In this document: piece by piece, positions 1-64,000 of the stretch
Numbering within the stretch: position 1 is the first letter of the stretch
Layout: each line of letters starts with the position of its first letter
NCBI RefSeq assembly: GCF_009720385.1
Contig: NZ_ML769301.1
Location: forward strand, 434,001-498,000
DNA from: Catellatospora vulcania
GTDB lineage: Bacteria > Actinomycetota > Actinomycetes > Mycobacteriales > Micromonosporaceae
Length of the DNA: 64,000 bases
Direction of reading: 5' to 3'
Position numbers and translations under genes: made by a program
Notes under the pieces: model-generated
The model's input: the letters and a program-made list of their open reading frames with translations, nothing else
Databases searched by the model: none
What the model was told of the DNA's origin: nothing

Positions 1-171
1 CTGACCCGGGCCGAGGCCGGCCTGCCCGAGGAGGCGGCGGCCGCCGTGCCCATCGACGAATGGGTGTTCGACCCGGCGTACGCCCAGAACGAGGAGGTCG
101 GCCTGCGCAGCCTGCTCGGCGCGGTGGAGGCGCTGGAAGGCGACGACGCCGGGCGGCCGGAGCCGTCATGA
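1..171 (+). CDS. C-terminal end of an unidentified protein (5' truncated)
   Basis: The reading frame is open from the first base and ends at a TGA that overlaps the next gene's ATG as ATGA, which suggests translational coupling to the heme peroxidase. Only the last 56 residues are visible. They are acidic, rich in Ala and Glu, and contain the stretch PIDEWVFDPAYAQNEEVG. I do not recognise the family and there is no signal or membrane segment in the visible part. The overlap is the main support for this being a real gene. Confidence 0.7.
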   Translation: MTRAEAGLPEEAAAAVPIDEWVFDPAYAQNEEVGLRSLLGAVEALEGDDAGRPEPS

Positions 172-1631
172 CAGCGGACTATCTGCCCAACCCGACCGGA
201 CCGGGCTGCCCCCGGGCATACGCTCGGCAGGTGAGCAGCGCTCCAGCACACCCGCACGGCAGCCGGGTGGCCGCCCGCGACCACTGCCTCAACATGGCGC
301 GCGCCGTCGACCGGCCGACCGGGGCGGCCCGCTACGGGCGCATGTTCCCGGGCCTCGCCCCGCTCGGCACCGACCCGCAGCTGCTCATGCGCGCGGGCGT
401 CGACGGCGGGATCTGCGACGCCACAGCCGTCCTGGACCGGCTCAGCCCCGGTGGCGACGACGCCGCCGAGGCCGCCGGGTGGCCGTTCTTCGGCCAGCTC
501 ATCGCCCACGACATCACCGCCGACCGGTCACCGATCATGGGTGGCGTCGACCCCGAGGCGCTGCGCAACTCCCGCGCCCCGAAACTCAACCTGGAGATGG
601 TCTACTCCGACGGCCCGATCGGCTCGCCCTACCTGTACGACCTGACCGATCCGGCGAAGTTCCTGCTCGCCCCGGACGGTGGGGACGTGCCGCGCAACAC
701 CCAGGGCGTGGCGCTGATCGGCGATCCCCGCAACGACTCGCACCTGTTCGCGCTGACGCTGCACATCGCGCTGCTGCGGGCGCACAACCGCATCGTCGAC
801 CTGGTCCGCGAGTCGGGAGTGCCCGAGCCCGACGTGTTCGACAAGGCGCGGGTCACCCTCACCTGGCACTACCAGTGGATCGTCGTCCACGACTTCCTGC
901 CCCGCCTGGTCGGGGCCGAGCTGGTCGATCAGGTGCTCGCCGAGGGCGGCCGGTGGTTCGCGCCGCCGGCGGGGCACGCGTACATCCCGCTGGAGTTCGC
1001 CGACGCGGCGTTCCGCTACGGCCACGGCCAGATCAGGCACACCTACCGGCTCGTCGAGGGCGGCCCCGCGGTGCCGCTCTTCCCGGACCTGGTCGGGTTC
1101 GGCCCGCTGGCCGCCGACCGCCGCCTGGACCTCGCCCAGGTCTTCGACCTGCCCGGCCGCCCGCCCGCGCAGCGGGCCAAACGCCTCGACGGGAGGCTCG
1201 CCGCCAGCCTCATCGGGCTGCCCGAGCAGGTCACGGGGGCGGTCGACACCGCCGCGTACCGCTCCCTGGCGGTGCGTGACCTGCTGCGCGGCGACACCAC
1301 CGCGCTGCCCAGCGGCGAAGCCGTCGCACGGCTGCTCACGGTGGCCCCGCTGACCGCCGACGAACTGGAGCAGACCTGGCCGCAGGGCACCCCGCTGTGG
1401 TTCTACATCCTCAAGGAGGCCGAACACCGGGGCAGCGGCGACCGGCTCGGCCCGGTCGGCGGCCGGATCGTGGCGGAAGTCCTCATCGGCCTGCTGCGTG
1501 CCGACGCGGCGAGCTACCTGAGCCTGGAGCCGGACTGGCAGCCGAAACTGCCGGCCACCGACGCGGGCTTCGGCCTGGCAGACCTGCTCACCCTCGACGC
1601 GGGCGGCGCCGGGCCGGTCCGGCCACAGTGA
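168..1631 (+). CDS. Animal-type heme peroxidase family protein
   Basis: This 487-residue protein belongs to the myeloperoxidase/cyclooxygenase-like heme peroxidases, which use hydrogen peroxide to oxidise halides or organic substrates. The distal motif FGQLIAHDIT places Gln110 and His114 in the usual Q-x3-H arrangement. The segment DPRNDSHLFALTLHIALLRAHNRI matches the conserved region carrying the distal Arg. FRYGHGQIR supplies the probable proximal heme ligand, His286. No signal peptide is seen, so it is probably cytoplasmic. I chose the ATG at 168 because it overlaps the upstream stop as ATGA; an in-frame ATG at 60 would run through the upstream gene. A cupin gene follows 66 bases downstream in the same direction. 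The substrate cannot be read from the sequence. Confidence 0.88.
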   Translation: MTADYLPNPTGPGCPRAYARQVSSAPAHPHGSRVAARDHCLNMARAVDRPTGAARYGRMFPGLAPLGTDPQLLMRAGVDGGICDATAVLDRLSPGGDDAAEAAGWPFFGQLIAHDITADRSPIMGGVDPEALRNSRAPKLNLEMVYSDGPIGSPYLYDLTDPAKFLLAPDGGDVPRNTQGVALIGDPRNDSHLFALTLHIALLRAHNRIVDLVRESGVPEPDVFDKARVTLTWHYQWIVVHDFLPRLVGAELVDQVLAEGGRWFAPPAGHAYIPLEFADAAFRYGHGQIRHTYRLVEGGPAVPLFPDLVGFGPLAADRRLDLAQVFDLPGRPPAQRAKRLDGRLAASLIGLPEQVTGAVDTAAYRSLAVRDLLRGDTTALPSGEAVARLLTVAPLTADELEQTWPQGTPLWFYILKEAEHRGSGDRLGPVGGRIVAEVLIGLLRADAASYLSLEPDWQPKLPATDAGFGLADLLTLDAGGAGPVRPQ

Positions 1632-1697
1632 CGGGCCGGCGATCGCCGGGAAGTGACACCGCAGCATCCGACACCGTTCCTTTTGGAGGTATTCGCC

Positions 1698-2135
1698 ATG
1701 GCAGACAGCGACCTGACGAGCGCGGGCCGGCAGCCGAGGTCGAACGCGTGGCAGACGGCGCTCACCACGCTGCAGGAGGCCGAGCCGCCCTTCATCCCGG
1801 CGGGCGCCCACGCGATGACCGTGGTCATCGAGTATCCGCCCGGCGACCCCGGCACGCCGCCGCACCGGCACTCCGGTCCCGCGTTCGGCTACGTGCTGGA
1901 AGGCGAGATGCTGCTGGAGCTGGAAGGCGAGCCGGAGCGGGTCGTCCGCGCGGGCGAGGCGTTCTGGGAGGCGGGCGGCGACGTCATCCACTACCAGGAC
2001 GGCAACAACCGCGACGACGTGCGCCTGCGGTTCACGGTCACCATGCTGTGCGCGCCCGGCCAGCCGATGCTCACGCTGGTGGACGACGACGAGCTGGCCC
2101 GGCGCAGGGACAGACGTGCGCCTCGGCCGTCCTGA
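1698..2135 (+). CDS. Single-domain cupin protein
   Basis: This is a 145-residue protein with one cupin barrel at about residues 35-120. The first motif is G-x5-PHRH-x6-G-Y-V-L-E-G-E, with the metal-binding His pair and Glu. The second motif begins at AGEAFWEAGGDVIHYQDGNN. The start is fixed by a GGAGG about 9 bases before the ATG; an ATG 45 bases upstream has no such site. It lies between the heme peroxidase and the next open frame, which it overlaps by 20 bases, so an operon is likely. Small cupins next to oxidases can bind metal or a small ligand, but the actual role is unknown. Confidence 0.85.
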   Translation: MADSDLTSAGRQPRSNAWQTALTTLQEAEPPFIPAGAHAMTVVIEYPPGDPGTPPHRHSGPAFGYVLEGEMLLELEGEPERVVRAGEAFWEAGGDVIHYQDGNNRDDVRLRFTVTMLCAPGQPMLTLVDDDELARRRDRRAPRPS

Positions 2136-3018
2136 GCAGCCCACTGCACGACGTCGGGGACCCGACGCCGCGCAGTGGGCCGAAGCCCAGGTCGCGGCAG
2201 TACGCGACGATCCGCGGCGGCGCATCGCGCTGCTGGCGCGGACCTACCGCGGGCCGTACGGCCAGGCCCCGCAGCACCTGCCGTTCCGGCGGGCCGCCAT
2301 GTCGTTCATGCGCTGGCAGGCCCGGCGGGGCGTGCTCAACTCCCTGGCCGCGCGGCCACCCGGCAGCCGCTGGTGGCGCGCCGTCAACGACCGCCTGCTG
2401 CGCGACGGCTGCGAGGCGATGGCCCGATCGGGCGGGATGGCGGGGGAGCCCTCGGCGCCGGCGGTCGCGCTCTGGTCCGCCTTCATAGCCCAGCCGACCG
2501 CCCGGCACTGGTATCGAGCCCACAACGCCAGCATCGTCGGCGGGTACCTGGACAACCGGGACCTGGCCGAGCAGGAGTCGATGCCGGAGCGGTTCTTCCT
2601 CAACGTCGCCCTGCTGCGAGTCCTGTACACCCACGCGCTGGTCGCCGCACCGAAGCTGGCCCTGGGCAGGCTGGCCGTGCTGGGCCGGTTCCTCGGCGAT
2701 CCACGGCTGGGCATGGCCGGGGTGTTCCTGTCACTCGGCCGCGTCCTGCCCGACCGCTACCCGCCGGCCGCGGAACTGCGGGCCTACCTGGCCCACGAGC
2801 ACCGACTCGGGCGGATGCTCGACTACGGCGTGATCCAGCCACGGTTGCAGCGGCTGTACGACTGGTCCGCCCGGGAACTCGGCCTGCCCGGACTGTGCGA
2901 TCTCGTGCGTGACGGCAACCCGGTCTACGCCTGGTCCTACGCCGACCGTGACGTATGGACGCCGCCGGACGGACCGCTGCCGCGCCTGCTGGGCCGGCTC
3001 ACGGCTCCCCGGCCGTGA
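2116..3018 (+). CDS. Conserved-looking protein of unknown function
   Basis: This 300-residue, arginine- and alanine-rich protein overlaps the cupin gene by 20 bases, which suggests co-translation. It has aromatic-rich conserved-looking segments such as FRRAAMSFMRWQARRG and SRWWRAVNDRLLRD near residues 60-100. A weakly hydrophobic stretch (LRVLYTHALVAAPKLALGRLAVLG) lies around residue 175. I see no cofactor motif, signal peptide or zinc site and do not recognise the family. The link to the peroxidase and cupin suggests a shared oxidative process, which is inference only. Codon use has the strong third-position G/C expected of a real gene here. Confidence 0.7.
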   Translation: MRLGRPEQPTARRRGPDAAQWAEAQVAAVRDDPRRRIALLARTYRGPYGQAPQHLPFRRAAMSFMRWQARRGVLNSLAARPPGSRWWRAVNDRLLRDGCEAMARSGGMAGEPSAPAVALWSAFIAQPTARHWYRAHNASIVGGYLDNRDLAEQESMPERFFLNVALLRVLYTHALVAAPKLALGRLAVLGRFLGDPRLGMAGVFLSLGRVLPDRYPPAAELRAYLAHEHRLGRMLDYGVIQPRLQRLYDWSARELGLPGLCDLVRDGNPVYAWSYADRDVWTPPDGPLPRLLGRLTAPRP

Positions 3019-3022
3019 GCCG
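2995..3022. terminator. Hairpin terminator between convergent genes
   Basis: An 11-bp perfect inverted repeat (CGGCTCACGGC and its complement, 6-base loop) spans the stop codon of the plus-strand gene and abuts the stop of the minus-strand zinc-ribbon gene. There is no T-run, which is common for actinobacterial terminators. Confidence 0.6.
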
Positions 3023-3271
3023 CTAGGCCCGCGCCCCCGACTCGGAGTCCCACAGCTGCAGGGCGTCACCGAGGAACTCGTGCACGTACCCGCAGTTCGT
3101 GCAGATGACGCCGAGCGACGACTTGTTCGCCCAGGCGAGGTCGAAGAACTCCATCGCGCCGGTGTTCAGCTTGATGGCGCGGCTGGTGAAGAGGCCGCCC
3201 CGGCAGACGACGCACCGGAACACCTCGCCGTTGATGGTGGCGACGTACGGGGAACGGTTGAACAAGCCCAT
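3023..3271 (-). CDS. Small zinc-ribbon nucleic-acid-binding-type protein (DUF2082-like)
   Basis: This 82-residue protein has two cysteine pairs, CVVC near residue 18 and CTNC near residue 54, forming a four-Cys zinc ribbon. Between them is LNTGAMEFFDLAWANKS, which matches the LNT-x3-F-x3-WANKS pattern I associate with the DUF2082 family of putative Zn-ribbon nucleic-acid-binding proteins. I placed the start at MGLFNRSPYV; an ATG 30 codons upstream would add a basic tail without homology. The gene faces the AfsR-type regulator across about 136 bases. Function is otherwise unknown. Confidence 0.7.
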   Translation of the reverse strand: MGLFNRSPYVATINGEVFRCVVCRGGLFTSRAIKLNTGAMEFFDLAWANKSSLGVICTNCGYVHEFLGDALQLWDSESGARA

Positions 3272-3407
3272 GTAAGGAAGGTAGCCAGCGGCCACCACCG
3301 GGCACAGCTCAGCTTTCTGCACACTTCCTCGCGCCCGCCGGCGCCGCAGCAGGATCGGCACCCGCCTACTGTGGACTGTTCACCCCGCCCGGCTACCATC
3401 GCGTTCG

Positions 3408-6257
3408 ATGATCTCAGACAGCGACGGTGGTGACTTTCGCGTTCTCGGCCCGGTGGAGGTCGTCGTATCCGGGAGGCCGCTGCGGTTCGCGCGTCGGCAG
3501 CAGCTCGACCTCGTCGCCCTGCTCATGCTGCGCGCCGGTCGCGTGGTGGCGACCAGCGAGATCATCGAGGCGATGTGGGGCGGAGCGGCCCCCCGCACCG
3601 CGAACCTGCAGGTGCAGAACATGGTGTCCGCCCTGCGGGCCGTGCTGCACGACGGCGCCGCGCCGCTGGCCACGGTGGATCGTCAGGCGGCCGGCTACGC
3701 GCTGCACATCACGGCCGGCCGGCTCGACCTGGCGGTCTTCACCCAGCTCGTCGGCCAGGCTCGCGCGGCGCGTGCGCCCGGCGCCGCCATCACCCTGCTG
3801 CGCGAGGCGCTCGGGCTGTGGCGCGGCACGCTGCCGCTGGCCGGCGTGCGGGCCCCGTTCGCCGCCGCCGCCCGCGCCTACCTCGGCGAACAACGCGACA
3901 GGGCGCTGGAGCAGCTCTTCGACGCGGAGCTCGGCTGCGGCAACCACGCGGCGATCGTGCCGGAGCTGACCGACGCGGTGGCCGCCGACCCGGTCCGGCA
4001 GCGTCTCGTGGCCCAGTTGATGATCGCCCTGCACCGCAGCGGCCGGGTCACCGACGCCCTCGGCGCCTACCGCAACGCCCGGCAGGCCCTGTCCGACGAG
4101 TACGGCCTTGACGTCAGTCGTGAGCTGCAGGAACTGGAGCGACGCATCCTGCTCGCCGACCGGTCCCTCGACCCGCCCGCCGAACCCGTCGGGTCCGTCA
4201 CGGCGACGACGAGCGCCTCGCCCACCCGCGCCGCCCATCCGGTGCCCGCTCAGCTGCCGCTGGACGTACGCGGTTTCGCCGGCCGCGGCGCGCAGTTGGC
4301 ACACCTCGACGCGCTCGCGGCCGGGGCCGACGCCAGGTCCCCCGCAACCGTGGTCACCGTCCTCATGGGCACGGCGGGCGTGGGCAAGACCGCGCTCGCG
4401 GTGCACTGGGCGCAGCAGGTGGCGGGCAGGTTCCCGGACGGTCAGCTGTACGTGAACCTGCGCGGGTTCCATCCCGGGGCCAGGCCGATGGAGCCGGGGG
4501 AGGCGCTACGCGGTTTCCTCGACGCGTTCGGGGTCCCGCCGGAACGGGTTCCGGCGGGCCTGGACGCCCAGGCGGCCATGTACCGGAGCCTGGTCGCCGG
4601 GCGGCGGGTGCTGGTGCTGCTCGACAACGCGCTCGACGCGGAGCAGGTCCGCCCGCTGCTGCCGGGCGGGCGGGGCGGCATGGTGCTGGTCACCAGCCGT
4701 GACCAGCTGATCGGTCTGGTCGCGTTGGAGGGCGCGCATCCGGTGACCCTCGACGTGCTGCCCGCGGCCGAGGCGCGCGAGTTCCTGATCAGGCGGCTCG
4801 GCGCACCGCGGGTGGTCGCCGAGTTGCCGGCCGCCGACGAGATCGCGGCCCGGTGCGCCCGGCTGCCGCTCGCGTTGGCGATGGTCGCCGCGCGTGCCGC
4901 GGTCCACCCGGCGCTTCCGCTGGGCGCGCTCTCCGCGGAGCTGTCCGCCGTGCGGGAGCGCCTGCGGCCGCAGGACGCCGGCGATTTCACCACCGACGTG
5001 CAGGCCGCGTTCTCGTGGTCGTACCGGAGGCTGACGCCCGCGGCGGCGGCGCTGTTCCGGCTGCTCGGGCTGCACCCGGGCCCGGACGTGGGAGTGGACG
5101 CCGCAGCCAGCCTGGCCGCGGCGTCGCCGGACGGGGTCCGACCGCTGCTGGCCGAGCTGGCACGCGCGCATCTGATCACCGAACACCCGCCGGGCCGGTT
5201 CTCGCTGCACGACCTTCTGCGGGCGTACGCCGCAAGGCTCGTACAGCTCGACGAGAGCGCGTCGGACCGGCGCGCGGCGCTGCGCCGCGTCCTGTCCCAC
5301 TACCTGCACCAGGCCTACGCGGCGGCGTTGCGCATCTATCCGCATCGCTACCCGCTGGAGCTGGCGCCGGCCGAGCCGGGCGCTGTGGTGACGGAGTTCG
5401 CCGACGTGGAACAGGCGTCGGCGTGGTTCACGAGGGAGCACGCCGTGCTGCTGGCCGCCCTGAACGCGGCCGCCGACGAGAGTGTCGCCGCCTACGCCTG
5501 GCAGCTGGCCTCAGCCTTGTCGACCTTCCTGGACCGGTACGGGCACTGGCACGACTGGGTGGCCAGCCAGCGCACCGCCCTGGCCGCCGCCGAGCGCAGC
5601 GGCGACCGGATCGGCCAGGCGCACGCGCACGGCAGCCTGGGCCTGGCCGGCAACCGCCTGAAGCGCTACGACGAGGCGCTGGCCCACCTCCGCCGGGCCG
5701 ACGGCCTCTTCGGCGAGCTGGACGACCTGGTCGGCCAGGCGTACACCAAGCTGCGGATGAGCCTGGTCCACGAAGGACGCGGCGACCGGCGCGCCGCGCT
5801 GCTCGACGCACAGCACGCGCTGGACCGGTTCGAGTCGGCAGGCCACCGCATCGGCCGGGGGCAGGCCCTCAACAGCATCGGATGGCTGCACGCCCAGCTG
5901 GGCCAGCACGGCGACGCGGTCAAGTACTGCGAGCAGGCGGTCGAGGTGCACCGGGAGCTGGACGACCGGGAGGGGCTGGCGAACGCGCTGGACAGCCTCG
6001 GCTTCGCCCATCACGGCCACGGCGACCACCAGCAGGCGATCGTCTACTACGGGCAGGCGCTGGTGGTGCTGCGACAGCTTGCCGACCCCTACTACGAGAC
6101 CATCACCCTCACGCATCTCGGCGACGCCCACCACGCGGCGGGCGATCGGCGGGCCGCTGCCGACGCCTGGCGGCTGTCCCTGGCCATGCTCGACGAGCTG
6201 GGCCATCCCGATGCCGGTGAGCTGCGGGACAGGCTGGCCCGCCTGAGCCAGGCGTGA
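3408..6257 (+). CDS. AfsR/SARP-family transcriptional regulator with NB-ARC and TPR domains
   Basis: This 949-residue regulator has the complete AfsR-type layout. A winged-helix SARP DNA-binding domain (residues ~8-90, beginning FRVLGPVEVVVSGRPL) is followed by a bacterial transcriptional activator domain (~95-245). Next comes an NB-ARC ATPase module (~285-560) with Walker A MGTAGVGKT ending near Lys327, LVLLDNA and a VTSR sensor segment. The C-terminus (~660-945) carries repeated TPR units. Such proteins activate secondary-metabolism or stress genes, with ATP binding and TPR contacts tuning activity. It stands alone, followed by a Tat-exported M23-like gene on the same strand. Its targets cannot be inferred here; the NRPS cluster is 16 kb away. 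Confidence 0.92.
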   Translation: MISDSDGGDFRVLGPVEVVVSGRPLRFARRQQLDLVALLMLRAGRVVATSEIIEAMWGGAAPRTANLQVQNMVSALRAVLHDGAAPLATVDRQAAGYALHITAGRLDLAVFTQLVGQARAARAPGAAITLLREALGLWRGTLPLAGVRAPFAAAARAYLGEQRDRALEQLFDAELGCGNHAAIVPELTDAVAADPVRQRLVAQLMIALHRSGRVTDALGAYRNARQALSDEYGLDVSRELQELERRILLADRSLDPPAEPVGSVTATTSASPTRAAHPVPAQLPLDVRGFAGRGAQLAHLDALAAGADARSPATVVTVLMGTAGVGKTALAVHWAQQVAGRFPDGQLYVNLRGFHPGARPMEPGEALRGFLDAFGVPPERVPAGLDAQAAMYRSLVAGRRVLVLLDNALDAEQVRPLLPGGRGGMVLVTSRDQLIGLVALEGAHPVTLDVLPAAEAREFLIRRLGAPRVVAELPAADEIAARCARLPLALAMVAARAAVHPALPLGALSAELSAVRERLRPQDAGDFTTDVQAAFSWSYRRLTPAAAALFRLLGLHPGPDVGVDAAASLAAASPDGVRPLLAELARAHLITEHPPGRFSLHDLLRAYAARLVQLDESASDRRAALRRVLSHYLHQAYAAALRIYPHRYPLELAPAEPGAVVTEFADVEQASAWFTREHAVLLAALNAAADESVAAYAWQLASALSTFLDRYGHWHDWVASQRTALAAAERSGDRIGQAHAHGSLGLAGNRLKRYDEALAHLRRADGLFGELDDLVGQAYTKLRMSLVHEGRGDRRAALLDAQHALDRFESAGHRIGRGQALNSIGWLHAQLGQHGDAVKYCEQAVEVHRELDDREGLANALDSLGFAHHGHGDHQQAIVYYGQALVVLRQLADPYYETITLTHLGDAHHAAGDRRAAADAWRLSLAMLDELGHPDAGELRDRLARLSQA

Positions 6258-6373
6258 CCGCGTGTGAAGACCGGATGTGCTCCCGTGTGGGGCGTGGCCA
6301 CAGGATGAAGGCACTTTCGTCCGTCCACATGTGAGGGACCGGTCCGGGCCGGTGGCTCTCAGAAGGAGCGCTT

Positions 6374-7693
6374 ATGAAGCACGACGACGAAGCTGCCTGC
6401 TGCGGGGGCGGCGGTGAACCGGCGCCGGGCATGAGCCGGCGCACGATGCTGCGCGCGACCGCGCTCGGCGCGGGCGCCATGACCGTCGGCGGGGTGCTGC
6501 TGCCCTCGGCCGCGTCGGCCGCACCGGCGATCTACAACCCGTTCGGCGCCTACCCGATCACCGACACCTGGGAAGGCCACCTGTCCCGCGGCTCGCTCGG
6601 CGGGATCGACTTCGGGATGGGCGTCGGCACGGCCCTGCCTGCCTGCGGTGCGGGCACCATCCAGAACATCCCGTACAACGGCACCGGCGGGCACACCGTC
6701 ACCATCCACCACGCTGACGGGTACCGCAGCCAGTACATGCACCTGTCGCAGTTCCTGCTCGGCAACGGCGCGAGCGTCGGCGCGGGCGCGATCGTGGGGC
6801 GCTCGGGCGGCGCGGCCGGTGCGGACGGCTCGGGCAGCTCGACCGGCCCGCACCTGCACTGGCACATGATCAACCCGGCCGGCACCAGGATCAGCCCGCT
6901 GGTCTACATCGGCCAGAATCCTGGCGGTGGGTCGCGGCAGGTGTACGAGGCGGCCAGCAACAACGCCTGGCGGGCCCTGCCGATCTCCGGTAGCGCCGGG
7001 GCGGTCACCGGTTCGGCGATCGCGCCGATCCTGCTGGGCACCACGAAGATCGTGTACAGCCTCAACGGCGGCCGGATCTACGAGGCGGCCAGCAACGCCG
7101 GCTGGCAGAACCTGTGGACCGGAGTCCAGGGCGCGCAGGGCACCGCCCTGGCCGCGGTGAACCTCAACGGCGTGAAACTGATCTACAACGTCGTCGACGG
7201 CTACGTGCACGAAGCGGCCAGCAACAACGCCTGGCGCAACCTCAACACCGGCATCGGCGGCGCCAGCTCGTCCTCGATCTCGGTGATCCAGCTCGGCGGG
7301 GTCAAGTACGTCTACAGCATCGTCGGCGGGTACGTGCACGAGGCGCACAGCGCCAACGCCTGGCGCAACCTCAGCACGGGCATCCCCGCCTCGGCGGTCG
7401 CCGCGATCACGGTCGGCACCACGAAGATCATCTACACGGTCAACGGCGGCTCGGTGTACGAGGCGGCGAGCAACGCCGGGTGGCGGAACCTGTGGACCGG
7501 CATCTCCGGCGTGTCCGGCAGCACCCTCGCCGCGATGAACGTCGGCGGCGTCAAGCACATCTACACCAGCGCGGGCGGCTTCGTACACGAGGCGGCCAGC
7601 AACAACGCCTGGCGCAACCTCAACTCCGGCGTCGGCGGGTCCGCGGTGGCGGCCCTGACGCTCGGCGGCGTCAAACTCATCTACGCCTCCTGA
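6374..7693 (+). CDS. Tat-exported M23-like (LytM) domain protein with six-fold C-terminal repeats
   Basis: The 439-residue protein starts with a Tat signal (SRRTML at residues 21-26, hydrophobic to about 50). Residues ~57-180 form a LytM/M23 peptidase fold, with HHADGYRSQYMHLS and HLHWH at residues 160-164. The usual first zinc motif H-x-G-x-D reads L-G-G-I-D here (Leu75 to Asp79), so one canonical ligand is absent. From residue 190 the protein is six ~40-residue repeats, each opening with V/I-Y/H-EAAS-N-A-GW or a close variant, which resembles a beta-propeller or lectin-like wall-binding module. An AAGGAGCG ribosome site precedes the ATG. It could be a cell-wall hydrolase or a non-catalytic binder. 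Confidence 0.82.
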   Translation: MKHDDEAACCGGGGEPAPGMSRRTMLRATALGAGAMTVGGVLLPSAASAAPAIYNPFGAYPITDTWEGHLSRGSLGGIDFGMGVGTALPACGAGTIQNIPYNGTGGHTVTIHHADGYRSQYMHLSQFLLGNGASVGAGAIVGRSGGAAGADGSGSSTGPHLHWHMINPAGTRISPLVYIGQNPGGGSRQVYEAASNNAWRALPISGSAGAVTGSAIAPILLGTTKIVYSLNGGRIYEAASNAGWQNLWTGVQGAQGTALAAVNLNGVKLIYNVVDGYVHEAASNNAWRNLNTGIGGASSSSISVIQLGGVKYVYSIVGGYVHEAHSANAWRNLSTGIPASAVAAITVGTTKIIYTVNGGSVYEAASNAGWRNLWTGISGVSGSTLAAMNVGGVKHIYTSAGGFVHEAASNNAWRNLNSGVGGSAVAALTLGGVKLIYAS

Positions 7694-7719
7694 CCCGCCA
7701 CGGAGGAGGCGCGGACCAG

Positions 7720-7749
7720 GGCGGGGCGGGACATTGCTCCCGCCCCGCC
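7720..7749. terminator. Hairpin terminator between convergent genes
   Basis: A 12-bp G/C-only stem with a 6-base loop lies between the stop of the M23-like gene and the stop of the DUF899 gene, so it could serve both directions. Confidence 0.65.
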
Positions 7750-7755
7750 GTGCGG

Positions 7756-8463
7756 TCACCGTGCGGCGACGCCGGGGCGGCTCCACTGGGCCGTCGGGCG
7801 GCCGTCGAGCCGCCACGGATGCCCGCTCACCCGCGGCCAGCCGGCGGGGGAGTCCTCCCAGGCCTCCTGCCGGCCGTACACCGTCAGGTCCAGGGCGTGG
7901 TAGCTGGTCATCAGCGCCTCCACGCCCCGCCCGGTCGTCCAGTAGGTCTCGTAGACCTGGTCCCCGTCGCGCAGGTAGCAGGCGATGAACCCGAAGTCCC
8001 GGCCGTCGGCCAGGGCCGGATCGGCCTCGTGTGCCGAATACCAGGGGAACGGATAGCCCATGAACCGTGCGAACGGGGCACTGTCGGCGTAGGGCCCCTG
8101 GCAGAACACGGCGTAGGTGACGTCCCGGGCGTGCAGGTAGTCCAGCAGCTGCACGTGGCAGGTGGAGAACGTGCAGCCCTCGCACTGCTCCTCGAACGGC
8201 GCGTCGTCGTGCCACATGTGGAAGTACGCGATGAGCATGCTGCGTCCCTCGAACACGTCCACCAGCGGCGTCCGGCCGCCGGGGCCCTGCACGGCGACGG
8301 GAGGCACCGGCGTCATCGGCAGCCTGCGGCGGGCAGCGGCGATGGCATCGCCCTCGCGGGTGTGGGCCTTCTCCCGGGCCAGCAGCTCGTCTCGCGCTCG
8401 CAACCAGCTCCGCCGGTCGACGACCGGCGGGCTCGCGGCGTCGGACACAGGTCGTGCCGTCAT
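7756..8463 (-). CDS. DUF899 thioredoxin-fold family protein
   Basis: This 235-residue protein is typical of the DUF899 family, a thioredoxin-like fold. The core holds the conserved FHMWHDDAPFEEQCEGCTF segment with the two cysteines in C-x2-C near residue 104, followed by LDYLHARDV and FMGYPFPWYSA. The C-terminal half contains the family's VYETYWTTGRGVEAL stretch. I placed the start at MTARPVSD because a GAGGA lies 9 bases upstream; an ATG 21 codons earlier is unsupported. It is divergent from an ECF sigma-factor gene 106 bases away. DUF899 proteins often occur beside such sigma factors, so co-regulation is plausible. The enzymatic activity is not established. Confidence 0.85.
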   Translation of the reverse strand: MTARPVSDAASPPVVDRRSWLRARDELLAREKAHTREGDAIAAARRRLPMTPVPPVAVQGPGGRTPLVDVFEGRSMLIAYFHMWHDDAPFEEQCEGCTFSTCHVQLLDYLHARDVTYAVFCQGPYADSAPFARFMGYPFPWYSAHEADPALADGRDFGFIACYLRDGDQVYETYWTTGRGVEALMTSYHALDLTVYGRQEAWEDSPAGWPRVSGHPWRLDGRPTAQWSRPGVAAR

Positions 8464-8569
8464 GGTGTCGTCCTCTCGTGAATCGAATCGGTCACTGTTC
8501 AGACGAGCCCGGGTGGCATCCTTCACCGGTCACCGATGAGAAACGGCCTTCCCGATCGTCTGTGCCTTC

Positions 8570-9520
8570 GTGACGACCGCCGAGCTCCGGGAGAACCGCA
8601 TGTCCGACGCGCCTGGCGAGCGGGCCGTCCGGCTGCAGAACGCGTTCGGCGAGCACCGCCGCGACCTGCACCTGCACTGCTACCACCTGGTGGGCAACGT
8701 GCCCGACGCCGACGATCTGGTGCAGGAGACCTTCCTGCGCGCGTGGCGGGCCCGCGACCGCTTCGAGGGCCGGGCCTCCGTGCGCACCTGGCTCTACCGG
8801 ATCGCGACGAACGTCTTCCTCGACACCCGCAAGGCGGCCGCCAGCCGGACCATGCCGTCCGGGGACCTGCTGGAGTGGTCCACCGACATCGGTCCCTATC
8901 CCGACGCGCTGCTGGCCGACGACCCGCAGGCCGGTGTCCCCGCTCGGGAGACCGTCGAGCTGGCTCTGATCGCGGCGCTCATGTATCTGCCCGGTCGGCA
9001 GCGGGCCGCCTTCGTGCTGCGCGACATCCGCGGCTGGACACCCCAGGAGATCGCCGACGCGCTCGGCACCCCCGTCACCGCGGTCAACAGCCTGCTGCAG
9101 CGGGCCCGCCACACCCTGCGCCACCACGCCCCGGCCGATCCGGGGGACTGGCGGCGCCCGCGGCTGACCCGCCAGGACGAGGAGATCCTGCGCCGGTACG
9201 CCGACGCGACGGATCCGGCGTCGCTGCGTGAACTGCTCTCCGACGACGTGCGCATCACCATGCCGCCCGAGCCGCCGGTCGTCGGCATCGACGCGGTCGC
9301 GGAGTTCCTGACGCGGCCCCTCGACTGGCGGACCTTCCCCGGCTCGGCCAACGGGCGGCCCGCGCTGATCTGCTATTTGCGCAGGCCCGGCAGCCCGCAC
9401 TACGAGGGGCTGGTCGTCGACGTGCTCCGGATCGAGCACGGCAGGATCGTGGAGAGCAACGCCTTCGTCGGCGCGCGCCATGTCGCCGCCTTCGGCATGC
9501 CCGCGACGCTGGAGCCGTGA
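8570..9520 (+). CDS. ECF RNA polymerase sigma factor with C-terminal SnoaL-like domain
   Basis: This 316-residue protein has sigma region 2 at about residues 25-95 (DADDLVQETFLRAWRARDRFEG, then VRTWLYRIATNVFLDTRK). Region 4 follows at ~140-195 (LPGRQRAAFVLRDIRGWTPQEIADALGTPV, then LLQRARHTLR). The extra ~110 C-terminal residues form an NTF2/SnoaL-like fold (DVRITMPPEPPVVGIDAVAEFL, ending GRIVESNAF), as in the SigG/SigJ-like ECF groups where this tail controls activity instead of an anti-sigma factor. No anti-sigma gene is adjacent, which fits. An internal ATG 10 codons in (MSDAPGE) is an alternative start. It converges on the SARP-ABATE gene with 7 bases between stops. Confidence 0.9.
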   Translation: MTTAELRENRMSDAPGERAVRLQNAFGEHRRDLHLHCYHLVGNVPDADDLVQETFLRAWRARDRFEGRASVRTWLYRIATNVFLDTRKAAASRTMPSGDLLEWSTDIGPYPDALLADDPQAGVPARETVELALIAALMYLPGRQRAAFVLRDIRGWTPQEIADALGTPVTAVNSLLQRARHTLRHHAPADPGDWRRPRLTRQDEEILRRYADATDPASLRELLSDDVRITMPPEPPVVGIDAVAEFLTRPLDWRTFPGSANGRPALICYLRRPGSPHYEGLVVDVLRIEHGRIVESNAFVGARHVAAFGMPATLEP

Positions 9521-9527
9521 TAGCGAC

Positions 9528-10853
9528 CTATCCGGTGCAGGTCACCATGCTGCACCAGCGGCGCATGCTGGTCTCGTCCAGGAACAGCCAGCGGCAGTGT
9601 GAGTCCGCGCAGGAGCGCACGGTCATCCGGCGCGGGTCGGCGAGCAGCTCGGCGGCGCTCCATGCGGCGGCGTGCAGCGGCAGGCGCAGCCCGGCTTCCA
9701 GGCCGGGCCGCCAGCGGCCGCCGCCGGACTCGTCGCGCGTGTACTCCAGCGTCCTGGCGGCCGCCTCCGCGGCCCTGGCGACCGCGTCGAACGCCGTGTG
9801 GTCGGCGGGCCCGCTGAGGCAGGCGTACAGCTGGGCGCGCAGTGCCCGTGCCTGCTCCAGCGTCTTTTCGGCCGTGGCCGGGTCGCGGTCGGCGAGGGTG
9901 AGCAGGCGGCTCACCGTCGGGTCGTCGGCGAGGCCGGTGTAGCCGCACCACACGGCGAAGGTGCGGTACCCGCGCAGCCACTCGGCGCCGGGCAGGGGCG
10001 CCGTCTCGCCCCAGCCGGCGAAGGTGTTGCAGAAGTCGAGCGCGGGGTGCCCGCCGACGATCCAGGGCAGCGTCTCGTCGCGGACCCGCACTTCGTACAC
10101 CGCGCGGCGGGGCTGGTCCAGGCGGTCATCGTTGCGCAGGATGCGCCGGTGCAGTTCCTGCAGGTCGGGGCCGGGGTCGACGCCGAGTTCGGTGGCGAGC
10201 GCCTGCCGGGTGGCCTCGTACAGCAGCAGGGCGTCGGCCTGGCGGGCGGCGCGGTAGTGCGCGGTCATCAGGATGCCTACGAGCCGTTCCCGGAGGGGAT
10301 GCCGCTCGGCTAGCCCGCCCAGATCCTTGATCACCCGCGAGTGCTTGCCGATGGCGAGGTGTGCCTCGGCACGTGCCTCGACGGCGACCAGGCGGGCCTC
10401 GTCGAGCTGCCCGTCGAGCCGGTGCCGCAGCGCTTCGTCGGCGACGTCGGCCAGCAGCGGTCCCCGCCACAGCCGCAGCGCGCCGTCCAGCAGGGCGGCT
10501 CGCGCCGCGGGATCGGCGGAGTCCAGCGCCTGCTGCACGGTGCGGTGGAAGTCGGCGACGTCGACGCGGTGGTCGTCGGCCTCGACGAGGTAGCCGTCCG
10601 CGCGGGTGGTGATACGCACCCCGTACGGGTTCAGCGCGGCCCGCAGGCGGCCGATGTAGGTGTACACGGCGCCACGCGCCGAGGCCGGTGCGCTGCCGTT
10701 CCACAGCAGGCCGATGAGCCGGTCGATGGTGACCAGCCGCCCGAGGTCGAGCAGCAGCAGGGCCAGCAGGCAGCGTTCCTGGCGGCGGCTGGCGATGTCC
10801 ACGAGGCGGCCGTCGTGGCGGGCCTCGAACGGGCCGAGCAGGTGGAACTCCAT
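9528..10853 (-). CDS. SARP regulator fused to an ABATE/CGNR zinc-finger domain
   Basis: Residues ~1-85 are a SARP winged helix (MEFHLLGPFEARHDGRLVDI) and ~90-240 a bacterial activator domain (VDVADFHRTV to LGVDPGPDLQELHRRIL). About 180 further residues match the ABATE stress-protein fold (WIVGGHPALDFCNTFAGWGE), ending in a CGNR-type finger with C-x4-C (CADSHC) and C-x4-C (CSMVTC). The protein stops right after the last Cys, so the Gly-Asn-Arg of the CGNR signature is missing. The start at MEFHLLG gives the usual SARP N-terminus. An ATG near 10970, 39 codons upstream, also has a purine-rich stretch before it. It is divergent from a small secreted-protein gene. Targets are unknown. Confidence 0.8.
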   Translation of the reverse strand: MEFHLLGPFEARHDGRLVDIASRRQERCLLALLLLDLGRLVTIDRLIGLLWNGSAPASARGAVYTYIGRLRAALNPYGVRITTRADGYLVEADDHRVDVADFHRTVQQALDSADPAARAALLDGALRLWRGPLLADVADEALRHRLDGQLDEARLVAVEARAEAHLAIGKHSRVIKDLGGLAERHPLRERLVGILMTAHYRAARQADALLLYEATRQALATELGVDPGPDLQELHRRILRNDDRLDQPRRAVYEVRVRDETLPWIVGGHPALDFCNTFAGWGETAPLPGAEWLRGYRTFAVWCGYTGLADDPTVSRLLTLADRDPATAEKTLEQARALRAQLYACLSGPADHTAFDAVARAAEAAARTLEYTRDESGGGRWRPGLEAGLRLPLHAAAWSAAELLADPRRMTVRSCADSHCRWLFLDETSMRRWCSMVTCTG

Positions 10854-11055
10854 ACCGGTAGGACGCTCGGCCGGGCCGGACGGGTTGACCTTGTCGCGCG
10901 TCGAGGCGGTGGTGAGGCGGCCTGCGCGACCCGGCCGGATCGCGCCTGTGACCCGGCGATCTGCACCCATCAGTCCTTTTTCAGTGGTCAGACCGTGGTG
11001 AGGCGGCCGGGCCAGGCTGTGCCGGCAACCAACGAAGCACAGGAAGGGAGCTTTC

Positions 11056-11577
11056 ATGCGTCGAGCAGTCCTCACCACCGTGATGATGGTCACCGCGCTG
11101 CTGGCAGGCGCCGCGCCGGCTCAGGCAGCCGAAGGATCGGGGGCGCACGGCGGCTGGGTGCCGGCGCCGCAGGCGGGCTTCGAGCAGCCCGCCGGGGCCC
11201 GCTGCGACTTCGCCATCCGCGCCCAGCCGGTCCTCGACGAGGTGCGCAAGCTCGTGCTGGACACGTACGCCGACGGCAAACCGAAGCGCGAGCTGTACGC
11301 CGGCGACCTCCTCGTCGATTACATCAACCTGGAGACCGGCAAGTCGACGCGTGTCGACGCGAGCGGCACGGCGCTGATCGACTACGGCGCCGACGGGTCG
11401 ATGACCTGGTACGTGGTCGGCCCGGCGATCTTCGGGTTCCGGGTGGACGGCGGCAACCTGGCACGCGGCATGTGGCTGATCGACGGCGTCTACACCATCG
11501 CGTTCACGCCGACGTACTACAAGACCGTCACGATGGTCCACGGCACCTCGCACAACATCTGCGACGACCTGGACTGA
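11056..11577 (+). CDS. Small secreted protein of unknown function
   Basis: The 173-residue product has a Sec signal peptide (MRRAVLTTVMMVTALLAGAA, cleavage after AQA near residue 24). The mature part has two cysteines, C50 and a C-terminal NICDDLD, that could pair once exported. The central region (RELYAGDLLVDYINLETGKSTRVDASG) looks like a beta-rich domain. I do not recognise a family. The ATG is preceded by AGGAAGGGAG. The gene is divergent from the SARP-ABATE regulator across about 200 bases, so it is a candidate target of that regulator. A strong hairpin follows it. Confidence 0.75.
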   Translation: MRRAVLTTVMMVTALLAGAAPAQAAEGSGAHGGWVPAPQAGFEQPAGARCDFAIRAQPVLDEVRKLVLDTYADGKPKRELYAGDLLVDYINLETGKSTRVDASGTALIDYGADGSMTWYVVGPAIFGFRVDGGNLARGMWLIDGVYTIAFTPTYYKTVTMVHGTSHNICDDLD

Positions 11578-11582
11578 GCGGT

Positions 11583-11617
11583 CGCGTGGCCGGGTGCCCC
11601 GCGCACCCGGCCACGCG
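11583..11617 (+). terminator. Strong hairpin terminator after the secreted-protein gene
   Basis: A perfect 15-bp stem (CGCGTGGCCGGGTGC and complement) with a 5-base loop begins 5 bases after the stop codon and ends 16 bases before the next ATG. It may also insulate the MTHFR-like gene, whose leader is therefore very short. Confidence 0.7.
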
Positions 11618-11632
11618 CGATACCGTGTCCGG

Positions 11633-12592
11633 ATGGCTGACGACACCGCCCCCATCCGTCCCGGCCGCCGGTCCCTGCGCGCGATGCTGGCGCGGGCCGA
11701 GGCGGGGGTGCTGCTGCTGGGCATCACGCCGCCGCGGCGCAGCGTCTCGCCCGAGCAGGCCGCCCAGATCGCCGAGGTCACCCTCGCGCGGCTGGCCACG
11801 GTGGACCTCGACGGGCTGATCCTGTACGACATCGACGACGAGAGCGACCGCAACCCGCAGGAGCGCCCGTTCCCGTACCTGCCGACGATGGACCCCGTGG
11901 CGTTCCACCGCGACCACCTGGGCGCGTGGGAGCTGCCCGCGGTCATCTACCGGTGCGTCGGCAAGTACACCGAGCCCGAGCTGGCGGACTGGCTCGGCGA
12001 GGTGGACACCGACCGGGTGCTGGGCGTGTTCGTCGGCGCCTCGTCGCGGGACAAGGGCGTGCGCACGGGGCTGACGCAGGCGTACGCGCTGCGCGACCGG
12101 GTGCGTGCCGACCTGCCGCTGGGCGCGGTGGCCATCACCGAGCGCTACACCCGCACCGGCGACGAGCACCTGCGCATGCTCACCAAGCAGGACCGCGGCG
12201 CGTCCTTCTTCATCACGCAGGTGGTGTACGACGTCGACGCGACCAAGAGCCTGCTGTCGGACTACCACTACACGTGTGCGGCCAAGGGCGTGGAGCCTCG
12301 TCCGGTGATCTTCACGTTGTCGGTGTGCGGTTCGCTGAAGACGCTGTCGTTCCTGCACTGGCTCGGCGTGAACGTGCCCCGCTGGCTGGAGAACGCGCTG
12401 CGCTACTCCGAGGACCCGCTGACCGAGTCGTACCAGCAGTGCCTGGCGACCGCCCGCGAGCTGGCCGCGTTCTGCCGGCGGCTGGGCGTGCCGTTCGGGT
12501 TCAACGTGGAGAGCGTGTCCATCCGCAAGGTGGAGATCGAGGCTTCGGTCGAACTCGCCCGCGAGGTGCGCGAGCTGCTGACCTACCAGTAG
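11633..12592 (+). CDS. Methylenetetrahydrofolate reductase-like protein
   Basis: This 319-residue protein resembles the TIM-barrel methylenetetrahydrofolate reductase family, which reduces 5,10-methylene-THF to 5-methyl-THF with FAD or NAD(P)H. Matching segments include DGLILYDIDDESDRNPQERPF near residue 60, GVFVGASSRDKGVRTGLTQAY near 130, GASFFITQVVYDVDATKSLL near 190 and NVESVSIRKVEIEASVEL near the C-terminus. It is divergent from textbook MetF, so a related folate- or flavin-linked role is possible. The ATG at 11633 has no clear ribosome site and the upstream hairpin leaves little leader. The 3' end overlaps the convergent EAL gene by 10 bases. Confidence 0.62.
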   Translation: MADDTAPIRPGRRSLRAMLARAEAGVLLLGITPPRRSVSPEQAAQIAEVTLARLATVDLDGLILYDIDDESDRNPQERPFPYLPTMDPVAFHRDHLGAWELPAVIYRCVGKYTEPELADWLGEVDTDRVLGVFVGASSRDKGVRTGLTQAYALRDRVRADLPLGAVAITERYTRTGDEHLRMLTKQDRGASFFITQVVYDVDATKSLLSDYHYTCAAKGVEPRPVIFTLSVCGSLKTLSFLHWLGVNVPRWLENALRYSEDPLTESYQQCLATARELAAFCRRLGVPFGFNVESVSIRKVEIEASVELAREVRELLTYQ

Positions 12593-13905
12593 GTGTCCGG
12601 TTCGGTCGGCACCAGCCGGTGCAGCAGCGGCTGGGCCGCCTCGATGACCAGGTCGCGATCGTAGGTGAGAACGAAGTCGAACTCCCGGTCGTCGTGCGCG
12701 CCGGGGCCGCCGCGGTCGCAGGCGAACAGGCCGCCGGCGAAGTGGGTGGCCAGCACGACGACCGTCCACTCCCCGGCCAGCGGATCGTCGGCCCGCAGCG
12801 GCCCGCCGCGGATCCCCTCGGCAGGATGCGCCGGCATGCCCTGCCCGTACACCGCGGTGAACACGCATCTTTCGGCGAGTTCGTGGTAGCGCCGCCGGGC
12901 GTGCTCGTCGAAGTTGCGGATCTGCTGGAAGGTCGCCAGCAGCACCGCGGGCTCGGCCAGCTGCAGGCACTTGTTCTCCAGGTGCCGGCTCAGGCACTTG
13001 AGCATCTGCTTGGTGGTCCGGATGACGGGCCGGTGTTTGCGGGCGACCTCGAACGGGGTGGCCGCGGTGGCCGTGGGCGCGTCCACCTGCGCGAGCACGA
13101 GGTCCGCCTGCCCGAACGTGTCCGGCAGCGGCCCGGGACGGCCGAACAGCCAGCCCTGGCCCAGGGTCGCCCCCATGGATCTCGCGATGGCGAGGTGGTG
13201 CGGCGTCTCGATGCCCTCGGCGAGCACGGCGGCGCCGGTGCGTTCGGCCTCGGCCAGCACCGCGTTGACGACGGCCGACACCGACGGCGTGACGCGGCCC
13301 TGCACGATGCTGCGATCCAGCTTGATCACGTCCGGGCTGAGCAGCGGCATCATGGCCAGGCTGGTGGGGTCGGCCCCGACGTCGTCCAGGGCGATGCGGA
13401 TCGAGCGCCTGCGCAGCTCCAGGATCGTCGACAGCAGCGAGGCCGGGTCGGCGGCCAGGGACCGCTCGGTCAGCTCGACCACGACCTGCAGCCGGGCCAG
13501 CGCCGCCTCGTGGACGGCGAGCACCTCCGGTGGCGGCGGGGTGCGCGTCGTCACCGGCTCGACGTTGACGAAAAGCGGTAGCCGGCGCGGCAGCCCGGCT
13601 GCCAGAGCGCCTCGGAAGGCCGCCGACCCGCACGCCCAGTCGAGCTCGGCGACGCGCTCCACCTGCGCGGCGTGCCGGAACAGCGCGTCAGGCGAGGCGA
13701 ATTCGCCGGCGGGGCCGCGGGCCAGCGCCTCGTATCCCGCCGTCCGGCCGCTGCCCAGCGCGACTATGGGCTGATAGACCGCGTGGATCAGCCCGCCGGA
13801 GAGCACCGCGTCGAACGCCGCGCCCGCGTCGGGCGGACCGCCCACCGCCATCAACGACCCCCTGACCGCATCTGCCAGCTGGGTGGCGTCAATCTGGATC
13901 TTCAT
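12583..13905 (-). CDS. EAL-domain (c-di-GMP phosphodiesterase-type) protein with DICT sensor domain
   Basis: The 440-residue protein has an EAL domain at about residues 30-265 that keeps the catalytic set: YEALARG, FVNVEP, VVELTER, ALDDVGAD, IKLDRS, AEGIET and GQGWLFG. Cyclic-di-GMP hydrolysis is therefore plausible. The C-terminal ~150 residues (VIRTTKQMLKCLSRHLE to FDFVLTYDRDLVIEAA) match the DICT sensory domain often joined to EAL proteins. There is no membrane segment, so it should be soluble. The start at MKIQIDATQ is preferred over an ATG 6 codons upstream. It would link an unknown signal to c-di-GMP, which controls development in actinomycetes. Confidence 0.85.
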   Translation of the reverse strand: MKIQIDATQLADAVRGSLMAVGGPPDAGAAFDAVLSGGLIHAVYQPIVALGSGRTAGYEALARGPAGEFASPDALFRHAAQVERVAELDWACGSAAFRGALAAGLPRRLPLFVNVEPVTTRTPPPPEVLAVHEAALARLQVVVELTERSLAADPASLLSTILELRRRSIRIALDDVGADPTSLAMMPLLSPDVIKLDRSIVQGRVTPSVSAVVNAVLAEAERTGAAVLAEGIETPHHLAIARSMGATLGQGWLFGRPGPLPDTFGQADLVLAQVDAPTATAATPFEVARKHRPVIRTTKQMLKCLSRHLENKCLQLAEPAVLLATFQQIRNFDEHARRRYHELAERCVFTAVYGQGMPAHPAEGIRGGPLRADDPLAGEWTVVVLATHFAGGLFACDRGGPGAHDDREFDFVLTYDRDLVIEAAQPLLHRLVPTEPDTYW

Positions 13906-13974
13906 TCGCCAGCGTATCGGCAAGCGGCCGATACCTGAGGGTTATACCCATCTGTCCGCAGGTGACACGTCCCG

Positions 13975-14952
13975 TCACACACCCGGGGCGGTGTGAAACA
14001 CCACGGACCACGGTGGCGGAGCTCCTTCGGCCCGCTCCGGCGCGGGCGTCCCCGCGGACCGGGCGAGCACCTCACCGGCGAGCGTGGCGAACCGCCGCGC
14101 GGCCGGATGCGGCGACCGGCGCGGCCACACCGCCGCGACCTGCTGCCAGAGGGGGTCGCCGGTCAGCGGCCGCCAGGTGACCCGCGGCTCGCGCCGGATC
14201 GCGGACTCCCGCTCCAGCGCCAGCCCCTGACCGGCGAGCACCAGCCCGCACAGGAACTCGGGGTTGCGGGCGTGTCGGATCCGGCCGGGCGTGAAACCGT
14301 GCTCCCGGCATACCGCCAGCAGGTGGTCGTGCCAGGCGGGCGCGGTGGCGCGGGGGAAGATCACCAGGCCGTGCCCGGCGAGGTCGGCCAGGGCGAGCTC
14401 GGCCGACCTGGCCAGCGGGGAGGTGCGGGGCAGCACCACGCCCAGCCGGGTGCGGGTCGTCGGCCCGGCGCACAGGTCCACGTCGTCGACGGGCTGGTGC
14501 ACCAGCCCCACGTCGAGCCGGGCGGCCGCGAGCAGTTCCAGCTGCTCCGCGGTGGTCAGCTCCTGCAGGTCGACGTCCAGGCCCGGGGCCTGCTCGGTCA
14601 GCCGTTGCAGCAGCTCGCCCAGCGCGGCGGCCGGGGTCTCCGGCGGCACCCCGGCGCGCAGGGTGCCGAGCGCGCCGTCGCGGATGGTGGTCATCAGGGT
14701 GCGCATGCGCTGCTCCGCGGCCAGGAACTCCCGGGCCTGCTCGCGCAGCGCGTGCCCGGCGGCGGTCAGCGCGGTCTCGCGCGGCAGCCGGTCGAACAGC
14801 GTGACGCCGAGCTCGTCCTCCAGCCGCCGCATGGCCTGGCTGAGCGGAGGCTGCGCGATGCCGAGGATCGCCGCGGCTCGGCTGAAGTGCAGTTCCTCCG
14901 CGACGGTCAGGAAGTAGCGCAGGTGCTTGGAGAGATCCACCTGTCCGACCAT
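13975..14952 (-). CDS. LysR-family transcriptional regulator
   Basis: This 325-residue regulator has the typical N-terminal winged helix-turn-helix (HLRYFLTVAEELHFSRAAAILGIAQPPLSQAMRRLE, residues ~9-45). A periplasmic-binding-like effector domain follows from about residue 90 to 300. Its start codon lies only 11 bases from the start of the divergent serine-hydrolase gene, the classic arrangement of a LysR regulator and its target. A T-N11-A operator must therefore overlap the start codons or lie inside coding sequence. The C-terminal ~20 residues are Ala/Pro-rich and may be a tail. The effector is unknown. Confidence 0.92.
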   Translation of the reverse strand: MVGQVDLSKHLRYFLTVAEELHFSRAAAILGIAQPPLSQAMRRLEDELGVTLFDRLPRETALTAAGHALREQAREFLAAEQRMRTLMTTIRDGALGTLRAGVPPETPAAALGELLQRLTEQAPGLDVDLQELTTAEQLELLAAARLDVGLVHQPVDDVDLCAGPTTRTRLGVVLPRTSPLARSAELALADLAGHGLVIFPRATAPAWHDHLLAVCREHGFTPGRIRHARNPEFLCGLVLAGQGLALERESAIRREPRVTWRPLTGDPLWQQVAAVWPRRSPHPAARRFATLAGEVLARSAGTPAPERAEGAPPPWSVVFHTAPGV

Positions 14953-14963
14953 AGGCTGGCCGG

Positions 14964-15845
14964 ATGATGATCACGAACCGGATCGCGGGCGCGTTCGCCG
15001 AGGCCGACATGCGGGGGTGGCTGCACGCCCGCGACCTCGACACCGGCCGCGAGGTCGCCGTCGATGCGCACGACCAGGTCGTCATCGGGTCCATCTTCAA
15101 GATCCTGCTGGTACTGGAGTTCGCCCGGCAGGCCGCCGCGGGCTCCCTCGACCCGGCCGACCGGGCGTTGGTGCGCGCCGGGGACCGGCTCGGCGGCTGG
15201 GGCACCGCGGGCTGCGCCGACGACGTCGAGATGTCACTGCGCGACCTGGCCTACTTCACCATGTCCGTCAGCGACAACACCGCCGCCGACCTGCTGCTGC
15301 ACCGCGTCGGACCGGACCTGCTGCCGCTGCTCGCGCAGGAGCTGGGCCTGACCCGTACCCGTCTGGTCGGCGGCCCGCGCGAGCTGCTCGCGACCATGAT
15401 CGCCGACGTCGGGGCGCGCGACGACGAGGAGTTCGCCCGGATCTTCCCGACCCTGCCCGACGAGCGGGTCCGGGCGCTGCGGGTGTTCGACCCGGCGCAG
15501 ACCAACTCCAGCACGCCCGAGGAGATCACCCGGCTGCTCGGGCTCATCTGGCGCGACGAGGCCGGCCCAGCCCAGGCCTGCGCGGAGGTGCGCGCGCTGA
15601 TGCTCCGGCAGCTGTTCTGGACCCGGCTGGCCGCCGCGTTCCCGCCGGGCGTGCGGGTGGGGGGCAAGACCGGAACCCTGCCCGGCCTGCACATGGAGGC
15701 CGGGGTCGTGGAGTATCCCGACGGCGGCCGCTACGCGGTGGCCGTGTTCGCCAAGACCGAGCACCTGTCCATGCCGCGGCTGGAACTCGACCTGGTGCTC
15801 GGGCGGGCCGCGAAACTGGCCGTGGACGAGCTGCGCGGCGAGTGA
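14964..15845 (+). CDS. Serine hydrolase of the class A beta-lactamase fold
   Basis: The 293-residue protein carries the three active-site elements of the family: S-x-x-K at Ser43-Lys46 (SIFK), SDN at 103-105 and KTG at 235-237. I see no clear omega-loop E-x-x-L-N motif, so true beta-lactamase activity is uncertain. There is also no signal peptide, unlike secreted class A enzymes, so it may act in the cytoplasm as an esterase or amidase. The start could be the first or the second of two adjacent ATGs. The gene is divergent from a LysR regulator 11 bases away, reminiscent of ampR-ampC. Confidence 0.82.
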   Translation: MMITNRIAGAFAEADMRGWLHARDLDTGREVAVDAHDQVVIGSIFKILLVLEFARQAAAGSLDPADRALVRAGDRLGGWGTAGCADDVEMSLRDLAYFTMSVSDNTAADLLLHRVGPDLLPLLAQELGLTRTRLVGGPRELLATMIADVGARDDEEFARIFPTLPDERVRALRVFDPAQTNSSTPEEITRLLGLIWRDEAGPAQACAEVRALMLRQLFWTRLAAAFPPGVRVGGKTGTLPGLHMEAGVVEYPDGGRYAVAVFAKTEHLSMPRLELDLVLGRAAKLAVDELRGE

Positions 15846-15999
15846 CCTGGGCCACTTGCCGGTCTCGTCGGGCACCGCCTGAACTGGGCTGATATCCGGA
15901 CCGATATCGCAGGTGCCGCCATACGATCTTGGACGCCGCCGCCGGACGGGTGTTTCGCTGCGCTGGTCATCTTGATCCACCGCACGAGGGGAACCAATC

Positions 16000-16989
16000 A
16001 TGTCCGAGCACTCGGCCGACCGCCGCCGCTTCCTGCGTACGGCCGCCGCAGGCACCGCGCTCACCTCGATCGCCGCCATCCCGGCCGCCGCCGCCCCGGC
16101 CCTCGCCGCCCCGGCCGCCGCCGCGCCCAGCCCGCGCCGCGGCACGGCCAAACGGCAGACGGCGACACTGCGCTGGCTGGGCACCTCCGGCTGGCGTATC
16201 GACGTCGGCGCACGCACCCTGCTGATCGACCCGTACGTCACCCGGTTCCCGACCGGCCTGTTCACCGGCGCGTTCGATCCCGCGACCGCGCTCACCGTGG
16301 ACAAGGCTGCGGTGGCCGCGCACGTCGGCAAGCCGGAGACCGTGTTCGTCACGCACACCCACTGGGACCACTTCAACGACGTGCCGACCGTGGCCGCCAC
16401 CACCGGCGCGCGGGTGTTCGGCACGCTCACCGCGTACCACCTCGGGCTCGCCTCAGGCGTGCCCGCCGCGCAGCTCAGCCCGGTCAAGGGTGGCGAGGTG
16501 CTGGACTTCGTCGACTACTCCGTCGAGGTCGTGGCCGCGCTGCACAGCCGCAACGCGGCGTACTCGATGGCGTTCCCCGGGGTGCGCACCAGCCCGCCCA
16601 GCCCGGCCCCGCGCACCATCGCCGACCTGCCCGAGGGCGACACGCTGTCCTACCAGGTCACCGTCACCGGCGGGCCGTCGGTGTTCTTCATGGGCGCGAG
16701 CGACTTCGTCGAGCGCAACCTGAAGGGCCTGAACCCGGACGTCGCGATGCTGGCCCTGCCGTCGAGCACCGCCACGCACGACTACGTCCCGCGGCTGATC
16801 GAGGCGCTCGACCGTCCCGCGGTCGTGGTGCCGGTGCACTGGGACAACTTCGAGGCACCGCTGCAGAACCCGCCGGTCGTCGCCCCCGCCGACGCCGAGC
16901 GGCTGGACGCCTTCGAGGCCGCGATCCGGCAGGCAGCCCCCCGCACGACGATCCTGCGCCCGCAGTACGCCACCCCGTACACCTTCTGA
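16000..16989 (+). CDS. Tat-exported metallo-beta-lactamase-fold hydrolase
   Basis: The 329-residue precursor has a Tat signal (RRRFLRTAAAG at residues 8-18, then an Ala-rich hydrophobic stretch to about 43). The mature part is an MBL-fold domain with THTHWDHF, the H-x-H-x-D-H zinc motif, near residues 125-132. Later ligand regions include FFMGASDFV and VVPVHWDNFEAP. The pattern resembles the UlaG/L-ascorbate-lactonase-like branch, in which WLGTSGWRI and a D-P-Y motif open the domain. The substrate is unknown. It is followed by a strong hairpin, so it is probably monocistronic. Confidence 0.85.
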   Translation: MSEHSADRRRFLRTAAAGTALTSIAAIPAAAAPALAAPAAAAPSPRRGTAKRQTATLRWLGTSGWRIDVGARTLLIDPYVTRFPTGLFTGAFDPATALTVDKAAVAAHVGKPETVFVTHTHWDHFNDVPTVAATTGARVFGTLTAYHLGLASGVPAAQLSPVKGGEVLDFVDYSVEVVAALHSRNAAYSMAFPGVRTSPPSPAPRTIADLPEGDTLSYQVTVTGGPSVFFMGASDFVERNLKGLNPDVAMLALPSSTATHDYVPRLIEALDRPAVVVPVHWDNFEAPLQNPPVVAPADAERLDAFEAAIRQAAPRTTILRPQYATPYTF

Positions 16990-16995
16990 CCCGGA

Positions 16996-17029
16996 CGCCT
17001 CGACCGGGCTCGAAGGCCCGGTCGAGGCG
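16996..17029 (+). terminator. Hairpin terminator after the MBL-fold gene
   Basis: A perfect 14-bp stem (CGCCTCGACCGGGC and complement, 6-base loop) starts 7 bases after the stop codon. No T-run follows. Confidence 0.7.
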
Positions 17030-17143
17030 GGTGGTCACGGCACGAGGACGAACCCGGCAGGTTTGTGTCGCAGTCCACACGGGAACCCACGTCAGCAGAG
17101 CGGCTTCGACCGGGGCCGGTCTTCGGCACGGCGAGGAGGCGAC

Positions 17144-17332
17144 ATGTACCTGTTCGAAGCCGACACCGCGCTGGTCGGCCCGGCGAGGGTCCTGTCGGGC
17201 ATCGACGGTGAGCTGCCGCCCGAAGTGCCGGTCTGTGACGGTTGCGGGCAGCCGTCGCCCTGCGCGGCGGCCACCCACGCCTACGGCAGGGAGCTGGCCG
17301 CCGACTTCGCCAGGAGCTACTCCGGACTTTGA
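17144..17332 (+). CDS. Small Cys-containing protein of unknown function
   Basis: This 62-residue frame begins with ATG eight bases after GAGGAGG, a very good ribosome site. The peptide (MYLFEADTALVGPARVLSG at the start) contains a cluster CDGCGQPSPC near residue 31 that could bind a metal. It ends with YGRELAADFARSYSGL. I do not recognise a family. The strong ribosome site, the hairpin terminator before it and the lipoprotein gene after it support a real short gene. Confidence 0.6.
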   Translation: MYLFEADTALVGPARVLSGIDGELPPEVPVCDGCGQPSPCAAATHAYGRELAADFARSYSGL

Positions 17333-17394
17333 CAGCTTCTTCCCAGCTTCGCCGACCGTCCACGGGGAACCCGCGTCTCACTTAACGTGATTCC

Positions 17395-18786
<1,392 letters not shown>

Positions 18787-18794
18787 CGGCCTAC

Positions 18795-18840
18795 CGCAGG
18801 CCTGCGCCCCGCGGGGACTTCCGCCGGGCGCAGGCCTGCG
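18795..18840. terminator. Bidirectional hairpin terminator
   Basis: A perfect 15-bp stem (CGCAGGCCTGCGCCC and complement, 16-base loop) occupies nearly the whole gap between the convergent M1 peptidase and GH43 genes. Confidence 0.7.
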
Positions 18841-18841
18841 C

Positions 18842-20200
18842 TCATGCCACCTCGATGTAGTCCAGCTCGGCCCAGCGGGACAGGAAGGTCAACCGCACCG
18901 TGTTCGTACCGGCGGCCAGGGTGACGTTGACCGGCGCCTGCCGCCACGTCTCCCAGCCGGTGTTCGGGTAGTTGACGGTCGTGGGGGAGCCGCCGTTGAC
19001 GGTCAGCGTGTGCTGGGCGTCGCCGAAGCCCGCCGCGTACGCGACGTGCACGGTGTAGGCCCCGGCCCGCGGCGCGAAGACGCTCAGCTGTACCCAGCTG
19101 TCGGCGTAGTCGATGTACGCGACGGCCTGGCCCTGCGACGCGGTGGTGGTGGCGCGGATCGAGCAGCGGTTCAGCGTGCCGCGCTCGGCTTCGGTGCGCA
19201 CCCGGCTGCCCCGGACCACGGGGAAGCCGCCGGACCAGCCGAGGGCCGCCACGTACATGCCGCGGGCGCTGTAGTTGTTGATCCAACCGTGGAAGACGAG
19301 GTGGTCGCCCGCGGCGTCACGGACCACGTCCGCGCCGCCCGGTCCGCGGACCGTCCCGTCGACACTCTCGGTGGTGATCAGCGAGCGGTACGCCTTCGTG
19401 TACGGCCCGGTCAGCGATGCCGAGGTCGCGTAGCTGGTCTGGTAGGCGTCGCCGCCGTAGCCGCCGAGCGAGTAGAAGAGCACGTACTGCGTGCCGACCT
19501 TGGTCAGCACGGGGGCCTCGATGACGCCGTTCTCCTCGGGCCGCCCGCTGCGCAGCAGCTCGACGCGCGCGCCCTGGAAGGTGAGGCCGTCGGCGGCGAC
19601 GCCCTGCAGCCACAGGCTGGTCGGCTGGCCGATGGCATTGCCGTCGTCCTTGTACAGCAGGTAGCGCGCACCTGTGCTGTCCACGAAACTCGACGCGTCG
19701 ATGTCGCCGCCCTCGCCGCCGTTGCAGACCAGCGGCTGCGTGCCGACCGGAGCGAACGGGCCGAGTGGGGACGAGGCCAGCGCGGCGCCGATGCACTGCC
19801 GGCCCACGGCGCTGCTGCGGGCCGTGTAGTAGAGCAGGTATCTGCCGTCGGCCCGGCGGGTCACCTCGGGCGCCCAGGTCAGGCCGCCGCTGGCCCACGC
19901 GCCGAGGGCGGGCAGTGCGTTGCCGCGGCGGGTCCATGGGCCGGTCAGCGAGGACGCCGAGGCCACGGGCACGTTGCCGAAGCCGTTGTTGGTCGAGTAT
20001 GCGTAGTAGACGCCGTCGAAGCGGGTGACGTCGGGGTCGGGGAAGTCGCCGTTGACCACGAGGGACGGCGCGGTCGTGGCGAGGGTGGTGATGTCGGCCG
20101 CGGCGGGGGTCGCGGTGGCGAGCGGGACGGCCGTCAGGGTGGTCGCGATCGTCGCGAGCGCGAGGCACGCGGACAGGACGGGGGATCGGGTGCGAGGCAT
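18842..20200 (-). CDS. Secreted GH43-type glycoside hydrolase with C-terminal CBM
   Basis: This 452-residue precursor has a Sec signal (residues 1-35, ending TPAAA) and a five-bladed GH43-type domain at about 45-320. Likely catalytic positions are Asp55 in FPDPDV, Asp in GGDIDASSF and Glu in GVIEAPV. The C-terminal ~125 residues (RTEAERGTLNRCSI to RWAELDYIEVA) form a CBM6/35-like beta-sandwich for polysaccharide binding. GH43 enzymes are mostly exo- or endo-arabinosidases, xylosidases or galactosidases; beside two pectate lyases, a pectin side-chain role is plausible. A GAGGAG ribosome site precedes the ATG. It is divergent from PL1 and shares an intergenic region with LacI-type operator sequences. 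Confidence 0.85.
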   Translation of the reverse strand: MPRTRSPVLSACLALATIATTLTAVPLATATPAAADITTLATTAPSLVVNGDFPDPDVTRFDGVYYAYSTNNGFGNVPVASASSLTGPWTRRGNALPALGAWASGGLTWAPEVTRRADGRYLLYYTARSSAVGRQCIGAALASSPLGPFAPVGTQPLVCNGGEGGDIDASSFVDSTGARYLLYKDDGNAIGQPTSLWLQGVAADGLTFQGARVELLRSGRPEENGVIEAPVLTKVGTQYVLFYSLGGYGGDAYQTSYATSASLTGPYTKAYRSLITTESVDGTVRGPGGADVVRDAAGDHLVFHGWINNYSARGMYVAALGWSGGFPVVRGSRVRTEAERGTLNRCSIRATTTASQGQAVAYIDYADSWVQLSVFAPRAGAYTVHVAYAAGFGDAQHTLTVNGGSPTTVNYPNTGWETWRQAPVNVTLAAGTNTVRLTFLSRWAELDYIEVA

Positions 20201-20306
20201 CGCTCCTCCTCAGAACGCTTTCGGAATAGGAAAGAAAGCATCTAGAAAGAGAAGGATATCGAAGTATGACGTTGCAGTCATCCGGGGCCGCGCGTCGCTG
20301 GTGGCG

Positions 20307-20320
20307 GGAAAGCGCTTGCC
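20307..20320. promoter_or_regulatory. LacI-type operator GGAAAGCGCTTGCC
   Basis: A near-palindromic 14-mer centred on the CG step typical of LacI-family operators. It lies about 107 bases upstream of the GH43 start. Identical sequence recurs at 39524-39537 before the PL9 gene. Confidence 0.6.
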
Positions 20321-20435
20321 ATAGAATCCGGTCAATCCTGCGAATGGGGGAGCCCGCGCCGCCGTTACAAAGTTCGCCATAGCTGTCGTATCGGGACCGA
20401 CCGACCGTCGGTCATTGGCGTTTGGGTGGGTTTGC

Positions 20436-20450
20436 TGCAACAAAGCTGCA
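20436..20450 (+). promoter_or_regulatory. Conserved TGCAACAAAGCTGCA element
   Basis: A 15-base element with TGCA at both ends, oriented toward the pectate lyase gene. Copies differing at one position occur before the PL9 gene and before the sulfotransferase/ABC operon in the same orientation relative to their genes. Confidence 0.55.
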
Positions 20451-20494
20451 CATCGGAGCCATTGACGGACTTAAGTGGACCTTCCAAGGTGGAT

Positions 20495-20508
20495 GGAAAG
20501 CGCATTCC
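20495..20508. promoter_or_regulatory. LacI-type operator GGAAAGCGCATTCC
   Basis: The variant operator lies 20 bases before the GTG start of the pectate lyase and overlaps the region of the expected transcript start and ribosome site, a good position for repression. Confidence 0.6.
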
Positions 20509-20527
20509 AACACAGGGAGGTCCTACA

Positions 20528-22153
20528 GTGCAGGAAGCGCACGTCCCCCTTCGGCGCAGCAGGCGCGTCCGCAGCGCCCTGGCCGCCGGTGTCAGTGTCA
20601 CCGTCGCGGCGCTGATCCTGACCATCGGCGCAGCCGCCAACGCGGCCACGCTGTTCTCCGACGACTTCAACGACGGCAACGCCGCCGGCTGGAGCACCTC
20701 CGGCGGCAGCTGGGCGGTCTCGTCCGGCGCCTATTCCCAGTCGAGCACCGGGGCCAGCGCCAAGGCCCTGGCGGGCTCGACATCGTGGTCCACCGCCACG
20801 GTGTCGGCCAAGGTCCGGGCCAACACGTTCAGCAGCTCGTCCTCACGGGGTATCGGCGTCGCGGCCCGGGTGCAGAGCACGTCGAACTTCTACGCGCTCG
20901 TGCTCACGCCCACCGCGGTCCAGATCCGCAAGGGCACCACCACCACGCTGGCCTCCGCGCCGTTCTCCGCGGCAGCCGGCACCTGGTACACCCTGTCGCT
21001 GAGCGCGACCGGCAGCTCGCTGGTCGGCTCGGTCAACGGCAGCCAGGTGGTGTCCGTCGCGGACGGCTCCTATCCGACCGGACGCGCCGGGCTGCTGGCC
21101 AACTACACCGCGGGCTCGTTCGACGACGTGCTGGCGACCGACGCGGCGGGCCCGAGCCCGTCGACGCCGCCGACCACCCCCGCATCACCGCCCGCGTCAC
21201 CGTCTGCCTCGCCGTCCGCGCCGCCGTCGCCGAGCACCAGCCCGCCACCGCCTCCGGGCGGGATCGTCGGCTGGGCCACGCAGGCCGGCGGCACCACCGG
21301 CGGCGCGGGCGGAGCCACGGTCACCGTGAGCACGTGGGCCGACTTCCGGACCCAGGCCCAGGCCGCAGGCACCCGGACCATCCTGGTCAACGGCATGCTC
21401 AGCGGATCGGGCACGGTGGAGGTCACCGCGAACAAGACCATCCAGGGTGTCGGCGCGAACTCCGGCATCTCCGGGACCACCCTCAACATCGAGGACATGC
21501 ACCCGGCCAACGTGATCATCCAGAACCTCAACATCCGCGGGGTGCCCGGCGGCGACGCCATCCAGATCGAGAACGCCACCCACATCTGGATCGACCACAA
21601 CACGATGTCCAGCACGATCGAGAGCGACGTCGACTTCTACGACGGCATGATCGACATCACCCACGCCGGTGACTACATCACGGTGTCGTGGAACATCCTG
21701 CGCAACCACTGGAAGGACTCACTGGTCGGGCACTCCGACGGCAACGCCGGCGAGGACGTCGGCCACCTGCGGATCACCTACCACCACAACTGGTTCGACC
21801 GGACGTTCGAGCGCAACCCGCGGGTGCGGTTCGGCGAGACGGTCCACGTCTTCAACAACTACTACTCCAACATCGACAACAACTCCTCGTCGTACGGCAT
21901 CGCCTCCACCATGAACGCCGGAGTGCTCGTCGAGGGCAACGTGTTCGAGAACGTGGTGCAGGCGTGCTGGTCGGCCAGCGGCTACGCGGACTCCGATCCG
22001 GGCCGCCTGGTGGCCCGCGACAACCTGCTCACCAGCTCAGGGCCGTGTGAGACCAACGGCTCCGTGGCGGCCGTGCCCTACGGGTACACCGCGCAGAGCT
22101 CGGGCACGGTCAAGTCGTCCGTCACCGCCGGTGCGGGTGCGGGCAAGCTCTGA
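20528..22153 (+). CDS. Secreted pectate lyase, polysaccharide lyase family 1, with N-terminal accessory domain
   Basis: The 541-residue precursor starts at GTG, chosen because GGGAGG lies about 8 bases upstream; an ATG 34 codons earlier runs through the operator. A Sec signal (to about residue 38) is followed by a laminin-G-like beta-sandwich (~40-195, LFSDDFNDGNAAGWSTSGGS). A Pro/Ser/Thr linker (~200-240) leads to a PL1 parallel beta-helix. The PL1 hallmarks are ATHIWIDHNTMSS, SWNILRNHWKDSLVGHSD and RNPRVRFG, the last containing the catalytic Arg region. It eliminates alpha-1,4-galacturonan using calcium outside the cell. Its promoter carries the shared LacI-type and TGCA elements. Confidence 0.92.
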   Translation: MQEAHVPLRRSRRVRSALAAGVSVTVAALILTIGAAANAATLFSDDFNDGNAAGWSTSGGSWAVSSGAYSQSSTGASAKALAGSTSWSTATVSAKVRANTFSSSSSRGIGVAARVQSTSNFYALVLTPTAVQIRKGTTTTLASAPFSAAAGTWYTLSLSATGSSLVGSVNGSQVVSVADGSYPTGRAGLLANYTAGSFDDVLATDAAGPSPSTPPTTPASPPASPSASPSAPPSPSTSPPPPPGGIVGWATQAGGTTGGAGGATVTVSTWADFRTQAQAAGTRTILVNGMLSGSGTVEVTANKTIQGVGANSGISGTTLNIEDMHPANVIIQNLNIRGVPGGDAIQIENATHIWIDHNTMSSTIESDVDFYDGMIDITHAGDYITVSWNILRNHWKDSLVGHSDGNAGEDVGHLRITYHHNWFDRTFERNPRVRFGETVHVFNNYYSNIDNNSSSYGIASTMNAGVLVEGNVFENVVQACWSASGYADSDPGRLVARDNLLTSSGPCETNGSVAAVPYGYTAQSSGTVKSSVTAGAGAGKL

Positions 22154-22172
22154 CCTGTACGGGCTGACAGCC

Positions 22173-22218
22173 GCAGGAGGCGGGTGATCGGGGCGAGCCC
22201 GGATCGCCCGCCTCCTGC
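22173..22218. terminator. Hairpin terminator after the pectate lyase
   Basis: A 17-bp stem (one G-T wobble) with a 12-base loop lies 20 bases after the stop. The rest of the gap to 22409 shows no convincing gene; short open frames there lack ribosome sites and any recognisable similarity. Confidence 0.7.
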
Positions 22219-22409
22219 GCCACGTGGTCGTGGCCGCACGGACCGGCCGGAGTGGAACAGTTCCGGCATGACGCAATGGGCCAATGACGCGGCGATCCGC
22301 CGCTGGGGGCGATGCCCCGGACCGTGCTTCCTGATCGTGGCCGCCGAACGCGCCCAGCGTCCGCGATTGCCGCATCCGACGCGGTCATGCCGGTTAGCGG
22401 GTCCATGGT

Positions 22410-24029
22410 TCAAGCTGGATCTGGCGTGGTCGGGCGGGTCCAGGGCCACGGTAGCGGGGTGAGGGCCGCGTCGACCAGGAGCCGTTCGAGGTCGCGCAGG
22501 AAGCGTTCGGCGACCACCGGTGGCAGGTAGGCGGTGTCGCCGGTGACGGCCAGGCCCATGCCGCCGGATGCGTCGATCACCTCCACCCGCATCAGCCAGG
22601 TGAAGGTGTCGAGTCCTTCGGCGACCGCGAAGCCGGTGTGCGCTGTCGCGGCCCGCAGCGCCGCGGCGTCGACGTCCTGGCCGGGCGGCTCGGTCTCGGG
22701 CGCGAGCCGGATGTCGTTGAAATAGCAGTGCTTGTTGACGCCGGTGGCATAGGGCAGCCCGGCCGCTTCGTGTGCCAGCGCCATCTGCTCGGGGTCGTAG
22801 TAGGCGTGCCGGTAGGCCTCGACGGCCGCGTGCCAGACCCGGGGCAGCGCGTCGGCGAAGGAAGGCCGGTCGGCGAGGTCGATCACCAGCAGGCCGAGCT
22901 GGTTGAGCTTCGAGATCGCCTCGCGGTACGCGTCGGCGGACCGGTTGTTGACCATCGTGTAGATCCCGCAGGTGTCCTGACCCGACCACGCCGCGATGAC
23001 TCCGGCGACCGCGGTCAGCAGCACCGTCGAGCTGGACACCCGCTCGCGCCGTGCCACGGCGCGGGCGGCCGTGTCGGCGGCCTGCGAGGTCAGCACGTAG
23101 CGCTGGAACCGGGGCGTGCGGGCCGGACCGACCAGGGGCAGGGTGTCGGCGGGCAGGCGGTGGTGGCTGTCCAGCCAGTACCGCACGGCACGCCCGCAGC
23201 GCCGCTGCTGGCGCTCGCTGTCCTCGAACCGGGCTATGTCGGCCGACTGCGCGGGCGGCGGTGTCGGCACCGTGCCCCGCAGCAGGAGCAGCCGCAGGTC
23301 CCGCAGCACGAGTTCGGCGGCCCGGAAGTCGACGGTCGTGTGGCTGAACACGACGACGAGCTGGCACACCCGCTCGCCTGCCACCAGCAGCGCGATCCGC
23401 TGGGGCCACTCCCGGGCGTGGTCGAACGGGGTGGCGGCCAGCTCGGCGGCCACCTGCTGGGCGAGCGCCGCGCCGTCGTCGGCGGGGGTCTCCGTGAGCG
23501 GCACGACCAGCACCGGCTGCTCGCCCTGCTCGGCCACGACCTGGCGCAGCCGCCCGTCGATCTCCTGCACGCGGGTGCGCAGGGAGGTGTGCCGGGTGAC
23601 CAGGGCGCCGACCGCGCGCAGGGCCGACGGCACGTCGAGGGCGGCGCGGCGGGGCGCGGCGACCACCCGGCGCAGGCTGAACATCGCGTGGCTGGCCCCG
23701 TGGCGGCGGATGGCGATCCACAGCGCGCGCTGGCCCCACGTCAGCGGCGCGCCCGGGTCGCCGGACCCCGCGAACGGGGCCGCCAGCGGTGCGGCGTTCG
23801 CGATCGGGGACGTGGACGGAGCCGCGACCAATGGGGCGTGCGCTGCGGGCGACGCGGACACGGTCGTCTCCGGTGCGGCGTGCCCGGTGGGCGACGCGGG
23901 CACGGCCGCCTCCGGTGCGGCGTGCCCTGTGGGCGACGCGGACACCACCGTCTCCGGTGCGGCGAGCGCGGTCGGGGTGGCGCGGACCGGTGTCGCGGCG
24001 TCGGCGGTGCGGCCGTGAGAGGACATCAC
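22410..24029 (-). CDS. Stand-alone condensation-domain-like protein with repetitive N-terminal linker
   Basis: This 539-residue protein has about 90 low-complexity N-terminal residues with four 14-residue repeats (APETVVSASPTGHA type). A ~430-residue condensation-domain fold follows (LTWGQRALWIAIRRHG to TPLPWPWTRP). The catalytic motif HH-x3-DG reads SHTTVDF at residues 229-235: the second His (230) and Asp (234) remain, but the first His is Ser and the Gly is Phe. It may be an unusual acyl or amide transferase or a non-catalytic partner. It is divergent from the NRPS operon across a region with a perfect GGAAAGCGCTTTCC palindrome. A MM start leaves a 3-base ambiguity. Confidence 0.78.
   Translation of the reverse strand: MMSSHGRTADAATPVRATPTALAAPETVVSASPTGHAAPEAAVPASPTGHAAPETTVSASPAAHAPLVAAPSTSPIANAAPLAAPFAGSGDPGAPLTWGQRALWIAIRRHGASHAMFSLRRVVAAPRRAALDVPSALRAVGALVTRHTSLRTRVQEIDGRLRQVVAEQGEQPVLVVPLTETPADDGAALAQQVAAELAATPFDHAREWPQRIALLVAGERVCQLVVVFSHTTVDFRAAELVLRDLRLLLLRGTVPTPPPAQSADIARFEDSERQQRRCGRAVRYWLDSHHRLPADTLPLVGPARTPRFQRYVLTSQAADTAARAVARRERVSSSTVLLTAVAGVIAAWSGQDTCGIYTMVNNRSADAYREAISKLNQLGLLVIDLADRPSFADALPRVWHAAVEAYRHAYYDPEQMALAHEAAGLPYATGVNKHCYFNDIRLAPETEPPGQDVDAAALRAATAHTGFAVAEGLDTFTWLMRVEVIDASGGMGLAVTGDTAYLPPVVAERFLRDLERLLVDAALTPLPWPWTRPTTPDPA
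23827..23994. repeat. Tandem 42-bp repeats inside the condensation-like gene
   Basis: Four adjacent 42-base units, the middle two very similar in sequence, encode the 14-residue Ala/Pro/Thr/Ser repeats near the N-terminus of the minus-strand protein. The unit length keeps frame, so this is a coding repeat. Confidence 0.7.
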
Positions 24030-24051
24030 GACAGCGTAGGGCGTCGATGGC

Positions 24052-24065
24052 GGAAAGCGCTTTCC
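24052..24065. promoter_or_regulatory. Perfect palindromic operator GGAAAGCGCTTTCC
   Basis: This 14-bp perfect palindrome sits in the 140-base gap between the condensation-like gene and the NRPS operon, 22 bases from the former's start and 104 bases before the acyl-AMP ligase ATG. It is the most symmetric member of the operator set that also occurs before the pectin-enzyme genes, so a LacI-type repressor could control both biosynthetic directions. Confidence 0.65.
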
Positions 24066-24169
24066 TCCGTTCGGCCGATCCCTGCCCGCCGACCCCGGAT
24101 GCAGACTCGTGTCGATATGCGGGCGAGATGCCGATCCCCGCGCCAGGTCGCGTTAGGAGACGTTCTCCC

Positions 24170-25639
24170 ATGCCCGGGATCGGCGAACAACCGCTTCAAC
24201 CGTGTCGGACAGTCCCCGGGCTGCTGGCCTGGCGGCGTGCGCGTCACCCCGCCGACGTCGCCATCGAGGTCGCGGGCGTCGACACGCTGACCTTCGAGCA
24301 GTGGGACCGGGCCTCGTCGGCGGTCGCGTCGGCGCTGCGCGCCAGGGGCGTCACCGCGGGTGCGGCGGTCGGGCTGGTCTTCGCGGGCCGCGACTGGACG
24401 AGCTTCGCCGTGGCGTACTGCGGCGTGCAGAAGGCCGGCGCCGCCGCCGTGCCGCTACCCGACGGCCTGCCGTCGGCCCGGCTGTCCCGGTTGCTGGCGG
24501 CGTGCGGCGCGGACCTCGTCATACAGGGTCGCGATGAGGTCGACGCGCTGGCCGAGGCGGGCACACCGGACCCGGCCGACGACGCCCGCCCCGGCGGGAT
24601 CGCCCAGATCCTGTTCACCTCGGGCACCTCCGGGCAGCCCAAGGCGGTCGCCGCGACCCACGCCAACCTCACCGACGGCGTCCCGGTCCACCCCAAGCGG
24701 CTGGCCCTGGCACACTCGCGGCGGTTCCTGCACGCCTTTCCGATCGGCACCAACGCGGCGCAGACGATGCTCGTCAACGCCCTGACCGCCCGGCCCGCGG
24801 CGCTGACCCTGCCGCGCTTCACACCCCGCCGGTTCGCGGCCAGGCTGCCCGAGGTCGGCACCGTCTTCCTGGTCCCCGCGACGGCGATCGAACTGCTCGA
24901 CTCCGGGGCGCTGGACGGCCTCGACCTGTCCGGGGTGAACCTGGTCGGCTCGACCGCCGCGCCGCTGCCGCCCGCCGTCGCGCTGCGGCTGAGCCGGGCG
25001 TTTCCCAGCGCGGCGATCGTCAACCACTACACGTCGACCGAGGCCGCCCCCGCGCACACCAACATGATCTTCGACCCGGCGCACCCCGACGCGGTCGGCC
25101 GCGTCGCGACCGGGGCGGTGCGGATCACCGACGGCGACGGCCGGCCGGTGCCCGACGGCGAGGTCGGCCACGTGTGGCTGCGCTCGCCGCACGCCCGCCG
25201 CTACCTCGGTGACGACGAGGCGACCCGGGACACCTTCCGGGACGGCTGGGTCCGGATGGGCGACCTGGGCCGGCTGCGCGGCGGGCACCTGTTCCTGTCC
25301 GATCGCGACAGCGACGTGGTCAAGTCGGGCGCGTACAAGATCTCCACGCTGGAGGTGGAGGCCGCGCTGCACGAGCACCCCGCCGTCGCCGCGGCCGCGG
25401 TGGTCGGCGTGCCGCACCCGGTGCTCGGCGCGCGGCTCGCGGCGGCGATCGTGCCCCGCCCCGACGCGGGCGAGGTCGGCCTGCCCGGGATCCGCGCGTT
25501 CCTCGCCGAGCGGCTCGCCGACCACCAGCTGCCGGGCGACCTGCTCGTGCTCGATCAGCTTCCGCGCAACGACGCGGGCAAGGTCCTCAAACGACAGCTG
25601 GTGGGACTCTTCCCCACCGGCACCGGAGGTGGCGCGTGA
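24170..25639 (+). CDS. Acyl/aryl-AMP ligase (ANL superfamily)
   Basis: The 489-residue enzyme has the adenylate-forming core: ILFTSGTSGQPKA near residue 148, NHYTSTEA near 285, VRMGDLGRLRGGHLFLSDRDSDVVKSG near 360-385 and the C-terminal catalytic Lys in RNDAGKVLKRQL. It would activate a carboxylic acid as an AMP ester and load it on CoA or a carrier protein. The tight link to NRPS genes suggests it provides the starter for the free carrier or the C-A-T module. TAGGAG lies 10 bases before the chosen ATG; an ATG 14 codons upstream is less supported. The stop overlaps the NRPS GTG as GTGA. Confidence 0.88.
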   Translation: MPGIGEQPLQPCRTVPGLLAWRRARHPADVAIEVAGVDTLTFEQWDRASSAVASALRARGVTAGAAVGLVFAGRDWTSFAVAYCGVQKAGAAAVPLPDGLPSARLSRLLAACGADLVIQGRDEVDALAEAGTPDPADDARPGGIAQILFTSGTSGQPKAVAATHANLTDGVPVHPKRLALAHSRRFLHAFPIGTNAAQTMLVNALTARPAALTLPRFTPRRFAARLPEVGTVFLVPATAIELLDSGALDGLDLSGVNLVGSTAAPLPPAVALRLSRAFPSAAIVNHYTSTEAAPAHTNMIFDPAHPDAVGRVATGAVRITDGDGRPVPDGEVGHVWLRSPHARRYLGDDEATRDTFRDGWVRMGDLGRLRGGHLFLSDRDSDVVKSGAYKISTLEVEAALHEHPAVAAAAVVGVPHPVLGARLAAAIVPRPDAGEVGLPGIRAFLAERLADHQLPGDLLVLDQLPRNDAGKVLKRQLVGLFPTGTGGGA

Positions 25640-28524
25640 ATCCCATCAGTCACGGCGTGTGGTTCACCGAGCAGGCGGCGGTGGCGGGCACCGCGTACCA
25701 CATGGCGCTCGGTGTCTGGTTAGACGGCGAGCTGGACCGGCACGCCCTCGGCGAGGCCTGCGCCGCCGTCGTCGCCCGGCATCCCGTGCTGGGCAGCGCG
25801 GTCGCCCTCGACGGCGACCTGCCCCGGCTGGTCCCCGCCGCCGAGAAGATCACTCTGAGCGACGCGCCGCACAGCGCAGCCCGGGTACGCGAGGAGATCG
25901 CCCGCCCGTACGACCTGAGCCGCGGGCCGCTGGCCCGGTTCTTGCTGCTGCGCGAGGCGCCCACCCGCCACCTGCTGCTGTTCACCGCCCACCACCTGGT
26001 CTTCGACGGCATGTCCAAGGATCTGCTGCTGGCCGACCTCGCTGCCGCCTACCGGGGAGACGAGCTCGGGCCGCTGCCCGCCACAGCGAGTGTCGAGTCC
26101 GACGAACGCGCGCTCGACTCCGCTCGGGCCTACTGGGCCCGCCACTGGGCGGGTCCGGGCGAGGCGGTGCTGCCCGACCTGGCCGGAACACCGGCCGCCG
26201 CCGCGCCGGGCCACGCCGTCGAACTCACCGTGCCGCCCGTCGACGTCGACGGCCTGACCCGGTTCGAAGTCCTACTCGCCGCGATACACGTGCTGCTGGC
26301 CCGCTACGGCAACGCGGGACTGCCCGTCGCCGTCGGGCTGTCCACCCGCGACGAGAACACCGCGCGGCGGATCGGGTTGCACGTCAACGAGCTTCCCGTC
26401 GGCGTGGCACCGGCCGCCGGCCGTTTCCGCGACTACGCACATCAGCTGCGCGGACGCCTGCGCGAGCTGTACCGGCACCGCGCCGTACCCCTGGCCCAGG
26501 TCGTCGGCGGCCTGCGGGCCGCGCCGTCGCTGACCGCGGTGTCGGTCGGCTACCGGCGGCGGGGACCCGCACCGGTGTTCCCCGGCGTCGCCGCCGACGT
26601 GCAGTGGGCGCTGTTCCACGGGGCGGCCCGCAACGCGCTGCACATCCAGCTCGTCGACGGCCCCGACGGCGACCTCGCCGTCAGCCTCCAGCACAGCCCG
26701 GACTGCCTGCCCACCGCGGCGGTGACCCGGATCGGGCAGCACCTGCGCACCGTGCTGGCCGCCGTCGCCGCCGACCCGGACGCCGACGTCGCGACCATGC
26801 CGATCATGCCCGCCGCGGAGCTGGCCACCGTCCTGCACGGCTGGAACGACACGGCCCGCGAGCAGCGCGGCACCGTGGCGCAGCTGCTGGCCACCCAGGT
26901 CCGGCTGCGCCCGCACGACATCGCGGTCGTCGACGGCGACCACCGCCTGACCTACGCCGAGCTGGACGCCGCCGCCACGCGGCTGGCCGCCCGCCTGCCG
27001 GGTCCGGGCGCGCTGGTCGCGATCCGGCTGCCCCGCGGTTGGCAGGCGCTCGTGGCGATGCTCGCCGTGATGCGGGCCGGTGCGGCATACGTGCCGGTCG
27101 ACCCGGCGTATCCGCCGGCGCGGCAGGAGCTGATCCTGGCTGGCGCCGAGCCCGCGCTGGTCCTCGACGGCCTCGACGCCGTCCCGGCCGCGTCGTCCGG
27201 CGGCGCGATCCCCGCGGGCACCGCGTACGTCATGTACACCTCGGGCACCACCGGCCGGCCCAAGGGGGTGGTAGTGCCGCACACCGCGCTGGGCAACCTG
27301 CTGGTCGGCATCGCCGAGACGCTCGGCAGCAGGCCGGGGGACCGCTGGCTCGGCCTCACCCCGCTGTCGTTCGACATCTCCGGACTGGAGCTGTTCCTGC
27401 CGCTGGTCACCGGGGGCCGCCTGGTGATCGCGGGCGAGGCCGGCGGCCTCGACGGCCGGGCCGTCGGCGCGCTGATCGAACGCGAAGGCGTCACGCACGT
27501 GCAGGCCACTCCGTCGGGCTGGCAGGTCCTGCTCGAAGCGGGCTTCGACGGGCGGGCCGCGGTCACCGCGCTCGCCGGTGGCGAGAACCTGCCGCTCGAC
27601 CTGGCCCGCAAGCTGCGTGCCCGGGTGGCCCGGCTCGTCAACGTGTACGGCCCGACCGAGACCACCATCTGGTCGACCGCCGAGGAGATACCCGCCGAAC
27701 CCGACACCGTCACCATCGGCCGCCCGATCGCCAACACCCGGACCTACATCCTCGACGACGACGGACGCCCGCTGCCCATCGGCGTATGGGGCGAGCTGTG
27801 CATCGGCGGCCACGGTGTCGCCGACGGCTACCTGCGCCGCCCGGACCTCACCGAGCAGCGCTTCCGCCCCGACCCCTTCGCCGGCGGTCGGCTCTACCGC
27901 ACCGGCGACCGGTGCCGGTGGTCGGCCGACGGCCGCATCGTCTTCGGCGGCCGCACCGACAGCCAGGTCAAGGTGCGCGGGCACCGGATCGAGCTGGAGG
28001 AGATCGAGGCGCACCTGCGCGAGCACCCCGGCATCGCCCAGGCGGCAGTGGCCCTGCGCGGCGGCGAGCTGGCCGCCTACGTGGTGGCCCGTGGCGCCGC
28101 CCCTGACCCTGCGGAGCTGCGCCGTCACCTCGGGTCGAAGCTGCCCGCGGCGACCGTGCCGACCTCGTGGACGGCGTTGACGCACCTGCCGGTCACACCC
28201 AGCGGCAAGCTCGACCGGGCCGCGCTACCCGAGCCGGTCCATACCCGCGGCCCGTCGAACACACCGGCCACCGACACGCCCGCCACCGACACTGCCGACG
28301 CCGACGACCTCGTACAGGTCCTGCGGGGCATCTGGCAGGAGGTGCTGGGCGTCGACGACATCGGCCTCGACGAGGACCTGTTCGACCTCGGCGGGCACTC
28401 GCTGACCATCACCCGGATCAACGTGCGCATCCTGCAGCAGCTCGGCCACGACGTGCCGCTGGACGTCTTCTTCGACACGCCCACCATCGCCGACATCGCC
28501 GCACACCTGCGGGAGCAGCGGTGA
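25636..28524 (+). CDS. Non-ribosomal peptide synthetase, single C-A-T module
   Basis: This 962-residue protein has three domains. The condensation domain (~1-390) carries an intact catalytic motif HHLVFDG at residues 119-125. The adenylation domain (~400-855) has YTSGTTGRPKG near 535, VYGPTETTIW, GELCIGGHGVADGYL, YRTGDRCRW and TPSGKLDRAAL near 855. The carrier domain (~880-960) has LGGHSL with the phosphopantetheine Ser922. Hand-read specificity residues D-I-L-Q-A-A-V-I-W agree best with the glycine-type code, which is tentative. No thioesterase, epimerase or reductase domain is present, so release depends on another protein. It is a GTG start overlapping the ligase stop by 4 bases. Confidence 0.93.
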   Translation: MNPISHGVWFTEQAAVAGTAYHMALGVWLDGELDRHALGEACAAVVARHPVLGSAVALDGDLPRLVPAAEKITLSDAPHSAARVREEIARPYDLSRGPLARFLLLREAPTRHLLLFTAHHLVFDGMSKDLLLADLAAAYRGDELGPLPATASVESDERALDSARAYWARHWAGPGEAVLPDLAGTPAAAAPGHAVELTVPPVDVDGLTRFEVLLAAIHVLLARYGNAGLPVAVGLSTRDENTARRIGLHVNELPVGVAPAAGRFRDYAHQLRGRLRELYRHRAVPLAQVVGGLRAAPSLTAVSVGYRRRGPAPVFPGVAADVQWALFHGAARNALHIQLVDGPDGDLAVSLQHSPDCLPTAAVTRIGQHLRTVLAAVAADPDADVATMPIMPAAELATVLHGWNDTAREQRGTVAQLLATQVRLRPHDIAVVDGDHRLTYAELDAAATRLAARLPGPGALVAIRLPRGWQALVAMLAVMRAGAAYVPVDPAYPPARQELILAGAEPALVLDGLDAVPAASSGGAIPAGTAYVMYTSGTTGRPKGVVVPHTALGNLLVGIAETLGSRPGDRWLGLTPLSFDISGLELFLPLVTGGRLVIAGEAGGLDGRAVGALIEREGVTHVQATPSGWQVLLEAGFDGRAAVTALAGGENLPLDLARKLRARVARLVNVYGPTETTIWSTAEEIPAEPDTVTIGRPIANTRTYILDDDGRPLPIGVWGELCIGGHGVADGYLRRPDLTEQRFRPDPFAGGRLYRTGDRCRWSADGRIVFGGRTDSQVKVRGHRIELEEIEAHLREHPGIAQAAVALRGGELAAYVVARGAAPDPAELRRHLGSKLPAATVPTSWTALTHLPVTPSGKLDRAALPEPVHTRGPSNTPATDTPATDTADADDLVQVLRGIWQEVLGVDDIGLDEDLFDLGGHSLTITRINVRILQQLGHDVPLDVFFDTPTIADIAAHLREQR

Positions 28525-28760
28525 GCGCCGAGCTGAGCGGGCGGCTGGCCACGCTCATCCAGGACGTCACCGGCGGGTCGGTCACCGCGGGCCAGGCGCT
28601 CACCGGCGGCTCGCTGCGCGCCCTGGGGCTGGACTCGCTGGGTGCGCTGCGGCTCATCGACGCCATCGACCTCGAATTCGGCGTCGAGATCGACCTCGGC
28701 GACGGGTCCGGGTCGGACACCCTCGACGCGATCTCCCGAATGGTGGCCGACCGGATATGA
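28521..28760 (+). CDS. Free-standing carrier protein (ACP/PCP)
   Basis: This 79-residue protein is one phosphopantetheine-carrier domain with LGLDSLGALRLIDAI; Ser39 is the attachment site. The following EFGVEIDLGD matches helix II-III of acyl carrier proteins more than the LGGHSL style of the NRPS carrier, so it may carry the acyl group made by the AMP ligase. It starts with GTG in a 4-base overlap with the NRPS stop and ends in an ATGA overlap with the next C domain, so it is translationally coupled on both sides. Confidence 0.88.
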   Translation: MSAELSGRLATLIQDVTGGSVTAGQALTGGSLRALGLDSLGALRLIDAIDLEFGVEIDLGDGSGSDTLDAISRMVADRI

Positions 28761-30073
28761 GACACCTGCCGCTGTCCGCGCTGCAACAGCGCTTCTGGTA
28801 CCTGTGCACCGCATACCCGGGCGACGCGTCGCCGATCCTGGTGCTCAACTGGCGGCTGCTCGGCCCGCTCGACGTGCCCGCCTGGCAGGCTGCTGTGAGT
28901 GCGGTCGTCGACCGGCACGAGAGCCTGCGCACCGGCTTCGTGCTCCGCGACGGCGAACCGGTCCAGGTCGTCATGCCGCCCGCCGGGATCGACACCGCGG
29001 TCGTCGACCTGCGCGGGCACCCGCAGGACGAGCGTGAGGCCCGCGCCGCCGAGCTGCTGTCGGCCCGTACCCACCGGCTGCTGGACCTCACCGGGGAGCC
29101 GCTGGTCGGCTCGTGCCTGCTGCGCCTGGCCGACGACCACCACGTCTGGTGCTTCACCATGCACCACCTGCTCGCCGACGGGGCTTCGCTGCGCATCGTC
29201 GGCCGCGAGATCCGGGCCGGCTACCCGGCCGCGCTCGACGGGACCAAACCCGACCTGCCCGAACTGGAGCTGCAGTACGGCGACTTCGCGCTCTGGCAGG
29301 CCCAGCAGGACCAGGCCGGCGACCTGGCGTACTGGCGCGAGCGCCTGGCCGGGGCCTCGCAGCTGCAACTGCCGACCGACCTGCCGCGCCCGCCGGAGAA
29401 GTCCGCGCACAGCGCCGAGCACATCCACCAGATGAGCCCGGAACTGGCCGGGCAGGTCGTCGAGCTGTCCCGCACCGCCCGCTGCACCCCGTTCATGGTG
29501 CTGCTGGCCGCGCTGCAGGTGCTGCTGCGCGAACGAAGCGGCCAGGACGACTTCTGCGTCGGCACCCCGGTCGCCGGGCGGGTGCGCGCCGAGTTCGAGC
29601 CGGTGGTCGGGCTGTTCGCCAACACCCTCGCGCTGCGCGCCGACCTGTCCGGCGACCCCAGCTTCGCCGAGCTGCTCAAACGTACGCGCAGCACGGTCAT
29701 CGGCGGGCTGCAGCGCCAGTCGGCGCCGCTCGGGCGGGTCATCGCGGCGCTCGGCGTGCCCCGGGACCCGGGCCGGACGCAGCTGTTCGACGTGGTGTTC
29801 AGCATGCGCAACGACACCCCCGTGTCCGTGTCGCAGCTCGGCCCGCTGCGCGTCGAAGGTTTCCCGCACGGGCACGCCAAGGTGCTGCACGACCTCGTGT
29901 TCGACATCTGGCGGCTAGACGAGTCGGGCCTGCGCGCCGGGATCCGCTACGACACGGCGCTGTTCCGGCCGGACACCGTCGACGCGATGGCCCGCCGCTA
30001 CGAGCAGATCCTGTCCGCCGCGGTCGCCCGGCCCGGCGACCGCCTCTCCGAGCTGGTGGCATCCCATGGGTAG
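28757..30073 (+). CDS. Stand-alone NRPS condensation domain
   Basis: The 438-residue protein is a complete condensation domain (LSALQQRFWYLCTAYPGD at the start) with the intact active site HHLLADG at residues 136-142. Later core motifs include YWRERLAGA, VLLAALQVLLRERSGQDDFCVGTPVAGR and VVGLFANTLALRADL. It should join the acyl or peptidyl group on one carrier to an amine on another or to a free acceptor. With no thioesterase in the cluster it is a candidate chain-releasing enzyme. Translation is coupled to the carrier gene by ATGA and to the glycosyltransferase by an 8-base overlap. Confidence 0.9.
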   Translation: MRHLPLSALQQRFWYLCTAYPGDASPILVLNWRLLGPLDVPAWQAAVSAVVDRHESLRTGFVLRDGEPVQVVMPPAGIDTAVVDLRGHPQDEREARAAELLSARTHRLLDLTGEPLVGSCLLRLADDHHVWCFTMHHLLADGASLRIVGREIRAGYPAALDGTKPDLPELELQYGDFALWQAQQDQAGDLAYWRERLAGASQLQLPTDLPRPPEKSAHSAEHIHQMSPELAGQVVELSRTARCTPFMVLLAALQVLLRERSGQDDFCVGTPVAGRVRAEFEPVVGLFANTLALRADLSGDPSFAELLKRTRSTVIGGLQRQSAPLGRVIAALGVPRDPGRTQLFDVVFSMRNDTPVSVSQLGPLRVEGFPHGHAKVLHDLVFDIWRLDESGLRAGIRYDTALFRPDTVDAMARRYEQILSAAVARPGDRLSELVASHG

Positions 30074-31241
30074 GCACGTCGCGTTCTTCAACATCCCCGC
30101 CATCGGGCACGTGTTCCCGACCCTGCCCGTGGTGGAGGAGCTGACCCGGCGCGGGCACCGGGTGACCTACTGCACGACCGAGGAGCGCCGACCGGTGGTC
30201 GAGGCGGCGGGGGCGGTGGTGCGGCCGTACCGCTCGCTGCGCCCGCCGGACCACGACCCGACGCTGTGCGCGCCCGCCCGCGACGGCTACATCAGCCATA
30301 CGCTGCTGGCCTTCCTCGAAGAAGCCGAAGCGACGTACACGCAGCTCGCGCCGCTCTACCGCGACGACCGGCCCGACCTGGTGGTATTCGACCGGATGGC
30401 CTTCGCCGGGCGGGTGCTCGCCGCCCGCCTGGACGTGCCCGCCGTCCAGCTGTGGCCGATGCTGGTCTCCAACGAGCACTGGTCGATGGGCCAGGCCCTG
30501 GCCGCCTTCGATCCCGCCGACCCGGTCCTGCGTATCTACCAGTCGCGGCTGGAGGCGTTCCTCGCCGCGTACTGCCCGGCGCTGGACCCGGCACAGTTCC
30601 TCACTCCGCAGCCCGAGGCGCACCTGGCGTTCTACCCGCGCTCGTTCCAGTACGCGGGGGAGCTGTTCGGGCCCGGTTACCGGTTCGTCGGCCCGTGCCG
30701 CCGCCGCACCCCGCTGCAGTGGCGGCCGCCCCGCGACCGCGACGTGCTGCTGGTCACCCTCGGCACCGTCTACAACAACCGGCCCGACTTCTACCGGCAC
30801 TGCATCGACGCGTTCGGCGGCACCGACTGGCACGTGGTGCTCGCCGTCGGCGAGCGCATCGACCTCGCCGCGCTGGGCCGGCCGCCGGCCAACGTCGAGG
30901 TGCGCCGTTTCGTCCCGCAGCTCGACGTGCTCGCCCACGCCACGGCCATGATCTGCCATGCCGGCATGGGCGGCGTCATGGAGGCCATGAGCGCCGGCGT
31001 GCCCGTGCTCGCCGCGCCGCAGACCCTGGAGCAGGAAGCCAACGCGCTGCGCGTGGAACAGCTCGCGCTCGGGACCCGGCTGACCGCCGAGCACGCCGAC
31101 CCCGGCGCGCTCCGGACCGCGATCGAACTCATGGTCAAGGATCCGTCGATCATGGACGGGGTCGACCACATGCGCCGCGCGATCGCCGCGGCGGGCGGGA
31201 CGGCCCGCGCTGCCGACATCATCGAGCAGAGCCTGCCCTGA
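30066..31241 (+). CDS. MGT-type glycosyltransferase (GT1 family)
   Basis: The 391-residue enzyme is a GT-B fold transferase of the macrolide-glycosyltransferase type. The N-terminal acceptor half starts HVAFFNIPAIGHVFPTLPVV. The donor half contains LLVTLGTVYNN, VEVRRFVPQLDVLAHATAMICHAGMGGVMEAMSAGVPVLAAP and LEQEANALRV, matching the nucleotide-sugar binding signature. It probably glycosylates the NRPS product, or a lipid/peptide intermediate, in the cytoplasm. It is the last gene of the five-gene overlapping operon that starts at the AMP ligase. The donor sugar cannot be predicted, and no sugar-biosynthesis genes lie nearby. Confidence 0.9.
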   Translation: MGRHVAFFNIPAIGHVFPTLPVVEELTRRGHRVTYCTTEERRPVVEAAGAVVRPYRSLRPPDHDPTLCAPARDGYISHTLLAFLEEAEATYTQLAPLYRDDRPDLVVFDRMAFAGRVLAARLDVPAVQLWPMLVSNEHWSMGQALAAFDPADPVLRIYQSRLEAFLAAYCPALDPAQFLTPQPEAHLAFYPRSFQYAGELFGPGYRFVGPCRRRTPLQWRPPRDRDVLLVTLGTVYNNRPDFYRHCIDAFGGTDWHVVLAVGERIDLAALGRPPANVEVRRFVPQLDVLAHATAMICHAGMGGVMEAMSAGVPVLAAPQTLEQEANALRVEQLALGTRLTAEHADPGALRTAIELMVKDPSIMDGVDHMRRAIAAAGGTARAADIIEQSLP

Positions 31242-31315
31242 CCGCTGCCGGAGGGGCGCGGGGCCCGCCTCGTCGGTGAGCCTCCGCGACCTTGTCTCCG
31301 CGTTGCCACGAGCGC

Positions 31316-31498
31316 CTATGCGGGCTCGCGCACCCCTCCCGGGTAGCCGCCGGGGTCCTCCTCGCCCGGCATCGGCTCGACCGGTGCTGCGGGGAGCACC
31401 TCCGGCGTGTCCGGCAGCAGCACACCCGGATCGTCGGGTGCGGGCTCGGACGGATCGATCGGCGGATACTGCTCGGGATCGAGATTCGGCTGGCTCAT
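31316..31498 (-). CDS. Small Pro/Glu/Asp-rich protein of unknown function
   Basis: A 60-residue, strongly acidic, proline-rich peptide (MSQPNLDPEQYPPIDPSEP at the start) lies between the convergent glycosyltransferase and ABC-exporter genes. The biased composition and lack of a good ribosome site keep confidence low. The codon pattern on this strand does look coding, and its position just before the exporter's 3' end leaves room for an independent gene. No known family is recognised. Confidence 0.45.
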   Translation of the reverse strand: MSQPNLDPEQYPPIDPSEPAPDDPGVLLPDTPEVLPAAPVEPMPGEEDPGGYPGGVREPA

Positions 31499-31549
31499 GA
31501 CCCGCTCTTACCCGATCGCGGCGATGCCAAGCCCTTTCCTGGACCGGTC

Positions 31550-33316
31550 TCAGGCGAGGGCGTGCTCGCCCGCCAGCCACGCGGCGTGCAGCTTCGCGTA
31601 CGGCGACCCCGCCGCGGCCACCAGCTCGTCATGGCGTCCCCGCTGCACGACCCGCCCGTCGTCGACGACGATCACCTCGTCGGCGCCGCGGGCGGTGGCC
31701 AGCCGGTGCGCGATCGTGATCGTGGTCCGCCCGCGTGACACCCGGTCCATCGCCGTACGCAGCCGCACCTCGCCGGCCGGGTCCACGGCACTGGTCGCCT
31801 CGTCCAGGATCAGCAGGTCAGCGCTCGCGGCGTGGGCACGCGCCACCGCGACGAACTGCCGCTCGCCGACGCTGAGGCCCTCGCCGCGCTCGCCGACCAG
31901 CGTGCCGAGCCCGTCCGGCAGGCCCGCCGCCCAGTCCAGCAGGCCCAGCTCGCGCAACACCTCGGCGATGTCGTCGTCGCCGAGCGCCCGGCCGAACCGG
32001 ATGTTGTCGGCCAGCGAGCCGCGGAACAGGAACCCCTCCTGTGGCACCATCACCACCCGCTCGCGCAGGCAGCGCAGCCGCACCCGGTCCAGGGGCACCC
32101 CGGCCAGCAGCACCTGTCCCCGGCTCGGTTCGACCAGCCGGGCGACCAGCTTCGCCAGGGTCGTCTTGCCCGCCCCGGTCCGGCCCACGACCGCGACCCG
32201 GCTGCCCGCGGCGATCTCCAGGTCGACCTCCCGCAGCACCTGCGCGGACGTGTCCGGGTAGGTGAACCCGACCCCGCGCAGGGCCACCGCGACCGGACCC
32301 GGCGGCAGGTCGACCGCCTCGGCGTGGTCGGCGGCGTCCGGCTCGGTGTCGAGCATGTCGAGCACCCGCCGCCACCCGGCGACGGCGCTCTGCAGCCCGT
32401 TGAGCATCTCCCCGGCGACCTGCGCCGGCAGCGCGAACTGGGCGACCAGGAACAGGAACGCGGCGATCTCGCCGACCGTCATCCGCCCGCCCACCCCGAG
32501 CAGCACGCCGACCGCGGCGGTGGCCGCCATCGCCACGCCGGTGGCGATCTCGCCGACCGAGTACGCGGTGACGGTCAGCCGCGACGCGCGCTGAGCGGCC
32601 AGCCGGTGCGCGTCGACCGCCTCGTCCAGGCGGGCCACCGTGCGGGCCGAGGCGTCGTAGGAGCGGATCACCTCGGCGCCGACGACACTCTCCGACACGA
32701 CGGCAAGCATCTCCGCCGAGCGCTGCCGCACCGCCCCGTAGGCGTCGGCCAGATCGCGCATGCACGCCCGCACCACCCAGCCGACCGGGGCGAACACGGT
32801 CAGCACCACCAATGCCAGCGGCCACGAGTAGAAGAACATCACCGTGCCGGTGACCAGCGTCTGCCCGACGCAGATGAACAGCACCACCCCGTTCCACTGC
32901 AGGAACGAGGTGATCTGGTCCACGTCGGAGGTCGCCCGTGCCACCAGCGCGCCGCGCTGCTGCGCGCCCACCCGCTGCACCGGCAGGTCGTGGACGTGGC
33001 GGAAGACCTTCACCCGCACCGCGGCCAGCGCCGACTCGCTCACGTCGAACAGGCGCAGCATCATCGCGTACCCGCAGACCATGGACAGCAGCAGCACGGC
33101 CAGCCCGGCCGCGCCGATCACCGCGACCACCCCGGCGTCCGGCCCGCCCGCGCCGCGCAGCCCGTCGTCGATGCCGCGCTGCACCGCCACCGGCACCGCC
33201 GCCCGGCCCGCGGTCATGCCCACCGCCAGCAGCAGCGTGACGGCCAGGCCCCGCCGGAGCTCAGGCGACAGCCGCATCGCCCGCCGCAACGTGTCCCACA
33301 TCGTGTCGCCCTTCAC
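31550..33316 (-). CDS. ABC exporter half-transporter, catalytically canonical Walker B
   Basis: This 588-residue protein has an N-terminal six-helix ABC exporter domain (residues ~20-310). The nucleotide-binding domain (~340-580) contains Walker A VVGRTGAGKTT, a signature that reads LSVGERQ rather than LSGGQ, Walker B LLILDEATSAVDP with the catalytic Glu, and the H-loop IAHRLAT. Its GTG start overlaps the stop of the next transporter gene as GTGA, so the two half-transporters should be made together as a heterodimer. In this cluster it probably exports the glycosylated NRPS product. Confidence 0.92.
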   Translation of the reverse strand: MKGDTMWDTLRRAMRLSPELRRGLAVTLLLAVGMTAGRAAVPVAVQRGIDDGLRGAGGPDAGVVAVIGAAGLAVLLLSMVCGYAMMLRLFDVSESALAAVRVKVFRHVHDLPVQRVGAQQRGALVARATSDVDQITSFLQWNGVVLFICVGQTLVTGTVMFFYSWPLALVVLTVFAPVGWVVRACMRDLADAYGAVRQRSAEMLAVVSESVVGAEVIRSYDASARTVARLDEAVDAHRLAAQRASRLTVTAYSVGEIATGVAMAATAAVGVLLGVGGRMTVGEIAAFLFLVAQFALPAQVAGEMLNGLQSAVAGWRRVLDMLDTEPDAADHAEAVDLPPGPVAVALRGVGFTYPDTSAQVLREVDLEIAAGSRVAVVGRTGAGKTTLAKLVARLVEPSRGQVLLAGVPLDRVRLRCLRERVVMVPQEGFLFRGSLADNIRFGRALGDDDIAEVLRELGLLDWAAGLPDGLGTLVGERGEGLSVGERQFVAVARAHAASADLLILDEATSAVDPAGEVRLRTAMDRVSRGRTTITIAHRLATARGADEVIVVDDGRVVQRGRHDELVAAAGSPYAKLHAAWLAGEHALA

Positions 33317-35097
33317 GCGGACACCCGCCGGTCGTATGCCGCCAGCAGCTCCCGGTAGCCCGGGGTGGACCGCATCAGCTCGTGGTGCGCGCCCGCCGCG
33401 GCCACCCGCCCCTGGTCCAGGAAGACGACCTCGTCGGCGAGGGCGATGGTCGGGCGGCGGGTCGCCACCACGAGCATGGCCGGGCCGCCCGGCGCCGACC
33501 GCAGTCCCGCGACCAGGTCCGCCTCGACCACCGGGTCGACCGCGCTGGTGGCGTCGTCGAGCACGAGCAGCCGTGGACCGCCCGCCAGGGCGCGGGCCAG
33601 CGCGATCCGCTGGCGCTGCCCGCCGGACAGCGCCGCGCCGCGCTCGCCGAGCCCGGTGTCCAGGCCCTGCGGCAGCAGCCGGACGAACTCGTCGGCCCGC
33701 GCCACAGCCAGTGCCTGCCAGATCGCGTCGTCGTCGAGTCCTGGCCGCCCCAGCGCGACGTTGGCGCGCACGCTGTCGGAGAAGACGAACGGCACCTGCG
33801 GCACGTACGCCACCGCGGCCGCGTACGCCGCAGCCGTCAGCTCCCGCACGTCGATCCCGCCGATCTGCACTGCGCCGGAATCAGGCGTCAGCAGCCGGGC
33901 CGCGAGCGCCGCGACGGTCGACTTCCCGGACCCGGTCGCCCCGACCACGGCGACGACCCGGCCCGGCGCCACGCACAGCGACACCTCACGCAGACCCCGC
34001 ACGTTCACCTGCCGCAGGCGCAGCTCGGCGCGGCCGTCGCCGAGCGAGGCCGTGCCCGGTGGCGTGTCGTCCGCGGCGGCGAGGACGCGGTCCACCCGCT
34101 CCGCTCCGGCCACCGCCCGGGGCAGCGCGCCCAGCAGCCAGCCGATGGCGCGGATCGGCATGTCCATCAGCGCGAACAGGAACGCCGCGGCGGTCAGGTC
34201 ACTCAGCCCGAGCGCGCCCTGCTCGCACCGCCACGCGCCGACGACCAGCACCGCGACCGTGCCGACCTGGGGCAGCGCGTCGATGACCGGGTCGTGCCAG
34301 GCACGGGTCCGGCCGATCGAGACCAGCACCTGCCGCAGCTCGTCGACCTCGCCGGCGAACCGCGCCGTCTGGTGATCCGCGCGGCCCATCACCTTGACCG
34401 TCAGCGCGCCGTCGAAGCTCTCGTGGGCCAGCGCGGTCACCCGCGCCCGTTTCGACTGGGCCAGCCGGTATCGCGGCGCCACCCGGCGCGAGTACGCGGC
34501 GAACACCGTGACCAGTCCCGGGAAGACCACCAGGCCGACCAGGCCGAGCGTCCAGTCGACGGCGAACAGTGCGGTCAGCGCCCCGGCCAGCAGGAACACC
34601 GTCGCCACCGCGTAGGCGAGGCTGCCCGCGGGCGAGGCCGCGGCGTCCACGTCCGAGGAGGCGTTGGACAGCAGCGCCCCGGTCGGGTTGTCGCGGTGCC
34701 AGGCGGGCGGGAGGCTGAGGTACTTGCGCACGATGCCCTTGCGCTGCCGTGCCTGCAGGCTTTGCTGCAGGTACACCGCGCCCAGCCGGCGGCTGAAGAT
34801 GCCGACCACCTTCAGCGCGCTCAGGCCCAGCAGGACCGCGGCGGCCCCGGCCAGCAGCCCCGCGTCGACCTGTCCGCGGTCCAGCATCGGGGCCACCACG
34901 TCGGCGACCACCGCGCCGATGGCGAAGGCGCTGCCGATCGACAGCAGCACCACCAGGCCCGCCCCACCGAGCGAGAGCAGGAACAGCCGGGGCTCGGACC
35001 GGATCATGCGGCCGCAGAGCCGGGTGCCCCGGGCGACCAGCTCGCCTGTCGTCATCGCGCTGCCCGCGGGCGTGGACCGCGTCTCCGATGCCGTCAC
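33313..35097 (-). CDS. ABC exporter half-transporter with degenerate Walker B
   Basis: The 594-residue partner has six membrane helices (~45-320) and an NBD with Walker A VVGATGSGKST and a canonical LSGGQRQRIALARAL signature. Walker B, LLVLDDATSAVDP, has Asp in place of the catalytic Glu. One degenerate and one functional site is typical of heterodimeric exporters, and the two proteins complement each other: the other has the Glu but a changed signature. The GTG start at 35097 overlaps the sulfotransferase-like stop as GTGA; longer open frames upstream run antisense to nothing recognisable. Confidence 0.92.
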   Translation of the reverse strand: MTASETRSTPAGSAMTTGELVARGTRLCGRMIRSEPRLFLLSLGGAGLVVLLSIGSAFAIGAVVADVVAPMLDRGQVDAGLLAGAAAVLLGLSALKVVGIFSRRLGAVYLQQSLQARQRKGIVRKYLSLPPAWHRDNPTGALLSNASSDVDAAASPAGSLAYAVATVFLLAGALTALFAVDWTLGLVGLVVFPGLVTVFAAYSRRVAPRYRLAQSKRARVTALAHESFDGALTVKVMGRADHQTARFAGEVDELRQVLVSIGRTRAWHDPVIDALPQVGTVAVLVVGAWRCEQGALGLSDLTAAAFLFALMDMPIRAIGWLLGALPRAVAGAERVDRVLAAADDTPPGTASLGDGRAELRLRQVNVRGLREVSLCVAPGRVVAVVGATGSGKSTVAALAARLLTPDSGAVQIGGIDVRELTAAAYAAAVAYVPQVPFVFSDSVRANVALGRPGLDDDAIWQALAVARADEFVRLLPQGLDTGLGERGAALSGGQRQRIALARALAGGPRLLVLDDATSAVDPVVEADLVAGLRSAPGGPAMLVVATRRPTIALADEVVFLDQGRVAAAGAHHELMRSTPGYRELLAAYDRRVSA

Positions 35098-36197
35098 CGC
35101 AGCGCCTCGACCCACAGTTCGGCCATGGTCCGGGTCAGCGCGGCCTCGTCGAACCCGGGTCCTGCCGGGTCGTCCGGGCTGCGGGCGGCCGTGGCGGACC
35201 GGGACAGGGTGGTGCCCTCCTGCGAATCCCTGGCCAGGATCTCGTCCAGCCCGGACGGCGCGGCCAGGCCGCAGTGGGCGAACAGCGACCTGAGCACGCC
35301 CGGCGGGTCGGCGAGCAGGTCCTCGTAGGTCGCGGTGAACAGGTCCACACCGCGGTGCCGCAGCGCCAGGGCGCGTTCCAGCTGCGCCACCCACTGGCAG
35401 GCCATGACCTCCTCGGGCGACAGCAGGCGGCCTTTCCTCCGCCGCCACCTGGCGACCAGCGGGATCAGCCGGCCCAGCCGGTCCTGGACGGCCGCCGGAT
35501 CGGTGTTCAGGGCGGGGTCGTAGCCTGCGAACGCCCGCGCCGTCGACCGCGCCCACGACTGCGGCTCGCGGTACAGGAAGACCGAGGCGAATTGCGGGAA
35601 CTCCTCGTGCAGCAGCCAGGCCAGCTCGATGACGAAACTGCGCGGCTTGATCGCGACCGGGCGGCCGAGGGAAAGCAGCCGCACGCAGCTGCGCGCCAGC
35701 TCGCGCAGCTCCGCCCCGTCGACGTGCGGGGCGAGCATGACCAGTTGGGTGAGCACGTCCGGCTCGGACACCCCGACCAGGCCGCCGCGTTCGGCCAGCG
35801 CCGTGGCGACCAGGGTCGAGCCGCACCGGCCGGTGGAGTACAGGAACACGCCGCCGGGCTCGCCGGGCGTGGACAGCGCGTGCAGTTCGGCGTAGGACAG
35901 GGCGACGACCGCGGTCGCGTGTGTGTACTGGGCGAGGAAGTGGAACGGCGCGCCGCTGATGTCGACGTCGGTCCTGGTGAACAGGGCACGGCGGGTGTCG
36001 TGGTCGAGGCAGTACAGGCTGTGCCCGGGCTCGGTCACCACGATCTGCGGGTCGACGTCGGCCACCACCTCGCAGCGGAAGTCGGCCGGGCCGGCCACCG
36101 CGAGGGGATAGGGCTTGGTCTTCTCCGCGAGGGCGAGCAGCTGGGCCATCACACCGTCCAAGGAAGAAGATGAGGGCGGCATGCCGGCCGCCCTCAT
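35094..36197 (-). CDS. Sulfotransferase-like P-loop protein
   Basis: This roughly 367-residue protein has the PAPS-binding P-loop FLYSTGRCGSTLVATAL around residues 118-134, the hallmark of the sulfotransferase family. A later segment (VFLYREPQSWARSTARAFAG) resembles the 3'-phosphate-binding region R-x-P-x-x-x-x-S. About 90 N-terminal residues look like a separate small domain. It may sulfate the NRPS or glycosylated product, or another small molecule. The start is uncertain: ATGs at 36197 and 36182 are both plausible. It heads a three-gene operon with the two ABC half-transporters, and its promoter carries the operator and TGCA element shared with pectin-enzyme genes. Confidence 0.75.
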   Translation of the reverse strand: MRAAGMPPSSSSLDGVMAQLLALAEKTKPYPLAVAGPADFRCEVVADVDPQIVVTEPGHSLYCLDHDTRRALFTRTDVDISGAPFHFLAQYTHATAVVALSYAELHALSTPGEPGGVFLYSTGRCGSTLVATALAERGGLVGVSEPDVLTQLVMLAPHVDGAELRELARSCVRLLSLGRPVAIKPRSFVIELAWLLHEEFPQFASVFLYREPQSWARSTARAFAGYDPALNTDPAAVQDRLGRLIPLVARWRRRKGRLLSPEEVMACQWVAQLERALALRHRGVDLFTATYEDLLADPPGVLRSLFAHCGLAAPSGLDEILARDSQEGTTLSRSATAARSPDDPAGPGFDEAALTRTMAELWVEALR

Positions 36198-36248
36198 CTG
36201 CACTTCTCGGTCCCGGTCAGGGACCGAACCACGCGAGCCAACGCTACG

Positions 36249-36262
36249 GGTAAGCGTTTTCC
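36249..36262. promoter_or_regulatory. LacI-type operator variant GGTAAGCGTTTTCC
   Basis: This is a degenerate copy of the GGAAAGCGCTTNCC set, read on the minus strand as GGAAAACGCTTACC. It lies about 52 bases upstream of the sulfotransferase-like start. Confidence 0.5.
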
Positions 36263-36281
36263 TCAATCAAGCATGCGCATG

Positions 36282-36296
36282 TGCAGATTTGTTGCA
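36282..36296 (-). promoter_or_regulatory. Conserved TGCAACAAATCTGCA element
   Basis: On the minus strand, toward the sulfotransferase/ABC operon, this 15-mer is identical to the copy before the PL9 gene. It lies 19 bases upstream of the operator variant; the PL9 copy has a matching 20-base spacing. Confidence 0.55.
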
Positions 36297-36350
36297 TGAC
36301 ATCAAAGCCGATGGATCGCGCCAATCCGCGCGAATTCCGGCGTCACCGGG

Positions 36351-37598
36351 TCACAGCAGCCAGAGCGGTACGGCCGCGGCCAGTGCCTGGGCGCCGGTGT
36401 CGTTGGGGTGGATGTGGTCGCCGCTGTCGTAGGCGGGCAGGACCTTGGTGGGTGCGGCGGGGTCGCGCAGGATCTGGTCGAAGTCGAGCAGCCCGTCGAA
36501 TTCGTTGTCGCCGCGCAGCCAGGTGTTGACCGCCTGGCGCACCTCCTCCTTCTGCGCCGTCCACGACGAGTAGCCCTCGAACGGGCCGAGCGTGGCCACC
36601 ACGACCCGGATGCCCCGGTCCTTGGCCTGGACCGCCAGCTGGCGCAGTCCGTCGATGATCCGGTCGGCGGGGAAGCCGGACAGGTGGACGTCGTTGATGC
36701 CGAGTTCGACGATGACGGTGCGTACGCCGGGTTGGCTGAACACGTCGTCGTCGAGGCGGGCCAGCGCGCTGTCGCCCAGCGCCGGGGAGTTGATGGCCAG
36801 GCCGTCCTTGGTGACCTGGTTGCCGGCCAGGCTGACGTTGAGCACCCCGGGGTCGCCGAGTGCGGGCCACGTGCCGGTGATCCGTCCGGCGAGGTAGTCG
36901 GGCCAGCGGGTGTTCGCGCCGAGCGTGGAGCCCGACCCGTCGCTGACGGAATCGCCCAGGACCACGACGGTGCCCAGGGCGGTCGGGGAGAGCACCTCGA
37001 TGCCGGCCAGGTAGTAGAAGTGGTTGTACGCCGCGGTCTGCCCACTGCCGTCGGTCTCGGCGGCCCGGTCGCCGGCGTACACGTAGGAGGTCTGCCGGGC
37101 GGTCCAGTGCCACGAAGTCGCGCCGGTCGCGGTGGGCAGGTAGAGCGTCACCGCCAGGTCCTGCAGCGCCGACACGGGCAGGTCGACCGGGTCGCTGATC
37201 AGCTCCGCGCCCTTGTAGACGACTGCGGACTCGCTGCCGTTGAAGGTGACCGGCCGGATGCTGCCGGGATGCAACGTGGGTGATCCGGCGGCCACCGGCA
37301 GCCCGACGCTGGCGCGTCCGATGGTCAGCGGGCCGGTGCCGTACGCATTGGCGAACCGCAGCCGCACCTTCTGCCCACCCAGGGAGACCCGCACCAGCTG
37401 GCGGATCGACTGGTCGGCGAAGCCGTTGAGCGAGCTGCCGGTGTTGGCCAGACTCGGCGCGGTCAGCGCGGTGCCCCAGGTGCCCACCCAGCGCGGCGGC
37501 AACCCGCCGGACGCCGGACCCGCCGCCGCGACCAGGGTGGTCGCGAGCAGGCCGAGTCCGGCGAGCACGGCCGCGACGCGGCTTCGTTTGATCATCAC
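36351..37598 (-). CDS. Secreted SGNH/GDSL hydrolase
   Basis: The 415-residue precursor has a Sec signal (residues 1-32, ending GPASG). An N-terminal beta-rich domain (PPRWVGTWGTALTAPS) is followed by the SGNH catalytic domain from about residue 205. Block I is VVLGDSVSDG with the nucleophile Ser, the Gly block is LAGNQ, block III is ELGINDVHLSG and block V is DHIHPND with the catalytic His. It would act as an extracellular esterase. Between PL9 and the other pectin-related genes a deacetylase or feruloyl-esterase role is reasonable, but the substrate is not shown by sequence. A palindrome in an AT-rich leader precedes it. Confidence 0.88.
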   Translation of the reverse strand: MMIKRSRVAAVLAGLGLLATTLVAAAGPASGGLPPRWVGTWGTALTAPSLANTGSSLNGFADQSIRQLVRVSLGGQKVRLRFANAYGTGPLTIGRASVGLPVAAGSPTLHPGSIRPVTFNGSESAVVYKGAELISDPVDLPVSALQDLAVTLYLPTATGATSWHWTARQTSYVYAGDRAAETDGSGQTAAYNHFYYLAGIEVLSPTALGTVVVLGDSVSDGSGSTLGANTRWPDYLAGRITGTWPALGDPGVLNVSLAGNQVTKDGLAINSPALGDSALARLDDDVFSQPGVRTVIVELGINDVHLSGFPADRIIDGLRQLAVQAKDRGIRVVVATLGPFEGYSSWTAQKEEVRQAVNTWLRGDNEFDGLLDFDQILRDPAAPTKVLPAYDSGDHIHPNDTGAQALAAAVPLWLL

Positions 37599-37682
37599 TT
37601 TGTGGAACCTCCGTCGATTCCCGAGGGGATTGCGGCGGACGGACCCGCCATCGGCACCACGATGTCAATAAATACGTAATAT

Positions 37683-37700
37683 GCAGATATACGAATCTGC
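37683..37700. promoter_or_regulatory. GCAGAT-N6-ATCTGC palindrome in an AT-rich leader
   Basis: A perfect inverted repeat lies 85 bases before the GDSL hydrolase start within one of the most A+T-rich patches of the window (about 37660-37710). The half-site resembles the ATCTGCA end of the TGCAACAAATCTGCA elements. Confidence 0.5.
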
Positions 37701-37764
37701 TGTCATGGTTGCCGGTTCGGCTGATTTATCCGGCCGACCGGCGGCGGGACGAGGTCGCGGCGTA

Positions 37765-37798
37765 GGTGGGCCGCCCGGGGGGCACCGGGCGGCCCACC
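37765..37798 (-). terminator. Hairpin terminator after the PL9 gene
   Basis: A perfect 14-bp stem (GGTGGGCCGCCCGG and complement, 6-base loop) lies 30 bases beyond the PL9 stop codon and before the GDSL promoter. Confidence 0.65.
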
Positions 37799-37827
37799 GG
37801 CCTACCTCCGCGTCGCCGGATCGCGGG

Positions 37828-39405
37828 TCAGAACCGTGCTCCGACGTCGGCCCCGTTGGCGGGACGCAGGAACGTGGAGGACGGGATCGCACCGTCGGCG
37901 GCCCGCGGGCCGGTGATGGTGCTCGCGTCGGTGCTCTGCAGTGTCCAGGTGCCGCCGAGGTCCCACGAGTTGCCCGAGCCGCTGGAGTTCGAGCCGAGCG
38001 AGACGGCGGTCCCGTTGGCGACCGCGAGGTTCTTGGTCAGCGTGCTGTCGGAGCGGTTGACGTTGAACCCGGTCCCGGGGTTGTCCCAGGCGGTGCAGCG
38101 GTCGATCAGGTGCTGGCCGGGATTGTTGTTGTCGATGAAACCGCCGACCGCGTTGTCCCAGGTCATGCTGTTGCGTACGGTGTGGCTCGCGGACACGGCG
38201 TTGCCGCCGAGCTTGAACCCGTTGCCGTCACCGGTGTAGTTGGGCAGGTTCCACCGATTGAACCCGTTGCCCCAGGACAGGCTGTTCTCCAGCAGGATCG
38301 GCGAGGAGAACATCCAGTAGTCCAGGCCGTCGTCGGAGTTGTTCCACAGGCGTGCGCCGCGTACGACGTTGCCGCTGCCGGAGCCCTCCTTGATCGCCAG
38401 CCCGTCGGCGCTCTCGCCGTTCTTGCGCGGGTCCCGGTTGCCGTAGCTGTCCAGGTTCAGGATCAGGTTGTTGCTGGAGGAGCCCTGCAGGTGCAGGCCG
38501 CTCTCGTAGTTGTCGCGGGTGATCAGACGTTCGAACACGTTGTTGTTGGTGTCGAGGCCGAAGACGGCATACGGCCCGTGGATGATCTCCAGGCCGATGA
38601 TGCGCCACCAGTCGCCCTCGATGTGGATCGCGCCCCGTTCGGCGCGGGGAATGGTGGAGTCCAGCGCGCCCGGCGTGTAGGACATGTTCTCGCCGTCGAG
38701 CACGACCCTCTCACTGCCGTAGTTGCGCAGGGTGATCGGCTGGCTGGACGTGCCGTTCTTGAGGACCTGCACGTTGGTGCTCGGCGCGTAGGTCCCGCCG
38801 CGCAGGTGGATCGTGTATCCGGGCTGAGCCAGGTCGACCGCGCGCTGGATGGTCTTCAGCGGGGCGCTGAGCGTGCCCGCGTTCGCGTCGTTGCCGGTCG
38901 TGGCCACGTAGAGCGAGGTCGTCGGCGGGGTGGTGGTGCCCACCTCGAATTCGAGGTGGTCCACGTTGGCCAGGCCGGTGGACGTGGTCGGCGTGAGGCG
39001 GACGGTGTTGCTGCCGGCGTTGACGTTCACCGTCAGTGTCTTGGTGGTCCAGGCGTCCCAGGTGCCGGTGCCCTCGAACGACACGGTCTGCACGGTCGCG
39101 CCGTTCACGGCCAGGGCGGCCGGTCGGGCCGTCGTGGTGCCGTTGGCGAAGCGGACGCCGAGCGTCGCGGTGCCCGCGGCCGACGCGGTGACGGTGAACT
39201 GCAGGTATCCGCTGGTGGCGTTGTTGCCGTTGCAGAAGCCGCTGCCGGAGTACCCGGCCCAGTTGCTGTCGATGGTGCCGACGCATACGGCGGGTGAGGT
39301 CTCGGCCTCGTGGCGGGTCGGTGCGGCTACCGCCATGGGTGCGGGCAGCGCGAGCACGGCCCCGAGCGCCAGTGCGGCGACGGCGGCCGATGAGGTGACT
39401 CTCAT
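37828..39405 (-). CDS. Secreted PL9-type pectate lyase with N-terminal CBM
   Basis: The 525-residue precursor has a Sec signal (residues 1-30) and a CBM35/6-like module (~32-160, RHEAETSPAVCVGTIDSNWAG to LANVDHLEFEV). A right-handed parallel beta-helix follows from about 170. The segment ESADGLAIKEGSGSGNVVRG followed by ARLWNNSDDGLDYWMF is characteristic of family 9 pectate lyases, which use a Lys base and calcium; the Lys in AIKEG is a candidate. It would cut pectate or rhamnogalacturonan outside the cell. The ATG at 39405 is preceded by GGGAGA. Its leader holds the shared operator and TGCA element. Confidence 0.87.
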   Translation of the reverse strand: MRVTSSAAVAALALGAVLALPAPMAVAAPTRHEAETSPAVCVGTIDSNWAGYSGSGFCNGNNATSGYLQFTVTASAAGTATLGVRFANGTTTARPAALAVNGATVQTVSFEGTGTWDAWTTKTLTVNVNAGSNTVRLTPTTSTGLANVDHLEFEVGTTTPPTTSLYVATTGNDANAGTLSAPLKTIQRAVDLAQPGYTIHLRGGTYAPSTNVQVLKNGTSSQPITLRNYGSERVVLDGENMSYTPGALDSTIPRAERGAIHIEGDWWRIIGLEIIHGPYAVFGLDTNNNVFERLITRDNYESGLHLQGSSSNNLILNLDSYGNRDPRKNGESADGLAIKEGSGSGNVVRGARLWNNSDDGLDYWMFSSPILLENSLSWGNGFNRWNLPNYTGDGNGFKLGGNAVSASHTVRNSMTWDNAVGGFIDNNNPGQHLIDRCTAWDNPGTGFNVNRSDSTLTKNLAVANGTAVSLGSNSSGSGNSWDLGGTWTLQSTDASTITGPRAADGAIPSSTFLRPANGADVGARF

Positions 39406-39523
39406 GTGTCTCCCAAGCTGGAGCGGCGCGGTGCGAGCGCACGGATCACACGCCGCGGGGCGGGGTGACGCGCGAGGGTCCTCGCCCGGAGGGGACCCGG
39501 AACGTCGATGCGACCCAGTCTCT

Positions 39524-39537
39524 GGAAAGCGCTTGCC
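39524..39537. promoter_or_regulatory. LacI-type operator GGAAAGCGCTTGCC
   Basis: Identical to the site at 20307-20320. It lies about 119 bases upstream of the PL9 start and 20 bases from the adjacent TGCA element. Confidence 0.6.
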
Positions 39538-39557
39538 AATGCGCAAGGGTTGACGTT

Positions 39558-39572
39558 TGCAGATTTGTTGCA
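39558..39572 (-). promoter_or_regulatory. Conserved TGCAACAAATCTGCA element
   Basis: Read on the minus strand toward the PL9 gene, this is identical over 15 bases to the element before the sulfotransferase/ABC operon and differs at one base from the pectate lyase copy. Confidence 0.55.
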
Positions 39573-39663
39573 GGCGGCCCCGCCTGCTCGGAACCGCGTG
39601 ACCCGGCGGCACGGAGATCCTGATTCGACCGCCTGCGCCGGTGCGTTGTGAGAAATTTGGACA

Positions 39664-40239
39664 ATGGGGGCTAAGACGTTCCTGGGTTTCGTACCGTGGA
39701 TCATCTTCTGGGTGGTGAGCGGGCCGAGCACGTGGGAGTTCGCCGCCGGCGGCGCGCTGCTGGCCGCGTTGATCCTGCTCATCCCGTCACACGAGCGCGG
39801 CCGGATCAAGCTGCTGGAGATCGTCTCCGTGCTGTTCTTCGGCGCGCTGACCATCGCCGGGCTGGTGCTCGACCACAGCCGACTGCTGTGGCTGGAGGAG
39901 TACGCCCAGGCGATCTCCAGCGGCGTGCTCGCGGTGGTCGTGCTCGGCTCACTGGCGTTCGTGCCGTTCACCGAGCAGTACGCCCGCGAGCAGGTGCCGC
40001 AGCGGTTGTGGTCCACGCCCCAGTTCAAGCACGTCAACCGGATGCTGACGCTGGTCTGGGGCCTGACGTTCGCGGTCTGCGCGGTGCTCGGCTTCCTCGC
40101 CCAGCCCGATCACGGCGGCTCCGCCTGGTTGAACTGGATCATCCCGATCGCGCTGCTGGTCGGCGCGTTCAAGTTCACCGCCTGGTATCCCGAGCATGTG
40201 AAGGCCGAGGCCCGCGCCGCCGGGACGGCCACTGCCTGA
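39664..40239 (+). CDS. Integral membrane protein of unknown function
   Basis: This 191-residue protein has about five to six hydrophobic segments, such as FLGFVPWIIFWVVSG, FAAGGALLAALILLIPS, VLFFGALTIAGLVL, GVLAVVVLGSLAFVPF, MLTLVWGLTFAVCAVLGFLA and WIIPIALLVGAFKFTAWY. The motif PFTEQYAREQVP lies on a loop. No catalytic motif is evident and the substrate, if any, is unknown. The ATG at 39664 is weakly supported. The neighbouring gene converges with a 2-base gap. Confidence 0.75.
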   Translation: MGAKTFLGFVPWIIFWVVSGPSTWEFAAGGALLAALILLIPSHERGRIKLLEIVSVLFFGALTIAGLVLDHSRLLWLEEYAQAISSGVLAVVVLGSLAFVPFTEQYAREQVPQRLWSTPQFKHVNRMLTLVWGLTFAVCAVLGFLAQPDHGGSAWLNWIIPIALLVGAFKFTAWYPEHVKAEARAAGTATA

Positions 40240-40241
40240 GG

Positions 40242-40682
40242 TCACGCCCCCAGCGTGGTGTCGTCGCGGGCGTCCATGTACATGTCGGACGCGATCTTCC
40301 AGCCGTCCGGCTCGCGGACGAACACCTTCAGGGAGAAGTTGCGCCGTACCGCCATCGCCGACCCGTCGGCGCGCTGCTGGCCCTCGCGTTCGAGATAGGT
40401 CTTCACCACCGCCACGTCCGCGCTCAGCAGGCGGATGTCGGCCTGCGGGGGCCCGAGCGGTTTACCCGCGGCGAAGTGCCGGTCGGCGAACAGCTCGGTC
40501 AGGTATGCCGCGATCTGCGCGCCTCCCGTGCGGGTGGTCCCGAACGCGTTCGTCCAGTCGGCGTCCGCGGTGTAGAGATCGGCGACGCCGTCGGCGGACA
40601 GGGTGCCGAACGTTTGCGCCAGGCGCGCCATCACCGCACCGATCGCGGCCTCATCCTGCGGACTGCCCGTGACACCGGCCAT
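40242..40682 (-). CDS. SnoaL/NTF2-like protein (SgcJ/EcaC type)
   Basis: The 146-residue protein is a single NTF2-like cone: AAIGAVMARLAQTFGTLSADGVADLYTADADWTNAFG at the start, RNFSLKVFVREPDGWKIASD near the end. Members of the SgcJ/EcaC group are small proteins around secondary metabolism or stress with no agreed reaction. It starts at MAGVTGS, lies alone between two unlinked genes, and has no signal peptide. A binding or isomerase-like role is possible. Confidence 0.75.
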   Translation of the reverse strand: MAGVTGSPQDEAAIGAVMARLAQTFGTLSADGVADLYTADADWTNAFGTTRTGGAQIAAYLTELFADRHFAAGKPLGPPQADIRLLSADVAVVKTYLEREGQQRADGSAMAVRRNFSLKVFVREPDGWKIASDMYMDARDDTTLGA

Positions 40683-40783
40683 GCCCGCAGCCTACGACCG
40701 GCCACCACTGTGGAACTGCGAAAACGCACACCCGGGCAGGGACGGCCTACCTATGCTCAAGGAGCGTATGCGGAGGGAGCACC

Positions 40784-41635
40784 ATGACCGCGACACAGCA
40801 TCCACCCCTGCGGCGGCGGGAACAGGCCGGCTGGGCGATCATCGAGAACGAGCCCACGACGACCACTCAGCGCGTACTCATGCTGCCCGGCCTGTTCTGC
40901 ACCGCCGAGTTCTACACCGCCATGCTCACCGATCCGGCGCTGGCCGACGCGGGTGTGCTCGCGATGGCCGCCGACCCGCCCGGGTTCGCGGGCCGCCCGG
41001 CGCCGTCCGGGTTCGACTACTCGATCGAACGCTATGCCGAGATGGTCGAGGAGTTCGCCGCACGCGAGGCCGTCGACCTGATCGTGGGGCACTCGTACTT
41101 CGCGAACGTCGGCATCGAGATCGCCGCCCGCGGCAGCTACCCGGGCCGCCTGCTGCTGCTGTCGCCCTCCTTCTCCCGCGACGACGAGGAGCACGACCTC
41201 ATCGCCCTCGACGAGGCCGGCCACGTCCCGGTGCTCGGCACGCTGGTCTGGCTCGGCATCAACCCGACGCTGAAGAAAGGCATGCGCGACCGGCTGCCGT
41301 CGGATCGCTTCAACGAGCTGTTCGCGCAGATGAAGCGCAACCCGCACGCCGCGAACCGGCACCTGGTGGCGGGCTTCTTCGACAACCTCAGGCGCCACGG
41401 CGATCTGGCCACCCGGCTCGCCGCCACGGACAACGTGGTGTGGGTCGGTCGCGGCGACCGTGACGAGGTCGGCTTCACCGCGCAGGAACAGGCCGCCATC
41501 GAAGCGGCCCCGCACGTGGAGCTCAAGACGATCCCAGGGGCGGCACACTTCTCGATCACCGACACTCCGCACGAGGTCGACGCGCTGATCCTCGAGTTGC
41601 TGGCATTCCGCCCGGCCGGGTCCGAACCATCCTGA
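40784..41635 (+). CDS. Alpha/beta hydrolase
   Basis: The 283-residue cytoplasmic enzyme has the alpha/beta hydrolase order: oxyanion region LMLPGLFC, nucleophile elbow VGHSYF with Ser near residue 105, an acid in WVGRGDRDEVGF and the catalytic His in PGAAHFSITDTPHE. The ATG follows CGGAGGGAGC. Substrate preference cannot be read. It is monocistronic and unrelated to its neighbours as far as I can tell. Confidence 0.82.
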   Translation: MTATQHPPLRRREQAGWAIIENEPTTTTQRVLMLPGLFCTAEFYTAMLTDPALADAGVLAMAADPPGFAGRPAPSGFDYSIERYAEMVEEFAAREAVDLIVGHSYFANVGIEIAARGSYPGRLLLLSPSFSRDDEEHDLIALDEAGHVPVLGTLVWLGINPTLKKGMRDRLPSDRFNELFAQMKRNPHAANRHLVAGFFDNLRRHGDLATRLAATDNVVWVGRGDRDEVGFTAQEQAAIEAAPHVELKTIPGAAHFSITDTPHEVDALILELLAFRPAGSEPS

Positions 41636-41675
41636 CCGCGTACACCGCAGCCATGGTCTGCCGGGTCGGCTCCGA

Positions 41676-42080
41676 TCAGTCGGCGTTACGGCGATCGAAC
41701 TCGTCGCGGGCGAGATGAACCTGTTCGATGTGCGTCTCGGCCCAGGTCTTGATCGCTTGCTGGACCGGAATCAGGCTGCGGCCGAGCGAGGTGACCTCGT
41801 AGTCCACGCGTACCGGCACCGACGGGGTGACGGTGCGGGTGAGCAGCCCGTCGCGTTCGAGTTTGCGCAGCGTCTGGGTGAGCATCTTCTGGCTGGCGCC
41901 CGGGATGGTCCGGCTCAGGTCGCTGTACCGGTGCGGGCCGTCGGCCAGGGCGGCGAGGACGAGGGTGACCCACTTGTCGCTGAGCGCCGCCAGGAGCTGA
42001 TGCCCCGGGCACTGCGACAGGTAGGCGTTGTACTCGTCGCGCTCCTGCTGCCGCCGCTGCTGGGCGCTCAGCGTCGTCAT
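41676..42080 (-). CDS. HxlR-family winged-helix regulator
   Basis: The 134-residue protein matches the HxlR family: a Cys near residue 19 (CPGHQLLAALSDKWVTLVLAAL), a winged helix with RYSDLSRTIPGASQKMLTQTLRKLERDGLL and the tail YEVTSLGRSLIPVQQAIKTWAE. Several HxlR regulators sense electrophiles or oxidants through that Cys. It is divergent, across 75 bases, from a quinone-reductase-like gene, which is its probable target. Confidence 0.92.
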   Translation of the reverse strand: MTTLSAQQRRQQERDEYNAYLSQCPGHQLLAALSDKWVTLVLAALADGPHRYSDLSRTIPGASQKMLTQTLRKLERDGLLTRTVTPSVPVRVDYEVTSLGRSLIPVQQAIKTWAETHIEQVHLARDEFDRRNAD

Positions 42081-42155
42081 GCCTACCTCCGCGTCGGTTA
42101 CGCACCTGCAGGTGCCTACTTACCCATGGAGAGTGCCGATCCTAGCGTGATCTAC

Positions 42156-43088
42156 ATGAGAGCAGTCGCCGTCCGCCGCTTCGGCGGCCCCGAAGTCCTG
42201 GAAGTCCTCGACATCCCCACCCCGTCGGCAGGCCCCGGGCAGGTGCGCATCAGGGTGGCCGCGGCGTCGGTCAACCGCATCGATCTGTCCACCCGAAACG
42301 GTGCGCTCACGAAGGCAGGCCTGCTGGCTCCCGCCGGCGAGGTGTGGCTGGGCTGGGACGTGGCCGGCCGGATCGACCAGGTCGGCCCGGGTGTCACCCG
42401 CTTCGACGTCGGTGCGCAGGTGATCGGCCTTCGTGACGTGCTGTCCGCCGCGGGCGCGCAGGCCGATCACGTGGTGCTCGACGAGGCGGCCGTGGCTCCG
42501 GCTCCGGCGCGGGTGTCCGTCGAGCTTGCCGCGACGCTGCCGCTGATCGGCCTGACCGCGGCGCGATCGCTGGCGCTGGCCGGCCTGCACGCCGGGCAGA
42601 CGCTGCTGGTCACCGGAGCCGCGGGCGGGGTCGGCGGGCTGGTGCTCGAACTGGCCGCCATGCGCGGCATCCGCACCCTGGCCGTCGCGGGCGAACGGGA
42701 CGAGGAGCCGGTGCGTGCTCTGGGCGCGACGTGGTTCGTGCCGCGTACGGATCGGCTTGCCGAAGCGGTCCGCAGGCAGGTCCCCGGCGGGGTCGACGCG
42801 GTCGTCGACGCGGCGGTCGTCGGGATCGCGGCGCACGAGGCACTGCGGCCGGCCGGGACGTTCGTCGCCCTGGTGGCGCCGTTCGCGCCACCGCCGTTGC
42901 GGGCGACCCGCGTCGTGGTGCAGGAGGCGTACGCCGACGGCGCGCGCCTGGCCGAACTCGCCGCACTGGTCGACGCGGGCCGCCTCACCCTCCGCGTGGC
43001 CGACACCCTCCCGCTCGACCAGGTCGCCGTGGCTCACGAGCGGCTGGCCGCGGGTGGCCTGAGAGGACGTCTCGTCCTCACCACCTGA
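42156..43088 (+). CDS. NADP-dependent medium-chain oxidoreductase (quinone-reductase type)
   Basis: This 310-residue enzyme is a zinc-free MDR: GroES-like start MRAVAVRRFGGPEVLEVL, then LLVTGAAGGVGGLVLELA, the A-x-x-G-x-x-G cofactor loop, near residue 155. The C-terminal end (LPLDQVAVAHERLAAGGLRGRLVL) is typical. It would reduce quinones or alpha,beta-unsaturated carbonyls with NADPH. The divergent HxlR regulator supports inducible detoxification. The ATG at 42156 was preferred because upstream in-frame codons overlap the regulator gene. Confidence 0.88.
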   Translation: MRAVAVRRFGGPEVLEVLDIPTPSAGPGQVRIRVAAASVNRIDLSTRNGALTKAGLLAPAGEVWLGWDVAGRIDQVGPGVTRFDVGAQVIGLRDVLSAAGAQADHVVLDEAAVAPAPARVSVELAATLPLIGLTAARSLALAGLHAGQTLLVTGAAGGVGGLVLELAAMRGIRTLAVAGERDEEPVRALGATWFVPRTDRLAEAVRRQVPGGVDAVVDAAVVGIAAHEALRPAGTFVALVAPFAPPPLRATRVVVQEAYADGARLAELAALVDAGRLTLRVADTLPLDQVAVAHERLAAGGLRGRLVLTT

Positions 43089-43140
43089 CCTCCTCGACGG
43101 CGGCCGGGCCGCCGCGGCCGCCGGAATACGGCCGGGCACG

Positions 43141-43179
43141 AGTCGACGGGCGCGTGGGACCTCCGCGCGTCCGTCGACT
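43141..43179 (+). terminator. Imperfect hairpin terminator after the oxidoreductase
   Basis: A 9-bp outer stem (AGTCGACGG/CCGTCGACT) encloses a second GCGCG/CGCGC stem. It lies about 50 bases after the stop. Nothing else is evident in the gap to 43270. Confidence 0.45.
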
Positions 43180-43270
43180 TATGCGCCAGCCCGGCGGCCC
43201 GCGGCGGCCCCGCCCGGGAGACGCGCGAAATGGCGCGACCCTGCAACGGCCGACGCGATAGCTTGGCGCG

Positions 43271-44359
43271 GTGATCGACGATCTGGACGAAGTCCGCGCG
43301 CTGCTGCCCGGCGTGACCGTCACCCCGGTGGACGCCCTCGGCGGCAGCAACCGCTCCGCCGTCCGCCGGGCACGGATCACGCGGCCGGGTGAGACCCCCA
43401 CGACGGTCATCGTGAAGACGTTCGACCAGCCGGGCAGCTGGGCCCGCGAATCGGCCGCGCTCGCCGTGCTGCCGCCGCACGCGCCCGCGCCACGGCTGCT
43501 CGCCGCCGGGGCGTCACCGCCCGTCGTGGTCATGTCGGATCTCGGCACCGGCACGAACGTGGCCGACGCCCTGCTCGGCGAAGACCCGGCCGCCGCCGAA
43601 GCAGCTGTGTACGGGTGGACCGACGCCATCGCGGCCGTGCACCGCGCGACATCCGGGTTGCGCGAGGCGTTCCGGGTCGAGCTGGATGCGAGGGCGCAGC
43701 CCGGTTCCGCGCCGCTGACCTCGGTCGCCGCGTCGCTCGACCAGAACGTCGCCGACCTGCGGGAGGCGTGCGGGCCGCTCGGCGTCGCCGTGCCGGACAC
43801 CCTCGCCGACACGTTCCGGGCCGAGGCCGCCCGCCTCGACGACGACGCCGCGTCGGCGCTGTCACCGAGCGACGCGTGCCCGGACAACAACGTGTTCACC
43901 GAGAACGGGCTCGCCCTGATCGACTTCGAGCACGCCGAGTGGCGGCACATCGCCTGGGATGTGGCATATCTGCGGGTGCCGTGGCCGTCGTGCTGGTGCT
44001 CCTGGCGGCTGCCGGACGACGTGGCCGACCGGGCCGTGGCCCGCTACCGCGCGGCCATGGCCGCCGACCTGCCGTACGTGGCCACCCCGGAGTTCGACCG
44101 CGATCTCGCCGCGGCCACTGACCTGTGGGCGGTGCTGTACTCGTCGTGGTTCCTGCCGCAGACGCTCACCGGCGACCCGGTGGTCACCACCAGGCTGGAC
44201 TCGCCACGGCGTCGCGCGCTGCTGCTGCACCGGCTCGACCTCGCGCGGCGGACGTCGATGGCGCCGGAGATCGCCGCGTTCTCCGGGGAGCTGCGCGATG
44301 CGCTGGTGGGCAGGTGGGGAGAGGTGCCGCTGGCGCTCGCCCGGGCCTTCCGCGGGTGA
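43271..44359 (+). CDS. Aminoglycoside-phosphotransferase-family kinase-like protein
   Basis: The 362-residue protein has the APH fold: a Gly/Ser-rich start GGSNRSAVRRARI, the ATP-binding Lys in VIVKTFDQPG, the catalytic loop SPSDACPDNNVF near residue 200 with Asp and Asn, and LIDFEHAEW as the metal-binding motif. Canonical APHs have HGD in the loop; here SD replaces HGD. It may phosphorylate a small molecule rather than an antibiotic. It starts with GTG and is followed by the remnant of an acetyltransferase gene. Confidence 0.78.
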   Translation: MIDDLDEVRALLPGVTVTPVDALGGSNRSAVRRARITRPGETPTTVIVKTFDQPGSWARESAALAVLPPHAPAPRLLAAGASPPVVVMSDLGTGTNVADALLGEDPAAAEAAVYGWTDAIAAVHRATSGLREAFRVELDARAQPGSAPLTSVAASLDQNVADLREACGPLGVAVPDTLADTFRAEAARLDDDAASALSPSDACPDNNVFTENGLALIDFEHAEWRHIAWDVAYLRVPWPSCWCSWRLPDDVADRAVARYRAAMAADLPYVATPEFDRDLAAATDLWAVLYSSWFLPQTLTGDPVVTTRLDSPRRRALLLHRLDLARRTSMAPEIAAFSGELRDALVGRWGEVPLALARAFRG

Positions 44360-44372
44360 CGGCAACAGTGGT

Positions 44373-44439
44373 GATGCACATCCGGCAGTTCCGGTGGAGC
44401 GACTACGATGCCGTCGTGCCCGCGCGGCGAAGCGGCTGA
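44373..44439 (+). pseudogene. Remnant of a GNAT acetyltransferase N-terminus
   Basis: Twenty-one codons starting with ATG read MHIRQFRWSDYDAVVPARRSG before a stop. The first 15 residues fit the usual opening of a GNAT acetyltransferase (M-x-IR-x-F-x-x-x-DYDAVV), and then the similarity ends. The stop is directly next to the last gene of the glycan locus, so this looks like a gene cut by a past rearrangement. A real 21-residue peptide is less likely. Confidence 0.5.
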
Positions 44440-44997
44440 TTATTCGAGGTTGTCCCGGGAGATCGGCGGGCCGATCCGGAAGTCCCGGAAGGTGGCCTCC
44501 AGGCCGGCCCGCTCGGGCGAGCAGCACATGACGCCGACGTCGACGGTGGCCGGCAGGTCGAGGTGGCCGAGTCGGAGCAGCTGCCACGGGCCGTCCGTGC
44601 TGCGGCAGTGCACGGTCAGGGCTTCGCCGAAGCGGGTGACCCGCATCGAGAGTTCGCCGCGGTGCCCCGGCACGGCCACCATCGACACGTCGGAGAACTC
44701 GCGGGTGTAGACGGTGCTGACGTGCACGGCGCCGGACGTGACTTCGAGACCGGTCTTCAACCAGTTGCGCTCGTCGGCCCGGACCATCATGCCCGCCTGG
44801 TCGAACAGGGTCGTGTGGGTGGCGGACACGACGACTTCGGCGGTGAAGTCGCCGGTCACGGATCGGTGATAGAAGTGCCCGTTGTCGGTGACCCACCCGT
44901 AGAAGGTCTTACGCCAGAAGTCCGTCCGCAGGCCGGTGACGGCGCGCAGGACGCCGCCGTCCAGTGACCACTCGGCCGGTTCGTTGAACCAGGACAT
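44440..44997 (-). CDS. DUF1349 protein (concanavalin-like fold)
   Basis: This 185-residue protein is a single DUF1349 domain: MSWFNEPAEWSLDGGVLRAVTG, then TDFWRKTFYGWVTDNGHFYH and FDQAGMMVRADERNWLKTGLE. The fold is a jelly roll related to laminin-G/concanavalin lectins. There is no signal peptide. It is the second gene after the GH38 alpha-mannosidase and probably co-transcribed with it, so it may bind or process cytoplasmic glycan fragments. A GTG four codons upstream is an alternative start. Confidence 0.82.
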   Translation of the reverse strand: MSWFNEPAEWSLDGGVLRAVTGLRTDFWRKTFYGWVTDNGHFYHRSVTGDFTAEVVVSATHTTLFDQAGMMVRADERNWLKTGLEVTSGAVHVSTVYTREFSDVSMVAVPGHRGELSMRVTRFGEALTVHCRSTDGPWQLLRLGHLDLPATVDVGVMCCSPERAGLEATFRDFRIGPPISRDNLE

Positions 44998-45019
44998 CCC
45001 CGTAAGCACAGCGGCGAGC

Positions 45020-48000
45020 CTAACGGCCGCCAGGGATCCGCGGGTGCCCGGTGAATCTCAAGGTGAGGATCTGGAACGGCCGAAGTCTCAGGTCGACGTG
45101 GGTGACACCGGCCTCGCCGACCGACGGCGCGGGGCCGCTGCCGGCCAGCGGGTCCTCCATCAGATCGGTGACCTGGACGGTGGCGTCCGGCACGGTGACG
45201 GTCAGCCGCGCCGAAGCCTGGCTGCCCCGGGATTCGTACAGCCGCACGACGATGTCCCCGCTGCGGTCGTCGGCCAGCTTGACCGCCTCGATGACGACGC
45301 CGTCGTCGTCGATGCCGACCAGCGGCGCGACACCTCGCCCGCCCGTGACCCGGCGGACCGGCAGATTCAGCTGGTATCCGCCGCGGACCGCGTCGACGAT
45401 GTCCGCGCCGGGCAGCAGCACGTGCCGGAACCGGTGCGTGCCCTGGTCGGTGCCGGGGTCGGGGAAGTGCGGCGCGCGCAGCAGGGAGACCCTGATCATG
45501 GTCGCCGTCCGGCCGCGCGCGTCCTGGACCCGGGTCACCTCGTGGCCGTAGGTGCCGTCGTTGAGCAGCGCCACCCCGTAGCCCGGCTCGCCCACGTGCA
45601 CCCACCGGTGGGCGCACATCTCGAACTTGGCGGCATCCCAGCCGGTGTTGGCGTGCGTCGGGCGCATGACGTGCCCGTACTGGATCTCGGAGGCCGACCG
45701 GTCGGCGAGCACGTCGACTCCGAACGCGAGCTTGAGGATCTTCTCGCTCTCGTGCCAGGACACCTCGGTGTCGATGTCGAGTCCGGCCTGCCCGGCCGCC
45801 AGGCTGATCCGCTGGACCATGGACGAGTCCCCGAACCGCCGCACCGTCAGCACCGTGCACTCGTCCGGGGTCGCGGCTTCGACACGGACGTCCTCGGCCG
45901 GCAACTCGGTCGCGGTGTGGCGGTAGTGCGGGTCGAGCTCCCCGGCGTCCCACGCGTGCGGCACATCCGGGTGCAGCTGCACGAGGTTCGCGCTCAGCCC
46001 ATCGGGGACCACCTCCCGCCCGACACGCAGATCGACCAGGGAGGAGATCAGTCCGGTGCGGTCCACGCTCACCCGGAGCAGACCGTTGTCCAGCACGATC
46101 CCGTCGTCTCCGGCGACTGCGGTCACCGGCGCGGACGGTTCCCGTGTGCCACCGTGGGTCAGGACCGCGCCCATCGCCGGCAACCCGTCGCGGCCGTGCG
46201 GCGCGGCGTTGAACAGCACCGGTGTGCTGCCGGGCCCGGCGAGGGCGTGCAGCGCGCCGTCGATGATCTCTTCCAGTTCGCCGCACACGCGGGCATAGGT
46301 CTGCTCGGCCTCCTGGTGCACCCAGGCGATCGAGCTGCCCGGCAGGATGTCGTGGAACTGGTGCAGCAGCACCGTCTTCCACAGCCGGTCCAGGTCGTCG
46401 TGGGGGTACTCGGCCGCCCCCGCCACGGCCGCGGCGCTCGCCCACAGTTCGGCCTCGCGCAGCAGGTGCTCGCTGCGCCGGTTGCCGCGCTTGGTGCGGG
46501 ACTGGCTGGTGTAGGTGCCGCGGTGGAATTCGAGGTACAGCTCACCCGACCACACCGGCGGCTGCGGGTACTCCGCCTGCGCGGCCTCGAAGAACTCCGC
46601 CGGCGAGCGCATGGTGACCTGCGGCGAGCCTTCCAGGTCGGCGGTCCGCCGCGCTCTGGCGATCATCTCGCGGGTGGGGCCGCCGCCGCCGTCGCCCCAG
46701 CCGAACGGCACGAGCGAGCGGGTCGCGCGGCCCTTCTCCGCGAAGTTGCGGGCCGCGTGGGCCAGCTCGGCCGCCGACAGCTCGCTGTTGTAGGTGTCCA
46801 CCGGCGGGAAGTGGGTGAAGATCCGGCTCCCGTCGATGCCCTCCCAGGTGAAGGTGTGGTGCGGGAAGCGGTTGGTCTGGTTCCACGACAGCTTCTGCGT
46901 CAGGAACCACTGTGCGCCCGCCAACCGCATGAGCTGGGGCAGCGCCGCGGTGTAGCCGAACGAGTCGGGCAGCCACACCTCCCGGGTGTCGAGGCCGAAC
47001 TCGCGGTCGTAGAAGCGCTTGCCGTGCACCAGCTGCCGGGCCAGGGACTCGCCGCCGGGCAGGTTGGTGTCCGACTCGACCCACATCCCGCCCACGGGGA
47101 CGAACCGGCCTGCCGCCACCTGTTCCTTGATCCGGGCGTACAGCTGCGGGTGGTTGTCCTTCATCCAGGCGAGCTGCTGCGCCTGCGACATCGCGAAGCG
47201 GAAGTCATCGTGCTCGGCCATCAGCGCGGTGACGTTGGCCGTGGTCCGGGCGACCTTGCGCACCGTCTCGCGCAGCGGCCACAGCCAGGCGGTGTCGATG
47301 TGCGCGTGGCCGATCGCGGTGATCTGGTGCGCGCTGGCGTGCGCGCGGCGCGACAGCACGTCGCGCAGCTGCTCGCGGGCGGCGTCGGCGGTGCCCGCGA
47401 CGTCGGCCGGGTCGGTCACGTCCAGGCAGCGTTCGACGGCGCGCAGGATCTCGAACCGGCGGGCGTCGTGCAGGCTCAGCTCAGCCATGAGCTGGGAGAG
47501 GACTTCCAGGTCCTGGACCAGTTCCCAGACCTGCCGTGCGAAGACCGCCAGCTCGATCCGGCCCAGCCGGTACAGCGGCTCGGTGCCGGCGGTGGCGCGG
47601 TCGCCCAGCTCGGTCCTGCTCCAGGGCAGGCCGATCAGCGGGTTGGCCGCCGCTTCGACGAGGAAGCCCACCTCCTCGCCGCCCCGGGCGGGCCGGGCGA
47701 CGGGCAGGTGGCCGCTGCGCGGGTGCAGTCCTTTGACGATCTGCCCGTCCAGGGTGTACGCCAGGCCCTCGCACTGGAATCCCGGGCGGTCGGCGTCGAA
47801 ACCGAGGTCGACCAGCGCTTCGACCTCGCGCCCGGCCCACTCGGGTGGCACGGAGCCGGTGATGCGGAACCAGGCCGTGCCCCAGGGCGCACCCCACCGG
47901 TCGCCGGGAGCCGCGGGCCGGTAGTCCGCGGCTGCGGCTTCAGCGAACGGGACCGGCTCGCCCGGGGCGTGCCATACATACGCCGTCAGCGGGGTCGTCG

Positions 48001-48079
48001 CGGAGTGGACCGCGGGGCGGATCCGTTCGGCCAGCAGCCGCCGCAGCCGCTTCTCCACCAGAACCCGATCGTCGTGCAT
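45020..48079 (-). CDS. GH38 alpha-mannosidase
   Basis: The 1019-residue enzyme is a typical long bacterial class II alpha-mannosidase. The zinc site AIGHAHIDTAWLWPL (H-x-H-x-D) is near residue 258, and LPDSFGYTAALPQLM near 370 contains the nucleophile Asp. A beta-rich C-terminal half runs to the end (LRPFQILTLRF). No signal peptide is seen, so it should trim imported mannosides in the cytoplasm. The ATG at 48079 is preferred, with GAGGT upstream, over a start 39 codons earlier that would include the operator. It is divergent from the DUF4185 lipoprotein gene. Mannose caps or a mannan core of imported glycans are candidate substrates. Confidence 0.93.
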   Translation of the reverse strand: MHDDRVLVEKRLRRLLAERIRPAVHSATTPLTAYVWHAPGEPVPFAEAAAADYRPAAPGDRWGAPWGTAWFRITGSVPPEWAGREVEALVDLGFDADRPGFQCEGLAYTLDGQIVKGLHPRSGHLPVARPARGGEEVGFLVEAAANPLIGLPWSRTELGDRATAGTEPLYRLGRIELAVFARQVWELVQDLEVLSQLMAELSLHDARRFEILRAVERCLDVTDPADVAGTADAAREQLRDVLSRRAHASAHQITAIGHAHIDTAWLWPLRETVRKVARTTANVTALMAEHDDFRFAMSQAQQLAWMKDNHPQLYARIKEQVAAGRFVPVGGMWVESDTNLPGGESLARQLVHGKRFYDREFGLDTREVWLPDSFGYTAALPQLMRLAGAQWFLTQKLSWNQTNRFPHHTFTWEGIDGSRIFTHFPPVDTYNSELSAAELAHAARNFAEKGRATRSLVPFGWGDGGGGPTREMIARARRTADLEGSPQVTMRSPAEFFEAAQAEYPQPPVWSGELYLEFHRGTYTSQSRTKRGNRRSEHLLREAELWASAAAVAGAAEYPHDDLDRLWKTVLLHQFHDILPGSSIAWVHQEAEQTYARVCGELEEIIDGALHALAGPGSTPVLFNAAPHGRDGLPAMGAVLTHGGTREPSAPVTAVAGDDGIVLDNGLLRVSVDRTGLISSLVDLRVGREVVPDGLSANLVQLHPDVPHAWDAGELDPHYRHTATELPAEDVRVEAATPDECTVLTVRRFGDSSMVQRISLAAGQAGLDIDTEVSWHESEKILKLAFGVDVLADRSASEIQYGHVMRPTHANTGWDAAKFEMCAHRWVHVGEPGYGVALLNDGTYGHEVTRVQDARGRTATMIRVSLLRAPHFPDPGTDQGTHRFRHVLLPGADIVDAVRGGYQLNLPVRRVTGGRGVAPLVGIDDDGVVIEAVKLADDRSGDIVVRLYESRGSQASARLTVTVPDATVQVTDLMEDPLAGSGPAPSVGEAGVTHVDLRLRPFQILTLRFTGHPRIPGGR

Positions 48080-48170
48080 GGGGACCTCGCAGCGTGGCCG
48101 AGTTGTGCCGCCGCCTGTCGGCGAGACCATCGCGATCCTAGCGAAGCCGACCACATCGACACCAGATCTT

Positions 48171-48182
48171 GAAATCGATTTC
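48171..48182. promoter_or_regulatory. Operator GAAATCGATTTC between GH38 and DUF4185 genes
   Basis: A perfect 12-bp palindrome with central CG, typical of LacI-family operators. It is placed 92 bases before the GH38 start and about 118 bases before the DUF4185 start. It repeats exactly before the FGGY kinase and with one change before the lacI/GH172 genes. Confidence 0.75.
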
Positions 48183-48299
48183 GCGCTGTTAGGCAAGGTT
48201 TTCCGAGGTCAGTTACGCAGGGGTTGGGCGGCTCTTGACGAAACCGATTTCCTGGGGTTCACTGCTAGCCATCCTGCTCCCGACGAGAAGGGCGGACAC

Positions 48300-49439
48300 A
48301 TGCCGGCAACGCGCATGACACTCCGCCGCTCCCGTCGTGACTGGACGGCGGCACTGATCCTCGCCGTCGTGGTCGCGTCCACCGGCTGCACCACCCGAGG
48401 AGGGCAGATGAACCCGAGACCAGACCTGCCCTTCGTGCTGGCGGGCTTGGCCAATGTGCAGCGGGTCGCGCAGCTGACCGGCCCGGACTCGGCGAACCGC
48501 ACCGATCGGGTGGCGATCGCCGGCACCGACCTGGGTTCGATGTTCGAGGCCGACGGCAAGGTCTGGTTCGTCTTCGGCGACACGTTCGGGTTCCGGGAGC
48601 CGGGTTTCACCGGTGGCGGCGGGGAGCAGTGGCGTTCCAACGCGCTGGCCCACACCACCGACACCGACCCGGCCGACGGCATCACGTTCGACGGCTTCGT
48701 CGTCGACGAGCACGGCGCGGCCAAGGAGCTGCTCGGCTCCGAGAAGGTCGACTTCAGCGAGATGACGGTGATCCCGACCTACGGGTTCGCCGCGAACGGC
48801 GCTATGTACCTCGCCTACATGTCCGTCCGCCACTGGGGCGAGCCGGGCGAGTGGGAGGTCAACCATGCGGGCCTGGCCAAGTCGACCGACCACGGGCAGA
48901 CCTGGGCCAAACTCGCCGCGCCGACCTGGCCGGGAGACAGCAACTTCGTCCAGGTCAGCGTCGCCGAAGTCGACGGAGACCTCTACTTCTGGGGCGTCAT
49001 GCACGGCCGCTTCGGCGGCGTGCAGCTGATGAAGGTGGCCCCGACGCAGGTCGAGGTCCCTGACGCCTACCGGTACTTCGCCGGCACGGCCGCCGACGGC
49101 ACGCCGTCGTGGTCGGATGACCGGGCCGCGGCGCGCACCATCGTCGACGACACGGTCGGCGAGCTGTCCGTGGTGTGGAGCGAGCACCTGTCCCGGTGGC
49201 TGATGTCCTACACCAACGGCGGGGGAGCCGGCGCGAGCCTGCGCGAGGGCCTGACGCCGTGGGGGCCGTGGGGTGACGCGATCACCCTGGTCTCCGCGGC
49301 CGACGTGCCCGGTCTCTACTCGCCTTACATGCTCCCGCGGTACACCGCGGACGGGGGCGCAACCATCTATTTCACGCTATCGGTCTGGGACCCGTACAAC
49401 GTCTTCTGGTACCGGGCCGACCTGGTCAGCAGAGCCTGA
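48300..49439 (+). CDS. DUF4185 (GH183-type) protein, probable lipoprotein
   Basis: The 379-residue precursor has a basic-hydrophobic leader ending in a lipobox-like STGC near residue 36, so it is probably lipid-anchored at the outer face of the membrane. The DUF4185 domain fills the rest: AIAGTDLGSMFEADGKVWFVFGDTFG, QWRSNALAHTTDTDPADG, LAYMSVRHWGEPGEWEVN and the end SVWDPYNVFWYRADL. DUF4185 proteins were assigned to GH183 as endo-D-arabinofuranases that cut mycobacterial arabinan. It is a paralogue of the secreted protein at the right edge. It heads an importer operon behind a GAAATCGATTTC site. Confidence 0.88.
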   Translation: MPATRMTLRRSRRDWTAALILAVVVASTGCTTRGGQMNPRPDLPFVLAGLANVQRVAQLTGPDSANRTDRVAIAGTDLGSMFEADGKVWFVFGDTFGFREPGFTGGGGEQWRSNALAHTTDTDPADGITFDGFVVDEHGAAKELLGSEKVDFSEMTVIPTYGFAANGAMYLAYMSVRHWGEPGEWEVNHAGLAKSTDHGQTWAKLAAPTWPGDSNFVQVSVAEVDGDLYFWGVMHGRFGGVQLMKVAPTQVEVPDAYRYFAGTAADGTPSWSDDRAAARTIVDDTVGELSVVWSEHLSRWLMSYTNGGGAGASLREGLTPWGPWGDAITLVSAADVPGLYSPYMLPRYTADGGATIYFTLSVWDPYNVFWYRADLVSRA

Positions 49440-49495
49440 CGCAGGCATTATGACGAACTGCGCCCCGGTCACGGGGTGCGGCAGGAGGAGGAGCA

Positions 49496-50818
49496 ATGCG
49501 CAGACGCGGCATAGTTTTGCTCGCGATAGCAGCTGTCACTGCGTCCACGGCGCTGAGCGCATGCGGTGGTGGTAGTGAGGACCCGGCCGGCAAGACCACC
49601 GTCACGTTCTGGCAGCAGAAGTTCGAGGACTACCAGCAGGCGTGGTTCAAGAAGCACGTCGACGCGTACAACGCCTCGCAGGACAAGGTGAAGGTCGACC
49701 TGCAGGTCGTGCCCGCCGACACCTGGGCGCAGAAGCTGAAGGCGGCGCAGGCGGCCGGCAAGGCGCCCGACATCGCGACCACGAGCTACGGCAACGTCGC
49801 GCCGGGCGCGGCCCAGAGCCAGTTCGCCCCGCTCGACGACCTGCTGCCCGCCGAGGCGTTCACCGACATCAAGGACAACGTCAAGGGCTTCGTCACGGTC
49901 GGCGGCAAGCACTACGCGTACCCGATGCTGGTCGAACCGTCGACGGTGCTCTACTACCGCACCGACCTGGTGACCGCGGCCGGTCTGGACCCGACCAATC
50001 CGCCCAAGACCTGGGACGAGCTGCTCCAGTGGGCGACCAAGCTGACCCAGGGCAAGGTCAAGGGCATGACGATCGCGTCCGCCGGGCCCGACCTCGGCTG
50101 GTCCAGCTGGGGCCTGCAGTACAACGCCTGCGGGCGGCTGCCGATCAACGACGACTGGTCCAAGTCCACGGCGACCGAGCCGTGCTTCGAGAAGCTGCTG
50201 GACTTCTACAAGACCCTCTACCAGAGCGGCCTGATCCCGAAGACGCCCAAGGTCGGCTATGCCGACGGCGCGCCGTACGGGCAGGGCGAGGTCGCGATGA
50301 TGGCCGGCGGCTCGTGGGTGATCGGGCAGCTCAAGAACGACTTCAAGGCGATGGTCCCGAAGACCGCCGTGGCCGCGTTCCCGTCGATCGACGGCGACCC
50401 GGCCAAGACGACCGCGACGCTGGGCGGGTGGACGCTGACCGTCGACGCCAAGTCCAAGGGCAAGCAGCAGGCCGCCGACTTCGTGAAGTACCTGCTGGCC
50501 GGGGACCCGGCGATCATGGCCGACTTCTTCAAGACGAGCGGCTTCTCCAAGTACACCGTGCGCACCTCGGTCGACCAGGCCCTCGCGGGCAACCCCGACG
50601 CGACGTCGGACCCGTTCATGAAGGTCATCTCCGAGAAGGTCGTGCCGTACGGCAAGCAGGAGCCCGCGTACCCGTGGGACATCTCGCTGGCCTTCGGCAC
50701 CGCGATCGAGTCGGCGATGAAGGGCAAGGCCGACGTGCCGACGTCGCTGAAGACGGCAGCGGCCGCCATCGACGACGTCATCAAGAAGCAGTCGCTGGCC
50801 GGGACTGCGCCGAAGTAA
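49496..50818 (+). CDS. Sugar ABC transporter substrate-binding lipoprotein
   Basis: This 440-residue family-1 solute-binding protein has a lipobox LSAC with Cys23. The mature part includes VTFWQQKFEDYQQAWFKKHVDAYN near the start, APDIATTSYGNVAPGAAQ, YAYPMLVEPSTVLYYRTDLV and GEVAMMAGGSWVIGQL, a typical carbohydrate-binding layout. It should deliver oligosaccharides to the two permeases downstream. GGAGGAG precedes the ATG. A hairpin separates it from the first permease, which often allows more binding protein than permease to be made. Confidence 0.93.
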   Translation: MRRRGIVLLAIAAVTASTALSACGGGSEDPAGKTTVTFWQQKFEDYQQAWFKKHVDAYNASQDKVKVDLQVVPADTWAQKLKAAQAAGKAPDIATTSYGNVAPGAAQSQFAPLDDLLPAEAFTDIKDNVKGFVTVGGKHYAYPMLVEPSTVLYYRTDLVTAAGLDPTNPPKTWDELLQWATKLTQGKVKGMTIASAGPDLGWSSWGLQYNACGRLPINDDWSKSTATEPCFEKLLDFYKTLYQSGLIPKTPKVGYADGAPYGQGEVAMMAGGSWVIGQLKNDFKAMVPKTAVAAFPSIDGDPAKTTATLGGWTLTVDAKSKGKQQAADFVKYLLAGDPAIMADFFKTSGFSKYTVRTSVDQALAGNPDATSDPFMKVISEKVVPYGKQEPAYPWDISLAFGTAIESAMKGKADVPTSLKTAAAAIDDVIKKQSLAGTAPK

Positions 50819-50830
50819 GCTGCCGGACTC

Positions 50831-50864
50831 CGGTGCCCGGGGCGCGCAAGCGTCCCGGGCACCG
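50831..50864 (+). terminator. Intra-operon hairpin after the binding-protein gene
   Basis: A perfect 11-bp stem (CGGTGCCCGGG and complement) with an inner GCGC/GCG continuation lies between the binding protein and the first permease. It could act as a partial terminator or an mRNA-protecting stem. Confidence 0.55.
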
Positions 50865-50883
50865 CTCTTCGAGGGGACCTACG

Positions 50884-51849
50884 TTGACTGCTCTCGACTC
50901 GCGGGTCGCCGTGCCGGCGGACCCGGCCCCGGACGGCGTCGCGCCGCAGCGCCGCGGGCGGCGGGCCGCCCGCCGCGGCCGGGACAACCGCACCGCGTAC
51001 CTGATGATCGCCCCGATGGTCGTGCTGCTGGGCATCTTCGTGATGTGGCCGCTGGTCTACTCGGTGTACCTGAGCACCTTCAAGATCAGCTTCTACGAGG
51101 AGCCGGAATTCGTCGGCCTGGACTTCTACCAGTACGTGCTGGACAGCCCGCGCTTCTGGGAGTCGATCTGGGTCGGCCTCTACTACGCCGTGCTCACCGT
51201 GCCGACCGGCATCGTCATCGCACTGCTGCTGGCCAGTTTCATCAAGACGCTCAGCCGCCGCGCGGCCGCGTTCATGAAGACCACCGTGTACCTGCCCGCC
51301 GTCGTCTCGACGGTGGTCGCCTCGGTCCTGTTCGTGTTCATGTACCAGGACGAAGGCGTCGTCAACTGGATGCTCGGCCTGCTGAACCGCGGCCCGGTCA
51401 ACTGGCTCAACGACCCCGGCTACGCGCTGCCCGCCATCGCGGTGCCCGGCATCTGGCTCAGCTTCGGCATCACCACGCTCATCCTGCTGGCCGGCCTGCT
51501 GGACATCCCGGAGAACTACTACGAGTCGGCGCAGCTCGACGGGGCCGGCTTCTTCGCCCGGCTGTTCCGCATCACCATCCCGCTGCTGAAGAACGTGCTG
51601 CTCTACCTGCTGGTCACCGGGTTCACCCTCGCCATCCAGCTGTTCGAGCTGCCGCTGATCATGACGAACGGCGGTCCGGTCGACGCGACCACCACGCCGA
51701 ACCTGTACATCTTCAACAGCTTCCGCGACCTGACGCCGTACGCCACCAGCTTCTCGCTCACCGCGTCGCTGATGCTGTTCGTCGTGCTCGGCGCCATCTC
51801 GCTGGTGATCTTCCGGCTCGTCAACTCCGACAAAGCCATCGACGGCTAG
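50884..51849 (+). CDS. Sugar ABC transporter permease (MalF type)
   Basis: The 321-residue membrane protein has about six helices, with a basic N-terminal tail and MIAPMVVLLGIFVMWPLVYSVYLS as the first helix. The EAA coupling loop reads NYYESAQLDGAGFFARLFRITIPLL near residue 215. The start is probably TTG at 50884, with GAGGGG 7 bases upstream; the next in-frame GTG is 9 codons later. The partner permease follows after 17 bases. No ATPase gene is present, so a shared MsiK-type ATPase elsewhere is expected. Confidence 0.92.
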   Translation: MTALDSRVAVPADPAPDGVAPQRRGRRAARRGRDNRTAYLMIAPMVVLLGIFVMWPLVYSVYLSTFKISFYEEPEFVGLDFYQYVLDSPRFWESIWVGLYYAVLTVPTGIVIALLLASFIKTLSRRAAAFMKTTVYLPAVVSTVVASVLFVFMYQDEGVVNWMLGLLNRGPVNWLNDPGYALPAIAVPGIWLSFGITTLILLAGLLDIPENYYESAQLDGAGFFARLFRITIPLLKNVLLYLLVTGFTLAIQLFELPLIMTNGGPVDATTTPNLYIFNSFRDLTPYATSFSLTASLMLFVVLGAISLVIFRLVNSDKAIDG

Positions 51850-51866
51850 ACGCACAGGGGTAGCTG

Positions 51867-52688
51867 ATGAAAAAGACCGTCCCGCAACGGGTCTTCTCCG
51901 CTGTGCTGATCACGCTGATCAGCGTCAGCGTGATGTTCCCCCTGGCCTGGATGGCGATCGCCGGGTTCAAGGGCAAGACCGAGGTGCTGCGCTCGCCGTT
52001 CCAGTTCTTCCCGGACATGTGGCGCTGGGACAACTACTCCGCGATCCTGGCCGACCCGCAGTTCCTGCGGGCGATGGGCATCACCGTCGTCGGCGCGCTC
52101 ATCTTCACCGCGCTGAGCCTGACCGTGAACACCCTGGCGGCGTACGCCTTCGCCCGGCTGGAATTCACCGGCAAGCGCTTCTGGTGGGTCTACTGCCTCA
52201 CCCCGATGTTCATCCCGGCGATGGCGATCCTGCTCACCTCGTTCATGGTGGTGTCCAAGCTCGGCATGCTCGACACCCTCGCCGTGCTGATCATCCCGGG
52301 CGCGGCGTCGTCGGCCCAGATGTTCTTCATCCGGCAGTTCTACCTCGGCTTCCCGATGGCGGTCGAGGAAGCCGCCCTGGTCGACGGCGCGACCCGCTGG
52401 CAGATCTTCGTCCGGGTGTTCCTGCCGCAGTCGGCGGCCCCGTTCGTGGTCATGGGCATCGCCGCCTACCTGGCGTACTGGAACGCCTACGTGTGGCCGG
52501 TGCTCACCATCACCGACCCGGACCTGACCCAGATCATGCAGTTCCTCGGCAACTTCCGCTCCGACCGCGGCAACGACTGGGGCCTGCTGATGGCCGGTTC
52601 CACGCTGGCGTCCCTGCCCACCATCGCGCTGCTGCTCGTCTTCCAGCGGTTCATCGTCAACGGCGTGCGCATCTCGGGCATCAAATGA
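51867..52688 (+). CDS. Sugar ABC transporter permease (MalG type)
   Basis: The 273-residue permease has six helices and the EAA loop FPMAVEEAALVDGATRWQIFVRVFLPQ near residue 170. It ends in the typical QRFIVNGVRISGIK tail of MalG-like proteins. Its stop overlaps the start of the mannitol-dehydrogenase-family gene as ATGA, so transport and catabolism genes are translationally coupled. Confidence 0.93.
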   Translation: MKKTVPQRVFSAVLITLISVSVMFPLAWMAIAGFKGKTEVLRSPFQFFPDMWRWDNYSAILADPQFLRAMGITVVGALIFTALSLTVNTLAAYAFARLEFTGKRFWWVYCLTPMFIPAMAILLTSFMVVSKLGMLDTLAVLIIPGAASSAQMFFIRQFYLGFPMAVEEAALVDGATRWQIFVRVFLPQSAAPFVVMGIAAYLAYWNAYVWPVLTITDPDLTQIMQFLGNFRSDRGNDWGLLMAGSTLASLPTIALLLVFQRFIVNGVRISGIK

Positions 52689-54076
52689 GCACCGGCATCG
52701 TGCACCTGGGCGTCGGCGGGTTTCACCGGGCGCACCAGGCGATGGTCCTCGACGACCTGCGGGTGCTCGGCCTGGCCGACGGCTGGGGCATCTGCGGCGT
52801 CGGCGTGCTGCCCGCCGACCGGCGTATGCGCGACGTGCTGCACGCGCAGGACTTCGGCTACACGCTGGTGCTCAGGCATCCCGACGGGCAGCAGACCGCC
52901 CGCGGGATCGCGTCGATCACCGACTACCTGTTCGCGCCCGAGGATCCCGAAGCCGTCCTCGAGAAGATGGCCTCGCCGGAGGTCCGCATCGTCTCGCTGA
53001 CCATCACCGAGGGCGGCTACCACGTAGACCGCGTCACCGGCGAGTTCGACGCGAGCGACCCGCGCATCGCCGCCGACCTGGTGCCCGGCGCCGTGCCGCA
53101 GACCGCGTTCGGGCTGATCACCGAGGCGCTGCGCCGCCGCCGGGAGCAGGGTGTCGTCCCGTTCACGGTGCTGTCGTGCGACAACATCCAGGGCAACGGC
53201 GACGTCTGCAAACGGATGCTGACCGCGTTCGCCACCCGCAAGGACCCGGAGCTCGGCGCGTGGATCGCCGATACCGTGGCGTTCCCGAACTCCATGGTGG
53301 ACCGGATCACCCCCGCGACGACTGACGAGGACCGGGCCGCTATCACGGCCCGGTTCGGCGTCGACGACGCCTGGCCGGTCGTCGCCGAACCGTTCTTCCA
53401 GTGGGTCGTCGAGGACCACTTCCCGGCAGGGCGGCCACCGTTCGAGGCGGCCGGGGTGCAACTGGTGGCCGACGTCGAACCGTACGAGCTGATGAAGTTG
53501 CGGCTGCTCAACGCGAGCCACCAGGGACTGTGCTACTTCGGGCGGCTCAGCGGACACCAGTTCGTGCACGAGGCCGCGCAGGATCCGCTCATCGTGCGGT
53601 TGCTGCGCCGTTACATGGACGAGGAGGCCACTCCGACCCTGCACCCGGTGCCCGGCGTCGACCTCGACCGCTACAAGGACACCCTGCTCGAACGGTTCGC
53701 GAACCCGCACGTGCGCGACACCATCGCCCGGTTGTGCACCGACTCCTCGGACCGTATCCCCACCTGGCTGCTGCCCGTCGTGCGGCGCCAGCTCGCCACC
53801 GGCGGCCCGGTGCGGCTGTCGGCGGCGATCGTCGCGAGCTGGGCCCGCTACGCCGAGGGTGTCGACGAGCACGGCGAGACGATCGACGTCGTGGACCGCC
53901 AGCGGGACACCGTGATGGCTCACGCCGCCCGCCAGCGTGCCGAACCGACGGCCTTCCTGCAGCAGCGCGATCTGTTCGGCGACCTCGCCGGCGACGCCCG
54001 CTTCACGGCCGACTACCGCTGGGCGCTCGACTCCCTGATCCGCCGCGGCGCGCAGGCGACACTCGCCGACCTCTGA
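52685..54076 (+). CDS. Mannitol dehydrogenase-family polyol/sugar-acid oxidoreductase
   Basis: This 463-residue NAD-dependent enzyme starts with the family's fold signature GIVHLGVGGFHRAHQA. The middle has LSCDNIQGNGDV and MVDRITPATT, and the catalytic Lys is in MKLRLLNASHQ near residue 270. The family includes mannitol 2-dehydrogenase, D-arabinitol 4-dehydrogenase, fructuronate and tagaturonate reductases. In this locus an arabinitol or related five-carbon polyol activity would fit best, but that is inference. It is translationally coupled to the MalG-type permease by ATGA. Confidence 0.87.
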   Translation: MSTGIVHLGVGGFHRAHQAMVLDDLRVLGLADGWGICGVGVLPADRRMRDVLHAQDFGYTLVLRHPDGQQTARGIASITDYLFAPEDPEAVLEKMASPEVRIVSLTITEGGYHVDRVTGEFDASDPRIAADLVPGAVPQTAFGLITEALRRRREQGVVPFTVLSCDNIQGNGDVCKRMLTAFATRKDPELGAWIADTVAFPNSMVDRITPATTDEDRAAITARFGVDDAWPVVAEPFFQWVVEDHFPAGRPPFEAAGVQLVADVEPYELMKLRLLNASHQGLCYFGRLSGHQFVHEAAQDPLIVRLLRRYMDEEATPTLHPVPGVDLDRYKDTLLERFANPHVRDTIARLCTDSSDRIPTWLLPVVRRQLATGGPVRLSAAIVASWARYAEGVDEHGETIDVVDRQRDTVMAHAARQRAEPTAFLQQRDLFGDLAGDARFTADYRWALDSLIRRGAQATLADL

Positions 54077-54110
54077 CCTTCGTCAGGGCCGTGGAGACAG
54101 GTTGCACGAC

Positions 54111-54160
54111 AAGGCCCACAACTTCTGGGTTGTACCCACAACCCAGAAGTTGTGGGCCTT
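54111..54160 (+). terminator. Very strong hairpin terminator of the importer operon
   Basis: A perfect 23-bp stem, 4-base loop, lies about 35 bases after the stop codon. The inner part is unusually A+T-containing for this genome (ACAACTTCTGGGTTGT). Confidence 0.8.
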
Positions 54161-54196
54161 TCGCCTTCACCCGCCCCTCCCACCGCTCCGGACAGT

Positions 54197-54235
54197 GACG
54201 GGCCGGTGACCCCGCTGCAAGGTCACCGGCCCGTC
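54197..54235 (-). terminator. Hairpin terminator of the isomerase operon
   Basis: A second perfect stem of 15 bp (GACGGGCCGGTGACC and complement) lies 16 bases beyond the minus-strand isomerase stop, so each convergent operon has its own hairpin. Confidence 0.7.
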
Positions 54236-54251
54236 GTCAGTCAGCAGTTGG

Positions 54252-55889
54252 TCAGAGCTTCACGTCTCCGCACAGGTGAACCGCGAGGCCCAGCTCGGCG
54301 AACAGCGCCGCCTTGGCCAGCAGCGCCCGGTCGGCCGCGTCGGCATCGGGCGCGTATGCGACCTGCACGTGGTTGGCCTTGTGCCGGGCCATCAACTGGT
54401 CGCGGCTGACGCCGTCGAGCACCGCGTGCATGATCGGCCAGACCCTGGTGGTGGCGTCCAGCCGCCGCTGCGTCTCGGCGGCGGGCAGCTCGGCGACGTG
54501 GCCGCGGCCGAGGTCGACGTGCAGCGCCCCGCCCATGACGAACACCCGCGACCAGACGATCTCGCCGGGCACCGCGACGCCGCTGAGCGTGCCGCCGCCG
54601 AGCGGGAAGTACATCGGCGGCTGGCGCATGCTGTAGCTGTTCTGGTAGCCGCCGTGGTGCGAGGCCGGCGCGGAGCCGGAGATCTCGAACACCCAGACGA
54701 ACTCGCCGCCGTACTCGTCGCCCCACCGGATGTCGTGCAGGGTGGTCGCCGGGTCGAAGCCCATCGCGGTCCAGATCCGGTTGGTGACCAGCGCGTCGAC
54801 GGCCACACCCCAGTCGACCTCGTTGAAGTGTGGCAGCGGCCGCCCGGCGTAAAGCTCCCGAGCTCCGTCACGGCTGTGCACCGGCGGGCGCTCGGCGTTG
54901 TTGAGCAGCCCCTCGGCCAGGTCGCTGGCGGGCACGGTGTCCTTGAGCCCCTGCTGGTACTGGATGCCGACGGCGTCGAGCCCGAAGTCGTCGCTGATCC
55001 GCAGCGCCGCGATGTACATCTTCAGCTGGCTGGTCACCTGCGCCTCGGTCAGCTCGGTCGCCTCGTCCGTGCCGAAGTGGAAGGTGAAACCGCGCTCGTC
55101 CAGCCACCGGCGGGCGGCGGCGGCCTCGTCGTCGCCGACCCGGGCCATCTCGGCGACCAGCGCGCTCTGCGACAGCCGCTCCTTGAAGATGCCCAGCGGG
55201 TTGAGCATCTCGTCGTCGAAGATCGCGTTGTACATGCCCATGCAGCCCTCGTCGAACACGCCGACGACGGCCTTGTCGTCGCGCAGCTTGCGGGCCAGCG
55301 CGACGCCCAGCTCCACCTCGGGCGCGGCCGCGTCGAGGCCGGGCAGGTCGCGCACGTGGGACTGGTCGTGGCGCAGCTCGCCCGTCTCCAGCCAGGTCCG
55401 CAGGCCGTCGCGGGCCCACGTGTCGGTGAAGTCCTCGCTCCACAGCGCCGAGTGGAAGACACCGGCCTTGGTGAGGCTGGCGGTCAGGTTCAGCAGGCCG
55501 ACCAGGCCGGGGAACTCGCCGGACCAGTTGGCCACGATCAGGATCGGCCCCTGGTGGCTGCGCAGCCCGGCGAGCACGTGGTGGCTGTACTGCCACACCG
55601 CGTCGACGACCACCAGCGGCGCGTCCACCGGGATGTCCTTGAACACCTCGATGCCGTAGCGCTGGCTGTCGATGAAACCGTGGCCCTTGTCCTGGTCGAA
55701 CGGGTGCGCCCGCTGCACCGCCCAGTCCAGCTCGGCCAGGGCCGCGGTGACGGCGGCCTCGAACTGCTGCTGCGCCGGCCAGCAGGTGATGTTGGCGGAC
55801 GGCCGCAGGTCACCGCTGGCGATCGTGTAGACGGTGCGGGGCTGTGCCTGCGGCCGCTGCGACGGCGCGGGCAGGAGGTAGCTCGTCAT
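54252..55889 (-). CDS. L-fucose isomerase-like aldose-ketose isomerase
   Basis: The 545-residue protein looks like the FucI/AraA superfamily. Its N-terminal domain ends near residue 190 with VGVFDEGCMGMYNAIFDDEM. The catalytic part has VGIQYQQGLKDTVPASDLAEGLLNN and PHFNEVDWGVAVDALVTNRIW, and the C-terminal barrel has RHKANHVQVAY, which may hold the metal His. FucI-type enzymes also convert D-arabinose to D-ribulose, the step this locus would need. No signal peptide is present. It overlaps the GH116 stop as ATGA and is the last gene of the kinase-GH116-isomerase operon. The exact sugar is not shown by sequence. Confidence 0.8.
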   Translation of the reverse strand: MTSYLLPAPSQRPQAQPRTVYTIASGDLRPSANITCWPAQQQFEAAVTAALAELDWAVQRAHPFDQDKGHGFIDSQRYGIEVFKDIPVDAPLVVVDAVWQYSHHVLAGLRSHQGPILIVANWSGEFPGLVGLLNLTASLTKAGVFHSALWSEDFTDTWARDGLRTWLETGELRHDQSHVRDLPGLDAAAPEVELGVALARKLRDDKAVVGVFDEGCMGMYNAIFDDEMLNPLGIFKERLSQSALVAEMARVGDDEAAAARRWLDERGFTFHFGTDEATELTEAQVTSQLKMYIAALRISDDFGLDAVGIQYQQGLKDTVPASDLAEGLLNNAERPPVHSRDGARELYAGRPLPHFNEVDWGVAVDALVTNRIWTAMGFDPATTLHDIRWGDEYGGEFVWVFEISGSAPASHHGGYQNSYSMRQPPMYFPLGGGTLSGVAVPGEIVWSRVFVMGGALHVDLGRGHVAELPAAETQRRLDATTRVWPIMHAVLDGVSRDQLMARHKANHVQVAYAPDADAADRALLAKAALFAELGLAVHLCGDVKL

Positions 55890-58393
55890 GGGAGGTCCTT
55901 CCGATCGAGGGGGTCAGGGGCGGTGAGCTGTACGGCGTCGCCCGCGGCCAGCCGCACCGGGCCAGCGGACAGTGGCCCGTGCACGGGGTGGGTGACGGTG
56001 AGTGCGGCCAGGTCGAGTCGGCCGCCGAGCAGGCGCAGCGACGCGCCGCCGGGGGAGAGGGCCAGCTCGCCCCAGCCGGCGCCGGTGGTGAAGATCGTTT
56101 GCAGCCGGTCGCCGCCGCAGCGCGGCGTGAACGCCAGGGTGCGTGCGACGGCGTCGTAGTCCGCGCCGCTGAGCGCGACGACCAGGCCCCAGCTCGCCAG
56201 GGAGCGGGCGTAGTGGTTGCCGCACTCGACCTCGTTCCACGGGTTGCGCCTGCGGCCGTCGTGCCGGGCGCGCACCGCGCGGACCAGTTGCAGGCCCTCC
56301 TCGACCAGCCCTTCGAAGACCAGATGGGTGGCCACCTGGTACTCGATGCCGGTCCACACCTCGTCGCTGTAGACGAACGGGATGCGCGGGCGGCCGCCGC
56401 GCGGCCACGAGCACAGCAGCAGCCCCGCCTCGTCGTTGAGGGCGTACGTGCGCTGCACGCTGTGGTGGCCGGTCAGCTCGGCGCGGAAGTTGTGCCGGTG
56501 AACCGCCGCGACGGCACTGCGTACGTGCTCGGCGGGCAGCACGTGGCCGAGCCCGGCGACGTGCGCCAGCAGCTGGCCGAACACCTGGTCGGACAGGCAT
56601 CCGGTGCCGTACTGGTAGCGGCGCGCGTCGACGTCGTCAAGCCGCTGCTCGTAGTACTCGCCGTTGAACAACAGCGCGTCCATCCGTGCCGCGCCCGTGG
56701 CCGCCGCATCGCGGTAGCGCTGCGCAGCCGCGGCGTCGCCCATCCGGTCGGCGATGGCCGCCCCGGCGGTCAGGGCGGCGAAGAACATCGAGTTCGCGAG
56801 GGAGTTCGGGCCGTGGAACTCGATGTCGTAGGTGTTGTGCTGCTCGCTGTCGAGCACGCCGTCGCCGTCGGTGTCCCAGGCGGTGAACGCGAACTCCAGC
56901 GCCCGCTGCGCACCCGGCCAGCAGTCGGCCAGCAACACGTCGTCGCCGCTGAAACGCCATTCGCGGAACAGCCGCACGATCGCGCCGAGCTGCCCGTCGA
57001 CCGCCGGGTGGAAGTCCCACGGCTCGTTGCCGAACACGCTGTTGGCGCGGAAGTTCATCCGGCCGTCGGGCCGGGTCTCGTGCGTGAACTCGGTGCGCCG
57101 GGCGTCGCGTTCCAGCTCCGGGAACAGGAACGCGGCCGTCTGTGCGTAGTTCCACACGTGCGTGCAGGTGCCCTCGCAGCTGCCGCCGTCGTCGAAGCTG
57201 CCCTCCCAGGCGGCGAAACGCCCGCCCGCCAGCCGGAAGCAGGTGGTGCTGCGCAGCGCGACCAGGGTCGAGCCGACCGCGTCGGCCACCTCCGGCGGCA
57301 GCGTGCCGCCGAACAGTGCCCCGTGGAAGGCGCGGGTGTGCCGTTCCAGCTCCGGCAGGTCGGCGGCGAGTCGGCGGGCGACGGCCCAGGCGTCGGCGTA
57401 CGCCGTGGCGTAGTGGTTGCGGACCACCTCGCCGGCGTGCGTGTTGTCGAGATTGATGTTGCCCTGCCAGGCCCGCGGACGGTTCGGGAAGTGCCAGGTG
57501 AGCAGGAACTCGAAGTCCCTGCTCGCGCCGGGGGCGAGCCGATGCGCGATGCCGAGCGAGCCCACTCGCAGCCGGGTGAACCAGTCCGGATAGGGCGGCT
57601 CGTCGATGCTGAACGCGGTCTCCGGCGTCAGCCGCCCGGTGGCGCACAGCTCGTCCCAGAACACCTGGACGCCGTCCTGCCAGAACCCGGACAGCCACTG
57701 CGGTTTGGCCGTCGTGTCCGGGTCGGTGGTGGACAGCGCGGCGGTGCCGTGGCGCAGATCGTCGTCGGGCAGGTCGCTGCTGAACCGGATACCGCGCAGC
57801 CCGCCGTCGTCGGCCCAGTCGTTGGCCGGCTGCCCGGCGTACCGCGGGAAGTGGTGCACGTCGTAGCCGGTGACGCCGACCGGGTTGGCCAGCGAGCCGA
57901 CGATGGTGACGTCGGCGTCGACGTCGAGGGGGTTGGTCACCGTGTAGCGCAGCACCGCGCCGGGGATGCCGGAGGCGTCCGCGTCCAGCGGCACCAGCGG
58001 CGTGAACGCCGTCAACGCCACCTGTACCCCGAGGTCGTCGTCGGCGAAGTCGACCCGCAGCAGCGGATACTCGCCGAACATCCGGCTGTCGCGCAGCCGC
58101 GGCAGCCCGGCCAGCTGACCGGCGTAGTAGCCCTGGTCTCCCTCGTGCGGCCCGGTCAGCCGCGACTCCAGGATCCGGGTGACGGCCGTGCCGCCGGCGG
58201 GGGCGGCGCGGATCGCGAAGAAGCTGAACGGCAGCCGCGCGCCTTTGGCGGGCCGGTTGGCCAGCTCCCAGTCGCGCAGCTCGCCGCGCGCGCCGATCGA
58301 CACGTTGCCGGTGCCGATGCCGCCGAGCGGGAAGGCCGCGGCCGAGGCATCCGGGCCGAGGCCCGGGGGAGCGTTTTCAGGGTGCACGGGCAT
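55886..58393 (-). CDS. GH116 glycoside hydrolase
   Basis: The 835-residue enzyme shows GH116 signatures: FPLGGIGTGNVSIGARGELR near the N-terminus, ANRPAKG, GTCTHVWNYAQTAAFLFPELE near residue 420, and SEQHNTYDIEFHGPNSL near 520. These belong to the GBA2-like family of retaining hydrolases. GH116 includes beta-glucosidases, beta-xylosidases and an exo-D-arabinofuranosidase acting on mycobacterial arabinan. There is no signal peptide, so it acts on imported sugars. I chose the ATG at 58393, 11 bases after GGAGG; a GTG four codons earlier overlaps that site. Neighbouring GH172 and DUF4185 genes favour the arabinofuranosidase reading. Confidence 0.88.
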   Translation of the reverse strand: MPVHPENAPPGLGPDASAAAFPLGGIGTGNVSIGARGELRDWELANRPAKGARLPFSFFAIRAAPAGGTAVTRILESRLTGPHEGDQGYYAGQLAGLPRLRDSRMFGEYPLLRVDFADDDLGVQVALTAFTPLVPLDADASGIPGAVLRYTVTNPLDVDADVTIVGSLANPVGVTGYDVHHFPRYAGQPANDWADDGGLRGIRFSSDLPDDDLRHGTAALSTTDPDTTAKPQWLSGFWQDGVQVFWDELCATGRLTPETAFSIDEPPYPDWFTRLRVGSLGIAHRLAPGASRDFEFLLTWHFPNRPRAWQGNINLDNTHAGEVVRNHYATAYADAWAVARRLAADLPELERHTRAFHGALFGGTLPPEVADAVGSTLVALRSTTCFRLAGGRFAAWEGSFDDGGSCEGTCTHVWNYAQTAAFLFPELERDARRTEFTHETRPDGRMNFRANSVFGNEPWDFHPAVDGQLGAIVRLFREWRFSGDDVLLADCWPGAQRALEFAFTAWDTDGDGVLDSEQHNTYDIEFHGPNSLANSMFFAALTAGAAIADRMGDAAAAQRYRDAAATGAARMDALLFNGEYYEQRLDDVDARRYQYGTGCLSDQVFGQLLAHVAGLGHVLPAEHVRSAVAAVHRHNFRAELTGHHSVQRTYALNDEAGLLLCSWPRGGRPRIPFVYSDEVWTGIEYQVATHLVFEGLVEEGLQLVRAVRARHDGRRRNPWNEVECGNHYARSLASWGLVVALSGADYDAVARTLAFTPRCGGDRLQTIFTTGAGWGELALSPGGASLRLLGGRLDLAALTVTHPVHGPLSAGPVRLAAGDAVQLTAPDPLDRKDLP

Positions 58394-58453
58394 GAGGGGG
58401 TACACCTCCGTCCAGGGGTCGACGGGTGAGCGGGAGTCGTCGGGGCGGGACTG

Positions 58454-59962
58454 TCAGCGGGTGGCGCGCTGCCGCTCACGGTCGGCGAGGGCGTGCACGA
58501 TCGGCGCGGTGGCCGGATACAGGTCGAGGTAGAGCGCGTACAGCTGGTCGTACTCGGCGCGGACCGACGGCTGCGGGGTCCGCGTCTGCACGATCGGGTT
58601 CCACTGCCCGATGTCGGGGTCGGCGACCGCCCCGGCGGCCAGGAACGCCGCGCCGAACGCGGCCCCGATGGTCTGGGCGGGGACGGCCTGCTCCCGCCCG
58701 GTCACATCGGACACGATCTGCGTCCACAGGCTGCCCTGCGCGCCGCCCCCGACGGCGACGATCCGCTCCACGCGCCCGCCCGCCTGCTCGATCGCGGCCA
58801 CGTTGTGCCGTACGCCGAACGCCGTCGCCTCCAGCGCCGCCCGATACAGGTCGCCGCGGGTGTGCGCGACGGTCAGCCCGGCGAGCACGCCGCGCGCGTC
58901 GGGATCGGCGACCGGGGTCCGCTCCCCGGCGAAGTAGGGCAGCATGAGCAGCCCGTGCGCGCCCGGCCCGGCGGCCTCGGCCAGCGCCAGCAGCTCCGGG
59001 TAGCCGGGCGAGCCGAACAGCTCGCGCAGCCACCCGGTGATCGCGCCGGAGGTGGCCATGCCGCCGGCGAGGTTGCGGGTGCCGGGCAGCGCGCCGACCG
59101 TGCCCCACAGCGTCGGCGAGGTCAGCGGCCTGTCCACGGTGTTGATGAGGAACATGGTGGTGCCGTACATGAGCATCAGGTCGCTGACCCGGTGCGCGCC
59201 GACGCTGATCGCCTCGGACCAGGCGTCGATCGTGCCCGCGATGACGGGCGTGCCGGGGGCGAGGCCGGTCTCGGCGGCGGCCGCGGCGGACACGCCGCCG
59301 ACGGTGTCGCCGGGCCACACCAGCGGCGGCAGCTGCGCCCCGGCGGCGACCTCGCCCGCCCAGGGGCCGTGCCAGCCCTGCGTGCCCGCGTCGTACATCG
59401 GGGTGCACTGGCTGGCCGAGTGGTGGTCCAGGTAGTAGGCCCCGGTGAGTTTCCAGCCGAGCCAGGTGCTGGGCTGGAAGAACCGCCAGTCGCCCGCGAC
59501 GGCCTGCGGCTCGTGCTCGGCCAGCCAGGCCAGCTTCGGCCCGACCGCCTGCGTGCTCAACGACGACCCACACCGCTCCCGGATCGCGTCGGCCCCGCCG
59601 AGCCGCTCGGTCAGGCGCTCGATCTGCGCGGTGGCCCTGGTATCGATGCCATAGAGCACCGCGGGCCGTCGCGGCTCGCCCGCGAGGTCGGTGACCAGCA
59701 CACACGGGCCCATCCCGCTCACGCCGACGGAGCGGACCTGGCCCGGCTCGGGCGCGTCCGGCGCGGCCAGCAGCTGGCGGATGATGCCGACTGCCTCGTC
59801 CCACCAGACGCGGGGGTCCATCTCGACATGACCCGGCGCGGGCCGCTGCACCTCGTGCTCGCGGGTGGCGGTGGCGACGATCGTGCCGTCGAGCGTGACG
59901 AGCACGCCCTTGCTGCTCGACGTTCCGATGTCGACGCCGAGGACACAGGCTTGCCTCAACAT
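58454..59962 (-). CDS. FGGY-family carbohydrate kinase
   Basis: The 502-residue kinase has the two actin-like FGGY domains: VLGVDIGTSSSKGVLVTLDG at the start, the substrate region GHVEMDPRVWW, the second-domain phosphate loops LMLMYGTTMFLI and MATSGAITGWLREL, and the adenosine motif VGGGAQGSLWTQIVSDVTG. The family phosphorylates xylulose, ribulose, glycerol or gluconate. Next to a fucose-isomerase-like enzyme a D-ribulokinase role is attractive, but sequence alone does not separate it from xylulokinase. It heads the operon kinase-GH116-isomerase, and a GAAATCGATTTC operator sits 16 bases before its ATG. Confidence 0.88.
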   Translation of the reverse strand: MLRQACVLGVDIGTSSSKGVLVTLDGTIVATATREHEVQRPAPGHVEMDPRVWWDEAVGIIRQLLAAPDAPEPGQVRSVGVSGMGPCVLVTDLAGEPRRPAVLYGIDTRATAQIERLTERLGGADAIRERCGSSLSTQAVGPKLAWLAEHEPQAVAGDWRFFQPSTWLGWKLTGAYYLDHHSASQCTPMYDAGTQGWHGPWAGEVAAGAQLPPLVWPGDTVGGVSAAAAAETGLAPGTPVIAGTIDAWSEAISVGAHRVSDLMLMYGTTMFLINTVDRPLTSPTLWGTVGALPGTRNLAGGMATSGAITGWLRELFGSPGYPELLALAEAAGPGAHGLLMLPYFAGERTPVADPDARGVLAGLTVAHTRGDLYRAALEATAFGVRHNVAAIEQAGGRVERIVAVGGGAQGSLWTQIVSDVTGREQAVPAQTIGAAFGAAFLAAGAVADPDIGQWNPIVQTRTPQPSVRAEYDQLYALYLDLYPATAPIVHALADRERQRATR

Positions 59963-59977
59963 GCCCGTACCCTGTCA

Positions 59978-59989
59978 GAAATCGATTTC
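59978..59989. promoter_or_regulatory. Operator GAAATCGATTTC before the FGGY kinase
   Basis: Exact copy of the 12-bp palindrome found at 48171-48182. Its position only 16 bases from the kinase start suggests that bound repressor would block RNA polymerase directly. Confidence 0.75.
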
Positions 59990-60030
59990 ACCGTCAAGCA
60001 CCGCCGACACCGCGGGTGTCGCTCGGGAAC

Positions 60031-61008
60031 TCAGCCGACGGGGGTGAGCTGGTTGCGCAGCACGATGGTGCGGGCCGGCTGGTCGTCGCCGTTGATCCGC
60101 TCCAGCAGCAGCTTCGCGGCGGTGGTGCCCAGGTGCCGGGCAGGCATGTGCACCACGGTGATCGGGATCGGCACCAGCGGCAGGAAGGGCAGGTCGCCGA
60201 AGACGGCGACGCCGGTCGCCGGTGGAAGCTTGCCCTGCTCGGACAGCACCCGCAGGGCGCCGACGCTCATCAGGTTGTTGGCCACGAACACGGCGTCCGG
60301 CGGCTCGGGCATGGCGAGCAGGTCACTCATCGCCGCCGCGCCGCCGTCGACCCGGAAGTCGGCGTATCGCAGGTAGCGGTCGTCGGCCTCGGCCGCCCGG
60401 CCGCCGGTGACCGCGTCGCGCCAGCCGTCGGCGCGCTGCGTGGCCGTCTCGACGTCGCTCGGGCCGGTGATGCAGGCGATCCGCTGGAAACCCTGCTCCA
60501 CCAGGGCTTGGGTGGCGGCCCGCCCGCCGGCCCGGTTGTCGACGATGACCGCGTCCACGTCCACGCCGTGCGGGCTGCGGTCGACCGCCACGACCGGGCA
60601 CTTGCGGGCGAGCAGGCCGCTCAGGTCGCTGTTGCCGCCGGCCGCCGCGATGATCACGCCGGCCATGGTGGCGCTGAGCGCGATGTCGAGGTAGCGCAGT
60701 TCCTTCTCGTGGTCCTCGTCGGTGTTGCACAGCACCACCGAGTAGCCGGCGGCACGGGCCACGTCCTCGACGCCGCGGGCCAGCGCGGTGAAGAACGGGT
60801 TCTCGATGTCCGGGATGACCAGGGCGATCACCTCGGAGCTCTGCAACCGCAGGGTGCGTGCGGTGCGGCTCGGGGTGAACGCGAGTGCCTTGGCCGCCTT
60901 GCGCACCGCCTCGGCCTTCTCGGCGGACACGTTGGCGCCGTTGAACACGCGCGAGACGGTCGCGGGGGACACCCCGGCCGCCGCGGCGACCTCGTAGATC
61001 GTTGGCAT
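60031..61008 (-). CDS. LacI-family transcriptional repressor
   Basis: The 325-residue regulator has the LacI helix-turn-helix TIYEVAAAAGVSPATVSRVFNG, hinge helix region FTPSRTARTLRLQ and a sugar-binding domain (ALVIPDIENPFFTALARGVE, then VAVDRSPHGVDVDAVIVDN). The start at 61008 follows GAGGAAG; a start 31 codons earlier would add an unrelated tail. It is divergent from the GH172 gene, and a GAAATCGATTGC site lies between them, so it probably represses itself and the locus until a sugar such as a released arabinose or oligosaccharide binds. It is the only LacI gene in the window. Confidence 0.93.
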   Translation of the reverse strand: MPTIYEVAAAAGVSPATVSRVFNGANVSAEKAEAVRKAAKALAFTPSRTARTLRLQSSEVIALVIPDIENPFFTALARGVEDVARAAGYSVVLCNTDEDHEKELRYLDIALSATMAGVIIAAAGGNSDLSGLLARKCPVVAVDRSPHGVDVDAVIVDNRAGGRAATQALVEQGFQRIACITGPSDVETATQRADGWRDAVTGGRAAEADDRYLRYADFRVDGGAAAMSDLLAMPEPPDAVFVANNLMSVGALRVLSEQGKLPPATGVAVFGDLPFLPLVPIPITVVHMPARHLGTTAAKLLLERINGDDQPARTIVLRNQLTPVG

Positions 61009-61112
61009 CGCTTCCTCATCGATCGGCCCGCCTGCCCGCCGGGAGCTGCGGGCGTCCGGGCTTGGGGCGTCGGCGACCCGTTGACACGGTAGCCGCCTCA
61101 CCCTACCTTAAT

Positions 61113-61124
61113 GAAATCGATTGC
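61113..61124. promoter_or_regulatory. Operator variant GAAATCGATTGC between lacI and GH172
   Basis: Differs from the other two palindromes at one base. It is 105 bases from the lacI start and 57 bases before the GH172 start, so one repressor could act on both divergent genes. Confidence 0.7.
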
Positions 61125-61180
61125 AGACCGGTGCCCTTCGCCGCGCCGTCGAACCTGCCCCGCATCGTCGAGGAGAGCTT

Positions 61181-62302
61181 GTGGTCACCGTGGACCTCAG
61201 TACGATCGCACGGCTCAGGGCCGTGCAGACCCGCTCGATCAGCCCGGAGAACTTCGACGGTTCGGCCGGTGGCGGGGGCCGGGCGACCGAGGGCACCGGG
61301 GCCGCCTGCGCCCGCGATCTCGGGCCGGGCTGGAAGATCTCGCCCAGCGTCGACATCGCCGCCGGCGAGACCTTCGACCTGGCGTCGATCCAGGGCCCCG
61401 GCAAGATCACGCACATCTGGATCACCACGCACAAGGACAACTGGCGCACGCTGCTGCTGCGGGCGTACTGGGACGGCAGCGACGAACCGGCGATCGAGGT
61501 GCCCTACGGCGACTTCTTCTGCAGCGGCTGGGGCGAGTTCGCCCAGGTCGACTCGCAGGTCATCGCCGCGAACCCGCACGGCGGCTTCAACTCGTACTGG
61601 CCCATGCCGTTCACCGACGGCGCCCGGCTGACCGTGGAGAACCTGTCCGCGGTCAGCGTCCGGGTCTACTACCAGATCACGTACGAGATCGGCGGCGACT
61701 ACTCCGGCCTGGGCTACCTGCACGCCCAGTGGCGGCGCAGCAACCCCCTGGAGCACCTCAAGACCCACGTGCTGGTCGACGGGGTCGAGGGCAGCGGCCA
61801 CTACGTCGGCACCTACCTGGCCTGGGGGGTCAACAGCAACGGCTGGTGGGGCGAGGGTGAGATCAAGTTCTACCTCGACGACGACGAGGAGTACCCCACC
61901 ATCTGCGGCACCGGCACCGAGGACTACTTCGGCGGGGCGTGGAACTTCGACGTGCCCGGCAAGGGCTACACCGCCTACTCCACGCCGTACCTCGGTTTGC
62001 CCCAGGTGATCCGCCCCGACGGGCTCTACGTCAGCCAGCAGCGCTTCGGCATGTACCGCTGGCACCTGCCCGACCCGATCCACTTCGCGCAGCGGCTGCG
62101 GGTCGACATCCAGGCGCTGGGCTGGCGCTCGGGCTGGCGCTACCTGCCACTGCGCGACGACATCGCCTCGACCGCCCTGTTCTACCTCGACCGGCCCACG
62201 GCACGCCGCCCGCGCACGCCCAGCGCCGACGACCTGGAGGTCCATTTGGGCGCGGCCCCCGTGCCGGACCTCGGGGCACAGCCGCCGCGCATGCCGGACT
62301 GA
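61181..62302 (+). CDS. GH172 (DUF2961) glycoside hydrolase
   Basis: The 373-residue enzyme is a DUF2961/GH172 protein: SISPENFDGSAGGGGRATEG near the N-terminus, the double jelly-roll core GPGKITHIWITTHKDNW, EVPYGDFFCSGWG, GEGEIKFYLDDDEEYPTICG and the conserved GTGTEDYFGGAWNF with a likely catalytic Glu near residue 246. Characterised GH172 members are alpha-fructofuranosidases or exo-alpha-D-arabinofuranosidases acting on arabinogalactan or lipoarabinomannan. No signal peptide is seen. It starts at GTG 61181, five bases after AGGAG, with a second GTG three codons on. Confidence 0.9.
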   Translation: MVTVDLSTIARLRAVQTRSISPENFDGSAGGGGRATEGTGAACARDLGPGWKISPSVDIAAGETFDLASIQGPGKITHIWITTHKDNWRTLLLRAYWDGSDEPAIEVPYGDFFCSGWGEFAQVDSQVIAANPHGGFNSYWPMPFTDGARLTVENLSAVSVRVYYQITYEIGGDYSGLGYLHAQWRRSNPLEHLKTHVLVDGVEGSGHYVGTYLAWGVNSNGWWGEGEIKFYLDDDEEYPTICGTGTEDYFGGAWNFDVPGKGYTAYSTPYLGLPQVIRPDGLYVSQQRFGMYRWHLPDPIHFAQRLRVDIQALGWRSGWRYLPLRDDIASTALFYLDRPTARRPRTPSADDLEVHLGAAPVPDLGAQPPRMPD

Positions 62303-62378
62303 CCGGCACACGTTTCACCGGGACGGCAGGCCGCACCCGGCGGCTCGCCGTGCCCGCGACATGGAAGGAGTACCGCAC

Positions 62379-63941
62379 ATGCACCCGCACAACGGACTCA
62401 GATCCATCCCGCGTCTGCTCACCGGCGTCGCCCTGACGCTGGGCACCGTGGCCGCCACCGGCCTCGTCCTCGCCACCCCGGCCGCAGCCAGCCCCGCGCA
62501 CACCCCGGCGAGCCTGGTCCAGAAGATCACCGGCCCGAACTCCCCGAACAACACGTACGGCCGCTGGAACGTGAAGGCGACCGACCTCGGCATCCTCTGG
62601 GACAACGGCTCCGGCCAGACGATGGCCCTGTTCGGCGACACGTTCGGCGACGCCTGGATCGGCCCCGGCGGCGGCGCGTTCGGCGCCGGCGACCTGAACT
62701 GGCGCAGCAACGTGCTGCTGCGCTCCACCGACACCAACCTCGCCGACGGCATGTCGTTCGCCAGCGCCGTCACCGCCGCCGACGGGCGGGCCAGGGAGAT
62801 CCTGCCCGGCCTGCACCAGCCCGACAACACGGGCGAGGTCACCAAGATCCCCACCGCGGGCATCGCGGTCGGCGCCCGGCAGTACGTTTCGTTCATGTCG
62901 GTGCGCCACTGGGGCGCCCCCGGCCAGTGGACCACCAATTACGCCAAGCTCGCCTACTCCGACGACAACGGCACGACCTGGTCCACCACGAACACCCCGA
63001 CCTGGAACAACCCGTCGTTCAACGACCAGTTCCAGATGCACGCGTTCGAGCGCCGCGACGGCTACCTCTACGTCTTCGGCACCCCCAGCGGCCGCAGCGG
63101 CAGCATCCGGCTGGCCCGGGTCCCCGAGGCGCAGGTCCTGACCCAGAGCGCCTACCAGTACTGGAACGGCAGCAGCTGGGTGACGAACAACGTCGCCGCC
63201 GCCACCCCGATCGTCGGCGCGCCCGCCGCCGAGCTGTCCGTGCGCTACGACGCCTACAGCGGCCGCTGGCTGATGATGTACCTGTCCGGCGAGGACATCA
63301 TCCTGCGCACCGCGACCAGCCCCACCGGCCCGTGGAGCGGCGCGCAGATCGCCGTCAGCTCGGCCGACTATCCCGGCTTGTACGGCGGCTACATCCACCC
63401 GTGGAGCTCCGGCGGCAACATCTACTTCGCGATGTCGCAGTGGGACCCGTACAACGTGTACCTGATGAAGGTCCGGATCAACACCGCGGGGCAGCTCGTC
63501 GACCCGAACCTGATGGGCGACCCGAGCTTCGAGCGCGGCGCGCTCAACGGCACCGGCACCGGCGGCTTCTGGGCCTGCAAGGGCAACTGCGGCCTGGACA
63601 GCGGCTACTGGGGCTACACCGGGGTGCGCAACGGCTACGCCCGCTACAACAGCGGCTGGCACGACCTGCACCAGACGGTGAACGTCACCGCGAACACCAA
63701 CTACCAGCTCAGCGGATGGCTGCGGACCTCACCCAACAGCGACAACGGCTTCTTCGGCGTACGCGGCACCAACGACGTGGTCATCGCCGAGGCGAACTTC
63801 CGCGCGGTCGGGCCGTGGACCCGCTTCACGGTGAACTTCAACAGCGGCTCGCGCACCGCGGTCACCGTCTTCGGCGGCGTGTGGACCGACCACGGCGACA
63901 TCTGGGTTCAGCTCGACGACTTCTCCCTCACCCGCGTCTGA
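62379..63941 (+). CDS. Secreted DUF4185 (GH183-type) protein with C-terminal binding domain
   Basis: The 520-residue precursor has a long Sec signal (to about residue 42, ending PAAAS). The DUF4185 domain follows at ~45-380: KATDLGILWDNGSGQTMALFGDTFG, LNWRSNVLLRSTDTN, YVSFMSVRHWGAPGQW and SQWDPYNVYLMKVR. A ~135-residue C-terminal beta-sandwich (LMGDPSFERGALNGTGTGGF to DIWVQLDDFSLTRV) looks like a carbohydrate-binding module. GH183 enzymes of this domain are endo-D-arabinofuranases, so this would open extracellular arabinan. AAGGAG lies 8 bases before the ATG. It follows GH172 and precedes another gene on the same strand. Confidence 0.9.
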   Translation: MHPHNGLRSIPRLLTGVALTLGTVAATGLVLATPAAASPAHTPASLVQKITGPNSPNNTYGRWNVKATDLGILWDNGSGQTMALFGDTFGDAWIGPGGGAFGAGDLNWRSNVLLRSTDTNLADGMSFASAVTAADGRAREILPGLHQPDNTGEVTKIPTAGIAVGARQYVSFMSVRHWGAPGQWTTNYAKLAYSDDNGTTWSTTNTPTWNNPSFNDQFQMHAFERRDGYLYVFGTPSGRSGSIRLARVPEAQVLTQSAYQYWNGSSWVTNNVAAATPIVGAPAAELSVRYDAYSGRWLMMYLSGEDIILRTATSPTGPWSGAQIAVSSADYPGLYGGYIHPWSSGGNIYFAMSQWDPYNVYLMKVRINTAGQLVDPNLMGDPSFERGALNGTGTGGFWACKGNCGLDSGYWGYTGVRNGYARYNSGWHDLHQTVNVTANTNYQLSGWLRTSPNSDNGFFGVRGTNDVVIAEANFRAVGPWTRFTVNFNSGSRTAVTVFGGVWTDHGDIWVQLDDFSLTRV

Positions 63942-63967
63942 AACCGGGCCATCCCACCGGAGGAACC

Positions 63968-64000
63968 ATGGACCAGCACACCCTGCCCCGCGCGGTCAGC
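63968..64000 (+). CDS. Start of a further gene in the GH172/DUF4185 operon (3' truncated)
   Basis: An ATG preceded by GGAGGAA opens a frame that runs off the right edge. Only 11 residues (MDQHTLPRAVS) are visible, too few to identify it. Its 26-base spacing from the DUF4185 stop suggests the same operon, so the locus continues beyond the window. Confidence 0.6.
   Translation, partial: MDQHTLPRAVS

What the first reader, a model, noticed from the sequence alone, without database searches (positions are those of the whole stretch)
44440..64000. Probable locus for eating mycobacterial D-arabinan (arabinogalactan/lipoarabinomannan)
The sequence shows two DUF4185 proteins, one DUF2961 protein and one GH116 protein together with GH38, an oligosaccharide importer and sugar-catabolic enzymes. 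DUF4185 is known as GH183 (endo-D-arabinofuranase), DUF2961 as GH172 (exo-alpha-D-arabinofuranosidase and relatives), and GH116 includes an exo-D-arabinofuranosidase active on mycobacterial arabinan. The two GH183-like proteins have export signals, while GH172, GH116 and GH38 have none. This suggests outside endo-cleavage, import, then inside trimming of arabinan and mannose caps. If right, this actinomycete scavenges cell walls of Mycobacteriales in soil.
Basis: partly seen in the sequence, partly recalled or inferred. Interest (0 to 1): 0.9.

Follow-up and report, generated by a model that had tools for sequence, protein, structure and literature searches.

The report
Locus for eating mycobacterial wall arabinan
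This actinomycete carries a gene set for cutting, importing and eating the unusual D-arabinose polymer of mycobacterial cell walls, and the same predicted genetic switch also sits in front of secreted enzymes that should dissolve the peptidoglycan beneath it.

Summary
The GH172 and GH116 proteins and one of two DUF4185/GH183 proteins are close relatives of the solved enzymes ExoMA1, ExoMA2 and EndoMA1 of the published D-arabinan locus of Microbacterium arabinogalactanolyticum; the catalytic and specificity residues I checked are kept. Importer, isomerase and kinase match that locus. One Emb arabinosyltransferase family was sought in the genome and not found, so the target is probably foreign wall. 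This core is a new member of a known kind. The GH38 'mannose-cap' step is weak: it adjoins the locus in 3 of 9 genomes with the close GH116, own included. New here: the palindrome GAAATCGATTTC lies in the locus's promoter regions and in all 14 equivalent loci picked from 80 fetched, and recurs with 1 mismatch upstream of a secreted operon (lysozyme-like protein, muramoyl-alanine amidase, third GH183) and a secreted M23 peptidase sharing one FG-GAP module. This holds in 4 of 4 same-genus genomes with the locus; in several other genomes lytic genes sit inside or beside arabinan clusters. Best reading: a D-arabinan-responsive regulon coupling arabinan use with lysis of mycolata peptidoglycan. Binding, induction and activity are untested.

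The parts
44440..45009 (-). DUF1349 protein, possible accessory
   Evidence: directly beside GH183a in G001 where GH38 is missing; before FGGY-LacI with operators in G010
45020..48079 (-). GH38 alpha-mannosidase, no signal seen; only GH38 found in the genome
   Evidence: start inferred from relatives' match ends
48171..48182 (.). operator GAAATCGATTTC (exact) between GH38 and GH183a
48240..48251 (.). operator GAAACCGATTTC (1 mismatch)
48300..49439 (+). GH183a endo-D-arabinanase, lipoprotein-type signal (by eye)
   Evidence: 123 of 306 aligned residues identical to EndoMA1, D151/D168/E362 (ORF numbering) kept
49496..50818 (+). ABC importer substrate-binding protein (SBP_bac_8)
   Evidence: same Pfam family as MIAR_33310
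50905..51849 (+). ABC importer permease 1 (start approximate)
51867..52688 (+). ABC importer permease 2
52685..54076 (+). mannitol/D-arabinitol-dehydrogenase-like enzyme
   Evidence: best NCBIfam model is below its cut-off
54111..54160 (.). perfect 23-nt inverted repeat between converging operons, probable two-way terminator
54252..55889 (-). L-fucose-isomerase-like enzyme, probable D-arabinose isomerase
   Evidence: weak; present in 13 of 14 equivalent loci
55886..58405 (-). GH116, ExoMA2-type exo-beta-D-arabinofuranosidase
58454..59962 (-). FGGY kinase, probable D-ribulokinase
   Evidence: family only; substrate inferred
59978..59989 (.). operator GAAATCGATTTC (exact) before the FGGY-GH116-isomerase operon
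60031..61008 (-). LacI-family regulator
61113..61124 (.). operator GAAATCGATTGC (1 mismatch) before GH172
61181..62302 (+). GH172, ExoMA1-type exo-alpha-D-arabinofuranosidase (start inferred)
62361..63941 (+). GH183b secreted endo-D-arabinanase with C-terminal CBM-like domain
   Evidence: 273 of 475 aligned residues identical to EndoMA1; 16 of 18 checked positions identical

Best explanation
It is a D-arabinan utilisation locus controlled by the LacI protein at 60031-61008. Outside, lipid-anchored GH183a and secreted GH183b (with an arabinan-binding domain) cut mycobacterial D-arabinan. The ABC importer takes up oligosaccharides; inside, GH116 removes beta-D-Araf ends and GH172 alpha-D-Araf ends; D-arabinose is isomerised to D-ribulose and phosphorylated to D-ribulose-5-phosphate. 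LacI is proposed to repress through GAAATCGATTTC and to be released by D-arabinose or an arabinan fragment. Through the same operator it also controls, elsewhere in this genome, a secreted operon (lysozyme-like protein, N-acetylmuramoyl-L-alanine amidase, third GH183) and a secreted M23 endopeptidase, so sensing D-arabinan also switches on enzymes that dissolve the peptidoglycan under it. Shown by sequence: families, residues, gene order, operator copies and their conservation. Inferred: export, repression, inducer, import, substrate, lysis.
For: Orthology and residues. Same kind of gene set and proposed pathway as the Microbacterium locus, whose genes are induced by D-arabinose and mycobacterial wall extract. 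No PF04602 (Emb) match in this genome while control C. glutamicum matches. Operator: 10 sites with at most 1 mismatch in 8.8 Mb against 0 for the reversed control; 42 exact copies in 26 of 80 GH172 loci, mean 0.025 for 119 control palindromes; present exactly in 14 of 14 loci with a GH183 and GH172 of at least 77%. Lytic link: operator before the lysozyme-like/amidase operon and before M23 in 4 of 4 same-genus genomes with the locus, own included; 13 of 30 lysozyme-like genes have it (at most 1 mismatch) within 400 bp, control mean 0.008; lytic genes lie inside or beside arabinan-type clusters in G011, G048, G087, G002 and G008.
Against: No assay, growth or expression data. In this genome none of the operators outside the window is exact. 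17 of 30 lysozyme-like genes have no site within 400 bp (3 of these have one about 1.3-1.5 kb upstream, beyond a LacI gene, and 1 about 450 bp away). G007 has amidase and GH183c pieces with no site of up to 2 mismatches in the 19 kb around them and no close GH116. G019 and G046 have lytic genes with no arabinan gene in the fetched stretch. GH183c is not behind the amidase in G001 and G004. One of six proteins with the FG-GAP module is a polysaccharide-lyase-like protein without a site. Of the 10 own sites, three lie in coding sequence or over a start and one adjoins another LacI locus. Same-genus genomes without the close GH116 also have 4-10 sites of at most 1 mismatch, against 10-14 with it, so single 1-mismatch sites need support from conservation. 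The promoter scan found no sigma-70-type match. Enzymes for mycolate and galactan were not searched for.
Confidence: 0.75

Rival explanations
1. Only a scavenging D-arabinan locus as published; the peptidoglycan hydrolases are ordinary secreted enzymes, and their similar upstream sites belong to other LacI paralogues or to chance.
For: In the ten named genomes searched whole, 19 of 20 exact operators lie at or within 2.5 kb of the fetched GH172 loci; the main text of the 2023 paper has no occurrence of peptidoglycan, LacI or regulator. Own lytic sites have 1 mismatch. A different LacI gene (28%) lies two genes upstream of the lytic operon.
Against: 4 of 4 conservation with site letters that shift but stay within 1 mismatch; 13 of 30 against 0.008 for controls; lytic and arabinan-type genes around a related LacI in other genomes.
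Confidence: 0.2
2. Remodelling of the organism's own wall: GH183 and lytic enzymes trim its own D-arabinan and peptidoglycan.
For: Mycobacteria carry GH183 enzymes and are proposed to use them on their own wall.
Against: No PF04602 (Emb) match in the genome (other arabinosyltransferase families were not sought); an import and catabolic set is attached; the locus is patchy, 9 of 151 genomes (own included) with GH116 of at least 76% identity.
Confidence: 0.03
3. The locus serves another polymer with D-arabinofuranose or D-fructofuranose, or plant or fungal glycans, with GH38 as a main enzyme.
For: GH38 is closest to solved alpha-mannosidases including Ams1, and 42 of 151 genomes have such a GH38, only 3 shown beside this locus. 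A D-arabinan motif is reported in a few LPS structures (passage).
Against: Enzymes match D-arabinan-specific structures including specificity residues.
Confidence: 0.05

Closest known systems
D-arabinan PUL of Microbacterium arabinogalactanolyticum (Shimokawa 2023, PMC10509167)
   Same: GH183 endo, GH172 exo-alpha, GH116 exo-beta, ABC importer with SBP_bac_8, isomerase and kinase; exported endo- and internal exo-enzymes
   Different: Here GH38, DUF1349 and a D-arabinitol-dehydrogenase-like gene are added; a regulator and operator are proposed; peptidoglycan-lytic operons carry the operator elsewhere
D-arabinan PUL of Dysgonomonas gadei (Al-Jourani 2023, PMC10115798)
   Same: GH183 and GH172 enzymes for mycobacterial D-arabinan (abstract)
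   Different: Bacteroidota locus; no coupling to peptidoglycan hydrolases in the abstract and passages I saw
Actinobacteriophage lysis cassettes with DUF4185
   Same: D-arabinanase-type protein in a lysis cassette; the paper states DUF4185 occurs in such cassettes and in the predator M. amalyticus (passage)
   Different: Phage lysis; here cellular, with signal-like starts, and tied to sugar catabolism
GH38 alpha-mannosidases of the 7ufr-7ufu and Ams1 type
   Same: Closest solved relatives of the GH38 (7ufs, 833 bits)
   Different: I know of no link to D-arabinan (recalled, not searched)

Membership tests
GH183 endo-D-arabinanase | DUF4185 with the acids EndoMA1 D33, D51, E243 | tested here: met
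   met in GH183a and GH183b
GH183 endo-D-arabinanase | Endo activity on D-arabinan | not testable with these tools
   no assay
GH172 exo-alpha-D-arabinofuranosidase (ExoMA1 type) | Closer to ExoMA1 than to the fructofuranose enzyme, with Asn at 253 | tested here: met
   759 against 135 bits; N275
GH116 ExoMA2-type exo-beta-D-arabinofuranosidase | E431, D557 and substrate residues H446, R483 | tested here: met
Actinobacterial D-arabinan PUL | GH183 + GH172 + GH116 + ABC importer + isomerase + kinase in one cluster | tested here: met
   isomerase by weak Pfam match and conserved place
Actinobacterial D-arabinan PUL | Induction by D-arabinose or mycobacterial wall | not testable with these tools
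   shown for Microbacterium only
GH38 as PUL component for mannose caps | Conserved at D-arabinan loci | tested here: not met
   3 of 9 genomes with the close GH116; 0 of 14 equivalent loci; one partial 32% match in 80 loci
D-arabinose isomerase (L-fucose isomerase family) | Pfam fucose isomerase domains over cut-off | tested here: inconclusive
   window protein 22.1 and 20.1 bits, below the cut-offs 28 and 29.3; relative in L200 passes one (30.6 against 29.3)
LacI operator regulon | Palindrome with central CG in promoter regions, conserved across species | tested here: met
LacI operator regulon | Binding by this LacI | not testable with these tools
   no binding assay
Lysozyme-like (SLT/muramidase) domain of the first lytic gene | Recognised fold or family | tested here: inconclusive
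   no catalytic Pfam or NCBIfam hit; 7-sequence profile hits chain 8b2h (SH3b-domain protein) at 1.9e-7 and a muramidase chain 8b2e at 0.0087; phage endolysin and tape-measure families

The most novel reading that the evidence does not exclude
A LacI-type D-arabinan sensor commands a demolition kit for mycolata walls: three kinds of secreted peptidoglycan hydrolase (glycan strand, amide and cross-link) and arabinanases sharing one FG-GAP module, together with import and catabolism, so that these actinomycetes lyse or predate mycobacteria and relatives rather than only scavenge debris.
Probability: 0.45. Interest if true: 0.85.

Novelty: new variant of a known kind. Interest (0 to 1): 0.66.

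Why it matters
It gives a predicted, specific DNA marker (GAAATCGATTTC) for D-arabinan regulons across actinomycetes, points to lytic enzymes that may have evolved against arabinogalactan-clad peptidoglycan, and makes it directly testable whether such actinomycetes feed on, or kill, mycolic-acid bacteria.

Tried and rejected
Own-wall remodelling was set aside because the genome has no PF04602 match. GH38 as a core component was dropped because adjacency is not conserved; in G051 it lies on another contig beside an unrelated importer and LacI, with no operator. The operator-like site at GH20/PL8 (GAAAACGATTTC) was left out of the regulon because another LacI gene lies there; sites at C1:1488312, C3:350997 and C3:762065 lie in coding sequence or over a start. 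GH172b in this genome has no site within 400 bp at up to 3 mismatches, so it is not claimed as a regulon member here. My by-eye idea that operators overlap -35/-10 hexamers is not supported by the promoter scan (0 found). No Rfam family in 40000-64000. An earlier count said all 20 exact sites in named genomes lie at the PUL; that was wrong: one (Nakamurella aerolata) is on another contig, beside an ABC sugar transporter.
Full report
OBSERVATION. Translating 40-64 kb by codon-position GC and Pfam gives thirteen genes: DUF1349, GH38 (minus strand); GH183a, substrate-binding protein, two permeases, D-arabinitol-dehydrogenase-like (plus strand); isomerase-like, GH116, FGGY kinase, LacI (minus strand); GH172, GH183b (plus strand). 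The next 15 kb beyond the window (L096) were not profiled; no further window PUL protein matched there.

CORE FUNCTION. Against solved structures, GH183b matches EndoMA1 over its length including the C-domain (4e-181; 273 of 475 aligned residues identical), GH172 matches ExoMA1 (9e-228), GH116 matches ExoMA2 (3e-272), GH183a matches EndoMA1 (1.5e-51; 123 of 306). I mapped residues reported by Shimokawa et al. (PMC10509167; I read Results parts 1 and 2 of 3, section 9 and the Discussion). The three essential acids of EndoMA1 are kept in both GH183 proteins; of 18 EndoMA1 positions checked in GH183b 16 are identical (the others: N366 to Ser, F379 to Tyr). GH172 keeps N253, which that paper says blocks fructofuranose. 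GH116 keeps nucleophile, acid/base and the two substrate residues that differ from beta-glucosidase; I took the PDB chain index as 4 above the paper's numbers, because only then do all four residue types agree. That paper describes this kind of gene set in Microbacterium, shows induction by D-arabinose and wall extract, and proposes isomerase and kinase steps; so the core here is a new member of a known kind. This genome has no PF04602 (Emb) match while the control C. glutamicum does; other arabinosyltransferase families were not sought.

DISTRIBUTION. Fourteen (L001-L012, L026, L033) have GH172 of at least 77% and a GH183. In the fetched stretches of these 14, LacI matches in 14, isomerase in 13, GH116 in 13, FGGY in 11, and GH38, the dehydrogenase and DUF1349 in 0. 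Among 151 genomes, 21 have a GH116 at E up to 1e-50 and 9, own included, at 76% or more. Of these 9, GH38 adjoins the locus in G000, G004 and G006; in G001 it is missing and DUF1349 follows GH183a directly; in G051 and G027 it is on another contig; G069, G030 and G011 have none at E up to 1e-100. GH38 is the only copy found in this genome and shares the double-operator region with GH183a, so co-regulation is possible, but a mannose-cap role is a guess.

OPERATOR. GAAATCGATTTC occurs between GH38 and GH183a (plus a 1-mismatch copy), before the kinase-GH116-isomerase operon, and with 1 mismatch before GH172 (6 window sites at up to 2 mismatches against 0.30 expected). In the 8.8-Mb genome there are 10 sites with at most 1 mismatch, 2 exact, against 0 for the reversed control. 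In 15 relatives the reversed control gave 0 in 14 and 1 in G010; counts were 12-14 in the three same-genus genomes with the close GH116 and 4-10 in the seven without (whose site list was cut). It is exact in 26 of 80 GH172 loci (42 copies; mean 0.025 for 119 control palindromes of the same half-site composition), including 14 of 14 PUL-type loci. In ten genomes behind named loci, searched whole, there are 20 exact sites: 18 inside the fetched GH172 loci, 1 2.5 kb outside (G153), 1 (Nakamurella) on another contig. The LacI is 64-95% identical in five relatives with the PUL and 49-51% in three loci that carry the lytic genes. Eight paper searches showed no title about this operator or about peptidoglycan hydrolases in a D-arabinan regulon; the listings were partial (20 of 26; 12 of 13; 10 of 22). 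A precedent of another kind, DUF4185 in phage lysis cassettes, is stated in PMC10115798 (abstract and passages seen).

LYTIC COUPLING. Of the six own sites outside the window, C16:132798 lies 67 bp before an operon of three proteins with signal-like starts: a lysozyme-like protein (L097:12783-14231), an Amidase_2 protein (10651-12759, 4e-29) and GH183c (8585-10654, 1.4e-115); C7:214024 lies 128 bp before an M23 peptidase (L120:6376-7896, 7.5e-22). These four, a DUF2961 protein (GH172b, beside M23, without its own site) and a polysaccharide-lyase-like protein on C4 carry the same FG-GAP module; these six are what one query found in this genome at E up to 1e-10. The lysozyme-like domain has no catalytic Pfam hit; a 7-sequence profile hits PDB chain 8b2h at 1.9e-7 and a muramidase, 8b2e, at 0.0087. 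The other four sites are coding, over a start, or at a GH20/PL8 locus with its own LacI. In the three other same-genus genomes with the locus (G001, G004, G006) a 1-mismatch site again lies before lysozyme-like/amidase and before M23, with partly different letters; 4 of 4 with own. Across the family 64 of 354 genomes have the lysozyme-like gene at E up to 1e-25. Of the 30 given as loci (best matches, own and three same-genus genomes with the locus among them), 13 have a site of at most 1 mismatch within 400 bp upstream; the mean of 119 control palindromes is 0.008. These genomes are related, so counts are not independent. I then took 20 neighbourhoods of the gene (my choice, not random; three because GH116 or the PUL is near, one the distant own paralogue): 9 of 20 hold GH183, isomerase or the related LacI (L185, L186, L187, L194, L195, L196, L199, L200, L203; L199 only a 37% GH183), 7 more only GH172b, whose activity is unknown, 4 none. 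In G048 and G087 the order is amidase, lysozyme-like, LacI, operators, then GH183 (51-60%) and GH172, importer, GH116; there GH172 and GH116 are only 36-37% identical and their residues were not checked. In G011 it is LacI, GH172, GH183b, lysozyme-like, amidase, with 67-87% identity. In G002 and G008 lytic genes lie beside a related LacI with operators and a distant importer and GH172 (28-33%).

AGAINST. G007 has amidase, GH183c and GH172b pieces without a site and without close GH116; G019 and G046 have lytic genes without arabinan genes in view; 17 of 30 lysozyme-like genes lack a site within 400 bp, though 3 of these have one beyond a LacI gene and 1 about 450 bp away; GH183c is missing from the operon in G001 and G004; the promoter scan is empty.

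MECHANISM. Shown: families, residues, order, operators. Inferred: export, LacI repression, inducer, import, D-ribulose route, lysis of mycolata. The catabolic route follows the published proposal. Three predicted peptidoglycan bond types plus arabinan cover much of the mycolyl-arabinogalactan-peptidoglycan; mycolate and galactan enzymes were not searched for.

VERDICT. Reader confirmed and extended: known PUL type, with a new regulatory coupling that is predicted from sequence only.

Noticed in passing
L187:18109-19101 (G087): PF00756 esterase with a twin-arginine-like start (by eye) and an exact operator 30 bp upstream; possible acyl or mycolate esterase of the regulon.
   Followed up: partly
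L134:4188-6782, L135:7771-10362, L195:11509-14100: About 864-aa protein with the FG-GAP module and otherwise no Pfam match (only the L134 copy was profiled), near operators in three same-genus genomes (G002, G008, G009) without the close GH116.
   Followed up: partly
L128, L190, L193, L201: Ribose-type ABC transporter genes next to exact operators (Pfam only for L201, others by eye), perhaps for free D-arabinose; GH43-like protein beside GH172b in L193.
   Followed up: partly
L030, L032, L034, L038, L044, L050, L061 (Streptomyces): GH172, LacI (56-59%), kinase (62-63%) and isomerase (75-78%), with the exact operator in six of these seven, but no close GH183 or GH116 in the fetched stretch: perhaps a D-arabinose-only version.
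   Followed up: no
window 54111-54160: Perfect 23-nt inverted repeat with 4-nt loop between converging operons.
   Followed up: no
L116:7094-11760: GH20 and PL8 genes around a GAAAACGATTTC site next to another LacI; same site and genes in G006 (L137).
   Followed up: partly
window 37828-39612: Pel9A-like beta-helix protein with CBM6, near the locus but without an operator.
   Followed up: no
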